DNA from: Daucus carota subsp. sativus
Lineage: Eukaryota; Streptophyta; Magnoliopsida; Apiales; Apiaceae
Length of the DNA stretch: 64,000 nucleotides
NCBI RefSeq assembly: GCF_001625215.2
Contig: NC_030385.2
Location: forward strand, 7,309,135-7,373,134
Direction of reading: 5' to 3'
The notes below the pieces were generated by a model. That model ran no database searches. It saw only the letters and a program-made list of their open reading frames with translations, and had not been told where the DNA came from. A program made the translations under genes and the position numbers. Of this stretch, positions 1-64,000 are shown in pieces. Within the stretch, counting starts at the first letter, position 1. Each line of letters starts with the position of its first letter.

Positions 1-2
1 TT

Positions 3-89
3 GTTGAGCCAGAGGAGAGCTTGAAGGACAAGATTCACGACAAGGGACATGAGATTAAGGAGAAGATTCACGGCCACAAGCATGCATGA
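3..89 (+). CDS. 3' end of an unidentified Lys/His-rich protein gene (partial)
   Basis: The first bases are open in one frame for 28 codons and end in TGA. The tail is very hydrophilic, rich in Lys, His, Asp and Glu, with the related pieces KDKIHDKGHEIKEKIHGHKH. The IKEKIHG piece recalls the K-segment ending of dehydrins (consensus IKEKLPG), and small acidic or KS-type dehydrins and LEA-like proteins have such tails. The rest of the gene lies outside the window, so identity stays open. An AT-rich stretch follows that would fit a 3' UTR. A chance open frame is also possible, since only 28 codons are seen. Confidence 0.4.
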   Translation, partial: VEPEESLKDKIHDKGHEIKEKIHGHKHA

Positions 90-1595
90 GGAGGTTTAAT
101 CAGAGATTGAAGATGTACGTAATTGAATGCAGTTGAGTTCAAGGTTTAGGTTTGAGCAATCGAGAGAAAGGGATAATGCGAGAGTGTTTTGTTTGAAAAT
201 AAAGCCCGATATGTTTTTTTTTTTTTAATTTTGTACGTTTTGCTTTTTAATGCGAGAGTGATTAAAGTGTTTGGAAAATAATTAAAAGTCATGAAACAAA
301 AGTTAGTATTTTCAACTTCAAGTACGTCTTGACTTTTTTCACAAACCGTACAAATAAATGTTTAAATCCAGAAACTGGGCTTTTAAACCCGGCCAAACAC
401 CCATTATATATAAACAATAACGTCTAAACTAAATGAATTTGTATTTACCAGACTTGCTACAGTAAGTTGTCATACAATGTAGCACAGAGATACCCACAAA
501 AACTTGAGGGCCCCGGCTTGTATTTGATTCACAACACCAAACTATGGACCAGAAGCAAACGCCTGGTATTACATGCAGCCATGCGGGGCGGTTGATTACG
601 GGAAAAAAGACAAAAACAGACTTTGGTTAAAGGTGTTGGTAATTTTATTTGATTATATTATCATCTTTTTAATATATTTATTTAAATTGTGGTTGTTTAG
701 ATATAAAACTTTCTATTTTTAAAATTGTGATGAAAGTAGACAGTAATCCTACTTGACATTTTCACAGAAAGATGAAAAATGAATATATAAAACTTATCAT
801 CATTGTTCTAAAAATCCCCGATTTAACCGATAAATCCAAAATTAATCCCCTGCAAGGTCGGCCACCGATCCGATTTTTGAAATCCGATTAATCCTTATAT
901 ATATTTCATAATCGAAGTAATTGTGATAAATTATTAAAATTAAAATACTATATTACTTTAAATATGAATAATTATAGAGTTCATGAATATAATAAACATA
1001 TTAGTTACTAGATAGCTAATATAATAATAACTAAATATTAAATAATATTTTAATATTAAAAGTTCAAAATTTGATCATTATCACAAAAACCTAATGCTTA
1101 ACCAATATATTTGAGAAGATGAATAACTAAAGAACATGCTCAATTTATCGATTTTCAGTCGTCTCTTTAGTTCTCATCCTCAATATAATAGTATCTTTGT
1201 CGTTTCTTTTATAATGTTATACTTTTATTTTGATTTTTCAACTTTCAATTAATTCCGACATAGCTGTTTGTGTATTTAGCAGCCATCAAGCTCCATGTCA
1301 ACATCTAACGAGAGCTTTAATAGTTTAATATTTATCGTCTAAATTGACTAGTTTTTTAGATTGACTCTAATCTAAACAAATTAATAAAACAAATGACTAA
1401 ACTGAGACAAACTAGAAAGTAGCAACATGGTTGATATATCTGAAGAAAACGAGTGGCTGGGTTGATATTTTCCGGCTAGACAAATAATCAAAAGTTGAAA
1501 ACCCGGTTTAAGCACTATGGGCCCGATTCCTTATTTGATCTCCCCATTTGAACAAGGAGTCCCAATTAGGTTGAACTGGAACAGTAGCAGTGAAA
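90..1595. other. AT-rich spacer upstream of the complex I subunit gene
   Basis: No coding region is supported here. The stretch 805-905 carries the CCGATTAATCC-type motifs seen in the small hAT elements at 12981 and 45118 and may be an old partial copy. The last few hundred bases must hold the promoter and 5' UTR of the NDUFB2 gene, but no convincing TATA box stands out. Confidence 0.5.
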
Positions 1596-2835
1596 ATGGG
1601 AGGAGATGGGCATGGAGTTACATACAAAGGCGTGACTATTCATCAACCGAAGCGCTGGCACTCCGTCACCGGAAAAGGCATGTGCGCTATGATGTGGTAC
1701 GATCTCTCATTTCTTTTTTCCTTATTGTTCGTTTTGATGTACTCAATAGATTTGCGATTTGCTTTACTATATGATTTTGTTGATTCAGTTGTGGACATTA
1801 TGATTTGATCTCGTTTGAATTTATGCCTGATGGATTCGTTTGTTTCGATAGTTTTGGATGATGTAAGTCGAAGCTTTCGATACGTTTAGGCATCTCACGT
1901 TAACTGAAGTCTTATCAATTCAAAAACATTTTGTGCATTTGCGGTCTAGTTTAATTGTGACTTTGTTGTGATTCTAGCTGTGATGATGAATTAACTTTAT
2001 TCTTTATACTGTGAATCAGTAAAAGGATATGGTAATGAATTACGGTGGTGTGGACATTGTAATTGTGATCTGATTTCAGCTTTTATGCTGGATACATATA
2101 TATGTTTTGATAATTATAGCTTACATAACTTAAAGTTTCTGGATTGTAAGTATTGCGGTTCAGCATTTTGTATTTCTTACCTACTTATAATCTCTCTATG
2201 CAAGAAGTAGAATTTTTGTATAAACTAAGAGGACATATGAGAAAAGAGGGATTCTCTTGTTTCAATGGAACTTGTTTCTTCACTAGCGTGTTCATTGTAT
2301 GACTTCTGTGGACTACTTTGATCTGAATCATCCTATTAGCGGTGCTTTAATTTTCATCTCTATTGTACATCTCTTGCCGCCTCAACCGGACCCTTGGCAT
2401 ATCGATAACATTCTACACAGCCGTGGTCAATTGTAATTGTGATTCTTCTACTGACAGATAATTATCCCAGAGATAGTCAAGTTCGACTTCTTGTTGTTTA
2501 ACTTGAACATATTACAAGAAAGAAGAAGAATATGTTTTTCTCATTAACAAATATTTATTTGTTTGGATGGTATGATTAGTATCAGTCTTTTTAAGGCAAA
2601 TTTTATAATATTGGTGTAGGCACTAAAATGCTATATGTGTTTCTCTCAGGTTTTGGATTTTGTACAGAGCTAAGCAAGACGGTCCTGTAGTTTTGGTAGG
2701 TTCAAGTGTATAAATTCTTCAAGTTAAAGTATGTAATTTTAGATATCATATCTCTGATTGTGTCGGTGTTTATTCTAGGGCTGGAGACATCCTTGGGATG
2801 GGCATGATGATCATTCCGGTGGCCATGGTCATTAG
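1596..2835 (+). CDS. NDUFB2: NADH dehydrogenase (ubiquinone) 1 beta subcomplex subunit 2, mitochondrial complex I
   Basis: Accessory subunit of the membrane arm of respiratory complex I in the inner mitochondrial membrane. It is not catalytic and is needed for assembly and stability. Three exons fit: 1596-1696, 2650-2695 and 2779-2835, all with GT..AG introns. They join to 204 nt, giving 67 residues, the usual size in plants. Key pieces are VTYKGVTIHQPKRWH near the N-terminus, GKGMCAMMWFWILYRAKQDG across the first junction, and LGWRHPWDGHDD followed by a Gly/His-rich tail. The Trp codon split between exons 1 and 2 restores the family motif MWFWILYRAKQDG exactly, which confirms the splice. The start is the first ATG; the GTG two codons upstream is not needed. 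The single hydrophobic stretch CAMMWFWILY is the likely membrane segment. Identification rests on remembered plant homologues such as Arabidopsis At1g76200. Confidence 0.93.
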
Positions 2836-3027
2836 CCTCGAATTTATTCTGTGAGATTTATATCCTAAATTTATATTTAATTTACTGGTCTTCAGCAGAA
2901 TCATTTCTTAAAGTGGTAGTCAACTTGGTGATGATTGAAGTTCTTGTTGTAAACAAAAAATGTTAATATATCAAGTCGACCAGATAGTCATGCAGTCATA
3001 TGTTAACACCTTTGGTATATATTAAAA

Positions 3028-3028
<1 letters not shown>

Positions 3029-3063
<35 letters not shown>

Positions 3064-3082
3064 GTGCGTGCGTGTATGTGTA
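3029..3082. repeat. TG dinucleotide microsatellite
   Basis: About 27 TG/CG/TA dinucleotides, purest at the left end and degrading to TGCG and TGTA at the right. Likely length-polymorphic. Confidence 0.95.
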
Positions 3083-4570
3083 TGATTACAGTGTAATAAA
3101 ATGGAGAAAATATAGTCTGAATGGAAACTTAAAAGGAAGGCATTTTATTAATCTGAGGCATCACCCATGCTGCACACACTTTAAAGTCTTCATTGAACCT
3201 GTAGAAAACCCTCCTACATATACCCTCACATCATGAGCCCATTCGGCATTCGCAGTCCCAAAACTGAAGCTTAAAACCTGTCAAGTCCAGTAACAGTCTG
3301 AACTGATATAGAAAGCCAGTTAATCCAGAAGATCCTCCAATCCTTCAATCCTTACGTTATCTTTTTATGTCACCGATAGAATAAACAATGAAATCCAACA
3401 TATCATCCTCCAGCCCCCCAAAAACTAAACCCCAACAATCCTCCTTTCCACATCCAAAGTATTAATATAATTTTCTACTATTATCGTAAGTAATGTGAGT
3501 AGGGGGACTTGCATTATACAAGTAAATGACTAAATTTTAATGAGGTCTAGTTTGTGTATGTTAAAACTGAAATCTGTATGCAGATTTGATGTTCATATAG
3601 GTGGAGGTGGGGTAGTACTGCGCTTCCAAAGACCCTGTTAGTAATGGAATTAGGGAGTAAAAATATAGTCATACATTTTTTTATTGTTTCTATACGAGCA
3701 ACTTTCTACTCCAAAGATGAAACCACTGTAATTAATAAGATGATGGAATAGTAGATAAAGTTTTTGGTGAAGTTTAACTGGATATTGTCAAATTATTATC
3801 TCCTATTGTCACCCCTGGTCTTCTCACCTCTCGATTTGATTGTTGGTCTTTTGATTGTCACCGGCCTATATGCCGGCACTGATATGAATACTTCACCTGT
3901 TTTGCTAACAAACCCTGTGCTGATAAAATTAGAAATTTGTACTTTGAAGGTACTTTGAGTTGTAAGTTATATCTTTATTCGAAAGATCCAGCCTTCAATG
4001 GCATATTGGAATTTATTTTATCGAAAGAGAGGAAGTTACATATTATTGAGCTTTGTGTGATTCAATCAGCTAGCTGTAAATGTTTTTTGACTTATATTAC
4101 CCGACTATTAGCTTGGAGCAGAAATGAACCAACAAGTGTTTTTTGTTGGATGATTTGTTTAAAAAATGGACCAATATATATTCAACTAATTGAACTAAAA
4201 TTTTGATATATTAGATATATATATATATATATATATATTTGTATAATGGTTTTTATGCTGATTTCAGGTCCCTCTTTGAACTGCTAGAGGAGAAAGCACA
4301 GAGCTATCTGCTAAGATTTTGGTACTGATATTTGGACTTTGTGATATTTTCCTGAATAAATTGGCTGTTGTATAAGTCATTGTTTTTTCTTTTGTTTCAA
4401 GTGTACAACGTAATATCCTTTAAAGCGCTTCTTGATTTGTTCCTTGGATTGCGTTTGTTCATTTTCCTTGTCATATCTTAACTTAACTGAAGTTACACAA
4501 AGCCTTTGTTAACCTTCCTGTGTGTCATCTTTTTGATATTTAGTTTCTTGGCATGGGAGGTAAAGCAATC

Positions 4571-4809
4571 ACTTGCTGGATCCTGATATATTATTTAATC
4601 ACTTCATTTTCATCTTTTGAGTTTAATATTTCTAGTTGATGTGCAAATTGAAATAATGCACATCTTCCACAAGAGAAGTTCCTGGAGGTTACTTCTGGAT
4701 CCTGACATATTGTTTAATTACTTTCTTTTCATCTTTTGAGTTTAATATCCCTAGTTGATGGGCAATGGGAAGTAATGCACATCTTCCAAGAGAGAAGTTC
4801 CTGGCGGCT
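4571..4809. repeat. Two-copy tandem repeat, about 120 bp unit
   Basis: The block from ACTTGCTGGATCCTG to CCTGGAGGTT recurs directly after itself starting with ACTTCTGGATCCTG and ending CCTGGCGGCT. The copies differ at a modest number of positions. No coding content is seen. Confidence 0.85.
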
Positions 4810-5603
4810 ACTTTTGTTCATCGAGAATTCATCTTTCTACGTATGTGTACTGCCAGGAGTGGGTATATTTGGCACAAATTGATGACATGATATTACAAAA
4901 TCAATGAGAAGTGGAATCATTTTGTGAAAAAAGATAAATTTCTGAGTAAAACTTATGTACAGGGCCATTTAGAGGGATTTCTTGTGCATCAGTGAACTGA
5001 TGAATAATTAGACGTAGGGCATGTGGAACTGAAGTATGATCCTTCTAGAATATTTGAAGACTAAAATTTTAAAAAATTTATTCAGTTTAGTACTGATGAA
5101 TTTTTACTGTTCAATGATCTCATTCTTAGCTATACCAGAACTTCAAAAACACACATGAATTTCAGCATCAATTAAATCATATAGATAAATATAATCAAGT
5201 AGCACAAGGCTTATATCACGACAGCAAAAAGAAAACGAGGGGATTTTTTTTTTTTTTTTTTATGGGTCAAAAAGTTTATGCATGCTGTCATCTTTAAAAC
5301 CATATCAATTGTTCTTGTCCAATTCGTTTCGCTTTTTCTTTCCTCTTCGGGAAAACTAGTTCGGACCCAAATGGGGGATTGGCAACAGGACACCGGTTAC
5401 CTCAATGCTTAGGTCCAGCTCAGGGGAGAAATTAATGGCAAATGATATGCTTAGTTTTGGTAGCTGGTAGGTCCAGGTTAGGGGACAAGTTGATAGAAAC
5501 TGATAGGCTAACCCTCACTAATTTAGAGTCTCTTGTTAAAAAGAGAATACGAGTGTTTCTGGTAATCCGTCAACCACACCAACCGGTTAGATGTACGGGC
5601 TAA

Positions 5604-6054
5604 GAGGGGTGTATTCGATTGGGATATTAATGGATTGTTTTTAGTCTATGGATTTTAATGGATTCTGTGATTTTGATTTTGTGCGGATTCTTGATAAAAT
5701 GTCGCAGAGTTTATAGGATTTAAGTACAATGCTTCAAAATCCCATTGATTTTGGTGGGATTTCAAAAAACTTAAAATACACTGAAGAATGCCAATTTTAT
5801 GAAATCCAAAAAAATCCATCAGCATTTGAATGCCATCAGATTTTAATGGATTTTAAACAATCTCAATTGAACACCATCGGATTTTAAAGCATAATTTAAA
5901 ATCCCAATTGAATACCACCAGATTTAGTAGCATAATTCAAAATCCCAATTGAATACCTCAAGATTTTAATGGATTTCAAACAATCCCAATCGAATACCCT
6001 CGGATTTCATGAATGCAAAAAAATGCTTTAAAATCCCAATCCAATACACCCCTC
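5604..6054. mobile_element. PIF/Harbinger-type (Tourist-like) MITE
   Basis: Terminal inverted repeats begin GAGGGGTGTATTCGATTGGG on the left and match the reverse complement of the right end with about one mismatch. A TAA trinucleotide flanks both sides (5601-5603 and 6055-6057), the target duplication expected for PIF/Harbinger elements. The right half consists of several tandem variants of the motif AATCCCAATTGAATACC, so the terminal motif has been re-used inside. At 451 bp without a long reading frame it is non-autonomous. Confidence 0.85.
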
Positions 6055-6323
6055 TAAGTACTCGTAGTTGTTTGTACTCGCTTGAACAGTTTCTCAGAAG
6101 CCGAAGGAAATAACAAAATATATAAGTGGAAAGTTTCTTGATCAATTGTCTCATGAAATTGATAAGAAAAAAGGACTTTATTATAGCAGCCAGGTAACAG
6201 TTTAAAGAATCAATGAATAGTTATTACTATGTGTGTATATTTCTAAAGTCTTGGCTATCAAGTGTAAGAGGCAAATTCTATAACAGTTAACAAGTTAATG
6301 GGTAAGCATCTTGGGGACTATCT

Positions 6324-7016
6324 TCAGGTGCTGAATATGTTGAGAAGGGAAACTCTGGTTCGAATCAACCTTCTAAAGATACAGTCTAATTCAACTTCAA
6401 GATCTTCAATGGCACCCTCCACGGCCTCCAATAACCTGTTCCCTGTTTGGAACGTTTTCATGTCGCAATTCTTCCAGAGACTTAGGCTGTTCACTCTCAT
6501 GAATTTTGATCTGATTGACCCTCTGCTTGATTTACAAACAGGACTAGGCATGGACATTAAGGACATCAGTGATTCCACAATCGAAATATTCGTCGCCCTC
6601 ACTTCTCTTAGCACATTGACAACCATCCCAAGGTTGTGATCACCTTGGCCGAGATCAGAGTTCATAACATAACTGTTCTTCATTCCCTTCAGTGTCCTCA
6701 AGCAACTCAGCAACTCTTTCCTCAGCTTCTTTCTGTGAGTATAAAACCCCGAAAGTTTGTTTTCTGTGGCCGCAGTTTCACCAATGCTTATCCTGCGGAA
6801 GGTTGATTGAAGTTCTTGGAGATGCTCTTTCACCAACAAAAGAACATCTTTAGTGTTCCCACAGGCATCCAACATGCAGAGAGATGCTTCGGAGACCTCA
6901 TCGACGTGTTTCTCTTGCTGACGACTGACAAGAGCTTGTTTGATTACAGGTGAGTGAAGCAAATTGTTTGCAGTGTTGTGAAGTTCTTTCAACGCTTCAA
7001 AGTCTAAATGCGACAT
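6324..7016 (-). CDS. Divergent short DUF241 (BPS1-like) protein
   Basis: Single-exon gene for a 230-residue DUF241 (PF03087) protein, function unknown. The start is MSHLDFEALKELHNTANNLL; the frame runs 17 codons further upstream but only from a TTG, with no ATG. Family hallmarks are the basic piece near FYTHRKKLRKELLSCLRTLK, the central VVNVLREVRATNISIVESL, which aligns with SLLREVEEVSITMFESL of the array copies, and the C-terminal IFRRLIRTRVSLLNIFST. It lacks the N-terminal 40 or so residues, including the HSRSISLPSRPHP motif present in every other intact copy here. A TATATATG box lies at 7111-7118, about 95 bp upstream of the start. It shares strand with the array but is separated from it by about 9 kb and the RRM gene, and its sequence is far from types A and B. 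The frame is intact, so I call it a gene, not a relic. Confidence 0.8.
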   Translation of the reverse strand: MSHLDFEALKELHNTANNLLHSPVIKQALVSRQQEKHVDEVSEASLCMLDACGNTKDVLLLVKEHLQELQSTFRRISIGETAATENKLSGFYTHRKKLRKELLSCLRTLKGMKNSYVMNSDLGQGDHNLGMVVNVLREVRATNISIVESLMSLMSMPSPVCKSSRGSIRSKFMRVNSLSLWKNCDMKTFQTGNRLLEAVEGAIEDLEVELDCIFRRLIRTRVSLLNIFST

Positions 7017-8040
7017 GACTTGAAAACTGAAAGATGAAATGAAATATGCAGGAAGGTATTTGATCAATTATGAACTGGTTAGTAGATAAGACTGATTGTC
7101 GAGGTTGATACATATATAGGTGGGAAGGGGTGGAGATGAGGAAGCTGTAAGATAAGGTTACGTTGTCCAATGGTCTGCGATCAGATCTGAGATTTTAAGG
7201 AAGGAGATACGAAGAGTCCTTTCTTGTACGGACTCGGTGTAAACGACAAGAGCCAGGATAGTATATTTGCAGGAGGAACTTACGTATGGTTTGTTGCACA
7301 GTTGTAGCCTGTAGGTTGCAGACAAGGTCTAATATAGTAAACTCATGCATGCACGAGGGAGAGGGGTGACAGACTGTGCAATCTGTCTGTATTATAGATA
7401 TTATGTTGCGTAGTCCGAGCTTTGAACTTTGCTACATCAGTAGTGATCAGGTGGTTGTATTTTAAACTACTGTATTAGTCAATATACTCTATCAATTATG
7501 TGTGTGTATGAATCAAATATGTAAGTTTATATTTGGACAATAAATCTTGGTTTATGATTATAGCTTAGCTGCCATGTCTCTTTGAGGACCTTCCAAGAAA
7601 TTCTGTTTACATTATACGCCACTGAATTACCTAGATTTATGTTTAACCCTCGTTATTGGAAAGTCCGGTAACAGAGGACTAAAATTCTGTGTACATATTC
7701 AAATTTTGATTTAATTATCGAAAAAACTATTAAATTTTTATGATTTTTTCATTTTAACCATAACACTAATTTTGTTGCAGAAAAATGCAACTAACTAATA
7801 GAAAATATATTTGAGAGAACCCAATTTTAACCATGGATGTCCTATGCAACATTACTAAAATATCATCTTTTTTTATAATTTTAGTTTAAATATTTACATA
7901 ATTCATTATATACAGATCAAACAAACAGTTTTTATTTGAATTATTAGGATTCATCATAATATAATTTCAAATTATTGTCGGCTAAATAATTAGTTTAGTT
8001 TAGTTTAGTTTAGTTTACATTTGTTTTATAGGTAAGAATT

Positions 8041-8171
8041 ATATATATATATATATTATATATATATATATATTATATATATATATATATATGTATAGTG
8101 TTTTGATTGCAGAACATAAGTGATCTCCGTGGTCTCCACGGTCTCCAATAAAAGTGGTCTCCATAAAACTT

Positions 8172-8230
<59 letters not shown>
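8041..8230. repeat. Paired AT microsatellites
   Basis: AT runs at about 8041-8092 and 8174-8230 surround an 80-bp unique segment. The short open frames that read through them (Tyr-Ile repeats) are artefacts of the repeat. Confidence 0.95.
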
Positions 8231-8232
<2 letters not shown>

Positions 8233-8963
8233 GATTGTTGAAGAATTATATTTATTATCGAAAATCATAGCATTTGAATTGTTTGTTTTTTTAGATGAAT
8301 ACTAGTTCAATAAAATTTTATTGTCCAAACAATTACTAACAAAATGCATAAAAAATATATAATATTTAATAAAAATCATGTAAAAATCATGAAGAAATCT
8401 CAAAATATCATATATATTATATGTGCTTGTGTAGATTTACCCGAACAAAACACATTTATCATATCTATGTTGCAGTAATATGTTGACAAAATTAGTAACA
8501 CCGATTCATAGAGCGATCAAGAGTTTGAATAAATTTATAAATTCGATGCAATTATTTAAATCACATGAAAAATTATCGATACACAGATATCTTGTAGACT
8601 GATTGTGTTTCCAAAAAATCATGCTAACATTGTCCACTACCTTCGTACATAAATTATGATTCGCTCTATATTTGTGTAAAATATGAATTAGGATTTTGAC
8701 CTTTTAATTGGATGGTAAAATATTAAGAAAATTTGTATACTAATTAATTTAATAATTAATAACTTGACAATATATGTTACATCCCAATTTTAATTTTAAC
8801 TTAACCGTGGTTATGAATTAGTGAGAGTGGGTTTTCTGAATATAATTTTTTAAAGTTACTTCCATTATCCTGCAATAAATATACTATTATGGTTAAATTG
8901 AAAAAAAACATGATAGTTGTATAGTTTTTTTGATAGTTAAGTCTTAAATTTTACTATGGTTAG

Positions 8964-10116
8964 TATATTCTAGCAAATATTTGAATAATGGGCACCAAAA
9001 TATTCTATGGCATGTTCATAGGATTAGTCAAATCAAATTTAATAAAACCTAGCCTCCTTCAATAATTCTATAAATCTCTCTTCCTTTTCTAACTACAGTC
9101 GGAGATTTCAATCGGTTTTCACCGATATAAAGCTCTAAATCAATTAATTTCTCTTGATTTGTTCTCGTTTTCTCAATAATAACCCCTATCGGATTTGTTC
9201 CTAGATATTAGATTTACTCGATTTTCAAGATTTTGATTTGGCGATAAATCAATTGGGATGAGTCAATGACGAGTTAAGCGACTGCGATTCAGTTTTAGCC
9301 ATATCCGATATCTCCATATATTTATATTCGGTGAGTCAAGGATCATGTGAATTGATCGCACGATAATGGTATGAGTTCGAAATCTTTGTTCTTATTGCTT
9401 TTAAATGTATGTGTCTTATATGTCTTTTGTTATTGGTTATATATTTCGTAATTAAATTTTGTGATTCGTTTATTACTAGATTTATTTATAAGACTTTATA
9501 TTGTAAATTGTGTTTTAGACATGTTGTATTTTTAGTTTTAGTTTTTGTGTTTTTTTTGATGGAGTGTCATAGTTGATGGCTTTCCGATCGTATATTGCGA
9601 TTTTGTTTATCATTAATTAACGATTGTGTTATTTTAGATGACTTCATTTTGGTGCCTGACATAATCTTTCGTACTTAGATTCTTTCTTTCTTTCCTCTTT
9701 ATTTTCTTTCTTTCCTTCTTTCTTTCCTCTTTATTTTCTTTCTTTCCGTGGATTTTTGTCTTTCATCTAGGTTTTCCTCCCAGACATTAAAGTTTTATTG
9801 GCTAAATTTCTGTGGTCATCTCTGCCTGACCTTTGGTTAGTCGATAGACTTTTTTGAATAAAAGTTCTCCTTCCTTCTTAGTTCTGCGGATTTTGCTTCT
9901 TTCGAGTGTTTTTTCCGGACATCAAAATTTTTATCTAATTTTTGTGGGACATTTCGACATGCTCTTTGGTTACATGAAAATTTTTTATGTATGAAAGAAA
10001 CTATTCCGATTTTTTCGGTATTTTATGTCCGTACAATTTATTGACGTGAAAGGCTTATGACAATTTTTTTTACACTATATTAATATATTTTACTAAATGT
10101 TTGAATAATGGGCACC
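8964..10116. repeat. Direct repeat pair about 1.12 kb apart
   Basis: About 33 bp at 8964-8996 (ending TTTGAATAATGGGCACC) recurs at 10084-10116 with few changes, same orientation. The block between them has no recognisable coding region. The pair could be ends of an old element, but no other boundary sign was found. Confidence 0.45.
9677..9747. repeat. CTTT-rich pyrimidine tract, internally duplicated
   Basis: The block TTTCTTTCTTTCCTCTTTA occurs twice in succession, separated by TTTTC. It is a strand-biased pyrimidine tract with no coding content. Confidence 0.9.
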
Positions 10117-10607
10117 TAATTATTAATTACGCCTTCGAGTTTGAAATATAGTTCGTTTGATTTTTTTAACATGTACTTCTAAGTCATTTGACCTCCGTAT
10201 AGTTAAAATCAATAAAAAAAATGAGTTTCGAGAAAAATTATATAATTTAATATTATAATTGAAACAAATAATTATAAAATTATAATTTTAGACATGCAGT
10301 CAAAAGTGTTAAAATTGTGTGTAAAAATGTTAAACTGACTTTTTATTTCAAAACGGGTGAGCAATCGTTTTGGCACTATGCAGTATGCATGAGCAATTGA
10401 GCATGACTAGTTCAAGTTCTACTTGCCAGCAATTTTAAGCACCAAGTACAACCAGAATCCAGAAATCATAGACTAGGGTGCTTGCTGGGCTAAAATGACA
10501 TAAGAATAAAACTCGTTTTCGGCACATCATCAGTCAAACTTTATAGTCACCTGATGAGCTCCACTTGATTGGGAGACTGGGCTTTTATTCGGATCCTGCC
10601 TGTTGAG

Positions 10608-11745
10608 TAGGGGAGAGCATGTGCCGGTTCGGCTCGGTTTTTGGATAAAATCGGAACCACAATCATATATCTTCGGTTTTTAAAATCGAAAACCGCGACC
10701 GCCGGTTCGGGGTCGGTTTCGGTTTAAAAAAGCTCGGTTCGGTTTCGGTTGTAAACCGACAAATATAAAATTGAAAAAAAAATATACAAACGACACAAAT
10801 CGATGCGCGTAATCTTGACATAATAATTTATACTACACTGCAGTTCAACAAAAATAAGAGTATTTTGGCTCAGATCAAGCTGCTCCCTAAACAACATTAT
10901 GCAGATTAATAAAAATTTTACAGAAAAATTTAAGCAGACTCTAATATAACAGTCTGTAACAACACTTCACTATTTTCCTGAACACTCCATTTGAGGACAT
11001 CATTATAGTACTAAAAATATAGAAATTTGAATAGAGAAATTTGTGCATGCCTTTATATAACAGTTGTTGCTGTAGTAAAAATAAGAGGTAAAAGCTTAGC
11101 ATTCTGCTCGAATTCTGGTGAATCCACCGAATAAATGCAGGCCTAGTAGAAATTATCACCTACATCTCCATTTTCTTAATAAACTAATGCACGGACAAAT
11201 ACAGTATAATATATTTAATTTATTTGAAATTGTTTTAAATTCATATAAAAGATATATAAATTCATATATTCCTCCCTCCGTCCCTTTGATTTTTATACAT
11301 TTTCTTTTTCGAGATGTCCCATTCAATTCTATACATTTCAAAATTTTCCCAAAATAGTAAACTTTTATAATATAAAAATCTCACCCACCCACTAACTTCA
11401 TCTACTTTTCCAGATCTATCACTTAAAATATTAACGGGTCCCACCACTTTACCTACTTTTCTTTCTCTTTCTCATTATTTTACATTACTTTATACATTTT
11501 TTTTAGTTTCCGTACCCAATACAAATGTATATATCCCAGAGGGACGGAGAGAGTATATCATATTTATTTAATTATTTAAATAATCGGTTCGGTTCAGTTT
11601 TTTCCGGTTCGGTTTCAACCAATAACTGAAAACCGAACCCATAACATCGGTTCAGTTTTGTATTTGTCGGTTTTGGTTTCGGCTCGGTTCTTTTCGGTTC
11701 AGTTTATACCGGTTTCAGTTTCTTTCAGTTTTTTGCTCAGCCCTA
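10608..11745. mobile_element. Non-autonomous hAT-type element with CGGTTCGG subterminal repeats
   Basis: Ends are TAGGGGAGAGCA and TGCTCAGCCCTA, imperfect inverted repeats of the same family as the elements at 18483 and 18928. The flanks CTGTTGAG and CTGTCCAG agree at 6 of 8 positions, fitting an aged 8-bp target duplication. Both ends carry dense CGGTTCGGTTTCGG-type repeats in opposite orientation, typical subterminal binding sites of hAT elements. The interior is AT-rich, without transposase, and contains a nested Stowaway element. Confidence 0.75.
11271..11553. mobile_element. Stowaway-type MITE nested in the hAT element
   Basis: Left end CCTCCCTCCGTCCC and right end GGGACGGAGAGAG form the Stowaway terminal inverted repeat, with TA adjacent on the right and AT-rich sequence on the left. 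The exact left base is uncertain by a few bases. Confidence 0.75.
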
Positions 11746-11781
11746 CTGTCCAGTCCAGAGTTCAGACCCTCGAGAGATATA

Positions 11782-12120
11782 GGCCTTATTTGGGAATTAA
11801 CGGTTAGCTGTTAGCTGATTAAATTAGATGATTTGATTAGCTAATTGAAATAGATGTTTTGACTAGCGGATTGAATTAGCAGTTTTTTTGTAAAATTGTT
11901 TGGTAAATAATTGTTTCATTAACTTTTTATGACACTTAGCCAAACCTCTAATTCAAAAAGCTCTTTAAACAAGCTTCTTAAAAATTAGTTTTTTGAACTC
12001 AAACCTCTGTTCGAATCCGCTAACTATCAAACACTATTATTAGCGGATTGAAATGGTCAAACCTCTAAATCGCCACAATCTTCTAATTTTTCCTCAAACC
12101 ACTAACTTCCAAACATGACC
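11782..12120. mobile_element. TIR-type MITE, family unassigned
   Basis: Left end GGCCTTATTTGGGAATTAAC matches the reverse complement of the right end (GGTCATGTTTGGAAGTTAGT) imperfectly. ATA flanks both ends. The inside repeats the motif TTAGCTGATT/AGCGGATTGAA. The GGCC..TTTGG ends resemble those of the element at 44786. Confidence 0.6.
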
Positions 12121-12980
12121 ATAAACTGTTTCCACTGAAACCCTGCTCTCGAGTTATAATTAGGGAGGAAAGCAAGTGAAAATAAAGTAAAAGTATGTTT
12201 GCTTTCCTCCTGTTTCCTCCCAGAGTTTTTTAAAAGGAGGAAAGCAAGTGAAAATTGATGAAAATATAATATACTTTCATGTCAAAAATTTCACTCCAAA
12301 AGTGGGATGAGTTTTCACTTGCGTTCACTTTAAAAAAGCTCGGGAGCATGGAAACATACACGGCAATACATACAATAGTGGACAAACTATATACCAAGAA
12401 ATATATAATTAATTAAATTTGAAATAATTTATTTATATACAAACCAACTATTGTACAACAAAATGCTGCCAGATTATCTAATTTAATGAAATAGGTATAT
12501 AGAACTCATTATTTTGTGAAAAGATAAATAATAAATCGTTTCAAATCGCCTACAAAAGTATTTCCATGGGATCATTTGCGTATTTTGGAATAATGTATGG
12601 TTTACGTCCATTTCATACCTAAGATATGAGAGAGGGGTACGAGAATAAATTTTGTTTCTCGTATTTTTATCTATGTTCAAGTAATTAGATATAAATATTT
12701 AACCTAAAATTAAATCAATACTAAAAAATATATCATAATAATAATTTTATTAATATGCTTTTATTAATATAAATAAATATTTTTAAATTAAAAATATTGA
12801 TTCCAATACTCAATCAATTCTATAATTTACCTCAAACTCGTGTCGCGTTAACACGATCCACATATACAATTAGACAAATTACATGAATAAGTTTAGCTGG
12901 ACCTTTCTTAGAAAAAAAAGAGGGGTTTTTCCGATTTCGAGTTTTTTTTTAAGGAATCAGTTTGAGTTGCGAGTTGCGAG
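12121..12980. other. Gene-free spacer with a small inverted repeat
   Basis: Copies of GGAGGAAAGCAAGTGAAAA occur at about 12160 and 12236, and the complementary TTTTCACTTGCGTTCACT at about 12310, suggesting a foldback fragment. The rest is AT-rich with no supported gene. Confidence 0.45.
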
Positions 12981-13153
12981 CAGTGTTCTAAAAGTCGGTG
13001 ATTAATCACGATTAGTCATCGATTAATCTCTGTTCCGTAACTCGCCGAAATGATTAAATCTCCGATTAATCCTCTATCAATTAATTAATCACCGATTAAT
13101 CCATGTTCCGTTACTTCACCGATTAAGTCCGATTCCCGCTTTTTACAACACTG
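12981..13153. mobile_element. Small hAT-type MITE (CAGTGTT family)
   Basis: 173 bp with ends CAGTGTTCTAAAAGTCGG and GCTTTTTACAACACTG and an exact 8-bp duplication GTTGCGAG on both sides (12973-12980, 13154-13161). The interior repeats CGATTAATC words in both orientations. It sits about 100 bp upstream of the RRM start codon, so it may lie in that gene's promoter. Confidence 0.85.
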
Positions 13154-13252
13154 GTTGCGAGACACAAAATATTAGGCGGGTCATCGGGTACCGACCCGAG
13201 CTTGGAAATACAAAACAAATTAGGGCATAATTGAAGTTGAAAATTGAAATGC

Positions 13253-15885
13253 ATGGCTCTGTATACTTCATATAGCAAATCCCCACTTTTTTCACTTCAA
13301 TTTCAAAGAATTATTGCCCCTAAATCTTCTAAGCCCTCGATATTAACAATACCTATATCACAAAAATTTCAAATTTCAGTTCAGTCAAAACGTAATTTGC
13401 AGATACCCAGTTGTTCTTTGAGCTCAAATGATGAAGTGCCTTCATCTAATATAGTGCTTGTTAAAGGTAACATACACTATAATCTTGTTTACATCTCTAT
13501 ATATTATTTATTTGTTAATTTGGTTTTTTTGCAAATGCTTTGGGTTATCACTATATAGTACTATATACAATCATTTTGTCATTACTGTACTTAAAACTCT
13601 ACATATTGAAAATGTGAAAGATTTAGTGTTAAAACTGTGATTTTCTTGAAATGTGAAAGATTTGCTATTCAGTGGAAGTCACTTGGGGACAATGTTGTGT
13701 ATAGTCCTTACCTTTAATTCGACTAGTTAAATTTCGATTGCATTTTATTAATAAATATAGGAAAAGCTTGCCTTTGTAGTTACTTTGTTGCAAAATGATT
13801 ACTCTTACACTAAGTGCAGCAAATAACTCAGCAGATGAGCCAATAGCTGAGACATCAAGTCAGACAGCTGTACAGACCAGTCGGTTAGAATGCCAGCTAG
13901 GCATAACAGAACAGTTAGTTGGTTAATTGTGATGTCACTTCACTGTATATGTGTAGTAGTCAGCTCATATAGAGTTAGTTTAAGATTTTTAGTAGAATTA
14001 AGCAAGAGAGATGTAAAATGTATATACGGAACTGTGTGCGCTTTTCTGGTTAATGGTGGTTGAATGATCTTTTCACTTGTAGTTGACGATCTGCTTATTC
14101 TAGATGTATGATTCTGTCAATTACGCACAACAGTCTATCTGAAAAGAGGAAAGAGTAAGAGGACATCAGGTAGATGACTAGGAAAATGCAGAAAGAAAAT
14201 GAGACAAAGAAAGACAGGAGCACATTTCTTAAATAGTACTGTAATACAAATTATTTACAGGAAGATTGCATAAAGAATCCTAATACGATAATGAAAAAAG
14301 AAAGAAAAAGAGACTACATTGTGTTGATTATTTGCCGATTGTAGTCCAGATAAAAAGCTGAGAGAAAGTTAGGACTATGAGGGGGTGCATGAAATTTACT
14401 AATTTAACCCAAAATATGTTACATGACCAACTGCATCTTCATAGTATAAGCTTTCAGTTAGTGAGAAGTAATGAAATTAAGGAAGAATGAAATTAAGGAA
14501 GAATGGAATTGATTGTGTTAACACCCCTGGATCTGGAACGAGTTACAGGACCATCGAAAAGGAGTGAACCTTCACTGATGGATAGGTTAAGCTCCCTGTT
14601 CTTGTGTTTCTTTGACCTGCCTATTTTTTCTAGCAGAATCAAGGAATAAAGTGAAAGCTCAATTAGTGAGAGAGCGATCCATCTCAAAGCCTAGCTTAGA
14701 ATAAATTTTTGCTTACTTCTTATTATAATCATTCCTCTTTAAATAGGAAATTACAAACCTATAGAATTATGAGAATTTGCTGGAATCAAGCGAAACTGTT
14801 GAAACAAATAAATGAAACGAAATAAACTGCTAGCAATCAGCTAGAAAATCACCAATCCCTGATAATCAGCCATCCTTCTGTGTAATTGATTTATTCTTCT
14901 TTGGAAAAGATCTTTTGAAAGTTTTAGGGAAAGGATTTATTTTTCCACCTCTCAGCTGAGGTGGCAGCGGTTTCCCTGTATGTTGGCCTGTAACAGATTG
15001 TGTACTATTTGTCTGTGTGTGTGTGTTAATATATTTTATCCCTTTTTCCCCCACAAAATTTAATTTTTCTTCAACCCTCACTCTTGTAGACTACCTTCCC
15101 CAATTTTAATTTTATTAATAATTCTATATTTCATTTCTTTCAACAAAGATGTTGGAAAAAATCACTAGATGGATCTTATACAAATCTTAAGGTTTTAAGA
15201 GTATTCCCACTAAGAGAATCTTTTACTACTAGAAAAAAAACTTTCTTCAAGCATGTTTACTGTGTTTCTGGTGTTGACTCCTGAGATGAGCAAGTTTATA
15301 TTTCATTGAATTTCCAATTTTGAAATATTGGAATATTGTGTTTATTGGAGGGAATGAAGATTTTTTTTTTTTTTTTGGTGACTTGAACAAGTAAATGTTT
15401 TTTGGCTAATGTAGGATTGCCACTATCTGTATTAGAGGGACGTTTAAAGACTGCTTTTGCACACTTTGGTGAAGTTCGTCCTTCGTCGAGGTGAGTTTGT
15501 TGAATTTGCTTTATGAATATATTGGCATGCGATATCCAGTGCTTTTATGCTTTAGAACATGTAGAGCCTGATGACATCTGGGTTCTCTGCAGTGAATATC
15601 TTGCTTGATAAGAAGACAAGGAAACCCTTTGGATCTGCATATGTTTGGTTTGCTTGCAGCGAGGAAGCAGAATTAGCTGCAAAGGAGATGAATGGAAAGG
15701 TAATACAGAATAAAATGAACTTTCCCTGATATTTAAGGTTAAGGATACAGGTTAATTATCCGTTATATCCTAACTCTGGACTATACTGCTGTTTTTAGTT
15801 TCTTGATGGAAGATTCATTTCGGTGAAACTCGCAATTCCAGGATCTTGCAAAAGCCAAGTGCAGAGAATACCATATAAATTTTGA
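13253..15885 (+). CDS. Single-RRM RNA-binding protein with a predicted organelle transit peptide
   Basis: Exon 1 (13253-13466) encodes about 50 residues rich in Ser, Lys, Arg and Gln and poor in acidic residues (MALYTSYSKSPLFSLQFQR...), typical of a chloroplast or mitochondrial transit peptide. The RRM begins at NIVLVKGLPLSVLEGRL (RNP2-like VLVKGLP). Exon 2 starts at 15415 (LKTAFAHFGEV). Exon 3 (15593-15699) gives NILLDKKTRKPFGSAYVWFA, containing RNP1 KPFGSAYVWF, and EEAELAAKEMNGK. Exon 4 (15799-15885) gives FLDGRFISVKLAIPGSC and the stop. Exon 2 has a strong donor at 15490/15491, but that puts exon 3 out of frame by one base. A weaker donor after 15477 restores the frame (GEV-LNILLDKK) and gives 156 residues. 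The gene may therefore use a weak site or be damaged. Small plant organellar RRM proteins act in RNA editing, splicing or stability; no specific role can be assigned. Its tail faces the DUF241 array. Confidence 0.7.
13790..15100. mobile_element. Degraded LTR-retroelement-like sequence in intron 1 of the RRM gene (uncertain)
   Basis: The 1.95-kb intron contains stretches resembling LTR-type regulatory sequence (for example a TATTTAAA box near 14740 on the minus strand) and minus-strand fragments with the piece GPVTRSRSRG, which resembles the ends of Ty3-type polyproteins. No clear boundaries or target duplication were found. It looks old and broken in several places. Family assignment is tentative. 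Confidence 0.25.
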
Positions 15886-15956
15886 ATAGCAGAAACTGAA
15901 AGTGTGACTGTGAGGGGCGATCAATAGTTCTCTGCCTAAGTGGATATGAATATCAA

Positions 15957-16080
15957 CTTTTTCCTCAAACATGTTGAAGTTTCTGAAGATGGTGTTTGCT
16001 CAGCACTGGTTATCTTTAAATTTCAGTATATAAATTTGTATGCTCAACTATAAATCATTTTAGTATATTATTTATTTCCT
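15957..16080. repeat. 3' flank of the RRM gene, duplicated at 22779-22900
   Basis: From CTTTTTCCTCAAACATGTTG onward this segment matches 22779-22900 closely, including the run AAATTTGTATGCTCAACTAT. The match stops on the left at the same point in both copies, so it marks one breakpoint of the tandem duplication of the DUF241 unit. Confidence 0.8.
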
Positions 16081-16372
16081 TAAATATAAATTTTAGTATA
16101 TTACTTATTCTACTTGAGATTCAGTAGAACTTGAGGATAGCCAACAAATATATATTTGTTCTTTCGATTTGTTCATCTTGGAGACACAAGCAAGAACAAG
16201 AAAAACAATGGTATATGAGTCTGGATATGGTATTGAAATTTTTCTCGGTCATATATTATCACTTGAATTGTAATATATTTATACATGTACACTGTATTTG
16301 TACAAACTAATAGAATCCTTGTTAAAAATGTAAAGGATGCTATTTTAGCCTAAATATTCAGTTCACTTGGAA

Positions 16373-17164
16373 TTATTGGTTAAGAACATTGAGAATAGAG
16401 ACTCTAGTCTTTATCAAAGATCTATAAAGACATTCTAAATCCTCCTCACATTGTTGCATGTTCTTGTTGAGTGCCATCAGACACTTCTGTGCTCCTTGGA
16501 TTCTTGAGAAATCAGATTGCAAGTTAATTTTCTGCTTGTATAACGCTTCAATATCCATTTGCATTTCCTCAACTTTGCCTTCTTCGTGTACGCGCTTGGA
16601 TTGTTTTGATTTGAAAACAAATGACCACCGGTTTTGCTTTGAAGTTTCCATTGCTGGAAATACTGATGAGAAAAGGGACTCGAACATCATTATACTAACT
16701 TCTTCAACTTCTCTTAGCAGGCTCACAGTAGCAGATGTCTCATTGCATTTCTTATTTTGAGACTTCTTGAAAGTAGCAAGGGACTTGGAAACCAATTTGT
16801 TGACCTTTTTCATACAGATCAAGTAGCTTCCAATTTTGCTTGATACGTCAGCTTCTCTTCTTCGAAGAGATGACTCAAGATCTTGCACTGAAGCCCTCTT
16901 TTGTGAGAATGCTTCTTTAGTTAAGTTGCACAAATCCAGCAGCCTGATAGATGCACCAAGAGCTTCTTCAGAATCGCAATGCCTCACTGGCAATTGAAAA
17001 AAGTCATCCACACATTCATACAAGTCTTTGAGGCCACTTAGTTTATTGCATAGCGATGAAGTGGATGTGTCATCTGATGACCTTAGTCTACACAACTGCT
17101 CCTCCACATCTGCGGCTGAAGGATGAGGTCTGGACGGTAAGCTGATTGAACGAGAATGACTCAT
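16373..17164 (-). CDS. DUF241 (BPS1-like) protein, type A copy 1
   Basis: Single-exon gene, 263 residues, function unknown. N-terminal motif MSHSRSISLPSRPHP (residues 1-15), then EEQLCRLRSS, the DLYECVDDFFQLP segment, the basic coil SSLRRREADVSSKIGSYLIC near residue 105, VSLLREVEEVSIMMFESLFS in the middle, and the family C-terminus YRSLIKTRVSILNVLNQ. Charged, helical, with no signal peptide or membrane span; the conserved Ser/Arg N-terminus could be a phosphorylation or targeting site (inference). It differs from its sisters at PVRHCDSEE, where others read PMNHSSNSEE or PMRHSSNSEE, and is one residue shorter there. The ATG is the first in frame and sits about 110 bp below the conserved TATA box. 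It is the array copy nearest the RRM gene and lies tail to tail with it. Confidence 0.9.
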   Translation of the reverse strand: MSHSRSISLPSRPHPSAADVEEQLCRLRSSDDTSTSSLCNKLSGLKDLYECVDDFFQLPVRHCDSEEALGASIRLLDLCNLTKEAFSQKRASVQDLESSLRRREADVSSKIGSYLICMKKVNKLVSKSLATFKKSQNKKCNETSATVSLLREVEEVSIMMFESLFSSVFPAMETSKQNRWSFVFKSKQSKRVHEEGKVEEMQMDIEALYKQKINLQSDFSRIQGAQKCLMALNKNMQQCEEDLECLYRSLIKTRVSILNVLNQ

Positions 17165-17272
17165 ATTTTTATGAGGATTGTAGTAAAGTCTTTCAAGTTA
17201 TGTTGAAGAAGAAAGTGAGAAACTCAATGAGATGTTGCAGCTTTCAGATTGGTTTGATTTGCCTTGAGCACC

Positions 17273-17281
17273 TTTTATATA
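17273..17281 (-). promoter_or_regulatory. TATA box of type A copy 1
   Basis: TATATAAAA on the minus strand, about 110 bp upstream of the ATG, within the block shared by the type A copies (ATTATATAAAAGGTGCTCAA). Confidence 0.7.
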
Positions 17282-17829
17282 ATGTAGAGGAGACAAAAGG
17301 AATCATATGCTGGCCATAGAAGCTCATTGGAAGCCCGAATGCATTTGCATTTTTATATAATCGAGCACCACATGATTGAAGATATCAAGCTAATGTTTAT
17401 CTTTTTAAATGATCAAGCACGAGTGGATTTCTTAAGTCTTTCAGACATGGACAGCGCAAAAATGGCTTTTTATAACTCAATGAAATTGAAGAGATGCAAT
17501 CCAGAATGTGAAAATTTCAATGGTTGTCTGGTGGTTGCAGACAGAAGGAACCTTATCTGCTTGAATATAATTATCAAAGGCTGTGATCCGTATTTGGAGA
17601 TCATGCTTCATAACCAGAGGCATAGGTAGAACATAATTTCAATCCATGTCATTTAATTCATATTTTATAGGAGAAACCTAACTAATGTAGCCTGCAGATC
17701 GGAACATTTAGAATCTTTACACCGTATTTTCTTCATATTCATCCATGTGCAGAATCTCTGTTACAGATTCATTACATAGTATAAAATTTAAGGGATGCTA
17801 TTTGAGCGGAATAGTAGACATAAGTATAA

Positions 17830-18050
17830 AATTGGTGCATGTTCATGTCCAATGCATATTTTCTGCTTGTACACAACTTCAAATCTATTTGCATTTTATG
17901 AGCTTCATTGTTTCTGTCTTCACTGGCTCCATGTACAGGCGCTGGCTTAAAAACCATTGACCATTGGTTTGTTTTGATGTTTCCTTCCCAGGAAAGGCTG
18001 GTGAAAAAGGGACTCGAATACTGTCAGACAGACTTTTTCAACGTCTGTTT
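17830..18050 (-). pseudogene. Type C DUF241 remnant 1 (truncated)
   Basis: Corresponds to the C-terminal half of a DUF241 gene (pieces matching MNMHQF, the YKQK helix and the AHKMQID segment). The end of the gene is replaced by a short CATAAGTATAAAA-type junction identical in kind to that of remnant 2, and the N-terminal half is cut off near 18050, where unrelated sequence begins. Not translatable. Confidence 0.8.
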
Positions 18051-18449
18051 AGGGCTTTAGATTTGGGGAAGACCAAGAACAGTTCGTGCTGCTGCGGTTT
18101 AGGGTTCAAAAAGGAGTCATCTTGCTGCGATTGAGAATTTACTAATCAGAATTAAAGCTCTGTTTGTCTGTTCAGTTCGATTGAATAATGTTAGAATGAA
18201 GGTTTACCTTACTTTTATGACAACTCTATGTTAGTATGAAGGTTTACCTTGCTTTTATGACAACTCTAGAAACGTCTCCCTGGATTTTTCGTAGTCCAGG
18301 AGGTTCTCGAGCATTCAACCCACACACAAACGACCACGTTATGGTTCGATATGGGCCTAACGGACGACGAGTTCGACTTGATTGACATATAAATTATGCT
18401 TTTTGGTCAATTATGATGTTTGGAGCGAAAGGAATTAGATGGATATGTA
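18051..18449. other. Unassigned spacer between DUF241 remnant 1 and the transposon nest
   Basis: Contains a short direct repeat: GAATGAAGGTTTACCTTACTT near 18193 recurs near 18235 with its flanks (about 45 bp). No gene seen. Confidence 0.4.
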
Positions 18450-18482
18450 TACAGGTCCAGTTCCTCGGCATACGATTGCTGG

Positions 18483-19588
18483 TAGGGATGAGTAAAACCG
18501 AACCAAAAACCGAAACTGGAAAAACCGAAAAAAAACCGAACCATTAAAAACCGAATAAATAATATGGTTGCGGTTTGATTTTAAATTTTTTAAAACCATA
18601 TACAAACCGAACCGAACCAAATTATATTAATTATATATATTTATCATATATATATTATTATTATTAATAATAATTTTATCAAATTTAATAATTAAATTAC
18701 TCAGACTCTCAGAGTGTCCTTCAAAAGTTGTATTAGCTGCTGGACAGAGAGCTAAAATTTGAAACTTTTTCGGGTATGTTAATGCAGGACTTGTCTTGGT
18801 GTTTCTCTAAATTGTACTTTGGTTTTCTCCTTGCTCATCTTTACTTTTCTCTTAATATTGCATGTGTTCCCGGTAAATTTAATCTGCATAAAAACGGCAA
18901 CATTGAGGACATGCTAATGGTGGAGAGTAGGGGTGTGCATGGTGCGGTTTGGTGCGGTTCCGGACAATAACCGTTACCAAACCGATGAATGCGGTTCGGT
19001 TCGGTTAATCATCACTAACCTTAACCGCACCAATTAAAACAGCTTTTCGGTTGCGGTTAACCACTAGACGGTTGCGGTTTTTTTTCGGTTTTTCCACTAT
19101 TATTTGCTACTCTTGTGCATAATGATTTTTTAAAAACAATATAAAATTTTCATGAATATGTACAAAATGTTCGGTTACTATTTACTATTGTTTCTATACG
19201 AGGATATAGGAAACATTACATACTTTTATCTAAAAAACTTTAATACACAATAAAAACTAAAACATACATATTTTGACAAGAAATTAGATGATGTCAAGTC
19301 AATAAAATTACCTAAAATCAACTAATCATGAAATTCAAATAAAAAGTTTTCAAAAAGTACATAAATAATAAAATAGGTTTCATAATAAAATTTGATTAGC
19401 AGATTAACGGAAATATTTCTGGTTTGCGGCAAATCACAATAGCCCTAGTTTACGATCAAGAGCTCGTCCGAATATTTGGATGCCCGGTTATTTAAGTGAC
19501 TCAGCAAGTATGCAAGTATGGAAGAAGAACCTCCATATAAAATTAGATGTGAAGTTTAAAAATGACTAAGGTCCTTATTATTATTATT

Positions 19589-19625
<37 letters not shown>

Positions 19626-20264
19626 AATATATATATTTCGGTTCGGTTAATTTCGGTGCGGTTTTAGCATAAAACCGAAAATAAAACCGCACCACTAATT
19701 TCGGTTTTTCATCTCGGTTATTTTCGGTTTTATTTGCGGTTTGATTTTTTTCGGTGTGGTTTTTCGGGTTTTTTAGGGTTTTTTTGCGGTTTCGGTTTTC
19801 TCTGCTCGCCCCTAGTGGAGAGAGGGCTTCTGGAACTTACTTTACTTAAGGTTTATGTCTGCACATATGTTCTTACATATGCTAAACCAAACAATCATAC
19901 TTGCTAATATTTTCAAGTCTGCAGCTTCACTCTCCCCCGTTTTGTCAACTGTTAAAGCTTTATCAATCTGGGAAAGCTTATTCATTTACTTATTGGTTGC
20001 ACCTTACTTTCTTGTACTCAAATTCTAACATCTATTTATTATTAAAAAAATAACAAGAAAAATTTTAAATTACAAAAACAATACAAGAAAATTTTTAGTT
20101 TGGTTTAAAATCGAAACCAAACCATTTTCAAATCGAACTATGATTAAAAACAGAAAGCGCACCAACGGTATTTGGTTTGGTTTTTGATTTTAGAAACCGA
20201 ATAAATATGATTACGGTTTGGTTTTCGGTCGAAACCAAACCAAACCAAACCACGCTAATCCCTA
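18483..20264. mobile_element. hAT-type element inserted in the left arm of the inverted repeat
   Basis: Ends TAGGGATGAG and CTAATCCCTA, flanked by an exact 8-bp duplication ATTGCTGG (18475-18482, 20265-20272). Both ends carry AAACCGAACC / GGTTTGGTTT subterminal repeats in opposite orientation. It contains a second hAT element. Without that insertion it is about 890 bp and has no transposase gene. Confidence 0.8.
18928..19814. mobile_element. hAT-type element nested in another hAT element
   Basis: Ends TAGGGGTGTGCA and TGCTCGCCCCTA and an exact 8-bp duplication GTGGAGAG (18920-18927, 19815-19822). Subterminal GCGGTTCGG and TTTCGGT repeats are dense at both ends. 887 bp, AT-rich inside, with an AT microsatellite near 19590-19622 and no coding region. 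Confidence 0.9.
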
Positions 20265-20272
20265 ATTGCTGG

Positions 20273-20340
20273 GAAACCTTTATCCAACACACAGTTTGCT
20301 GGGAACCTTTATCCAACACACAGTCTTGCAGTCGTTGGAT
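20273..20340. repeat. Short tandem duplication, about 28 bp unit
   Basis: GCTGGGAAACCTTTATCCAA and the following CACACAGTTT are repeated once with small changes, just right of the hAT target duplication. Confidence 0.7.
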
Positions 20341-21750
20341 TACATTATCAACTAGTAAAGTTTAAAAATTTTGTTGTATGTCTAGCACTTTCGTTGTACG
20401 TCTGCTGGACGAGTAGTTTGTTTATTGATGTATGACGCTTAAAAAGCGCTGAAAGCACATACAAAGTTTTAAGGATGTCTTGAAACTTCTGTAACATTCA
20501 CTTATTAACATAAATAATATAATATATAATATATTTATTTTATAAATAATATATTTGTTATATAAATATTGAGTAGCATAAAATATAATATATTTATTTT
20601 ATAAAATGTAATATATATATTTTATATTATATAATATATTATATTACATATATTATATATAATCTATTTAAGATATCTATATTATATAATATATATAATA
20701 TATATAATATATTATATTTATATTTTATATTTTATAAATAAATAGAAAATAGAAAATAGGTAATCAACATAATTAAATATAAAATAATATATACACAAAT
20801 GATATTAAATAAGATTTAAAATTTTCAAAAGTCATATATTAACAATCAGATTTTTCTTGAGAAATATAAAATTTTAATTTTTTAAGAAAATATTTTCACT
20901 TTTAAAAATTTGTTGAAAATATTATATTTTATATTTTCAGTATCAATGTAGCAACACTTTTGGTTTTTGAGTTCGCCCTAACTACCCATATATTCATCAT
21001 TAATACCCTAAATATTTGGATCCAGAAAAATGACTCCCAAATGTCATTTAGTAACGTTATATCGTGTATCGTTTTGGTTAACCAAAACACGACAGCGTGT
21101 AGAGTCTAATTAGGTTAATCCTTAAAATAGCAAAACGCCAACACCACATGGTCTAGGCCTATAGGGTTTTCATACCAAAATTGAAAATGCTAGATTATCA
21201 GCGTCTCTCCGGTATTTGAGGCCATTTTTTCCAACTATGTTATTTTCGGCATTATTTCAAGAATAGGAGATTTAGGGCCATTTTTTCTTGTTTTTCCGGG
21301 GCTATGCATGTAGTATAGAACAATAATCTGGATATTTGCTGGTTTGTGCAGAGCAGTTTGATAAATCTAAGTCGGTGTCAAAAAAAATTATTAATATTTC
21401 TAATAAATTTTTAAAATTGAAAATTATTTTCATAAAAAAATTAAAATAATATATTTCTCAAGAAAAATCTAATTGTTAATATATGACTTTTGAAAATTTT
21501 AAATCTTGTTTAATATCATTGGTGTATATATTATTTTATATTTAATTATGCTGATTACCAATTTTATATTTTATATTTTATAAATATAAATATAATATAT
21601 TAAACATATTTTATATAGTATATACAATATATTATATGGTATAAATATCTTAAATATATTATATATATTATAAAATATAATATAAAATAAAAATATTATA
21701 TTTTATAACTTAAATATATTATATTTTATATTATTTATGTAATAAGTGAA

Positions 21751-22472
21751 CCGCCCCATCCTCTTTCTTCCTCTGCTTCGAAGCCGTCGGGGCTTCCATC
21801 GGATCTCTACCGGTGGAAAGCCCCAAAACTTTTTATGTTCTTTCTTTCAATAAATTCTCATTTTTCTAAAAGTCAATCTTTGATTGATCTGTTTTTTTAA
21901 ATCTTAGTATTAGTTTGTTTTTCGGATCTAAGGATTCAAAGCCTTTTCCGATTTGACCTATTTTTTCTTAGATCTCAATTCTACGGAGCTACGGATTTCT
22001 CGTTCTTCTCAGCGATTTTGTTCACGAAAGTGGTCCGAGTTATCTTGTTCTGTGGGTTTGTTCCCCAGATCTAAGGATTGTTTCGGTTTAGCTAGTATCT
22101 TATTTAGTTATTTGCAATTCAGTTGCTAGTTTGTCAGGTTTAGTGCGCATTTGGTTTTGTTTTGTTGTCTCACCATTTGTGTGAGTTTTGTTAATTTCTC
22201 ACCGTTTGTGTGAGTATGATGTTTGATTTAGTAGTAAAAATTGTCATCGGATTGCATTCTCGGTCGATAACTCAAACTGGTTATGGCGGAAGCGAAAATG
22301 GCGAAGTATGTGTAAATATCATTTTCAACAAATCACGTGATTTTATCTCCAAGAAGAATGGATTAATCAGTGATTGTTTCTGTGTTTTGTTTGTTCGACG
22401 CGACTGTTTATGTAGATGCCGTATGGCTTTTTATTATTGAATTAATTCATTTATCAAAAAAAAAAAAAAAAA
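21751..22472 (+). mobile_element. Poly(A) retroposon in the right arm of the inverted repeat
   Basis: About 720 bp beginning CCGCCCCATCCTCTTTCTTC and ending in a run of about 18 A, flanked by AAGTGAA on both sides (21744-21750 and 22473-22479). Removing it rejoins the inverted-repeat arm, which proves insertion. It has no reverse transcriptase; the 3' end (CTTTTTATTATTGAATTAAT then a poly(A) run) resembles plant L1 ends. It may be an internally deleted LINE or a processed transcript copy. Confidence 0.65.
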
Positions 22473-22778
22473 AAGTGAATGTTACAAAAGTTCCAAGACA
22501 CTCATGAAACCCTCTCCGTGCTTCTACCGTTTCCGTGCTTCTACCGTTTTTTAAGCGCTAGATACCCATAAACAAACTCTCATCCAGGATCCCCGCTGCC
22601 CAGCAATCATACGCTGGGACCCGGAACCATGTATATATACGGTGATTTGTTCAAACCTTTTCACATGAACCCTAACCCAACCTTTTGTGTAGAAATATAT
22701 ATACATGGTTAAATTATATGTTAGAGTCGTCGTGGATACCTATACTCTATTTTGAAACTTTTCGGCGAGATGAGCATA

Positions 22779-22900
22779 CTTTTTCCTCAAACATGTTGAA
22801 GTTGCTGAAGGTAGGCTTTGCTCAGAACTGGTTATCTTCAAATTTTAGTATATAAATTTGTATGCTCAACTATAACCCATTTAGTATTTTACTTGTACAT
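22779..22900. repeat. Copy of the RRM gene 3' flank
   Basis: Second copy of 15957-16080. It shows that the second DUF241 unit was copied together with sequence from the RRM side of the array. Confidence 0.8.
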
Positions 22901-23419
22901 GGTCTGATAGCCATAGCAGGCAACTAGAAGAAGGAAGGGCCATTCAGCTTGTTCTAGACCCGAACTCAGGTTTTTATATATTTGCAACCCTTTGTTTTTT
23001 GTAAACCGCCCGGTCCGCAACCGACCATGAACTGCCTGTGTACCAGTTCCAAGTTCCGGCACGGCAGGACAAAACAGCGAGCCAGTTATGAGTTTGGAAG
23101 GAACGAGCTAGACCCGTCAGAAAACCGGCTCGCCCGCCGAATCGCCCATGTCAGCTCTACTGACATGATGCCTCAGTTGACAAAATGTTGAGTGTCTGGG
23201 AATGAATGTGAGGATACACTCCGTAACCAAATTATATAATTAATGAAATGTAAGTTGAACATTGATCTAGTTCTTTTTTGTTTTTCATATTAAGAATTGT
23301 TTAGTTAATGTAGTTTAATTAAATGACCTGATAAACAACCATGAACATCCGTGACTAAGACGTGCTAAATGTAGTTTAGATTATCACTCAAGAATTTTAC
23401 AATCCGTGATTAACAGAAA
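22901..23419. other. Inserted sequence in the downstream flank of type A copy 2
   Basis: This block separates two stretches that are contiguous in the first unit, so it arrived after the duplication. The first part (about 22975-23190) is GC-richer with CCGGCTCGCCC-like words similar to hAT subterminal repeats. A 69-codon open frame there has no recognisable domain. No clear ends found. Confidence 0.4.
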
Positions 23420-23677
23420 CTAAAACGACAAAACAGAACTAGAGGATAGCCGGAAAATTTATATTTGTTTCTTCGATTTGTTCATCTCAGAGACAAGAGC
23501 AAGAACAAGAAAAACAATGGCATATGAGTCTGGATATGGTATTGAAATTTCTCGGTCATATATTATCACTTGAAATGTAATACATTTATACATGTACACT
23601 GTATATGTACAAACTAATAGAATCCTTGTTAAAATGTAAGGATGCTATTTTAGCCTAAATATTCAGTTCTCTAAGAA

Positions 23678-24472
23678 CTATTGGTTAAGAACATTGAGAA
23701 TAGAGACTCTAGTCTTTATCAAAGATCTATAAAGACATTCTAAATCCTCCTCACATTGTTGCATGTTCTTGTCAAGTGCCATCAAACACTTCTGTGCTCC
23801 TTGGATTCTTGAGAAATCAGATTGCAAGTTGATTTTCTGCTTGTATATTGCTTCAATATCCATTTGCATTTCCTCAACTTTGCCTTCTACGTGTACGCGC
23901 TTGGATTGTTTTGACTTGAAAACCAATGACCACCGGTTTTGGTTTGATGTTTCCTTTGCTGGAAATACTGATGAGAAAAGGGACTCGAACATCGTTATAC
24001 TGACTTCTTCAACTTCTCTTAGCAGGCTCACAGTAGCAGATGTTTCATTGCATTTCTTATTTTGAGACTTCTTCAAAGTAGCAAGGGACTTGGAAACCAT
24101 TTTGTTGACCTTTTTCATACAGATCAAGTAGCTTCCAATTTTGCTTGATACATCAGCTTCTCTTCTTCGAAGAGATGACTCAAGATCTTGCACAGAAGCC
24201 CTCATTTGTGAGAATGCTTCTTTAGTTAAATTGCACAAATCCAGCAGCCTGATAGATGCACCAAGAGCTTCTTCAGAATTGCTGGAATGGTTCATTGGCA
24301 ATTGAAGGAAGTCATCCACACATTCATACAAGTTTTTGAGTCCACTTAGTTTATTGCTTAGCGATGAAGTGGATGTTTCATCTGATGACCTCAGTCTACA
24401 CAAGTGCTCCTCTACATCTGCGGCTGAAGGATGAGGTCTGGACGGTAAGCTGATTGAACGAGAATGACTCAT
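23678..24472 (-). CDS. DUF241 (BPS1-like) protein, type A copy 2
   Basis: Single exon, 264 residues, function unknown. Same order of motifs as copy 1: MSHSRSISLPSRPHP, EEHLCRLRSS, LYECVDDFLQLPMNHSSNSEE, SSLRRREADVSSKIGSYLIC, VSLLREVEEVSITMFESLFS, RSLIKTRVSILNVLNQ. Distinctive residues are SLSNKLSGLKNLYEC and HVEGKVEEMQMD in the variable linker around residue 200. Start is the ATG directly below the shared promoter block. The dead type C copy at 25150-25808 lies just upstream, and an inserted block lies downstream. Its near identity with copies 1 and 3 points to recent duplication or gene conversion. Confidence 0.9.
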   Translation of the reverse strand: MSHSRSISLPSRPHPSAADVEEHLCRLRSSDETSTSSLSNKLSGLKNLYECVDDFLQLPMNHSSNSEEALGASIRLLDLCNLTKEAFSQMRASVQDLESSLRRREADVSSKIGSYLICMKKVNKMVSKSLATLKKSQNKKCNETSATVSLLREVEEVSITMFESLFSSVFPAKETSNQNRWSLVFKSKQSKRVHVEGKVEEMQMDIEAIYKQKINLQSDFSRIQGAQKCLMALDKNMQQCEEDLECLYRSLIKTRVSILNVLNQ

Positions 24473-24587
24473 ATTTTTTTATGAGGATTGTAGTAAAGGC
24501 TTTCGAGTTATATTGAAGAAAGGAGAAAAACTCAATGAGATGTTATAGCTTTCAGATTGGTTTGATCTAGCCTTTGCCTTGAGCACC

Positions 24588-24596
24588 TTTTATATA
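24588..24596 (-). promoter_or_regulatory. TATA box of type A copy 2
   Basis: TATATAAAA on the minus strand, about 116 bp above the ATG, in the same block as in the other type A genes. Confidence 0.7.
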
Positions 24597-25149
24597 ATGA
24601 AGAGGAGACAAAAAGAATCATATGCTGGACACAGAAGCTCATTGAAAGCCAGAATGCATATGCATTTTTATATATTCGAGCACCACATGATTGAAGCTAT
24701 TAAGCAAATGTTTATCTTTTTAAATGATCAACCACGAGCGGATTGCACAAGTCTTTCAGACATGGACAGCACGAAAATGGCTTTTTATAACTCAATGAAA
24801 TTGAATAGATGCAATGGAAAATGTGCAAATTTCAATGGTTGTCTGGTGGTTGCAGACAGAAGGAACCTTATCTACTTGAATTTTAATTATCAAAGGCTGT
24901 GTGATCCGTATTTGGAGATCATGCTTCATAACCAGAGGCATAGGCACAACATAATTTCAATCCATGTCATTCAATTCATATTTTATAGGAGAAACCTAAC
25001 TAATGTAGCCTGCAGATTGGAACATTTAGAATCTTTACACCGTATTTTGTTCATATTAACATCCATGTGCAGAATCTCTGTTACATCTTCATTACATAGT
25101 GTAAAATTTAAGGGATGCTATTTGAGCGGAATAGTAGACGTAAGTATAA

Positions 25150-25808
25150 AATTGGTGCATGTTCATGTCCAATCTATTTGCATTTTATGAGCTCCATTGT
25201 TTCTGTCCTCACTGGCTTAAAAACCATTGATCATCGGTTTTGTTTTGATGTTTCCTTCGCAGGAAAGACTGATGAAAAAGGGACACGAATACTGTCAGAA
25301 AGACTTTTTCATCTTCTCTTAAGAGGTCTAGAATAACAGAAGTCTCATTGCTTTTCTTATTCTGAGATTTCTTAGAACTAACAAAGCACTTGGAAACCAT
25401 ATTGTTGACCTTTCTCTTACAGATCAAGCAGCTTCCAGTTTTGCTTGATACATCAGCTTCCTTCTTGGAAAAGATGAGTACTCGAGGTCTTGTACAGAAG
25501 CTCTAATTTGAGAAAATGCATCTTAGTTGTGTAGCACATATCTAAGAGCCTTACACATGTGCCAAGAACATCTTCACTATCGCGAAATGCATCTTTGGAA
25601 ATTCGAGTAAATCAAGTAACTCATACAAGTCATTCAGACTAGCTAGCTAGTTACCTTGTTGCATAGTGATGATGTGGATGTCGCGTCTGATGACCTTATT
25701 CTGCACAAAATGCACCTCTACATCTGCAACTGAAGAATAGGGTCTTGAAGGTAAATTGATTGAACGAGTATGACTTATACTTTTTGTTGTTTCATTAAAG
25801 GCTTCCAT
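25150..25808 (-). pseudogene. Type C DUF241 pseudogene 2
   Basis: Recognisable from an N-terminal ATG (25806-25808) with SHTRSINLPSRP, through KRKVNNMVSKCFVSSKKSQN, to MNMHQF-like sequence. The frame is broken by several small insertions and deletions, and the true C-terminus is missing, replaced by the same junction as in remnant 1. A further deletion removes the helix that precedes the C-terminal region. It sits upstream of type A copy 2. Confidence 0.85.
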
Positions 25809-25849
25809 CTTATTCAAAAGAGGGAATAGCTAAATGTGATGTTATGTTC

Positions 25850-26640
25850 AAGGGTTGGCTTAATCATGAGCAGAGGCAATATCACATTTCATCTATGTGG
25901 ATGGATTAAATGGATAAATAATCAGTCAAACCCAAGTCAATTTGCAAGTAGGTCATCCAACTCAAAGAGCTTGCATCCGAATCACTAAACAAATAAAATT
26001 TTCAATCATTAATCTACTGTTAGAAACAATTAAAAGATCAAACGGAAAACTGATGCAGAAAGCTGACATGATTGGTATTTAATTGCTAAGATATCATTAA
26101 ATTCATGTCAACCTGCAGATGCGCCATCCAACTTTGAAAACTTGCAATTAAGTCATTTAATAATTTATGTATATCATCTTTTCAATTAACATACATGTTT
26201 TGATTATGTGATAGATCTATTAATTACGAAGTTTTGAGGGGCAAATTAGTATCATCAGGGCTTGAATTACTCAGACATGCATGCTTCCACCATCTATCTT
26301 GTCATCTAGTATTGTTCTTCCATAAGCACCGGTATCAGCGATACCAAAGATCCAAACTAATCATAAAGACCCTCTCATAATCTCACAAAATTTTAAGTAG
26401 ATTTTTTTCTAAACCAAGTAAATTCTGAACTAGATTGGTGTGACAGAGGATAGGCAGCCTTCTACAATCCAAACTCTCCGAGACAATTCACAGTTAAAAT
26501 TTAGATGAAAAGGGAACTCAATATCATCATTAAACCAAAAACAGAAAGGACTAACAGGCACACGTTTAGTAAGTAGTAACGAAGTCATTGGCAACACATT
26601 AAAACTGAAGGATAGCTGAAGATTTTATTTATGCTCCTAT
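25850..26640. repeat. Inter-unit spacer, duplicated at about 29775-30600
   Basis: Shared landmarks include ATGAGCAGAGGCAATATSAC, GGATGGATTAAATGGATAAA, CAAATTAGTATCATCAGGGC and GAGACAATTCACAGTTAAAA. The copies are highly similar over the whole length and end at the 3' side of type A copies 3 and 4. No coding region. Confidence 0.85.
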
Positions 26641-26829
26641 ATTTTGTTCATCTTGTAGATACGATCAAAGATCAAGAAAAAAAAAGGTATAGAATGAGTC
26701 TGGATATAGTACTGAAAATCTTGAATTGTAATATATTTATACATGTACACTGTATTTGTACAAACTAATAGAATCCTTGTTAAAAATGTAAGGATACTAT
26801 TATAGCCTAAATATTCAGTTTTCTAGGAA

Positions 26830-27624
26830 CTATTGGTTAAGAACATTGAGAATAGAGACTCTAGTCTTTATCAAAGATCTATAAAGACATTCTAAATCCT
26901 CCTCACATTGTTGCATGTTCTTGTCCAGTGCCATCAGACACTTCTGTGCTCCTTGGATTCTTGAGAAGTCAGATTGCAAGTTGATTTTCTGCTTGTATAT
27001 TGCTTCAATATTCATTTGCATTTCCTGAACTTGCCCTTCTTCGTGTACACGCTTGGATTGTTTTGACTTAAAAACCAATGACCACCGGTTTTGGTTTGAT
27101 GTTTCCTTTGCTGGAAATACTGATGAGAAAAGGGACTCGAACATCGTTATACTGACTTCTTCAACTTCTCTTAGCAGGCTCACAGTAGCAGATGTCTCAT
27201 TGCATTTCTTGTTCTGAGACTTCTTGAAACTAGCCAGGCACTTAGAAACCATTTTGTTGACCTTTTTCATACAGATCAAGTAGCTTCCAATTTTGCTTGA
27301 TACATCAGCTTCTCTTCTTCGAAGAGATGACTCAAGATCTTGCACAGAAGCCCTCATTTGTGAGAATGCTTCTTTAGTTAAGTTGCACATATCCAGCAGC
27401 CTGATAGATGCACCAAGAGCTTCTTCAGAATTGCTGGAATGGTTCATTGGCAATTGAAGGAAGTCATCCACACATTCATACAAGTCTTTGAGTCCACTTA
27501 GTTTATTGCATAGCGATGAAGTGGATGTTTCATCTGATGACCTCAGTCTACACAACTGCTCCTCTACATCTGCGGCTGAAGGATGAGGTCTGGACGGTAA
27601 ACTGATTGAACGAGAATGAGTCAT
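26830..27624 (-). CDS. DUF241 (BPS1-like) protein, type A copy 3
   Basis: Single exon, 264 residues, function unknown. The start is MTHSRSISLPSRPHP; the frame continues 11 codons upstream but only to a TTG, so the ATG at 27622-27624 is chosen. Motif order as in the other type A copies. Distinctive: LLDMCNLTKEAFS, KMVSKCLASFKKSQN, and HEEGQVQEMQMNIE in the variable linker. Followed upstream by the type C pseudogene at 28415-29217. The 3' flank carries the conserved TGTACA-rich block. Confidence 0.9.
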   Translation of the reverse strand: MTHSRSISLPSRPHPSAADVEEQLCRLRSSDETSTSSLCNKLSGLKDLYECVDDFLQLPMNHSSNSEEALGASIRLLDMCNLTKEAFSQMRASVQDLESSLRRREADVSSKIGSYLICMKKVNKMVSKCLASFKKSQNKKCNETSATVSLLREVEEVSITMFESLFSSVFPAKETSNQNRWSLVFKSKQSKRVHEEGQVQEMQMNIEAIYKQKINLQSDFSRIQGAQKCLMALDKNMQQCEEDLECLYRSLIKTRVSILNVLNQ

Positions 27625-27741
27625 ATTTTTTATGAGGATTGTAGTAAAGGCTTTCAAGTTATATTGAAGAAAGAAAGAGATAAACTCAATAAGATGTTAT
27701 AGCTTTCAGATTGGTTTGATCTAACTTCTGCCTTGAGCACC

Positions 27742-27750
27742 TTTTATATA
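27742..27750 (-). promoter_or_regulatory. TATA box of type A copy 3
   Basis: TATATAAAA on the minus strand, about 118 bp above the ATG, same context as the sister genes. Confidence 0.7.
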
Positions 27751-28414
27751 ATGAAGAGGAGACAGAAGGAATCATATTGGCATGACAGAAGCTCATTGGA
27801 AGCCAGAATGCATTTGCATTTTTATATAATCAAGCACCACATGATTGAAGCTATCAAGTTAATGTTTATTTTTTTTATATGATGAACCACGAGGGGCTTG
27901 CTTAAGTCTTTCAGACATGGACAGCACAAAAATGGCTTTTTATAACTCAATGAAATTGAATAGATTTGAAGAAATTGTGCAAATTTCAATGGTTGTCTGG
28001 TGGTTTCAGACAGAAGGAACATTATCTGCTTGAATTTGAATATAATTATCAAAGGCTGTGATCCGTATTTAGAGATCATGCTTCATAACCAGAGGCATAG
28101 GCAGAACATAATTTCAATCCATGTCAATTAATTCGTATTTTATATATTATTGTAGGAGAAACCTAACTAATGTAGCCTGCAGATTGGAACATTTAGAATC
28201 TTTACACCGGATTTTCTTCATATTAACATCCATGTGCAGAAACTCTGTTACAGATTCATTACACAGTATAATGTACTAAATGGTTATGCCAAATGTACAT
28301 TTCCACTTTGATTTCATTTTATCTATACATTTTGTCTGATCCAAGTAGAAAACTATAGACCCCTTCAAGATAAAATTTAAGGGACACTATTTGAGCAGAA
28401 TAGTAGATGATAAA

Positions 28415-29217
28415 CTATTGATTTGAAACGTTGAGAATAGAGACTCTAATCTTGACCAAAGATCTGAAAAGACAATCTAATTTCTCCTCAAACTGGTGCA
28501 TGTTCATGCCGAATGCAAATAAAGACTTTTGTGTTTGTTGCATTCTCTTAAAATCAGTTTGGATGATTATTTTCTGCTTGTACACAGCATTCAAATCTAT
28601 TTGCATTTTATGAGCTTCATTGTTTCTGTCTTCACCGGCTCCATGTACATGCGCTGGCTTAAAAGCCATTGACCATCGGTTTTGTTTTGATGTTTCCTTC
28701 GCAGGAAAGACTGATGAAAAAGGTACTCGAATACTGTCAGAGAGACTTTTTCAACTTCTCTTAGAATGACAGAAGTCTCATTGCTTTTCTTATTCTGAGA
28801 TTTCTTAGAACTAACAATGCACTTGAAAACTATTTTGTGACCTTTTTCTTACAGATCAAACAGCTTTCAATTTTGCTTGCAGCTTCTTTTCTTTGAAAAG
28901 ATGACTCGACGTCTTGTACAGAAGCTCTCAGTTGAGAAAATGCATCTTAGTTGTGTAGCACATATCCAAGAGCCTTACTGATGCACCAAGAACATCTTCA
29001 CTATCGCAAAAATGCATCTTTGGAAATCATCAAGTAACTCATACAAGTCATTCAGGCTGGTTACCTTGTTGCATAGTGATGAAGTGGATGTCGCGTCTGA
29101 TGACCTTATTCTGTACAAATGCACCTCTACATCTGCAACTGAAGAATGGGGTCTTCAGGGTAAACTGATTGAACGCGTATGACTTGTACTTTTTGTTGTT
29201 GCAGTTAAGGATTCCAT
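28415..29217 (-). pseudogene. Type C DUF241 pseudogene 3 (most complete)
   Basis: The full length of a DUF241 gene is traceable, from an ATG at 29215-29217 to a C-terminus EKLDCLFRSLVKIRVSILN. The last 84 codons are still open (HKMQIDLNAVYKQKIIIQTD, MNMHQFEEKLDC), but the upstream part has several frame breaks. The sequence is nearer to type A than type B yet distinct from both (RMQQTQKSLFAF for RIQGAQKCLMAL), so it defines a third type. A promoter-like GGCACCTTTTATAAAA block remains at about 29288. It could at most make a short C-terminal peptide. Confidence 0.85.
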
Positions 29218-29284
29218 GTTTTTCAAAAGAGGGAATCGCTAAATGTGATGTTATGTTCAAGGGTTGGCTTTATATTACCTTTGC

Positions 29285-29770
29285 GTTTGGCACCTTTTAT
29301 AAAACAAGATGAGACAAAAGGAACATATTGACGTGACTGTAGTGCATTTCATGTGCTTGAGCACCAAACTTTGCTGGAACTCCGGATATGTTTCACATAT
29401 GTTTCTACTTCAATCTAGCAAGATCTATTATATATAATCATACACAAGTGGATTGCTAAAACTCATGCATCTACAGCGGAATCAATTACAGCATTGTCTC
29501 CGGTCTATATAATTATCCACAAGGGGATTATATATTTTGAAATTTGTTCATATCTCGGTGATAATATACTGTCTGGGGGACAGATGGAACCTTGGCAGCC
29601 TGTCAAAATTATTCAAAAACAGTCACAGCGATTCTCAAACGAAGGTCCACCTCATCTGCAATTCAGCATTAAGTTGACATCAATAATATATTCAGTTGAT
29701 GATTCAGCTGATGCTAGGTGTCTAGAAGACACTCCCATTTGGAAGGTGAGAATGACAAACTGGTAACATT
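29285..29770. repeat. Segment shared with about 35395-35835
   Basis: Shared words include CATTTCATGTGCTTGAGC, TGTTTCACATATGTTTCTAC, CTGTCTGGGGGACAGATGGA and GATTCAGCTGATGCTAGGTG. The segment is present above pseudogenes 3 and 4 but missing above pseudogene 2, where the flanks join directly, so it was lost there (about 0.5 kb). Confidence 0.8.
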
Positions 29771-30811
29771 CATGCTTCATGAGCAGAGGCAATATGACAT
29801 TTAATTATTTGGATGGATTAAATGGATAAAAGATCATTCAACCCAAGGCTATTTGCAAGTAGGTCATCCAACTCAAAGAGCTGGCAGTCAAATCACTAAA
29901 CAAATAAAATTTTCAATCAGGAATCAAATGGAAAACTGATGCAAAAAGCTGACATGATTAGTAATTTAGTATTTAATTGCTAAAATATCATTAAATTCAT
30001 GTTAACTTGCAGATGCGTCATCCAACTTTGAAAACTTACAATTAAGTCATTTAATAATTTATTTATATCATCTTTTTAATTAAAATACATGTTCTGATTA
30101 TGTGATAGATCTATTAATTATGAAGTTTTGAGGGGCAAATTAGTATCATCAGGGCTTGAATTACTCAGACATGCATGCTTCCTCCGTCTATCTTGTCATC
30201 TAGTATTGTTCTTCCATAAGCACTGGTATCAGCGATACCAAAGATCCAAACTAATCATAAAGACACTCTTACAGAATCTCACAAAATTTTAAGTAGATTG
30301 TTTTTTAAAAACCAATTAAATACTGAACTAGATTGATGTGACAGAGGATAGGAAGCTGCTACAATCCAAACTCTCCGAGACAATTCACAGTTAAAATTTA
30401 CATGAAAAAGGAACTCAATATCATCAATAAACCAAAAAAAGTAAGGACTAACAGGCACACGTTTAGTAAGTAGTAACGAAGTCGTTGGCAACACAATAAA
30501 ACAACATAGTGTTCATTCTCCTTTCCATTGGGCTGTCGTTACTAATTTTTGTCCGACCAACAGAAACTGAAACGACTAAAAAGAACTGAAGGATAGCTGA
30601 AGATTTTATTTATGCTCCCATATATTGTTCATCTTGTAGATACATCAAAAATCAAGGAAAAAAAAAGGTATAGAATGAGTCTGGATATGGTACTGAAAAT
30701 CTTGAATTGAAATATATTTATACATGTACACTGTAGTTGTACAAACTAATAGAATCCTTCTTTAAAATGTAAAGGATGCTATTTTAGCCTAAATATTTAG
30801 TTCACTTATAA

Positions 30812-31597
30812 TTATTGGTTAATAACATTGAGAATAGAGACTCTAGTCTTTATCAGAGATCTATAAAGACATTCTAAATCCTCCTCACATTGTTGCATGT
30901 TCTTGTCGAGTGCCATCAGACACTTCTGTGCTCCTTGGATTATTGAGAAATCAGATTGCAAGTTGATTTTCTGCTTGTATATTGCTTCAAAATCCATTTG
31001 CCTTTCACTGACATCGTGTACAAGCTTGGATTGTTTTGACTTAAAAACCAATGACCACCGGTTTTGCTTTGATGTTTCCTTTGCTGGAAATATTGATGAG
31101 AAAAGGGACTCGAACATCATTATACTGACTTCTTCAACTTCTCTTAGCAGGCTCACAGTAGCAGATGTTTCATTGCATTTCTTATTTTGAGACTTCTTGA
31201 AAGTAGCAAGGGACTTGGAAACCAATTTGTTGACCTTTTTCATACAAATCAAGTAGCTTCCAATTTTGCTTGATACATCAGCTTCTCTTCTTCTAAGAGA
31301 TGACTCAAGATCTTGCACAGAAGCCCTCATTTGTGAGAATGCTTCTTTAGTTAAGTTGTACAAATCCAGCAGCCTGATAGATGCAGCAAGGGCTTCTTCA
31401 GAATTGCTGGAATGCCTCATTGGCAATTGAAGGAAATCATCCACACATTCATACAAGTCTTTTAGTCCACTTAGTTTATTGCAGAGCGATGAAGTAGATG
31501 TTTCATCTGATGACCTCAGTCTACACAACTGCTCCTCTACATCTGCAGCTGAAGGATGAGGTCTGGACGGTAAACTGATTGAACGAGAATGAGTCAT
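30812..31597 (-). CDS. DUF241 (BPS1-like) protein, type A copy 4
   Basis: Single exon, 261 residues, function unknown. Start MTHSRSISLPSRPHP at 31595-31597; the upstream extension begins only with TTG. Shortest of the six: the variable linker reads HDVSERQMDFEAIYKQ where others have HEEGKVEEMQMDIEAIYKQ, a clean in-frame shortening. Other differences are EEALAASIRLLDLYNLTKEA (Ala for Gly, Tyr for Cys) and the C-terminus ILNVINQ. Unlike copies 2, 3 and 5 it has no type C pseudogene upstream. Instead its upstream flank (31740-31930) resembles that of the type B gene at 38791, which hints at a different origin for this unit. Confidence 0.9.
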   Translation of the reverse strand: MTHSRSISLPSRPHPSAADVEEQLCRLRSSDETSTSSLCNKLSGLKDLYECVDDFLQLPMRHSSNSEEALAASIRLLDLYNLTKEAFSQMRASVQDLESSLRRREADVSSKIGSYLICMKKVNKLVSKSLATFKKSQNKKCNETSATVSLLREVEEVSIMMFESLFSSIFPAKETSKQNRWSLVFKSKQSKLVHDVSERQMDFEAIYKQKINLQSDFSIIQGAQKCLMALDKNMQQCEEDLECLYRSLIKTRVSILNVINQ

Positions 31598-31714
31598 ATT
31601 TTTTGTGAGGATTGTAGTAAAGGCTTTCAAGTTATATTGAAGAAAGAAAGAGAGAAACTCAATGAGATGATATAGCTTTCAGATTGGTTTGATCTAACCT
31701 TTGCCTTGAGCACC

Positions 31715-31723
31715 TTTTATATA
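31715..31723 (-). promoter_or_regulatory. TATA box of type A copy 4
   Basis: TATATAAAA on the minus strand, about 118 bp above the ATG. Confidence 0.7.
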
Positions 31724-31929
31724 ATGAAGAGGAGACAAAAGGAATCATATTGGCACTATTGTATAGGCCTTCCATGAGCTGGACAAAGAAAGTCATTATG
31801 TAACTTAATTTCATTTATGTGCTTAACACCAAAACTTGCTATAATTCGGATCTGCAGATCTTTATAGTTGGAGATTGTCTAGGGACAAGAAGAGCATTAA
31901 CAGCTTGTAAATTAATATAGGATAGCACT

Positions 31930-32700
31930 GGCCAAGCTGGCCGGATATTTTGCTAACTTAATTACCTTATTCTATAAAAGAAAAACAGGCAATTGAGAAT
32001 AGTTTAATGACCGCCTGCCCTTTTATCAGTTATATCCTGATCTGGCTAAATATTCGGAAACATTGCCTCCTAAGCATTTCACTGCTAAAAGGTGGAAATC
32101 ATAAGTTATACAACAGCACACGAATGGCATGCCATCGTGTTTGCAGACAGTAATAAGTCTCTATTGCTGTTTAATTGATCTGTCAGAACAAGAACTCTAG
32201 CACAGAAAATTCATGGTATCGAATGATTCATTATTTAGGTAGGAGAAACTTCAACTGCCTGCAATTACCTTTACCGGAGGTAAGCAAGTCCAAGCTAGGT
32301 GTTAAGCTGCACTAAGAAGATTGTTTGGATGTGATATCCTTTTTTTCGCGTTATGAAAAACCTAGAAATATAAAATGCATCACCTCGCTAGCTAGTTCAA
32401 AATACAAGGTCATAGATAGAAGTGTTGTAGTTTTACATATACCATAAAGATATAAAACACATCACCTAATCCAAAGTATTAATTAATATAATTGTCCATG
32501 CATACTGATTGACAGGAAAATTAAGGATAACTTGCTTAGGCAGTTCTACCTCCATACAATGGAATCAAAAAAAAAATAACGATGTTTGTATGTATGTGTT
32601 AAATGAATCAATACATAATCACTAAAAAATATTTTACATTTGCAGTATGAGCTAAAGAACAGATAACCTGACGAACATCTTATAAAAAAGGCGATAAACA
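31930..32700. other. Inter-unit spacer without a gene
   Basis: AT-rich, no open frame of note. It begins after the segment shared with the upstream flank of the type B gene and ends where the flank shared by copies 5 and 6 starts (CATCTTATAAAAAAGGCGAT). Confidence 0.5.
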
Positions 32701-32988
32701 GTAATTATTTTATAGGTAAACAAGGCAATGAAAAATGTTTAGAGAATGGCGGAAGAATTTTCTGTTTGTCTTCTTAATTTGTTCACGTTGGAGAAATGAG
32801 CAAGAATAACAAAAGCAATGATATATAATGAGCCTGTATATGGTTGTGAAATTTTTCTCAGCATATATTAACACTTCAACTGCAATACCTATATACATGA
32901 GGTACTCTAATTCCTATACAGACTTATAGAATCCTTGTTAAAAATGTAAAGGATGCTATTCGAGTCAAAATATTCAATTTACTAGAAA

Positions 32989-33780
32989 CTATTGGTTAAG
33001 AACATTGAGAATAGTGACTCTAGTCTTTATCAAAGATCTATGAAGACATTCTAAATCCTCCTCACATTGTTGCATGTTCTTGTCAAGTGCCTTCAGTGCT
33101 CCTTGGATTCTTGAGAAATCAGATTGCATGTTGATTTTCTGCTTGTATATTGCTTCAATATCTATTTGCATTTCCTCAACTTTGCCTTCACTGACTTCGT
33201 GTACACGCTTGGATTGTTTTGACTTAAAAACCAATGACCACCGGTTTTGCTTTGATGTTTCCTTTGCTGGAGAGACTGATGACAGAAGGGACTCAAACAT
33301 CGTTATACTAACTTCTTCAACTTCTCTTAGCAGGCTCATAGTAGCAGATGTCTCATTGCATTTCTTATTCTGGGACTTCTTGAAATTAGCAAGGCACTTG
33401 GAAACCATTTTGTTGACCCTTTTCATACAGATCAAGTAGCTTCCAATTTTGCTTGATACATCAGCTTCTCTTCTTCGAAGAGATGACTCAAGATCTTGCA
33501 CAGAAGCCCTCATTTGGGAGAATGCTTCTTTAGTTAAGTTGCACAAATCCAGCAGCCTGACAGATGCACCAAGAGCTTCTTCAGAATTGCTGGAATGCCT
33601 CATTGGCAATTGAAGGAAGTCATCCACACATTCATACAAGTCTTTGAGTCCACTTAGTTTATTGCATAGCGTTGAAGTGGATGTTTCATCTGATGACCTT
33701 AGTCGACACAAGTGCTCCTGCACATCTTCGGCTGAAGGATGAGGTCTGGACGGTAAGCTGATTGAACGAGAATGGCTCAT
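32989..33780 (-). CDS. DUF241 (BPS1-like) protein, type A copy 5
   Basis: Single exon, 263 residues, function unknown. N-terminus MSHSRSISLPSRPHP, then SAEDVQEHLCRL (others SAADVEE). The linker carries HEVSEGKVEEMQIDIEAIYK, three residues longer than copies 1-3, while later RIQGALKALDKNMQQ lacks three residues found in the sisters (RIQGAQKCLMALDKNMQQ). Both changes keep frame. C-terminus HRSLIKTRVTILNVLNQ. Its downstream flank matches copy 6, not copies 1-4, so copies 5 and 6 come from one unit. The type C pseudogene at 34742 lies upstream. Confidence 0.9.
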   Translation of the reverse strand: MSHSRSISLPSRPHPSAEDVQEHLCRLRSSDETSTSTLCNKLSGLKDLYECVDDFLQLPMRHSSNSEEALGASVRLLDLCNLTKEAFSQMRASVQDLESSLRRREADVSSKIGSYLICMKRVNKMVSKCLANFKKSQNKKCNETSATMSLLREVEEVSITMFESLLSSVSPAKETSKQNRWSLVFKSKQSKRVHEVSEGKVEEMQIDIEAIYKQKINMQSDFSRIQGALKALDKNMQQCEEDLECLHRSLIKTRVTILNVLNQ

Positions 33781-33898
33781 ATTTATATATGATGATTGTA
33801 GTATAGGCTTTCAAGTTATATTGAAGAAAGAAAGTGAGAAACTCAATCAGATGTTACAGCTGACAGATTGTGTTGATCTAAGCTTTGCCTTGAGCACC

Positions 33899-33907
33899 TT
33901 TTATATA
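33899..33907 (-). promoter_or_regulatory. TATA box of type A copy 5
   Basis: TATATAAAA on the minus strand, about 119 bp above the ATG, same block as the sisters. Confidence 0.7.
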
Positions 33908-34741
33908 ATGAAGAGGAGACAGAAGGAATCATATTGGCATGACTGTATTGGCCTTTCATGTGTTGCACACAGAAGCTCATTGGAATTCAGGATTTATTTC
34001 TATTTTTATATAAATGAGCACCACATGATTGAACTTATCATGCTTATATCTTTCTTTTTAAATGATCAACCACGAGCGGATTGCTTAAGTCTTCAGACAT
34101 GGACAGCACGGCAATGGCTTTTTATAACTCAATGAAATTGAATAGATGCAATGGAAAATGTGCAAATTTCAGTGGTAGTATGGTGGTTGCAGACAGAAGG
34201 AACCTTATCAGCCTGAATTTAATTATCAGGACTGTGATCCATATTTAGAGATCATGCGCATCAGCAATTAGTCCAACTAAAATAACAACATCCACGAGTA
34301 GCATGTTTCTTAACTAGAGGCATAGGCAGGACAGAATTTCATCCCATGTCATTTAATATATTTCTAGGGGGAGGAACCTAACTAATGGAGCCTGCAGATT
34401 GGAACATTTAGAATCTTTACACCGTATTTTCTTCATAATTGAACCAGTTATCTAGGCTTTGTAGCTAATATGACCTATTGAAGCAATTAATTAACATCCA
34501 TGTGCAGAAACTCTATTACAGATTCATGACATAGTATGTACTAAATGGTTATTGTTTTTCTTTTCTCTCTTTTTCTATTTTTCTTTAAGGCAAGACAAAA
34601 TAATCATACATCAATAATTTGCTAAAGAATTGTAATGAATGTGGATATGATAACAGACAAATCTTTCCATAATATATTTTCACTTTGATCCAAGCACAAA
34701 AAAAAAATACCCCTTTAAAATAAAATTTAAGAAATGCTATT

Positions 34742-35388
34742 TCAGCGGAATAGTAGAAGATAAACTAATTGGTTTGAAAATTTGAGACTAGAGACTCTAC
34801 TCCTGACCAAAGATCTAAAAAGACAATCTGATTTCTCCTCAAGCTGGTGCATGTTCATGTCCAATGCAAATAAAGACTTATGTGCTTGTTGCATCCTGGT
34901 GAAATCAGTTTGGATGTTAATTTTCTGCTTGTACGCAACTTCCAAATCTATTTGCATTTTATGAGCTTCATTGCATCTGTGTTCACTGGCTCCATGTGCA
35001 TGCGCTGTCTTGACTACCATTGACCATCGGTTTTGTTTTCATGTTTCCTTCGCAGCAGAAAAGACTGAATGTCAGACTGACTTGTTCAACTTCTCTTAGG
35101 AGGTTCTAAATAACAGAAGTCTCATTGCTTTTCTCAGTCTGAGATTTCTTAGAACTAACAAAAACTTTCAATACAGATCAAGTAGCTTTCAATTTTTCTT
35201 GGTACATCAGCTTCTCTTCTCTTGCACAGAAGCTCTCATTTGAAAAAAAATGCAATTCTGTAGTTGTGTTGTACATATTTAAGAACCTTACAGATGCGCC
35301 AAGAACATCTTCAGCATCGCGGAATGCATCTTTGGAAATTGAAGTGACTCATACAAGCCAAACTGATGCTCCTCTACATCTTACCTTT
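34742..35388 (-). pseudogene. Type C DUF241 pseudogene 4
   Basis: The C-terminal part is open (HKMQIDLEVAYKQKINIQTD, MNMHQLEEKSDCLFRSL) and ends with an altered tail after LKFSNQ. The middle has frame breaks, and the N-terminal third is largely deleted: the remnant of the coding start runs straight into the promoter-like GGCACCTTTTATAAA block. It lies upstream of type A copy 5. Confidence 0.85.
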
Positions 35389-36349
35389 GCCTTTGGCACC
35401 TTTTATAAACAAAAGGAACCTATTGAAGTGCATTTCATGTGCTTGAGCGCCAACTTTGCTGAAACTCCAGACATGTTTCACATATGTTTCTACTTGAATC
35501 TAGCAAGATCTATTAAATAATCAAACACGAGTGAATTGCTAAAACTCTTGCATCTACAGCAGTATCAATTACAGCATGGTCTGCGGTCTATATTATCATC
35601 CACGAGGGGATTATATATTTAAAAATTGTTCATATCTCAATCATAATATACTGTCTGGGGGACAGATGGAACCTTGGCAGGCTGTCAAAAATTATTTAAA
35701 AACAGTCACAGGGATTCACAAATGAAAGTCCCGTTTATCAGCAATTCAACACTAAGTTCACATCAATAATATATTCAGATGATGATTCAGCTGATGCTAG
35801 GTGTCTAGGAGGCACTCCCATTTGGAAGGTGGGATTGGTAACATGCATGCTTCATGAGTAGAGGAACCTCGAGCCCGATTTGCAGGCAGGTCATCTAACT
35901 CAAAGAGCTGGCAGTCGAATAACTAAACTACATAAAATTTTGAATTAGGATTATACCGTTAAAAATTATTAAAAATCAAATAAAAAGTGATGCGGAAAGA
36001 TGAAGTGACTGTTTAATAGCTTAGATATTGTTAAATTGCATGTGTGTCATCCAACTCTGAAAACTTGCTATTAAGTCATTAAACTATCATCTTTTTAATC
36101 GAATTATATGTTTTGATTATGTGATAAAACTATCAATTTATAGTAAAAAAAAGTAATAATTTGTATGAAGATTTATATCAATGTGCAATCCTATTTAATT
36201 TAAACGTGTACCATGCGCCCCAAAAAAGACTTCATGATGTGTTCTGTATCAGATATTGCTTAAAAGGTCAGCACTAGTAAATCTGCTACATTCTTATAAT
36301 TATTATCATTTTTTTTGTTAATTGCAGACCTTGTATATTCAACATTTTC

Positions 36350-36700
36350 TGAACTTCCAGGAATCTCAAATCCTTGTTTGATTTCTTGTATATAGCTTCC
36401 AAAGTCATATACATTGACTGAAGTACTTGCTTGTTATCTTATCCATGTCTAATTCTGTTGACTTGAAATTGGTGAACGTCGTGATGTTTTTGCTGCAGGA
36501 CATTCAGAAAATTAGAAGAATATAACTATATTAAGATAATGTCTTCATGCTTTGCTTCTTTTTATAGAAGGCGATGCAGAGAACTAACTGATTGCAATGC
36601 ACAAGCTATTTAATTTTAAGACCTCTTGAGCTCCCAAGATATCATTTGCTTTGCTCGATTTCTTGTTTAGAGCTTCAAAAGCGATATCCATATGTTGACA
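36350..36700 (-). pseudogene. Small type B-like DUF241 relics
   Basis: The segment at about 36615-36695 (AAGACCTCTTGAGCTCCC, then CTCGATTTCTTGTTTAGAGC) matches the type B gene at about 38905-38985, and a weaker relic at about 36370-36420 (TTGATTTCTTGTATATAGCT) matches the same region again. Only the stretch before the C-terminal region survives. Confidence 0.65.
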
Positions 36701-37010
36701 GATAAGCTGAACAACATCTTATAAAAAGGCGATAAACAGTAATTATCATATAGGTAACCAAAAAAATGAAAATGTTAGGAGAATAGCGGAAGAATTTTCC
36801 TCCTTGTCTTTCTAATTTGTTCGCGATGGAGAAATGAACAAGAATAACAAAAGCAAGGATATAAAATGAGCCTGTATATGGTTTTGGAATTTTTCTCAGC
36901 ATATATTATCACTTCAACTGTAATACCTATATACATGATGTACTGTATAGAATCCTTGTAAAAAAATGTAAAGGATGCTATTGTAGCCTAAATATTCAGT
37001 TCACTAGAAA

Positions 37011-37811
37011 CTATTGGTTAAGCACATTGAGAATAGAGACTCTAGTCTTTATCAAAGATCTGTAAAGACATTCTAGATCCTCCTCACATTGTTGCATGTT
37101 CTTGTCAAGTGCCATCAAACACTTTTGTGCTCCTTGGATTCTTGAGAAATCAGACTCCATGTTGATTTTCTGCTTGTATATTGCTTCAATATCCATTTGC
37201 ATTTCCTCAACTTTGCCTTCACTGACTTCGTGTACACGCTTGGATTGTTTTGACTTGAAAACCAATGACCACCGGTTTTGCTTTGATGTTTCCTTTGCTG
37301 GAAATACTGATGAGAAAAGGGACTCGAACATCGTTATACTGACTTCTTCGACCTCTCTTAGCAGGCTCACAGTAGCAGAAGTCTCATGGCATTTTTTATT
37401 TTGAGACTTCTTGAAACTAGCAAGGCACTTGGAAACCATTTTGTTGACCTTTTTCATACAGATCAAGTAGCTTCCAATTTTGCTTGATACATCAGCTTCT
37501 CTTCTTCGAAGAGATGACTCAAGATCTTGCACAGAAGCTCTCATTTGGGAGAATGCTTCTTTAGTTAAGTTGCACAAATCCAGCAGCCTGATAGATGCAC
37601 CAAGAGCTTCTTCAGAATCGCTGGAATGCCTCATTGGCAATTGAAGATAGTCATCCACACATTCATACAAGTATTTTAGTCCACTTAGTTTATTGCATAG
37701 CGTTGAAGTGGATGTTTCATCTGATGACCTCAGTCTACACAACTGCTCCTCTACATCTGCGGCTGAAGGATGAGGTCTGGACGGTAAACTGATTGAACGA
37801 GAATGAGTCAT
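37011..37811 (-). CDS. DUF241 (BPS1-like) protein, type A copy 6
   Basis: Single exon, 266 residues, the longest type A copy, function unknown. Start MTHSRSISLPSRPHP at an ATG directly below the shared promoter block. Linker HEVSEGKVEEMQMD as in copy 5 but without copy 5's three-residue loss (RIQGAQKCLMALDKNMQQ is intact). Distinctive: LKYLYECVDDYLQLPMRHSS and NKKCHETSATVSL. The next gene upstream is the type B copy at 38791, in the place where type C copies stand in other units. Confidence 0.9.
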   Translation of the reverse strand: MTHSRSISLPSRPHPSAADVEEQLCRLRSSDETSTSTLCNKLSGLKYLYECVDDYLQLPMRHSSDSEEALGASIRLLDLCNLTKEAFSQMRASVQDLESSLRRREADVSSKIGSYLICMKKVNKMVSKCLASFKKSQNKKCHETSATVSLLREVEEVSITMFESLFSSVFPAKETSKQNRWSLVFKSKQSKRVHEVSEGKVEEMQMDIEAIYKQKINMESDFSRIQGAQKCLMALDKNMQQCEEDLECLYRSLIKTRVSILNVLNQ

Positions 37812-37932
37812 ATTTTTTATGAGGATTGTAGGAAAGGCTAGCTTTCAAGTTTTTTTGAAGAAAGAAAGAGAGAAACTCAATGAGATGTTATAGCTTTCAG
37901 ATTGGTTTGATCTAACCTTTGCCTTGAGCACC

Positions 37933-37941
37933 TTTTATATA
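37933..37941 (-). promoter_or_regulatory. TATA box of type A copy 6
   Basis: TATATAAAA on the minus strand, about 122 bp above the ATG. Confidence 0.7.
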
Positions 37942-38790
37942 ATGAAGAGGAGACAAAAGGAATCATATTGGCATTACTGTATTGGCCTTCCATGAGCTGG
38001 ACACAGAGAGTACATTAAAATTCAGGATGTCAACAAGATTGAAGTGATCTAGACTACAGACAGCTCAATCAGTTCATCTTCTTAATATAATCATCCACGA
38101 GTGCATTGCTAAAGTCTTTCAGACACGGACAGCACTAGTATGCATTATTTATCTCAGGAAAATTGAAAAGATCATGCAATTTGAAACTTGCATATTTCAA
38201 TGATAGTATGGTGGTTGCAGACATAAGGAATCTTGGCAGCCTGAACTTAGTTATCAAGGGCTGTGATCCGTATTTAAAGATCACGTTCATCGGAAATTAT
38301 CTAGTTTACATCAAGTTTCACATATAAAATAACAAAATAACAACTCCCACAAGTACCATGCTCCATAACCAGAGACAAGGCAGGACAGGATTTCATGCCA
38401 TAACATCTTGATCATATCTTTTATATTTTGTAGGGCAGATCGGAGCATTAAGAATCTTTACACCATTTTAGGTCCTATTTAAGTAGTTGATTAACATCCA
38501 TGTGCAAACAGTCTGATACAGATTCATTGCATATATGATTTGCATATGGTTATGCCAAATGTCTGTACCCATAATTACATATATAATATCTTTTATGCTT
38601 TGCTTCCGTTTTCAGAAGGCTTCTGTATAGAGAACCATATAAGATGACTTGAAAATTAATATAGAATTGTTGTCTGTAATCTTTTAACTTTGATTTGAAT
38701 GTAAACATATACAGTTTCTGTACAATCATCAACAAAAACTCATCCCTCACAAAAAATCGGGGATGTAGCAATAGTCTATCCAAAAAAGGA

Positions 38791-39633
38791 CTAGTGGTTG
38801 AGAACATTGAGTATGGACACTCGTGTCTTGATCAATGATCGGACTAGTAAGTCTAATTTTTCTTCACATTCTTGCATGTTCATGTCCATTGCCATCAGGC
38901 ATTTTAAGACCTCTTGAGTTCCCAAGATATCATTTGCTTTGCTTGATTTCTTGTTCAGAGCTTCTAAAATCATATCCATCTTTTGAATTTGGTTGATATT
39001 TTCTTCTATGTCCCCTTCACAATGTACACGTTTGGATTGTGTTGACTTGAAAACCAAAGACCATCTGTTTGATGTTACCTTTGCAGGACAGATGGAGGAA
39101 AATATGGACTCGAATACTCTGATGCTGACTTCTTCAACTTCCCTCAGAAGGCCAACAATAGCTGGAGTCTCAGTGCTTTTGTTAATTTTCGACTTCTTAG
39201 AACTGGTAAAGCACTTGGAGATCATTTTCTTCACTTTCTTCTTACAGATCAAATAGCTTCCAGTTTTGCTTGATATATCAGATTCTCTTCTTCTTATAGA
39301 TGACTCAAATTGTTGAACGGAGGATCTCATTAGTGAGAGAGAATCTTTTGAGGTGCTGCACAAATCCAATAACCTAATAGATCCGCAAAGAATATCCTCT
39401 GCACAGCTCAAGTAATCTTGCTTTGCAGCTGGCAATTGAAGCAAATCTTCTACACACTCGTACAAGTCTATAAGCGTGGATAATTTGTTGCATTTAGTTG
39501 TTGATGAAGAGGTTGTCTCTTCTAGGGTCCTTAATCTGCACAGGTGCTCCTCAACACTAACAGTAAAAGGATGAGATCTGGATGGGAAGCTAATGGAACG
39601 AGAATGAACACTAACTTTAGTTGTTGAAGCCAT
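38791..39633 (-). CDS. DUF241 (BPS1-like) protein, type B copy 1
   Basis: Single exon, 280 residues, function unknown. Start MASTTKVSVHSRSISFPSRS; the frame extends nine codons upstream only to a TTG. Differs from type A by a longer N-terminus, a Ser/Thr-rich insert (LEETTSSSTTKCNKLSTL), KQDYLSCAEDILCGSIRLLD, KKSKINKSTETPAIVGLLRE, and a different linker (HCEGDIEENINQIQKMDMIL). C-terminus EEKLDLLVRSLIKTRVSILN-VLNH. Closest relatives in the window are the two copies at 60.5 and 62.5 kb, about 20 kb away, so type B predates the split of the two arrays. A TATATATA box lies at 39713-39720, about 80 bp upstream. Confidence 0.9.
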   Translation of the reverse strand: MASTTKVSVHSRSISFPSRSHPFTVSVEEHLCRLRTLEETTSSSTTKCNKLSTLIDLYECVEDLLQLPAAKQDYLSCAEDILCGSIRLLDLCSTSKDSLSLMRSSVQQFESSIRRRESDISSKTGSYLICKKKVKKMISKCFTSSKKSKINKSTETPAIVGLLREVEEVSIRVFESIFSSICPAKVTSNRWSLVFKSTQSKRVHCEGDIEENINQIQKMDMILEALNKKSSKANDILGTQEVLKCLMAMDMNMQECEEKLDLLVRSLIKTRVSILNVLNH

Positions 39634-39719
39634 TTTCGTTGGAGGAGGAATAGATGCCAATGAAATGCTAAACTCAGGTTTGATTTGGTAGACCTCTCAT
39701 GTGGATACCTAATATATAT

Positions 39720-39990
39720 AGGAGAAGGGAGACAGAAGGAATATTAATGTTGTAACTTTGTTTCATTCATGTGTTTGACACCGGAATTTGCTAAAATTCA
39801 GGATTTGCGGATCTTAATAATAGTAGATTGTCTAAGGACAAGAAGAACCTTGGCTGCATGTAAATTAATATCAGATACAAGAGGCCAGACTGGTGTGTCT
39901 TTCTGCTAAGTTTCTGTAAAGGAAAAACAGACAAGATAGTAAATTATTGCAGCATGTCCTTTGATCTGTTATACACTTGGTCACAATTTC
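39720..39990. repeat. Upstream flank shared with 31740-31950
   Basis: Both contain TTTCATTYATGTGYTTRACACC, TTGCTAWAATTC and AGATTGTCTARGGACAAGAAG in the same order. This ties type A copy 4 to a type B-like upstream region. Confidence 0.65.
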
Positions 39991-40329
39991 AAATTAAAAA
40001 TTCCAACACTATGTCAAGACATTTTTCATTCATTAATATTTTCTCTATGCCTTCTAGAGGTATCTGCATTTAATCACTGATATTGTTTTTTTTTTTTGTT
40101 TTTTTTCCTCTGGGGGATGATCAAACAAGAAAGAAAGAACCTTTAGATATTTCATGATTATTGCCAGAAGAATCTAATGAGTCTGGATATTATACTGAAC
40201 TTCTTCTCATCATATACATTCCCTTTTTCATTCTGATACATCTATCCATCTACTCTTAGTCGTGTACAGAATCATCGATTATGTTGTCAACAAAGGAAAG
40301 AAGTTGTCTGAGCTTGATAATTATAATTA

Positions 40330-41534
40330 AGAAACTATTGGTTAAAGAAATAGATAATAGAAACTATTGGTTAAAGAAATAGATAATAGAGACTCTAGTG
40401 TGATTTCGCACATTGTTGCATATTCATGTCTAGTGCCATTAAACACTTTGTTGCTGCATGAATCCTCAAGATATTAGATTGCATGTTTATTTTGCTTCAG
40501 TATTGATTTGCATATTCTGAACTTCACTGCAGGGCCGGCTCGTAATGAAGGCGAGTTAGGCAATCGCCTAAAGCCCCGTGTTGAGAAGGCCCCAAAATTT
40601 TTATTGGTATGTATTTATGTAGGTATATATGTACAAAAATAAATAAACTAGCTTCATGATTTAAAAGAATCAAAAAAAAATATTCGAATTATCTTACAAT
40701 AGGCCCCAAAATGAAATTAGTACGTATACATTGAGGTATATTTATATATGTAAAAAGAAATTGGTTTCATGGTATTAAAAGAATTTTTTTAAAAAAACTA
40801 GAATTAATATCTAAATCTGGTAAAAAAATTGAAAAATACTGTGTGATAATTTTTTTTAAAAGAATGATAATTAAAATATTAATATTGATAGTTTTAGTCA
40901 TTTTTTTTTGCTAACTTAATAAATACTTGATTTGAATCCTAACTAATAATAAATATGTAAATAATTTTTTTTATTGGAATGTAACTTGGTTCTTGTGAAT
41001 ATAAATTTTAGTTGTCAAAAATAAAAAAAAATGTTAGAGATTCTATTATAATTTTTTCAGTCTCTCTTCTGTTTAATTATTTTTTAAATTTTAATTTTAA
41101 TAACACAAATACTTTTATTATAATATTAAATAATATAAAACTATCAATGTATATAGGTTATTTATGTTATGCACAAGTCACGTTACACCGATGATGTCCA
41201 GTTTTTGCAAAAAAAAAATAAAATTACTTCTGAGTTTTATATTATAATATTTAAATATTAAAAAAATATTTATATTAGTAATATAATATTTAAATTTTTG
41301 ATTAGGCCTCATTTTGAGGTTTCCGCCTAAGGCCACAAAATTTCTTGAGCGGGCCCTGCTTCACTGCTCCTTTCTTGATTGACACTGTACACACTTTTGC
41401 ATTTAGATGACTTGAAAACCAGAGACCATCTCTTTTGGTTTAATGTTTCCTAGCAGGAAGGACCTATGAAAAACGGATTGGAATAGCAGTATAATGACTT
41501 CCTCAACTTCTACTATGAGGCTTAACAATAACTA
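40330..41534 (-). pseudogene. DUF241 pseudogene 5, split by a hAT element
   Basis: The C-terminal half is traceable at 40330-40529 (ACTATTGGTTAAAGAAATAG to the GCTTCAGTATTGATTTGCAT segment) and continues at 41367-41530 after the inserted element. A 29-bp stretch near the 3' end is duplicated in tandem. The N-terminal half is missing, and a Stowaway element sits at the break. Several frame breaks; no product. Confidence 0.8.
40530..41358. mobile_element. hAT-type element inside DUF241 pseudogene 5
   Basis: Terminal inverted repeats CAGGGCCGGCTC and GAGCGGGCCCTG, with an exact 8-bp duplication CTTCACTG on both sides (40522-40529, 41359-41366). 829 bp, AT-rich, no transposase. Subterminal AGGCCCCAAA and GGCCTCATTTTGAGG words resemble those of known plant hAT elements with CAGGGCCGG ends. 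Confidence 0.9.
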
Positions 41535-41769
41535 CTCCCTCCGTCCCATTTTAACTGCTTTTGACTTTTTTACACGTATTTTAAGATGTTAAAAAAATAA
41601 CATCTAAACATAATAATTTCTTATAAAATTTATATCAAATAAAAGTTCAGAACCTAAACTTTTATTTGATATAAGAATTGAATTATTTTATTAAGTGTAG
41701 ATATTATTTTTTTACATCTTAATATACGTGCTAGAAAGTCAAACATCAGTTAAAATGGGACAGAGGGAG
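41535..41769. mobile_element. Stowaway MITE
   Basis: CTCCCTCCGTCCCATTTTAA at the left, matching inverted sequence GTTAAAATGGGACAGAGGGAG-type at the right with one mismatch, and TA on both sides. 235 bp. Confidence 0.9.
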
Positions 41770-41773
41770 TACT

Positions 41774-43280
41774 AGTTATTGAAAACTAGCAGTATAATGA
41801 TTTGTAGTTGTTGAAAACTTTAAATTGACATCAGATATATGACTACTAGTTCTTAAACTTGATATTGACGTCACATTCCTTGTTTCCCTCTTTTCCATAC
41901 GTCCCAGTCGCCTTTTATAGTAATTTAGCTACTCTCATCGAAATTCGTAATACTTGAGTCAAATTTTTGAGCTTTAGTAAAAAACTATTTTTATATTTTA
42001 TATTAAGAGATTTGTATTCCTTGGTCCCGCCCCAATCTTTTATATTATTGTTGAACATGAAATTAATAAAAATATATTCTCTACCTAATAATCCTCTCTG
42101 TAACATAATTCTATAAAACAATGTGTAGATTAGTGAGATTAATTTATATTTAATTGATATACATGATGGATATAAGTAGCCGGTGCAGTTTTTATATTAC
42201 AAAAATATGTTATTCTTAAAAGGTTTCGAAATATGAGTATATTCAAAAGGAAATGGATAATAAGTGAACTTTTTATATTGCTTCTTATAAATATATACAT
42301 ATAAATAGTGATTCATTACAAAACAACTCTTAAAAAAAAATTAAAAATGAGTATAATTTAGTGATAATCACTTTAGTGATTTGTGTTGTAAAAATTGGTA
42401 AAAACCTTCCAGAATTGGTGATAACCTCATATTTGTATATGTGCATATACAGAAGATTTTGTGGTTGGGATACGTCGGGGGCGGTGAGTGGTTGAGGTTC
42501 AACAAGGTGGGGTTGTGGTTTTAGGCACCACAACCCGAGGTTGGCAGCGAGAGCGATGATACTCAATCATTATATCAATAATATCAATCGTTATATCAAT
42601 AATATAAATATTACAAGATAATATTCAGAAGTAATATCTTCCGCAAAGAATGGGGTAATGGACGGAGAAGGTATAGAGTATAGATGATATCTAAATAAAT
42701 ATTTAGAGTGTTTAGACTTTAACTGATCGAGACATGAGAAGTTACATTAACATTATAAATTAATATATATGTGTAATGTGATGTGTGTATAATATAAATA
42801 ACTTGCATATATCGATAATTGCATATTTATTTAAAATTATATTAAAGTGTGTTATTAAAATAAAATTTAATAGCAAATGAACTTAAGGAAGAGTATAATA
42901 AAATCTCTACCGTTTCTTTTTAGTTTTGATAGTTAAAAATTATGTTTTAGGTTAGAGATTAAAATCAAAGCATTTATTAAGTTAGCACAAAAACAAAACA
43001 TGACCAATACTACTAATATTAATATTTTAATTATTATTTTTTTAAAAAGGTTGATCCCACAGAAATTTTCAAATGTTTTTACAGAGATTTAGATATCAAT
43101 TCTAATTTTTCTTTTAGTTTTTTTTTAATATCATAAATCTAATTATTTTTTTGCATATGTACATCTAGAAGATAAATTTTCGGGATCTCTTGAAAATGAT
43201 AATTCTACTTTTGTTTTATTTTTCTTTTAGTATCATGAAGCTAATTTAATTATTTTGCTTATATATATTTACGTGTATAT
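41774..43280. other. AT-rich gene-free spacer
   Basis: No supported gene. A GC-richer patch at about 42465-42555 gives a short minus-strand open frame with no domain. The rest is low-complexity AT sequence. Confidence 0.5.
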
Positions 43281-43680
43281 AAAGCTTTAATTCGAGCCGA
43301 GCCGGGCGAATTTCAAGTCGAGCCTAAGCCGAACCAAGTTTAATTGAGTCGAGCCGAGCCGGCTCGATTAACTAATCGAGCCTAAATCTTTGTCCGAACT
43401 CGACTCGGTTAATTTCACGAGTCGAGTCGAGCCAGCTCGTTTAGCTAAACGAGCCAGTTTTAACGAGTCGAGCGAGCCAGCTCATGTAATTTTACACTTA
43501 ATCGACCCCAAACCTCTGCCCGAACTCGGCTCGTTTAATTTCACGAGTCGAGTCGAGTTGGAACGAGCCGAAATCTTTGCCCGAACTCGGCTCTTTAACG
43601 AGTCGAGTCGAGTCGAGCCCATTTAAACGAGTTCGAGTCGGGCGAGCTTACGAGCCGCCCGACTCGAATTACAGCTCTGC
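43281..43680. mobile_element. hAT-type MITE with GAGCCGAGCC repeats
   Basis: Left AAAGCTTTAATTCGAGCC and right GACTCGAATTACAGCTCTGC are imperfect inverted repeats. GTGTATAT (43273-43280) and GTGTATAC (43681-43688) form a near-perfect 8-bp duplication. The interior is dense CGAGCCGAGC / ACGAGTCGAGTC repeats; open frames through them are not genes. Confidence 0.75.
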
Positions 43681-43688
43681 GTGTATAC

Positions 43689-44001
43689 ATTATATACTAA
43701 TATAAATTTTGGGATTTTAGAGATGGCCTAGCTGGCTGTATTATGAGCTGGTGTTTGGCCAATAGCTAGGTATATGTGCTTTCCATGATGGATATGGATC
43801 CTCCGGAAATGGAGGTAGAGTCGGAGAAGATAGAGGTGGGGATGGGGTCGTGGGAAGATTTAGTGATATTTTGTTTGGATATCAATGAAATTCCAGCTTT
43901 TTAGTTTATATCCTTATTACAGTAGATATTACGGCAATTTTTGTATTATTAGCAGAATTTAATGTCTAGAAATTCCACAAAACTAGTCACATGCTCACAG
44001 C
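43689..44001. other. Short spacer without a gene
   Basis: About 310 bp between two transposons. A purine-rich stretch near 43795-43860 (GGAGGTAGAGTCGGAGAAG) is the only notable feature. Confidence 0.4.
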
Positions 44002-44499
44002 CAGTGGCGGATGGAGCATTGCTAATGGGAGGTCACGTGACCTACCATTTTTTTAAATATTTTTTTTAGTTATATGTTAGGTGGGTAGTGGGTACAGGCA
44101 GGGTACTGAACTACTCATGCATAATGCATAATACATAATACATTTGGCATCCTGTTTAAATTTAAACGGACACAGTGATACAGCTCTTTCCTCCCTCTGT
44201 CAAATACCAGGCATCTCCATCGAGTCATGAGTCATCGACTGATTTTTTCACTCTAAATCTTCAATTTCATGATATGATTCATCTCCAAAATTCTCCTCTA
44301 TTATACTCATAGTTTCAGATTTTTTAGAAATCGCAATTTGAAAAAGAAAAAACAGAGACTATAAGCTGTTCGATAAAATGTCATTGTGAATTTTGTTAGA
44401 TATAATTTGATATTATCTATAAATCAAGTTTTTTCTTAATTTCATCGACATATGTTAAAAATGTGACACACCATAATCTACATCCTGTATCCGCCACTG
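44002..44499. mobile_element. hAT-type element with CAGTGGCGGA ends
   Basis: Ends CAGTGGCGGATGGAGC and TATCCGCCACTG, with an exact 8-bp duplication CTCACAGC (43994-44001, 44500-44507). 498 bp without coding capacity. Confidence 0.9.
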
Positions 44500-44785
44500 C
44501 TCACAGCTATAACCAGCACACCACAATCCTGCAGACTGCAGACATATATGCATGCATGAGTACTGGAAATGCGTTTATCATTCGAATGACAGCAAAAGAC
44601 CCTACTCGGCACCAGCGGCTTACACAAGTCTACACTGGTCGAATAACATTTGTCCTTTGTCTTTTCTTTTTCTGGCATGTGCTCCTGTCTTGTAGCGTTC
44701 CTAGTTGGACTTCCTTTCTTTTACTTATTCTCGAAAATGTATTTGCAATTATTGAGACGAACTTGATAACTATCCTGGAGATATT

Positions 44786-45012
44786 GGCCCTGTTTGTTTA
44801 AGAGAAGCAGAAGCTGCTTCTAGCTTCTGCTTCTCTTGACCCGTTTGTGTAAAGAAGTAGAAGCACTTTTAAGAAGCTGAGAATGCTAGTTTCTCACTCA
44901 CAGCTTCTGCTTCTTTTTCAAACACTTTATTAACTTATTTACTTCTCACTTCTGCTCCACTTCTCTAGTTTAAGCAAGAAGTTACTTCTTTTAAGCTTGC
45001 CCAAACGGCCCC
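44786..45012. mobile_element. TIR-type MITE rich in GAAGCAGAAGC words
   Basis: Left GGCCCTGTTTGTTTAAG and right CTTGCCCAAACGGCCCC form imperfect inverted repeats. ATT abuts both sides. Interior repeats of AGAAGCAGAAGCTGCTTCT in both orientations. Related in word content to the element at 55756. Confidence 0.65.
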
Positions 45013-45117
45013 ATTGATTCTGTTGGAACGTTGTATTATAGCGACGGCTACAAGCCTACATCAGTATCACAGTTTGTGCTGCAAGCGTTAAATTTTAAAT
45101 ACTTTAGTACATGCGAT

Positions 45118-45311
45118 CAGTGTTGTAAAAAGCGGAAATCGGACTTAATCGGGAAAGTCACGGAATAAAGATTAATCGAGAATTAATTGAATTGATCGGA
45201 TATTAATCAGGTTAATCGGTGATTAATCGAAAATTTAATCAGTTCGGTGAGTTTCGAAACCGAGATTAATTCGTGATTAATCGTGATTAATCAGCGACTT
45301 TTAGAACAGAG
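45118..45311. mobile_element. Small hAT-type MITE (CAGTGTT family)
   Basis: 194 bp, left CAGTGTTGTAAAAAGCGG, right CTTTTAGAACAGAG, exact 8-bp duplication CATGCGAT (45110-45117, 45312-45319). Same family as the element at 12981, with the same TTAATCG repeats inside. Confidence 0.85.
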
Positions 45312-45319
45312 CATGCGAT

Positions 45320-46240
45320 GAAGAAACGCCGCCTAGCTTAAAAGTAAAAGAAAAGTACTTCAAATATAGACGGTACTTGTGGAAATATAGACACTTGTGG
45401 AATTATGTGCTCTGTACTTCCTGCATGGTTGAATGAATCTGCAGAAAGGATTTGTCTACGGGTGCTATATAAAATTAAAAAAGGTGTCATCTTAATCAGA
45501 TATAGTTAACTCCACTCCACTCTTACTAGTGATGACTCCTGATCTTGTATACAAGGTGGCATTTGACAATATATGTATTTTTATTGTCTGAAAATCAAGT
45601 AAGTCTCTTCCATTTGTAATTTAACAAAAATCTTTCTCTTATTTTCTTTAACAAAAATATCGGAGCTCAGATGCTAAAATCCTTTCCGGTGTCTAACTAT
45701 TAGTGAAAAAGAATTTTATATCATTTAGCAAATTAAAAAGCAAAAGAATAAGTGTATAGGAAATGAAGGTAGCTAGAAAATCTTTGATCATTGAAATTAT
45801 AGATATTTTTATAATTATTTCAATATCAATTATCGTTCATCAAAATGGTAAATTTGATTACAGTCCTATAAATATAAGATGGGCATGTATGCATTTTTTT
45901 TTATGTGATATCATAGTATTTCTCGCAATCTAACGATATATATTTGATATCCTAATTATTTATGATTTATCTTGACAAGACTCATATATATTTGAACAAA
46001 ATTTTGTATGTTACTTATTTATATAATCTTCAGATATATACCGTTGGAAGTTAAATTATTTGCGAAATTACGGATTTTGAAGCTGACACTTGTTACAAAA
46101 AAATTTCAACAAATAAGTGATCACTAGAATAATAATCAATATGAAATTAAAATTGCCTTTACAAATTTGAAATTAATAATATTTTTGAGATTTGGTTCCA
46201 AGAAAATTAGCCTAGCAAACCAAATAAATGTTTATAAAGT
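45320..46240. other. AT-rich spacer without a gene
   Basis: No supported coding region; long T-rich and A-rich stretches only. Confidence 0.45.
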
Positions 46241-46541
46241 CACTACAAGAAAAATGGCTAAATTCCATGTCGTTCTTGTATTTCACCGAACCCGGTCGCT
46301 TTTGTCTAAACATTTTTCACGTTGTTCAGCGGGTATTTTCTCGCCAAGTACTCAGAAAAAGCAAAACGACCGCGTAAACATGTTGGTCGCTTTTGTATTT
46401 AAAAGCTACCACGTACAAAAGCTACCAATTAAAAAGCGACCGTAATTAGAGAGTTTGAATTTATATTAAAAAGGACCTATTCCGGTGACTTTTATTCGTG
46501 TTTGCTTTTATTGGTCATCTTTAGCTAATTTTCTTGTCGTG
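46241..46541. mobile_element. CACTA-type MITE upstream of the MYB gene
   Basis: Left end CACTACAAGAAAAATGGCTA, the typical CACTA terminus, and right end TAGCTAATTTTCTTGTCGTG, its inverted partner with few changes. Subterminal GGTCGCTTTTG and AAAAGCGACC repeats. Flanking triplets AGT and ATA differ, so a target duplication is not clear. It lies about 400 bp above the MYB start codon. Confidence 0.75.
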
Positions 46542-46947
46542 ATAATAAAGAAGGAGAAGCGATAATTTTAAATTTTTTAATCAAAAACTCAAATATTTAT
46601 TATTATAATTTTCTTCTTTGTTTCAAATAATAGACTAATAGATCATTTTTCCAAGTCAAGCGAAAACCGCCCCTTAATTTTTTTTTTCATCACGCTGTGA
46701 TTCCCTTACTTCAGATGTAGTAAAAAGAATATGAAGCGATGTCAGGCAGCCTTTTCTTGTAGAGCACATGGTATATAAAAATGAATAAGTTTGACGGAAA
46801 TGGAATTTGTACTGTGCATATATAATATATAATATGGAGCAAGCCTGCATGCCTCTAACATTATATATATGTGTGTGTCCGGGGTGCTGGTCTCTAAGTA
46901 GTTAGCCGGCCATAATAATTCTCTCTGATCATCATCTCCAACAACGA

Positions 46948-48294
46948 ATGGGACGGAGACCATGCTGTGATAAAGTTGGATTGAACAAGGGGCCATGGAC
47001 CGCCGAAGAGGACAAGAAGCTCGTCGACTTTGTTCTCGCCAACCACCCCCAATGCTGCTGGAGAGAAGTTCCTAAAAATGCAGGGCTCCTTAGGTGTGGC
47101 AAGAGTTGCAGGCTGAGATGGACTAATTATCTGAGACCGGATTTGAAGAGAGGCCTTTTATCCGAATATGAAGAGAAGCTTATTATTGACCTTCATGCTC
47201 AGCTTGGCAACAGGTATGTTAAATCCTGCGTATCACTTACTTCTTCAATATTGCATCTTACAAATCAATCACATTTTATGACATCACTGTCTTGTTCGAC
47301 TGGGGTGAATGAATATGGAAGGAATGGAATGAATTTTATATTATGTTGTGGGCAAATTCTTATAAATTTCATTCATTCTTCCATTCTGTTTCTTACACCC
47401 TATGCTAGAGATCACACCTCAATTTGAGAAGAAATCTCCATTCCTTCTTATATTCATTTTTTCCTCAAATCTCATCATAACAATTTTGCACTCACATAAT
47501 TTTTTTCAAAACTTTCCTCCTATCTCTACTATTTTCGTTTATTTTTGGTCATTCCATTCTCCGCAACCAAACAAAACATATGTGTTGCCTGTTTTATTAA
47601 TCATTATGTCTCACAGCATGTCAAACGTATCCACAGATGGTCTAGGATCGCGTCTCATATGCCTGGAAGAACTGATAATGAGATCAAGAATTTGTGGCAT
47701 ACTTACATCAAGAAAAAGTTAAGCAAGATGGGGATTGATCCTGTCACTCACAAACCAATTCTTGCTGGCCCTCCTAATGGTAATTATCAGGATCATGACG
47801 CTCTATCTCAAAAGGAAGCACAAAAGAGTAGAGAAGAAATGCAAGAGCAAGATAAAGGTCAAGAAAATTGTGATGGGATTTCATCATTAGAGGAGTCCAT
47901 TATCAGTAACACTGATGATTATCGTCTGGACAAAGAACAAGTAGCAATGGACACTAGCAATGGCTTTTCTGTCCCTGAAGTCCCATGGAGCATACCCCAT
48001 GAATTTTGTGTTTCTAGTTCTGATCAACAATCTTCTTGTTCTTCGACCACTTTTTCTGATACAAGTGCAGTAACGCTCTCTATGTCCGATATCAACTCAA
48101 TACTTGAAGACTTGAGGTTTTTACCATCTTTTGAGGATTGGCAGAGTGATGATAACAGCAAGAATTACGTGGAACCCATGGGTGTCCCCTATGACGATGA
48201 TTTCGCTGATTGGGATTGGTTGATTAATGATTTTGATATTGACAATATTGATCATGAAATTGTTCAGTCTCTTCCGGACCCTGCCACTGCTTAA
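46948..48294 (+). CDS. R2R3-MYB transcription factor, MYB20/MYB43-like
   Basis: DNA-binding transcription factor, nuclear. Exon 1 46948-47213 and exon 2 47637-48294 join to a 307-residue protein. R2 spans about residues 14-62 ([42 protein letters not shown]) and R3 about 67-113 ([38 protein letters not shown]). The flanking MGRRPCCDK start and [12 protein letters not shown] after R3 are typical of the clade with Arabidopsis MYB20, MYB43, MYB42 and MYB85, regulators linked to secondary walls and lignin or phenylalanine supply. The C-terminal half is acidic ([18 protein letters not shown]-like), fitting an activation domain. Two oddities: the usual first MYB intron in R2 is missing, and the R3 recognition helix reads KNLWHT instead of KNHWNT. 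A TATA-like ATATATAATATATAATA lies about 110-130 bp upstream. The intron appears to hold a MITE. Confidence 0.9.
47292..47574. mobile_element. Possible MITE in the MYB intron
   Basis: TTGTTCGACTGGGGTGAATG at the left resembles the reverse complement of the right end (TTGTTTGGTTGCGGAGAATG). The inside is rich in GGAATGGAATGAAT and its complement. It fills most of the 423-bp intron. No certain target duplication. Confidence 0.5.
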
Positions 48295-49976
48295 GAAAAG
48301 TCTTGAATGAAAAATGTTTCAAGTACAAGCTAGCCTCTAGTGAAGTACTACAAATAATTTTAGAGTCAGTTAGACTCTGTTTTGACTCTGATAATTCGCC
48401 TGGCTTTTCTTGTCTAGGTTTCATAATAAAATATTTCATTTCGAGTTCTTTAACTTTAAAAATAATTTGAATTTGATCCTTTTGTTAAAAAAAATTTGAC
48501 AACATCATAATCTTACTGACTGTTATTCTAACACATCAAATGACTTCTTAAACATCATATAAAATCGTCAAGAGTACGTTATAGGAGATTTGAACATTAG
48601 ATATATTTTGAATTGTAAAACATATCGTTATACATAAAATATTTTGCAATAATATCCAATAATATACTTCAATAAAATATTCATATAGTTTTTCCATTTA
48701 TATATAATGAAATATGTAAATATATTTATAAACTCACTTTATACATTTTGGAAAATAGCATGTCCTTATCCAAATACACTGAAATGGTCAAATAATGGCA
48801 ACTTTGCTAGAGAGTCTCTTGACCAGCGTGGCAATATCAGACACTACCCAAACCCGACCCGAGCCCGCAACCTAATTTACTGAGACAAAACTCGAAAGTG
48901 ACCTGAAAATCATCCGATTGACACGATATAGACCCGAAATGATCCGAAATTAGAATTTCATTTCTAATAACTTTAATTTTCAGTTTTATTTAATATTAAG
49001 TGATTTTAGCTTGATCCGAAGTCGACCAGAAATCATATAACTCGAGTAGATTGTTAATGAAGAAAGCGATACCATGCATGTAAGCATCAGTAACCTCTGT
49101 TAGAGATGTTCTAATGCACTCAGAGATCTGCACTGTCACACTCACACAAGTCTACTCTGGTTGAAATATTTGCTTGTTTTCATCTGGCATGAGCTTCTGT
49201 CTTGTAGCATTCCTAATTAGACTTTCTTCTTTCGCTTTTTTTAATTCTGGCTGGGATATGTTGTCAAAATATTGAGACAAAAATTGATAAATATCGTGGA
49301 GATGTTCATTCAGTTGGAATGTTGTACAGTATTATACAGGCGGCTACTTCATTTATTCATTATCTTAGTGTAGCAAGCATGAGAAACAGAGTGCCTGCGC
49401 AATAAAGAAAAAGGCGGCCTTGAAAGCAGAAGAAAAGTAAGAGAAGGATACGTGTCCAATTATGTAGGATTTTCAGGTTGAATGAAATCTAAACAATCGT
49501 CTGTCCTGGGGTGGTGGTTAAGACATATAGGTTGCACAAATATAATAGAGAATGAAATGAAATTCATATTTTTTTTTGATATTAAAATGAAATTTATATT
49601 TTATTTTATTTTTGAAAAAATGAAATTTATATTCTTAATTAGGATTGATTAAAAAAATTATATAATTTTCGTTTCTCTTCAATTTTTTCGATCATTTTAT
49701 TATTAAACTATGTGTTCAGATCTTTAAACACATGTTCTGAAGAAATGCTCATTAAACTTTTTAACATATTTTCCTATAAATATTCATCACAGGAGATTAG
49801 ACTCATTAATATTTTATCATTATTTTTTGTATATTCTTTTTCTTCGTAAATTTTTTTTATAATTTCTTTTTGATACTTTTTTTTTAATAATCTTTGATTT
49901 CATTCTCCACTTTTTTAATAAACCTTTTTATCAACCTTAAGTTTTTTACTCAGATAATAAATTTAAAATGTGAGAT
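48295..49976. other. Spacer downstream of the MYB gene
   Basis: The first 150 bp are probably the MYB 3' UTR. A block at about 48840-49045 has ACCCGACCCGAGCCCG-type words near its left end and CTTGATCCGAAGTCGACC at the right, likely an old hAT-like relic. No gene found. Confidence 0.45.
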
Positions 49977-49981
49977 TACGG

Positions 49982-50353
49982 TGGGGTTGCTGTTGCAGAC
50001 AGCAACAACAGCTTTTTGCTGAAAAGCAGGTGAAAAACTGTTTGGTAAATCTAAAAGCAGCTTTTCCGAACAGCAGCTTTTAGCTGAAAAGCTGCTTTTA
50101 GAAAAAGCAGGTCCTCCTATGTTTTTGGAAAAAGCTGTTTTTCAGCTTTTACAGAAAGCTGTTAGAGATTTTATTAACAAACCTCACCAAAAACATCATT
50201 ATTTTTATATTATAAATCAAAATAAGCAAATATCAAAAAAATTACCAAACAATAATCTGATTTCTACAACAGCATTTTTTCTACAACAGCACTTTTTATA
50301 CCAGCACTTTTTCTAATACCACAACAATTTTTAACAGAATTTCCAAACAGACC
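49982..50353. mobile_element. TIR-type MITE with AGCAGCTTTT repeats
   Basis: Left GGGGTTGCTGTTGC and right TTTCCAAACAGACCCTG are weak inverted repeats. The interior contains the palindrome CAGCTTTTAGCTGAAAAGCTG and several copies of AAGCAGCTTTT. Ends approximate. Confidence 0.5.
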
Positions 50354-50659
50354 CTGTAACTGTATCGCCGACTAAAGATGTATGTTAACTTAAATCATCT
50401 TTTTTTTTTTAAGAACTTAAATCATCTTCTTGAAACTACATTCTCGTTAAAGACTTTTATTTCCATGTGTGAATATAATTATAATTATACATATTACAAA
50501 TATTTAGTGATTTGATTGGATGATTGCCATCTTCGTATGCTCTAAGGTGACTCTTAAATATAAATAACATTAATTCGCTATTCACATTAGAAACCTGAAT
50601 CAGGCTATTTATTATTAATCAAGTAAATAATATAAAAATTAATTTATAAATAACATGTC

Positions 50660-51660
50660 CATGTCTCGCTTCTACGATAGTTATCTCTTCTATCCAAACC
50701 CGGCACTTTCGTACACGACATGATTGAATGATCCAAAATTTCGTGTTTGTATTTACGTTTTTATTACACGAACATGAAAACGAAAGTACACGATTTAATT
50801 TCAATCCGTTTTGAATTTATCCATCGGGTACACGACCCGAAATACACGATATAGTTGATTGATTATAATAATAGATAACTAATAATAAATAGCTATAAGA
50901 TGATTTATCATATATAAGGGTTTTGGTCCCTGACAACTGATCGTCAGGGAGGCTTTATCTAACACACAACTTCATTACCATCAGATCTGTATTTCAAAGG
51001 TCTAGATTGAAAGTTGTTTTTTTAGGTATCGGTTATAATTTTCCGCGGATAGGGAAAGTCTCTATCCGCGAAAATTTTCCGCGGATAAGAACTTTCCATA
51101 TCCGCGGAAAATTATAATGGATACTAAAAAAAATGAAATTTTAATATGGACCCTTAAAATATAAATCTGACAGCTCTGGAAGTGTATGTTAAATAACTTG
51201 TCCTGACAACTGATTGTAAGACCCCATAGATAATTAGTGGTTTTATACATAACATATATATAATATCAAATAATATGTAAAATTTAATTAAACATATATT
51301 TTAAAATATTAAAATGTAATTTAATATTCTATTTTTTTTCATTTCATGTATTTTTCGTGTATATTAGGGTCGTGTATTTTTTGTGTACATTTCATTTCCT
51401 GTATTTTTCGTATACACTTCGTGTCGTATATTTTTAAGCACACAAAAATTTTGTGTACTTCATGTCCTCAGATTTACGGATTCGCAGGGGGCGCCTCGGG
51501 CCCTACTTAGTTGACTGTCGTGTCATGTTATTTCTTTTTTTTTTCTTGTTGCGTTCGTGTTTAGATTTCAGGATACGAATTCATTTCGCGTCATGTTCGT
51601 ATTTGTGCATCAGATACACGACACGTAAAGTACACAACACGACACCAATTGCGAGGTCAC
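50660..51660. mobile_element. Foldback-like region with GTACACGAC subterminal repeats
   Basis: The left part (to about 50870) is full of TACACGA words and the right part (from about 51350) of TCGTGTA words, i.e. the same repeat in opposite orientation, as in hAT elements with clustered terminal motifs. The exact ends are unclear. Another element (50935-51225) lies between the two arms. Confidence 0.45.
50935..51225. mobile_element. MITE with a strong nested hairpin core
   Basis: The ends match as inverted repeats (left GGTCCCTGACAACTGATC, right GACAACTGATTGTAAGACC, reading inverted over about 45 bp). The core 51023-51126 folds into a near-perfect stem of about 36 bp whose loop is itself a palindrome of CCGCGGATA and TATCCGCG words. 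No coding capacity. Confidence 0.65.
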
Positions 51661-52081
51661 CTAACGACCATCTTATTATTATTAATGAATAAAAAGTACG
51701 ATTTTATATTCAACAAATCACTCACTTATTTTAAATGTATCAAACAAGTTTTTCATTGATAATGACTCTTTAATCGTTAATTTAAATTTTATTTTAATTT
51801 ATTTACTAAAAAAATTGGATTGTCTATCGATTAATAATTAAACAATTGATGTAGTTGATACGAGATTTCAAATTAATAATTGATTGAGTAAATTTAAAAA
51901 TACACGAATTATATAATACTACTATAATACTACTATATTCCAGCCGTAATATTTATCTAGTTAAATGAAAAGAAGTGAGGAGCAAGCTATTAAACCGAGT
52001 TTCCTGGGTTCGGAAATAAGGAGCAGAAGGACCACGCTTCCAAAACCCTAATACACTTTCCCCTTTTTCTCCGGAATACAG

Positions 52082-52318
52082 GTTTCGAATTGAATACATG
52101 CTTCTGTGTTAAATTAACTAGTTCTTTGTTTTATTTTTAGTTGTTCAACTTGATTATGTGTCTGGGATCAATCGTCCATTTCCCCCTTTACACGTTTTTC
52201 TTAAATTTGTTAATTTGTGTAAAGATCTAACTATTGTTTAGCTCATTGCTGTTTTCTCTTTATAAATTCTAATGGCATGATCAATTTTTAATGATGAGTA
52301 TTCTGCTTTTTAATATAG
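52082..52318 (+). other. Probable 5' UTR intron of the F-box gene
   Basis: A donor at GGAATACAG/GTTTCG and an acceptor at AATATAG/CATGG just before the start codon fit a leader intron, common in this gene class. Inferred from splice signals only. Confidence 0.45.
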
Positions 52319-52319
52319 C

Positions 52320-55193
52320 ATGGCTAGTAAGACCAAAACAAAACGACCTAATTGTGGAACCGCAGCAGTTGATAGACTTGGCAACTTACCCCGAAGCTTA
52401 ATTGAACTCATCCTGAAACACTTGCCGGTCCACGATGTAGCGAGAATGAGTATCCTCTCGAAAACATGGAGGGATGTTTGGGTGATGCACCCACACCTGG
52501 TTCTTGATGAGCTATTTTTTAAACAACTAGTTTCTAAGAAAGTTTCGAAAAAGGATAAACTAGCTCAAGTATCTCAAGTTTCGAGAACTATTAGTAATAT
52601 TCTTTTAGTTCACACTGGCCCCATTTTAAAGTTCCATCTCTTCATTCCTCGAGATTTGCCTCTTCATCAATGTGTAGACGTGGATTTTTGGATTAAAAAC
52701 ATCTCAAATGCGGTTAGGAAATTGGAGCTTTTTAATAAACCTTTCACTGCCTACAAGATTCCCTTGTATTTGTTTTCCTGCTCGGAGTTGACTCACTTGC
52801 ATCTCACAAAATGTATACTGAATCCACCCCATAGATTTGGAGGCTTTTGTAATCTGATTAGTGTTAAGCTTGAAGATATTGTAATCACTGCTGACATGTC
52901 ATTTGGGACTCAACTTAAAACACTGGAGCTGGAAGGTTGTGCTGGGATCAAACATTTGGGATGTCATTTTGATAATAACAACGTTCTCACTCGCTTGGTA
53001 ATTCTATACAGTGAAGAAATTGATTTGGGATGGTTTGAGTGCATCCAAAAGGTGGAAACTCTTATGTTGAAAGCAGTGTCTAATTCTAGGAATGAACGCA
53101 TCAGTTTCAACAAGCTAGTTGCCAATATGCCTAGAATCAATGCTCTAGTGCTTGATGACTTTTTTCTCGAGGTAATGTACAAAATTTGAATTTTTAATTA
53201 ACTGACATTGTCTTTAACTAATTTGTTTAGTGCACGTGAAATATCATTTGGCCAAATGTGTCTCACATTTTAATTTATTTCTGGGTATCTATACATATAA
53301 ATAGTCTTTGGAACCGGGTGCAACTGTTTTGGAGAGGCCTATAACAACATTACGGCTGTTGTTCCTTGTTCGTGTTAGATCTGAATATTTGGTTCATGTA
53401 CAGTACTTGATCAGGTGTTCGCCCAATTTACTGCATCTTGACATAAACTTGGTGAGAACTAGCACTATTACTATTGTTTGGTACTTATCAAATGGATCAT
53501 TTGCACATATTTTCTAAGATTTCTGATGACTGCTGAGGGACATAACTTGAACAGGAATCTAGATTGCTCCTCTTCCTATAGTGGTGAAAGGAGAGCCAAA
53601 TATTAAAGTCCAAAATTAAAATAGTATAATTTTTAGATTGCTCATATATGAGTTAAATGAAGTTGCAGACTATAGGTTTGGAAATCAAAAAAATTTAAAT
53701 AACGTTGGAAACTTCATAAAGAAACTAGAAGGCAACTATATTATATATTTGTACAACCCCTCTGCATTTTAATAAAAAATGACACTAGACATCTTAATCC
53801 TGAAAATCTTTGTTTTTATGATATCCATTCCTTTAGCAACCCTATGTCCCACATTGAAATTGTTTGGCAATAATTATAATATACATCCTTAAGTATATGG
53901 CTCACAAGTGCATTAACAAGTATCATCTTTGTGGCCCAGTCGTTGGTTTGTTTTGTAACCAGTGAAGTGCTTTCTTGTTTTGTTGATTCTAAAATGTTGT
54001 AATTATTTTATTCTCGCTTGAATCTCCTACTAAAAATTTAACTATATGGTGTATGTACTTTCTATCTAATAATTACATCATGTCAGAAATTTTCTCCTGT
54101 TGTCCATTATTGTGAATAATTTTCATTTTTTTTTTTTGGTGTAGTTTGTCTTGTCAGTTTATTTACCCATGTTTTCTTATCTCACTTGGCTGGTCAAAAT
54201 GAACTTGTCAATTTTAGAAACTGCTTTATCATTCATATACAGTTTTCAACTCTTTGGACAAGATATAACTTATTTTTTAAACGGTGATTTACTATAAATA
54301 TCTTCAATTTGTCTCTTTTTTTTTGAAAAGCAAATTAATACTTAATTTTGGGCCAAGCCCTTGCAACTTAATTTTGGGCCTACCCCTCATAATTTTTGTG
54401 TTAGACCCCGAGGCCCGAGGTTCAGCAACAAGTGCTGCCTACTACCAACAGCCAACAAACCTTTCATCTTCGTTTTTGGACTTGACTTTAGAACCATGAT
54501 CAAACACTTGGAAATTGCCAATCAATGGCTTAATATCCAATTTTTCAAACAAAACAAAAGCATGAACTAATAATAAACTTTAAAATAATAATACTTAAAC
54601 TAGTAATAACTGAACTTATAGATCATCTAAACAGTCAAGACGATCCACTGGCACCTATCTCTTGCTCCATTCTCAACGCTGACCCATTACTTTGTGTCAT
54701 GCAAAAAAAGCTACCATGGCACCTTCCCCTTCATTATCCGAGACTTTCACATCATCCTCAGTGTCCTTGGCTTGCTTATCTTTTTGCATCATTTCTTCAT
54801 ACTCCAAAGTCATCTGCAAACGTACCCGATCCCATGTCATACATACACTGATTGCACAAATTTTATAATTGATTTTTTCCTGTTTATTTCTTATATAAAC
54901 CTTGTATGTAGGAAAATGGAGTAAATAGCAGCGATAATATGGAGGCACCGGACTTTATGGTGTCCTCGGCGCATATGATTTTAGACAAACTTAAAGTTGT
55001 GGAAATGCATGGGATAGTTGGTTCAAAGGCCGAGTTTCAGTTAATAAAGTTTTTGCTTGCATCTACCCCGTGGCTTAGACGGATTGAACTTTATAAGGAC
55101 ACCACAGTTGATCCTAAAGGAGAGTTAAGGATTTTACAAGAACTATTGCAGATCCCAAGAGCATCCACATCTTCAAAGATTATATGGAAGTAA
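52320..55193 (+). CDS. F-box/LRR/FBD protein (At1g13570-like)
   Basis: Substrate-recognition subunit of an SCF E3 ubiquitin ligase; target unknown. Three exons: 52320-53171, 53305-53451 and 54912-55193, all in phase 0, giving 426 residues, a normal size. The F-box is at about residues 18-60 (DRLGNLPRSLIELILKHLPV, HDVARMSILSKTWRDVW), followed by leucine-rich stretches such as LYLFSCSELTHLHLTKCIL, LKTLELEGCAGIKHLGCHF and CSPNLLHLDINL, and a C-terminal FBD-like part (LDKLKVVEMHGIVGSKAEFQ, IKFLLASTPWLRRIELYKD). The start is the first ATG after a likely leader intron. Intron 2 is 1.46 kb and holds repeat-like sequence near 54330-54430 (two copies of CTTAATTTTGGGCC). All junctions are GT..AG and every exon is open, so the gene looks functional. 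Confidence 0.9.
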
Positions 55194-55755
55194 TTTGTAG
55201 TAGGAACTAGAGGGCATACTTGTTTTCGAAGCAGATGTCAGAGCATCATATAATTGTTTATGGACAGTCCTATCGTTTGCCTGTCACTCTAAGGCTCCCC
55301 CACTTTTGGTGGGTGGACGTGGCTGTATCTTATATATAGGTCCAGGTCGTGGTGAATGATAATTTTGGCCAACCTTTCTGCAGATAATATGCTCTGAAAG
55401 GTGTAAGGCTTGGTTTTTGTATGAACATAACCGTGTAAAGGCTTGAACGCTAAATTTGAAGGTATTAATTTCCCAAGATTACATTCTGACATGAACGCAG
55501 TGTTGGGTATATGTATACATCAATTCTAAATGGTGGTAAACATGATTTTAAAAAATGGGGGTGAACGAAGTGAAGAAAAATTGCACTCGTTTTGAAGAGG
55601 CTTATAGCAATCATGAACTTTGAGCTTGCTGTGAACCATGTTGAATTTTATGGTTCCAAGCAGATGTCCATTTATGCTTCTCGAATTTTCAAAAGTTTAA
55701 GTCAGTGAGTTGCGAAAAAGTTTAAGTGAGTGAGTTGCGATCAACGTAACATATA
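55194..55755. other. 3' flank of the F-box gene
   Basis: Likely includes the 3' UTR. Short repeat AGTTTAAGTSAGTGAGTTGCGA twice near 55693-55740. No gene seen. Confidence 0.45.
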
Positions 55756-56446
55756 GGGTTCGTTTGGACAAAAACTTAAAAGAAGTGACTTCTTGCTTAA
55801 ACTAAAAAAGTGGAGTAGAGAGCACGATTGGATAGCCCAAGTGGTGGGTTCATCCTCTGTTGTCCCGGGAGACCCGGGTTCGACTCTGGCTCATCGGAAA
55901 AGTATTAGAACAGATACTAATTTGTGAGGCATATAAGCCTGCATTGTCAAAAAAAAAAAAGTGGAGTAGAAGTGAAACTTTTAAGTTGTTAAAAAGTTTG
56001 GTAACTTTAACTTATAAGTTTTTTGAGTATTTGGATAATTTGACTTATAAGTTTTTGCAGTGTTTTGTATTATAATATATATATTTAATTTTTTTTTTAA
56101 TTTTTTATTGATAATAAATAAAACTTGGTTACAAATTAAAATACAAAATAATTGAAATATATTTTAAAAGTAATAAAACTTGATACAAAATAATTAAAAT
56201 TTGACACAAAATAATTGAAATACAAAATAATTAAAATAATTTGGTAACAAGTTAAATTAAATTGAAAAACGTTTTTTTCGACGGAAAAAAGTGAGAAGCA
56301 CATAAGAGAAGTAAAGAAATGAAACTTCTCACTCCCGGCTTTGGAATTGAGAAAAAAAGGCTCCGGCTTTTTTAGCCAAACCAACCTCAGACTTCAGAAG
56401 CACACTTGTCCTTAAAAGAAGTGGTTACTTCTTCTTCCAAACACCC
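55756..56446. mobile_element. TIR-type element carrying a SINE
   Basis: Left GGGTTCGTTTGGACAAAAAC and right TTCTTCTTCCAAACACCC are weak inverted repeats. Internal AAGTGGAGTAGAAGTGAAAC words resemble those of the MITE at 44786. Ends and family uncertain. Confidence 0.5.
55820..55960 (+). mobile_element. tRNA-derived SINE
   Basis: A-box TAGCCCAAGTGG (55833-55844) and B-box GGTTCGACTCT (55877-55887) at normal spacing, a short tRNA-unrelated body, and a 12-A tail. The target duplication AAGTGGAGTAGA is present on both sides (55808-55819, 55959-55970). It does not fold as a tRNA gene. Confidence 0.85.
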
Positions 56447-56968
56447 GCGTACTATCAATAACCCTCTTCTTCTTCGATATACTTCCTTCATCCCTTCTAA
56501 AATACCAAGTAGTTTGATTTTTTGGCACACATTTCTAACTTCTTTGATCAAATAGTTAAAATTGTTATTTTTAAAATTTTCTACGATGAAATCGTGTTTT
56601 GCGCCCACAAAACATCTTAAAATTGCATTTTAAACCCAAAACACAACTTTAAATAACGTTTTGAATTTTAAAAATTAAAAAATGAATAACCCAAGATAAA
56701 GTAATGTTTTGCACTCAAAACACAATTTAAAGTAGCTTTTATACCCAAAACGCTGCTTTAATTAGCGTTGTTTAACTTTAAAAAATAAAAAATATTTTTT
56801 TTTTATCTAAAACGCTAGACCATGTTGTGTTTTATATAAATACAACTTAAAAATGCGTTTTGAAATGATATATGAGACCATTTTAAAAATGTAATTTTCT
56901 GGAAATTATTTGTTAAACTTGTGACAACGAGAGTCAACGTCTCGATATATACACATTCATAATAATTA
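56447..56968. other. Spacer with short AAAACRC repeats
   Basis: Repeated phrases of the form CCAAAACACAACTTTAAATA and CCCAAAACGCTGCTTTAAT occur about five times between 56590 and 56870, alternating with TTTTAAAATTAAAAAA tracts. No gene. Confidence 0.5.
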
Positions 56969-57432
56969 CTCCCTCTTTCCCTCTCATTTCTTTATAGTTT
57001 TTGTAAATTATCCGGCACACATTTTAAAACTCTTATATTTTAAAATTTCATAAATTATTTTTGAGATTTTCTTTTTATGTATAAATTCAAACATCAAATT
57101 TTTATTCAAAAGAAAAGATATTTAAAAAACTATATTTTCTAAGAGAATTCGTCTGAAGATAAACTATCTCGCGGGCAGAGATAATACTCCCTTCGGCCTC
57201 CTCATTTGCTTACGTTGGGGGACGGGGACTCGACACGCATTCTAATGCTCTTATAAAACGTAGTTAGATAAATTATTTTGAACTTTTTTTCTTCTGAATA
57301 AAAGTTTGATATTTATATTTTTATAAAATTTTTTTAACTATATTTTATATGCGAAATGTGCGTGGACAGTGTAAAAAAATTGTAAAGAAATGAGTGCGAC
57401 TGATTTTAGCCCTTCTAAAGAAACAGAGGGAG
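56969..57432. mobile_element. Stowaway-type MITE, apparently compound
   Basis: Left TA then CTCCCTCTTTCCCTCTCATT, right CTAAAGAAACAGAGGGAG then TA. A second left-end-like sequence (TACTCCCTTCGGCCTCC) lies inside at 57185, so one copy may be inserted in another, or two may have recombined. Confidence 0.65.
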
Positions 57433-57705
57433 TAATATCCTGAAGGCGCACCACACTAAACCTGTCGGAAGGAAAACTACACCAACACAGTCTAGGAAAT
57501 CCAAACCACCAAACAAGTGAAAATCCCTAATAAAACCCTATTTCTCAAACATACATTATCCTGTACAAGCTGCTTGATCAACTATACAAGTGCAAATCCC
57601 ACTGCGTACTTGTAAGTGTATTCCGGCCTGTGTAAATATCAGTATTCCTCTGTAATTGTCATATTTTATATGCATAACTCTTGTATCTATCTTCCTTGAA
57701 TACTG

Positions 57706-57855
57706 AAAATTAGGTAAATTAGAATGCCTGACTTGATTTCTTGACATTGTATGTTTACTCTGTATTATTCGTTCCCAATTAAAATTAGGTAAATTAGAAT
57801 GCCTGACTTGATTTCTTGACATTGTATGTTTACTCTGTATTATTCGTTCCCAATT
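57706..57855. repeat. Exact two-copy tandem repeat, 75 bp unit
   Basis: 57706-57780 and 57781-57855 are identical as far as I can read. The unit length is a multiple of three, so an open frame on the minus strand passes through both, but that frame has no known domain. Confidence 0.9.
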
Positions 57856-59890
57856 TACTGGTTCAATAGATAAATGTGTTCGGGAGAAGCAGATGACAGC
57901 AGATAAATGGCTTGCTATCATTTTTAGTGCTAAAGTGTAAATGAAACTAAATTCACACAAACCTAATCATTTTAAACTGAATTTAAGTTAAAACGGAACC
58001 CATTATTGGTTCTTTTGCCGTTTCAAAGCCATATCGAGCAGTAATTAACCGAGCTGAACCATTTACTAAGTGAGTCTCAGTGAAATAATAAATTTATACA
58101 AGTTTTTAAGTTATCAGGTGATGTATTCTAACATGATAGGAATAAATTTTACAGTTTATATCTACGTTTAACAAAGACAAGGCTGCTGATTATGTTTAAT
58201 CTATAAGTAGTTGTGTTATTCTGACCTTGATTATTCATATTCACCTATTTCAGTGAAAGGGTAGTGATTTGATTGATCTCAATGTTTAGATTAAGTCTTC
58301 ATTGCAAATGGTGTTGATCAATACTTCAATAGCAAACGTTTCAGTTTAAAGATTCAGTTCCAACTACTTTTATAATCAGAATGTTGTATACTGCATTCCA
58401 GTGACTTGCAAAGATTATTTATAAGATAATTTGTATCCGTCTTGTGTGTAAATTTACATCTGGATATAATATTTTTAAAGATATTTTTAGATAGAAATTG
58501 AACATTCTTGAATGAACCAATTATTTTAAAACCTATCAGTTTGGTTGGGTTTGGTTTTTTTTTTAGAACTGAGGTTCTATGGTCACCCTTACTTTTAGTA
58601 TATAACAAAGAAATAAAGGGGGTGGTGTTGCTGCTTGCCACGATCTTGACATTTACATAGGAATTTTGAATTTGCATCATAATTGCCACACATTTATCAA
58701 CATATTTCCAGTGTATCCTATATGGCTATGTATCATAAGCATAAGAGGGAATGTCGAAAGCTTATGGACTTGTTAGGTCTATATTTAATACTAGTTGAAG
58801 GTCCAGATTTATAATTTTAATATTTATAAGAAAGGTCTTGAGTTGATTTTTGTTAAAAACAGAAAATTAACCTAGTATTTTTTATTTTTTTAGTTAATGG
58901 TAATGGTAGAATAATTTGACAACTATAAAAAGATTTGGTACATATAGTAAGAGAGTAGAAGAGCTCAATGCTTGACAATTACATGTATTTAGTAAACTGT
59001 AATGCACTTATAATGAATATATTTGAAACTTGTACAAAAGTTCGTGCATTGCATATCTTTTTAATTAAAATAAGATAATATAAAGAGAAAAAACATTATG
59101 TTGTGTTATGTAGAATCGAGCCTTAGATTTTAAGTAGAATTTCAATATTCCTCATACTTTTAAAAGTTATTTTATTTTTATAATATCGAGATATCCACAC
59201 ATTAACTTTTGGTAGTACTTTCGGTATGATATTTTTTACTATGCAAACTTTGACCTCTGTCTAATTTTGCTAATAAATGGAGAAGTAGATGTGGTGGCAT
59301 CATTATAAATTACTAGGGGGAAAAGTTGGTTGTACTTTATTAACCAATTTGTACTTAGAGACGATTAAGGTCCAACAAATGTAAATAAAGACATATGCTG
59401 GACTCTTGACCTTAGTTATATATAGTTGAACTGGACATCAACAATGATTGAACTGAATGAAAATAATGTTAAATCATTGAAATATTTACTTGTTATTTTA
59501 AGTGTCAAATGGTGAACCCTAAAGTAACTTTTACAATTATATGTGACTTAATAAGTTTAACTACATATGTTTGTACATATATAAGTGAGGTTCATCATGC
59601 AGCTGTTGAACCTTAGCCGTCTGTGTTAAACTGTAGGTTTATGTTCCTTATTGTACAAACAAAGAATACATAAAAGAACAGTGCAATTTAATCAAAGATA
59701 TTACTAATTAATTTGATATTTCTATATTGTCAGTCTGAATATTTAACGATGGAATCATGGCCATTAGAATGTTTTTAAGTAAATGTGACTAATATGAGAA
59801 TAATCTTATCACAAAAACCACTAATTTGGTGTGGCAAAAAAAAAAAAAAAAAAAAAACCACTAATTTGGTATTGTTCTTGTTAGCTAGGG
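57856..59890. other. AT-rich spacer before the second DUF241 array
   Basis: No supported gene. A 111-codon minus-strand open frame at 58354-58689 has no recognisable domain and a composition like random AT-rich sequence. A poly(A) scar lies at 59813-59871. Confidence 0.5.
59813..59871 (+). repeat. Poly(A) insertion scar with target duplication
   Basis: AACCACTAATTTGGT occurs on both sides of only GTGGC plus about 22 A. This is the signature of an extremely 5'-truncated retroposon. Confidence 0.7.
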
Positions 59891-60450
59891 GCTGAGGGCA
59901 AAAAAGGCTAGAATAGGGATTAGTGACTCGGGTTGACCTAGCAATGCAGTTTGTAAAATTTTGTGTGTGATTACTATATTATAGTTTGATTATATATCTG
60001 GATGATCTGAATTTTAAAGCTATTTGCACTCAAATCGCAATTAATCTTCTGTGTATGTTTATATTAATATGAACTGCCACCCGGATCCGGTCTACTTCTC
60101 GTTTACATTAGATAGATAATTACAGTATTGATTGCCAGAAAAGAATTGGGGACGGGTATAACTCCTTTTTTTGACCCTGCACTGCGTTCTTATTTGCGGT
60201 TTTGGGATAGTGTGATGGGTATGAGAAGGATCCTGCTGCAGAAATATATATATTTTGCAAATTGTGGTGTTGATGAAATATACGCGAAACTGAATATTGA
60301 CTTTAAACAGTTGTTTTCGCAATCTTTCTCGTTGATAATATACTAGCTTCATATTTAGTCTGTCCTCATGTATGTACAAAAACTGATCCCTCACAAAAAT
60401 TCGGGGATGCAGTAACAGTCTATCTAATATACAGTTCTGTTGGGAAAGAA

Positions 60451-61308
60451 CTAGTGGTTGAGCACATTGAGAATTAATACTCGTGTCTTGATCAATGATC
60501 GGACTAGACAGTCTAATTGTTCTTCACATTCTTGCATATTCATGTCCAATGCCGTCAGACATTTCTGAACGTCTTGTGTTTGTGTTATATCACTTTTTTT
60601 GCTTGATTTCTTGCTGATAGCTTCTAAAGCCATATCCATGTTGTGAACTTGGTTGATAATTTCTTCTGTGTCCTCTTCACAATGTACACGCTTGGACTGT
60701 GTTGACTTGAAAACCTTTGACCATGTGCTTTTTGTCGATGCTTCCTTTGCAGGACAGATGGATGAGAAGATAGACTCGAAAACTGAGATGCTGACTTCTT
60801 CGACTTCCCTTAGAAGGCTCACGATAGCAGGAGTCTCGATGCTTTTGTTAATTTTGGACTTCTTAGAACCAGCAAAGCACTTGGAGAGCATTCTGTTTGC
60901 CTTTTTCTTACATACCAGGTAGCTTGCGATTCTGCTTGATACATCAGTTTGTCTTCTACGTAGAGAGGATTCTAGATCTTGAACTGAATCTCTCATATGC
61001 GAGAGAGCATCTTTTGAGGTGCTGCAAAGATCCAATAACCTAATGGACCCGCAAAGAATATCTTCTCCGCAGCTCAAACGATCTTGCTGTGCGGCTTGCG
61101 ATTGGATCAAATCTTCTACACACTCATATAAGTCTTGAAGAGCGGATAATTTGTCGCATTTGGATACTGTCGATGAGGATGTCCCTTCCGGGGTCCTTAA
61201 TCTGCACAAGTGCTCCTCAACAGTGGCTGTCAAGAGATGAGATCTGGATGGTAAGCTGATGGAACGAGAATGAGCACTAACTTTTGTGGTTGCAATTGAG
61301 GCTGCCAT
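60451..61308 (-). CDS. DUF241 (BPS1-like) protein, type B copy 2
   Basis: Single exon, 285 residues, function unknown. Start MAASIATTKVSAHSRSISLP, first ATG in frame. Motifs: LCRLRTPEGTSSSTVSKCDK, DLYECVEDLIQSQAAQQDRL, SSLRRRQTDVSSRIASYLVC, KKSKINKSIETPAIVSLLRE, and C-terminal VRSLIKTRVLILNVLNH. A basic KKSSKKSD patch precedes the last helix. Promoter TTTATAAAAAGGTGCC lies about 80 bp upstream and resembles the type A block. Differs from the next copy by five residues, the clearest being SHLLTA against SHPLTA and SIETPA against SIEIPA. Confidence 0.92.
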   Translation of the reverse strand: MAASIATTKVSAHSRSISLPSRSHLLTATVEEHLCRLRTPEGTSSSTVSKCDKLSALQDLYECVEDLIQSQAAQQDRLSCGEDILCGSIRLLDLCSTSKDALSHMRDSVQDLESSLRRRQTDVSSRIASYLVCKKKANRMLSKCFAGSKKSKINKSIETPAIVSLLREVEEVSISVFESIFSSICPAKEASTKSTWSKVFKSTQSKRVHCEEDTEEIINQVHNMDMALEAISKKSSKKSDITQTQDVQKCLTALDMNMQECEEQLDCLVRSLIKTRVLILNVLNH

Positions 61309-61387
61309 TTTTATTTGCAGGAGGAATTAGATGCCAATGAAAATCCTGAACTCAAGGTTTGTTTGATTGAACTCTCACCTTGGCACC

Positions 61388-61397
61388 TTTTTATAAA
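61388..61397 (-). promoter_or_regulatory. TATA box of type B copy 2
   Basis: TTTATAAAAA on the minus strand followed by GGTGCC, the type B version of the block seen at type A genes. Confidence 0.65.
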
Positions 61398-62483
61398 CTA
61401 TGAGGAGACAAAAGGAATCAACCTAATTTCCTTCATGTGCTGAACAGAGAAACAGGCCAAGTATCAGAAAATGCAGATCTCAATTGTAGCAGTGTCTGTG
61501 GGAGGAGGAACATTTGCTTGGCACAAAATAATATAATATGCAAGAAACCAGGCTGGCGTTCATCTGCAAATTTTGGTAAGTTTTCTAATATGAAAACAAG
61601 TTACGACCAGGGGTATAATTTAGCATCTCATGTGTTATATATTAAAGTTGTCTTGAAATTCATATACATTGCATTATTTTTTGCATCTTGTTGTTAGACA
61701 TGTTGTATATTATTGTTAAGTAAAACAGCGCATGAATGGCTTGGCATTTTTTTTATGCATAGAATTAGTGAGGGCCTTTATTGCTCCATTCGGTCTCTAG
61801 CGATGCAGAGCTGAACACTTGAGATCTGTCATTATGTGTACTGGGTAGACAGAAGGAATCTGAACAGCCTGCAGTCAGTTTGCAAGAACCATTAAGGTGT
61901 GACTAGGTGTCCTGGTAACTAGGGGCTGAGGGCAAAACAGGCTAGAATAGGGATTAGTGACTCGGGTTGACCTAGCAATGCAGTTTGTAAAATTTTGTGT
62001 GTGATTACTATATTATAGTTTGATTATATATCTGGATGATCTGAATTTTAAAGCTATTTGCACTCAAATCGCAATTAATCTTCTGTGTATGTTTATATTA
62101 ATATGAATTGCCACCCGGATCCGGTCTACTTCTAGTTTACATTAGATAGATAATTACAGTATTGATTGCGAGAAAAGAATTGGGGACGGGTATAACTCCT
62201 TTTTTTGACCCTGCACTGCGTTCTTATTTGCGGTTTTGGGATATGTGATGGGTATGAGAAGGATCCTGTTGCAGAAATATATATATTTTGCAAATTGTGT
62301 TGTTGATGAAATATACGCGAAACCGAATATTGACTTTAAACAGTTGTTTTCGCAATCTTTCTCGTTGATAATATACTAGCTTCACATACAGTCTGTACTC
62401 ATGTATGTACAAAAACTGATCCCTCACAAAAATTCGGGGATGCAGTAATAGTCTATCTAATAGACAATTCTGTTGGAAAAGAA

Positions 62484-63341
62484 CTAGTGGTTGAGCACAT
62501 TGAGAATTAATACTCGTGTCTTGATCAATGATCGGACTAGACAGTCTAATTGTTCTTCACATTCTTGCATATTCATGTCCAATGCCGTCAAACATTTCTG
62601 AACGTCTTCTGTTTCTGTGATATCACTTTTTTTGCTTGATTTCTTGCTGATAGCTTCTAAAGCCATATCCATGTTGTGAACTTGGTTGATAATTTCTTCT
62701 GTGTCCTCTTCACAATGTACACGCTTGGACTGTGTTGACTTGAAAACCTTTGACCATGTGCTTTTTGTCGATGCTTCCTTTGCAGGACAGATGGATGAGA
62801 AGATAGACTCGAAAACTGAGATGCTGACTTCTTCGACTTCCCTTAGAAGGCTCACGATAGCAGGAATCTCGATGCTTTTGTTAATTTTGGACTTCTTAGA
62901 ACCAGCAAAGCACTTGGAGAGCATTCTGTTTGCCTTTTTCTTACATACCAGGTAGCTTGCGATTCTGCTTGATACATCAGTTTGTCTTCTACGTAGAGAG
63001 GATTCTAGATCTTGAACTGAATCTCTCATATGCGAGAGAGCATCTTTTGAGGTGCTGCACAGATCCAATAACCTAATGGACCCGCAAAGAATATCTTCTC
63101 CGCAGCTCAAACGATCTTGCTGTGCGGCTTGCGATTGGATCAAATCTTCTACACACTCATATAAGTCTTGAAGAGCAGATAATTTGTCGCATTTGGATAC
63201 TGTCGATGAGGATGCCCCTTCCGGGGTCCTTAATCTGCACAAGTGCTCCTCAACAGTGGCTGTCAAGGGATGAGATCTGGATGGTAAGCTGATGGAACGA
63301 GAATGAGCACTAACTTTTGTGGTTGCAATTGAGGCTGCCAT
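62484..63341 (-). CDS. DUF241 (BPS1-like) protein, type B copy 3
   Basis: Single exon, 285 residues, function unknown, the near twin of the copy 2.03 kb away. Differences: SHPLTA, PEGASSS, SIEIPAIVS and DITETEDVQ in place of SHLLTA, PEGTSSS, SIETPAIVS and DITQTQDVQ. Same start (MAASIATTKVSAHSRS), same C-terminus (RSLIKTRVLILNVLNH), same promoter and flanks. The differences are as frequent in coding as in spacer sequence by eye, so no strong statement on selection can be made. Confidence 0.92.
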   Translation of the reverse strand: MAASIATTKVSAHSRSISLPSRSHPLTATVEEHLCRLRTPEGASSSTVSKCDKLSALQDLYECVEDLIQSQAAQQDRLSCGEDILCGSIRLLDLCSTSKDALSHMRDSVQDLESSLRRRQTDVSSRIASYLVCKKKANRMLSKCFAGSKKSKINKSIEIPAIVSLLREVEEVSISVFESIFSSICPAKEASTKSTWSKVFKSTQSKRVHCEEDTEEIINQVHNMDMALEAISKKSSKKSDITETEDVQKCLTALDMNMQECEEQLDCLVRSLIKTRVLILNVLNH

Positions 63342-63420
63342 TTTTATTTGCAGGAGGAATTAGATGCCAATGAAAATCCTGAACTCAAGGTTTGTTTGAT
63401 TGAACTCTCACCTTGGCACC

Positions 63421-63430
63421 TTTTTATAAA
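63421..63430 (-). promoter_or_regulatory. TATA box of type B copy 3
   Basis: TTTATAAAAA on the minus strand followed by GGTGCC, identical to the twin gene. Confidence 0.65.
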
Positions 63431-63957
63431 CTATGAGGAGACAAAAGGAATCAACCTAATTTCCTTCATGTGCTGAACAGAGAAACAGGTTAAGTATCAG
63501 AAAATGCAGATCTCAATTGTAGCAGTGTCTGTGGGAGGAGGAACATTTGCTTGGCACAAAATAATATAATATGCAAGAAACCAGGCTGGCGTTCATCTGC
63601 AAATTTTGGTAAGTTTTCTAATATGAAAACAAGTTAAGACCAGGGGTATAATTTTGCATCTCATGTGTTATATATTAAAGTTGTCTTGAAATTCATATAC
63701 ATTGCATTATTTTTTGCATCTTGTTGTTAGACATGTTGTATATTATTGTTAAGTAAAACAGCGCATGAATGGCTTGGCATTTTTTTTATGCATAGAATTA
63801 GTGAGGGCCTTTATTGCTCCATTCGGTCTCTAGCGATGCAGAGCTGAACACTTTAGATCTGTCATTATTGGTACTGGGTAGACAGAAGGAATCTGAACAG
63901 CCTGCAATCAGTTTGCAAGAACCATTAATGTGTGACTAGGTGTCCTGGTAACTAGGG

Positions 63958-64000
63958 GCTGAGGGCAAAACAGGCTGGAATAGGGATTAGTGACTCGGGT
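63958..64000. repeat. Start of tandem unit 3
   Basis: The last 43 bp repeat the first 43 bp of units 1 and 2 (GCTGAGGGCAAAACAGGC...GTGACTCGGGT) with one difference, so the array continues beyond the window. Confidence 0.85.

Follow-up and report, generated by a model that had tools for sequence, protein, structure and literature searches.

An old, still active tandem array of DUF241 genes in carrot with a DR5-like element beside the TATA

Introduction

The SAUR genes of plants, which are small and auxin-inducible, lie in tandem clusters. A TGTCTC-containing element is mentioned for SAUR promoters, and the DR5 sequence is CCTTTTGTCTC (PMC5751337). For the Pfam family PF03087, the old DUF241, whose present name is 'BPS1', a literature search with PF03087 as a term gave no match. 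Arabidopsis genes of this family include At2g17070/At2g17080 and At4g35660-At4g35720; the locus numbers given in PMC3762728 suggest that they form clusters, as far as numbering can indicate. In cucumber, horizontal roots express 18 genes more strongly on their lower side, including two DUF241 genes, seven Aux/IAA genes and one GH3 gene (PMC5764274); the passages on the DUF241 genes do not demonstrate their induction by auxin. More distant relatives are BYPASS1, ROH1 and BYPASS1-LIKE (PF05633, DUF793). The N-terminal part of BYPASS1-LIKE binds 14-3-3 lambda, and altering its predicted 14-3-3 serine left the binding in place (PMC6607965); ROH1 binds EXO70A1, as cited in the same paper. Here we compare with these systems a carrot locus at which a first-pass annotation had seen the local expansion of a 'family without known function'. 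That label needs qualifying: the family now has a name in Pfam, and the promoters and the protein N-terminus give specific leads.

Results

The window, that is, the whole stretch of 64,000 nucleotides analysed, contains ten intact single-exon open reading frames of 230-285 amino acids, all on the minus strand. All ten proteins match the PF03087 profile, membership requiring a score above the curated cut-off and coverage of most of the model's 238 positions. Chance is excluded as the source of these matches, because E-values are between 4e-51 and 2.1e-63 in all ten (174-215 bits against a cut-off of 23.5). The first-pass count of ten intact genes is thus right for the 64-kb window; the positions given with it, 16373-41534, hold seven of them (A1-A6 and B1), the type D gene (start 6324), B2 (60451) and B3 (62484) lying outside. 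The distinction of three intact types, D (divergent), A and B, from one another and from type C, which is dead, was borne out by the tree, in which they form separate groups.

The D gene occupies 6324..7016 (230 aa). It is followed by A1 (16373..17164, 263 aa), A2 (23678..24472, 264 aa), A3 (26830..27624, 264 aa), A4 (30812..31597, 261 aa), A5 (32989..33780, 263 aa) and A6 (37011..37811, 266 aa), and by B1 (38791..39633, 280 aa), B2 (60451..61308, 285 aa) and B3 (62484..63341, 285 aa). At least five dead copies had been proposed, and tblastn recovers seven remnants, again on the minus strand throughout. Three are type C copies by tblastn and tree: one at 25201..25829 with its coding sequence broken across three frames, the most complete one at 28418..29235, and one at 34769..35357. 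The others are a B-type fragment of 28 residues, 82% identical to residues 217-244 of B1 (36614..36697), a C-terminal part (40338..40517), a remnant at 41339..41579, and a weak one upstream of A1 (17829..18050; best E 5.4e-6, long branch in the tree).

The array continues beyond the window. Four further intact B copies lie to its right, giving 14 intact genes on the contig, C5: one D, six A and seven B. Six B copies form a young head-to-tail array of 2.03-kb units on the minus strand, which begins at 59876, fills the remainder of the window (59876..64000) and runs on to 72023 in window numbering; B2 lies within the unit 59876-61908 and B3 within the unit 61909-63942. The B2-B6 units differ from each other by 0.5-1.8%. 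Synonymous divergence (dS) is 0.08-0.18 among the A copies and about 0.5 between B1 and B2-B7.

A sister array on another contig, C4, has eight intact genes; there, too, the order is B-A-D and the same FtsH gene is the neighbour. Genes of the two arrays pair type by type in the tree, and sequence similarity extends to both flanks. The pairs have dS values of 0.51-0.62 (A), 0.54-0.56 (B), 0.644 (D with C4_8) and 0.606 (FtsH, over 411 codons). Since the FtsH, B, A and D pairs all fall at 0.51-0.64, the array is older than the block duplication: the B-A-D order beside FtsH was already present before the block was duplicated onto C5 and C4, after which the C5 copy expanded to 14 intact genes and its type C copies died. 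Each of the three larger dead C copies has C4_5 as its nearest C4 gene by blastn score; by tree, the AU test prefers neither type C as sister to C4_5/C4_7 nor type C as sister to A (p 0.42 either way).

Purifying selection acts on the intact copies, at about the strength that it had before the expansion. A1-A6 have accumulated 50.3 synonymous and 55.7 nonsynonymous changes (omega 0.30, p 2e-9) and B2-B7 eight of each (omega 0.28, p 0.012), close to the omega of 0.23-0.33 between A genes and their C4 counterparts. The three dead C copies, compared pairwise as a control, give 0.86, 1.01 and 0.66, none significantly below 1. Indels among the A copies are in frame in four of four cases within the coding sequence and in four of 16 in the near flanks. 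The array could also be one of neutral decay, in which most copies are heading towards pseudogenes like the dead C; the ten intact genes are interspersed with seven remnants, and none of the three larger C copies on C5 is intact. However, the intact copies are clearly unlike the dead ones in omega, and we consider neutral decay very improbable; for the array as a whole, decay is ruled out by the omega of the intact copies together with their in-frame coding indels. The first-pass annotation had taken dN/dS near 1, together with no expression of any copy, as the mark of a decaying array; such a dN/dS is found in the dead C copies and not in the intact genes. Its proposal of ongoing birth and death is supported by the small distances between the B2-B6 units, the low dS among the A copies and the omega of dead type C.

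Its further suggestion of selection for diversity, with copies kept for protein differences as in recognition or arms-race families, finds some encouragement in two stretches of A with omega above the rest, codons 44-86 (0.57) and 173-215 (0.37), two of the four coding indels lying in or near the second. Mosaic sites occur among the A copies as well (PHI p 0.0115, with 188 of 300 site pairs incompatible). Nevertheless, no codon window along A exceeds 0.57, let alone 1, the nonsynonymous and synonymous changes within A are in a ratio comparable to that between A3 and C4_4 (76/64), and no two of the six newest B genes are separated by more than five nonsynonymous changes. Diversifying selection is therefore without support and is a highly unlikely reason for the retention of these copies.

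Judged by sequence, a compact promoter module has been retained by the intact A and B copies on C5: a putative auxin response element (AuxRE) of DR5-like form precedes the TATA at near-fixed spacing. TGTCTC is kept in all 13 of these promoters, nine of which have the full 11-bp DR5 sequence. All nine A/B genes in the window have it in the proximal promoter, on the minus strand and in a DR5-like context, a sequence feature expected of primary auxin-response genes. Five are exact to CCTTTTGTCTC: A1 (17289..17303, starting 22 bp before the TATA), A4 (31731..31745), A6 (37949..37963), B2 (61404..61418) and B3 (63437..63451). Four have one mismatch: A2 has CTTTTTGTCTC (24604..24618), and A3 (27758..27772), A5 (33915..33929) and B1 (39728..39742) have CCTTCTGTCTC. 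The most complete dead C copy still has a DR5-like element (29310..29324, minus strand) and a TATA upstream. The element starts 22-23 bp before the TATA in the intact A/B copies on C5, and 21-23 bp before it in all 13 aligned promoters (nine from C5, four from C4). Between A-type and B-type promoters, identity is 0.91 in the element, 0.74 in the TATA, 0.48 in the leader and 0.45 upstream; the contrast is weak when the B genes of C5 are set against C4_3 (0.88 in the element, 0.72 upstream). In the D gene the only such sites read TGTCTG and lie at about -373 and -308. The TATA is only 86-130 bp before the ATG in A/B copies, and thus a 5'UTR intron, as reported for most BPS genes (PMC5793164), is unlikely in them.

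TGTCTC by itself shows no clear enrichment in the window, with 35 sites where 25.3 are expected; five of 100 shuffles reach 35. The long element occurs 18 times against 0.23 in the shuffle test, which counts homologous copies as independent. In 240,000 bp chosen around family loci, all 14 sites of CCTTYTGTCTC are at PF03087-family promoters, 13 of intact genes and one of a dead copy. A second element, CCTT[CA]TGTCTG, is found farther upstream in A1-A3, A5 and A6; it reads CCTTCTGTCTG in A1 (17537..17551), with similar sites at 24852-24866 (A2), 34189-34203 (A5) and 38217-38231 (A6), all on the minus strand.

Alternatively, this could be an ordinary array in which each copy is kept by purifying selection and the element serves a different pathway, such as light/PIF or stress, or is a CT-rich core-promoter element of a general kind; the likeness to DR5 would then be partly coincidence. 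The DUF241 gene At4g35720 (PMC3762728) is among direct or likely direct PIF targets (PMC9614472, PMC3561105), and CT-rich Y-patches surround the transcription start site in 49% of Arabidopsis genes (PMC4331925). On C4, four genes hold the position without an intact TGTCTC: C4_1 and C4_2 have a related site without TGTC (ATTCCTTATGTTTC), C4_3 has TGCCTC and C4_5 has CGTCTC. As these sites differ, the ancestral element may be something else. The retention of TGTCTC in every intact A/B promoter on C5, most often within the full DR5 sequence, and the second element speak against another pathway, and an AuxRE accompanied by a Y-patch has itself been linked with auxin responsiveness (PMC4331925). 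We regard this alternative as possible, if on the unlikely side.

Two promoters also look recombined. The A4 promoter is A-type for about 200 bp and then B1-like (72% over about 235 bp); its distance to A6 is 0.035 in the first 150 bp and 0.77 at 150-450. In B7, identity to the other B units drops from 98-100% to about 70% at about 215 bp upstream of the ATG. Because of these junctions we argue for promoter exchange alone. Gene conversion among the A copies is not argued despite the PHI result, as nothing in the run-length test survives correction (best 0.32 after 15 tests). The junctions would suit regulatory subfunctionalisation, in which the same proteins are kept for expression in different places through promoters varied by exchange. 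The core element and TATA are, however, common to the copies, and the failure of the conversion-run tests in A also weighs against subfunctionalisation, which appears improbable.

The proteins share an N-terminal RSxSxP, present in 26 of 29 family proteins, the three without it being those of the D lineage; other ORFs give one match in 5,355 residues. The motif supplies four of just 11 invariant columns in an alignment of 21 rows with 201 gapless columns. The mode I 14-3-3 consensus is RSXpSXP (PMC8093981). In the structure model of A6, residues 1-11 have pLDDT below 50; the predicted fold is a helical bundle whose disordered N-terminus bears the motif. Sequence and model together thus place R-S-x-S-x-P in a flexible segment, as mode I binding requires. 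With the PF05633 profile, no match at E up to 1e-3 was obtained for any of the ten proteins. The C2 protein of the same genome matches this profile at 66 bits and PF03087 at 28 bits, which marks the two families as distant relatives.

Discussion

The locus is best explained as an old, still active birth-and-death tandem array that amplifies the dosage of an auxin-responsive, perhaps 14-3-3-binding helical protein, an account to which we give an even chance. Auxin would induce the copies together through ARF binding, and amplification would provide a higher dose of one auxin-responsive product rather than more variety. The phosphorylated N-terminal motif may recruit 14-3-3 proteins, which by analogy with the reported role of BYPASS1-LIKE in CBF stability could make these proteins 14-3-3-dependent growth regulators. 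Dosage, the other motive that the first-pass annotation had suggested, would fit these data. More tentatively, the array might be a natural multi-copy DR5-like unit, in which a TATA-locked element has been amplified with a 14-3-3-binding helical protein and copy number sets the gain of a yet undescribed auxin output.

Plant gene families often form tandem arrays, and in this respect the locus is ordinary. Its added value is that conservation over many copies reveals two specific features of proteins and promoters whose function has been little studied: a DR5-like element fixed beside the TATA, and a 14-3-3 consensus conserved in a disordered N-terminus. Should both be borne out, DUF241 proteins would act as an output that auxin induces and that depends on 14-3-3, and the array would be a clear case of selection keeping copy number over protein diversity.

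Compared with known systems, the window proteins (230-285 aa) are shorter than Arabidopsis BPS1 (349 aa; PMC5793164), and BYPASS1-LIKE, the source of the 14-3-3 analogy, is a member of PF05633, which is related to PF03087 but distinct from it. The Arabidopsis PF03087 genes are of the same family and may be clustered, as their locus numbers suggest; here a single contig has 14 intact copies, of which six make up a regular 2.03-kb repeat, and there is a sister array besides. The likeness to SAUR is in the tandem arrangement of small plant genes and in the TGTCTC-type promoter element; the protein families are unrelated, and auxin induction of the window genes is a prediction. If the reading as a multi-copy DR5-like unit is true, DUF241/BPS1 would be a further clustered auxin-output family beside SAUR.

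Results

Ten intact single-exon ORFs lie on the minus strand of the window, as the first-pass annotation had described, and a profile search matched all ten proteins to PF03087 (now BPS1 in Pfam, formerly DUF241) far above the Pfam cut-off. Seven of them fall within 16373-41534, the range originally assigned to the array; D (6.3 kb) and B2 and B3 (60.5 and 62.5 kb), also on the minus strand, lie beyond it. Using tblastn, we detected seven dead remnants in the window, every one on the minus strand. A genome-wide search (441 Mb, 11 contigs) returned at least 33 PF03087 matches. The regions read, flanks included, contain 29 intact ORFs: 14 in the array of contig C5, to which the window belongs, eight in a cluster on C4, five in a cluster on C8 and two on C3.

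B2 to B7 form six head-to-tail 2.03-kb units (59876 to 72023 in window numbering), the final unit being 1,983 bp as cut. Whole-unit divergence among B2-B6 is 0.5-1.8%. The B7 unit differs from these by 5.5-5.8%, because its promoter is of another kind beyond ~215 bp upstream of the ATG, where it parts from the other B units. A 75-bp unit occurs at 57706-57855 in two tandem copies matching at 100%. The stretch of the array from B1 to B2 also contains, on the plus strand, a MYB gene (PF00249, 46948-48294) with at least two ORF pieces, the second of which we infer to belong to it, and an F-box/LRR gene (PF00646, PF23622, 52320-53189).

Since duplication, A1-A6 have accumulated 50.3 synonymous and 55.7 nonsynonymous changes (omega, i.e. 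dN/dS, 0.30, p = 2e-9), and B2-B7 eight of each (omega 0.28, p = 0.012). Indels of the A copies are in frame in 4/4 cases in the coding sequence and in 4/16 in the near flanks. Windows of 42-43 codons along the A genes reach an omega of 0.57 at most. Three larger dead copies of type C, of comparable divergence, give pairwise values of 0.86, 1.01 and 0.66, and no value is significantly lower than 1. Compared with C4_5 of the C4 cluster, each dead C copy yields 0.38-0.56, significantly under 1, in keeping with genes that were functional for part of their history. The omega values, in-frame indels and A codon windows argue against both decay, for which dN/dS near 1 had been proposed as the sign, and diversifying selection. 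Birth and death is supported and, with dosage rather than diversity as the candidate motive, makes up the better half of the earlier reading. Omega between A and C4_4/C4_6 (0.23-0.33) is near the A1-A6 value, suggesting a selective regime without visible change on amplification.

The PHI test on A copies gave p = 0.0115, and a conversion-run test on them found nothing significant after correction. Junctions are clearer in the promoters: that of A4 is common to A5 and A6 over the first 200 bp and B1-like farther out, and the break of B7 from the other B units, about 215 bp before its ATG, is another.

In a protein tree built from the 29 family proteins plus two distant relatives, genes of C5 and C4 group by type (D with C4_8, B with C4_3, A with C4_4/C4_6); no intact C5 partner was found there for C4_1, C4_2 or the C4_5/C4_7 type. 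The dead type C copies fall close to A and C4_5/C4_7. Paired genes have similar dS (D 0.644, B 0.54-0.56, A 0.51-0.62), as does the flanking FtsH protease gene (0.606, 411 codons). This gene adjoins each array, at about 7.383-7.387 Mb on C5 (locus L011) and 41.919-41.922 Mb on C4 (locus L012). Its orientation relative to the array is reversed at one locus, implying a local inversion. On the other side, short conserved stretches past D match between window positions 1.5-2.9 kb and C4 41.952-41.953 Mb. The type pairing, similar dS and matching flanks therefore show that the array predates a block duplication; growth on C5 came afterwards. Between C4_6 and C4_7, a minus-strand ORF (C4:41942511-41943758; L014:2511-3758) has a zinc-knuckle-like stretch near residue 50 and resembles a retroelement gag.

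Aligning 13 promoters (A1-A6, B1, B2 and B7 of C5; C4_3, C4_4, C4_5 and C4_7) revealed a single strongly conserved stretch, GATTCCTTTTGTCTCC, starting 21-23 bp upstream of the TATA in all 13. B3-B6, checked separately, carry the same element and TATA. A-type and B-type promoters are 91% identical in the element, 74% in the TATA, 48% in the leader and 45% upstream; coding dS between the two types, measured for two pairs, is 1.07 and 1.33. The DR5 auxin element, reported as CCTTTTGTCTC (PMC5751337), is present exactly in nine of the 13 intact C5 A/B copies (A1, A4, A6, B2-B7) and with one mismatch, TGTCTC being kept, in the other four. All 14 CCTTYTGTCTC sites in the 240,000 bp read, in regions picked around family loci, are at promoters of the family (13 intact, one dead).

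An auxin response would fit published observations. In cucumber roots placed horizontally, two DUF241 genes belong to a set of 18 that are higher in the lower side, together with seven Aux/IAA genes and one GH3 gene (PMC5764274); in addition, lateral root cap cells express At2g17070 (PMC4623083). Against it count the loss of TGTC in C4_3 and C4_5 and the TGTTTC of the related site in C4_1 and C4_2. The DR5 form is also absent from the promoters of D and all five C8 genes, though three of the latter, C8_2, C8_3 and C8_4, carry TGTC[TC]C at -97 to -124. Nor does the window show clear enrichment of bare TGTCTC. The listing of At4g35720 among direct or likely direct PIF targets (PMC9614472, PMC3561105) would point to a different driver. 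We retain the element as a putative auxin element.

The motif R-S-x-S-[LF]-P is found close to the N-terminus of 26 of the 29 family proteins, the three D-lineage proteins lacking it. Among 21 aligned proteins (D lineage and B3-B7 dropped), with pairwise identities down to 25%, 11 of 201 gapless columns are invariant, four being the R, S, S and P of the motif. By sequence, the motif matches the mode I 14-3-3 consensus, RSXpSXP (PMC8093981). A structure model of A6 is all-helical at moderate confidence; residues 1-11 have low confidence, like a disordered tail.

Discussion

A likely BYPASS1-type gene of this genome (C2:58813342-58814400, minus strand; L022:3342-4400) matches PF05633 and also gives a weak match to PF03087, which connects the two families. 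BYPASS1-LIKE, a member of the related family PF05633, is reported to protect CBF3, and its N-terminal part mediates binding to 14-3-3 lambda, although mutation of the protein's sole predicted 14-3-3 site did not abolish this binding (PMC6607965). For the window proteins, 14-3-3 binding thus stands as a prediction.

The tandem array as such is a known sort of system. Its worth lies in two leads, the putative auxin element and the 14-3-3 motif, both exposed by the multiplicity of copies and both within reach of ordinary experiments that would suffice to settle them.
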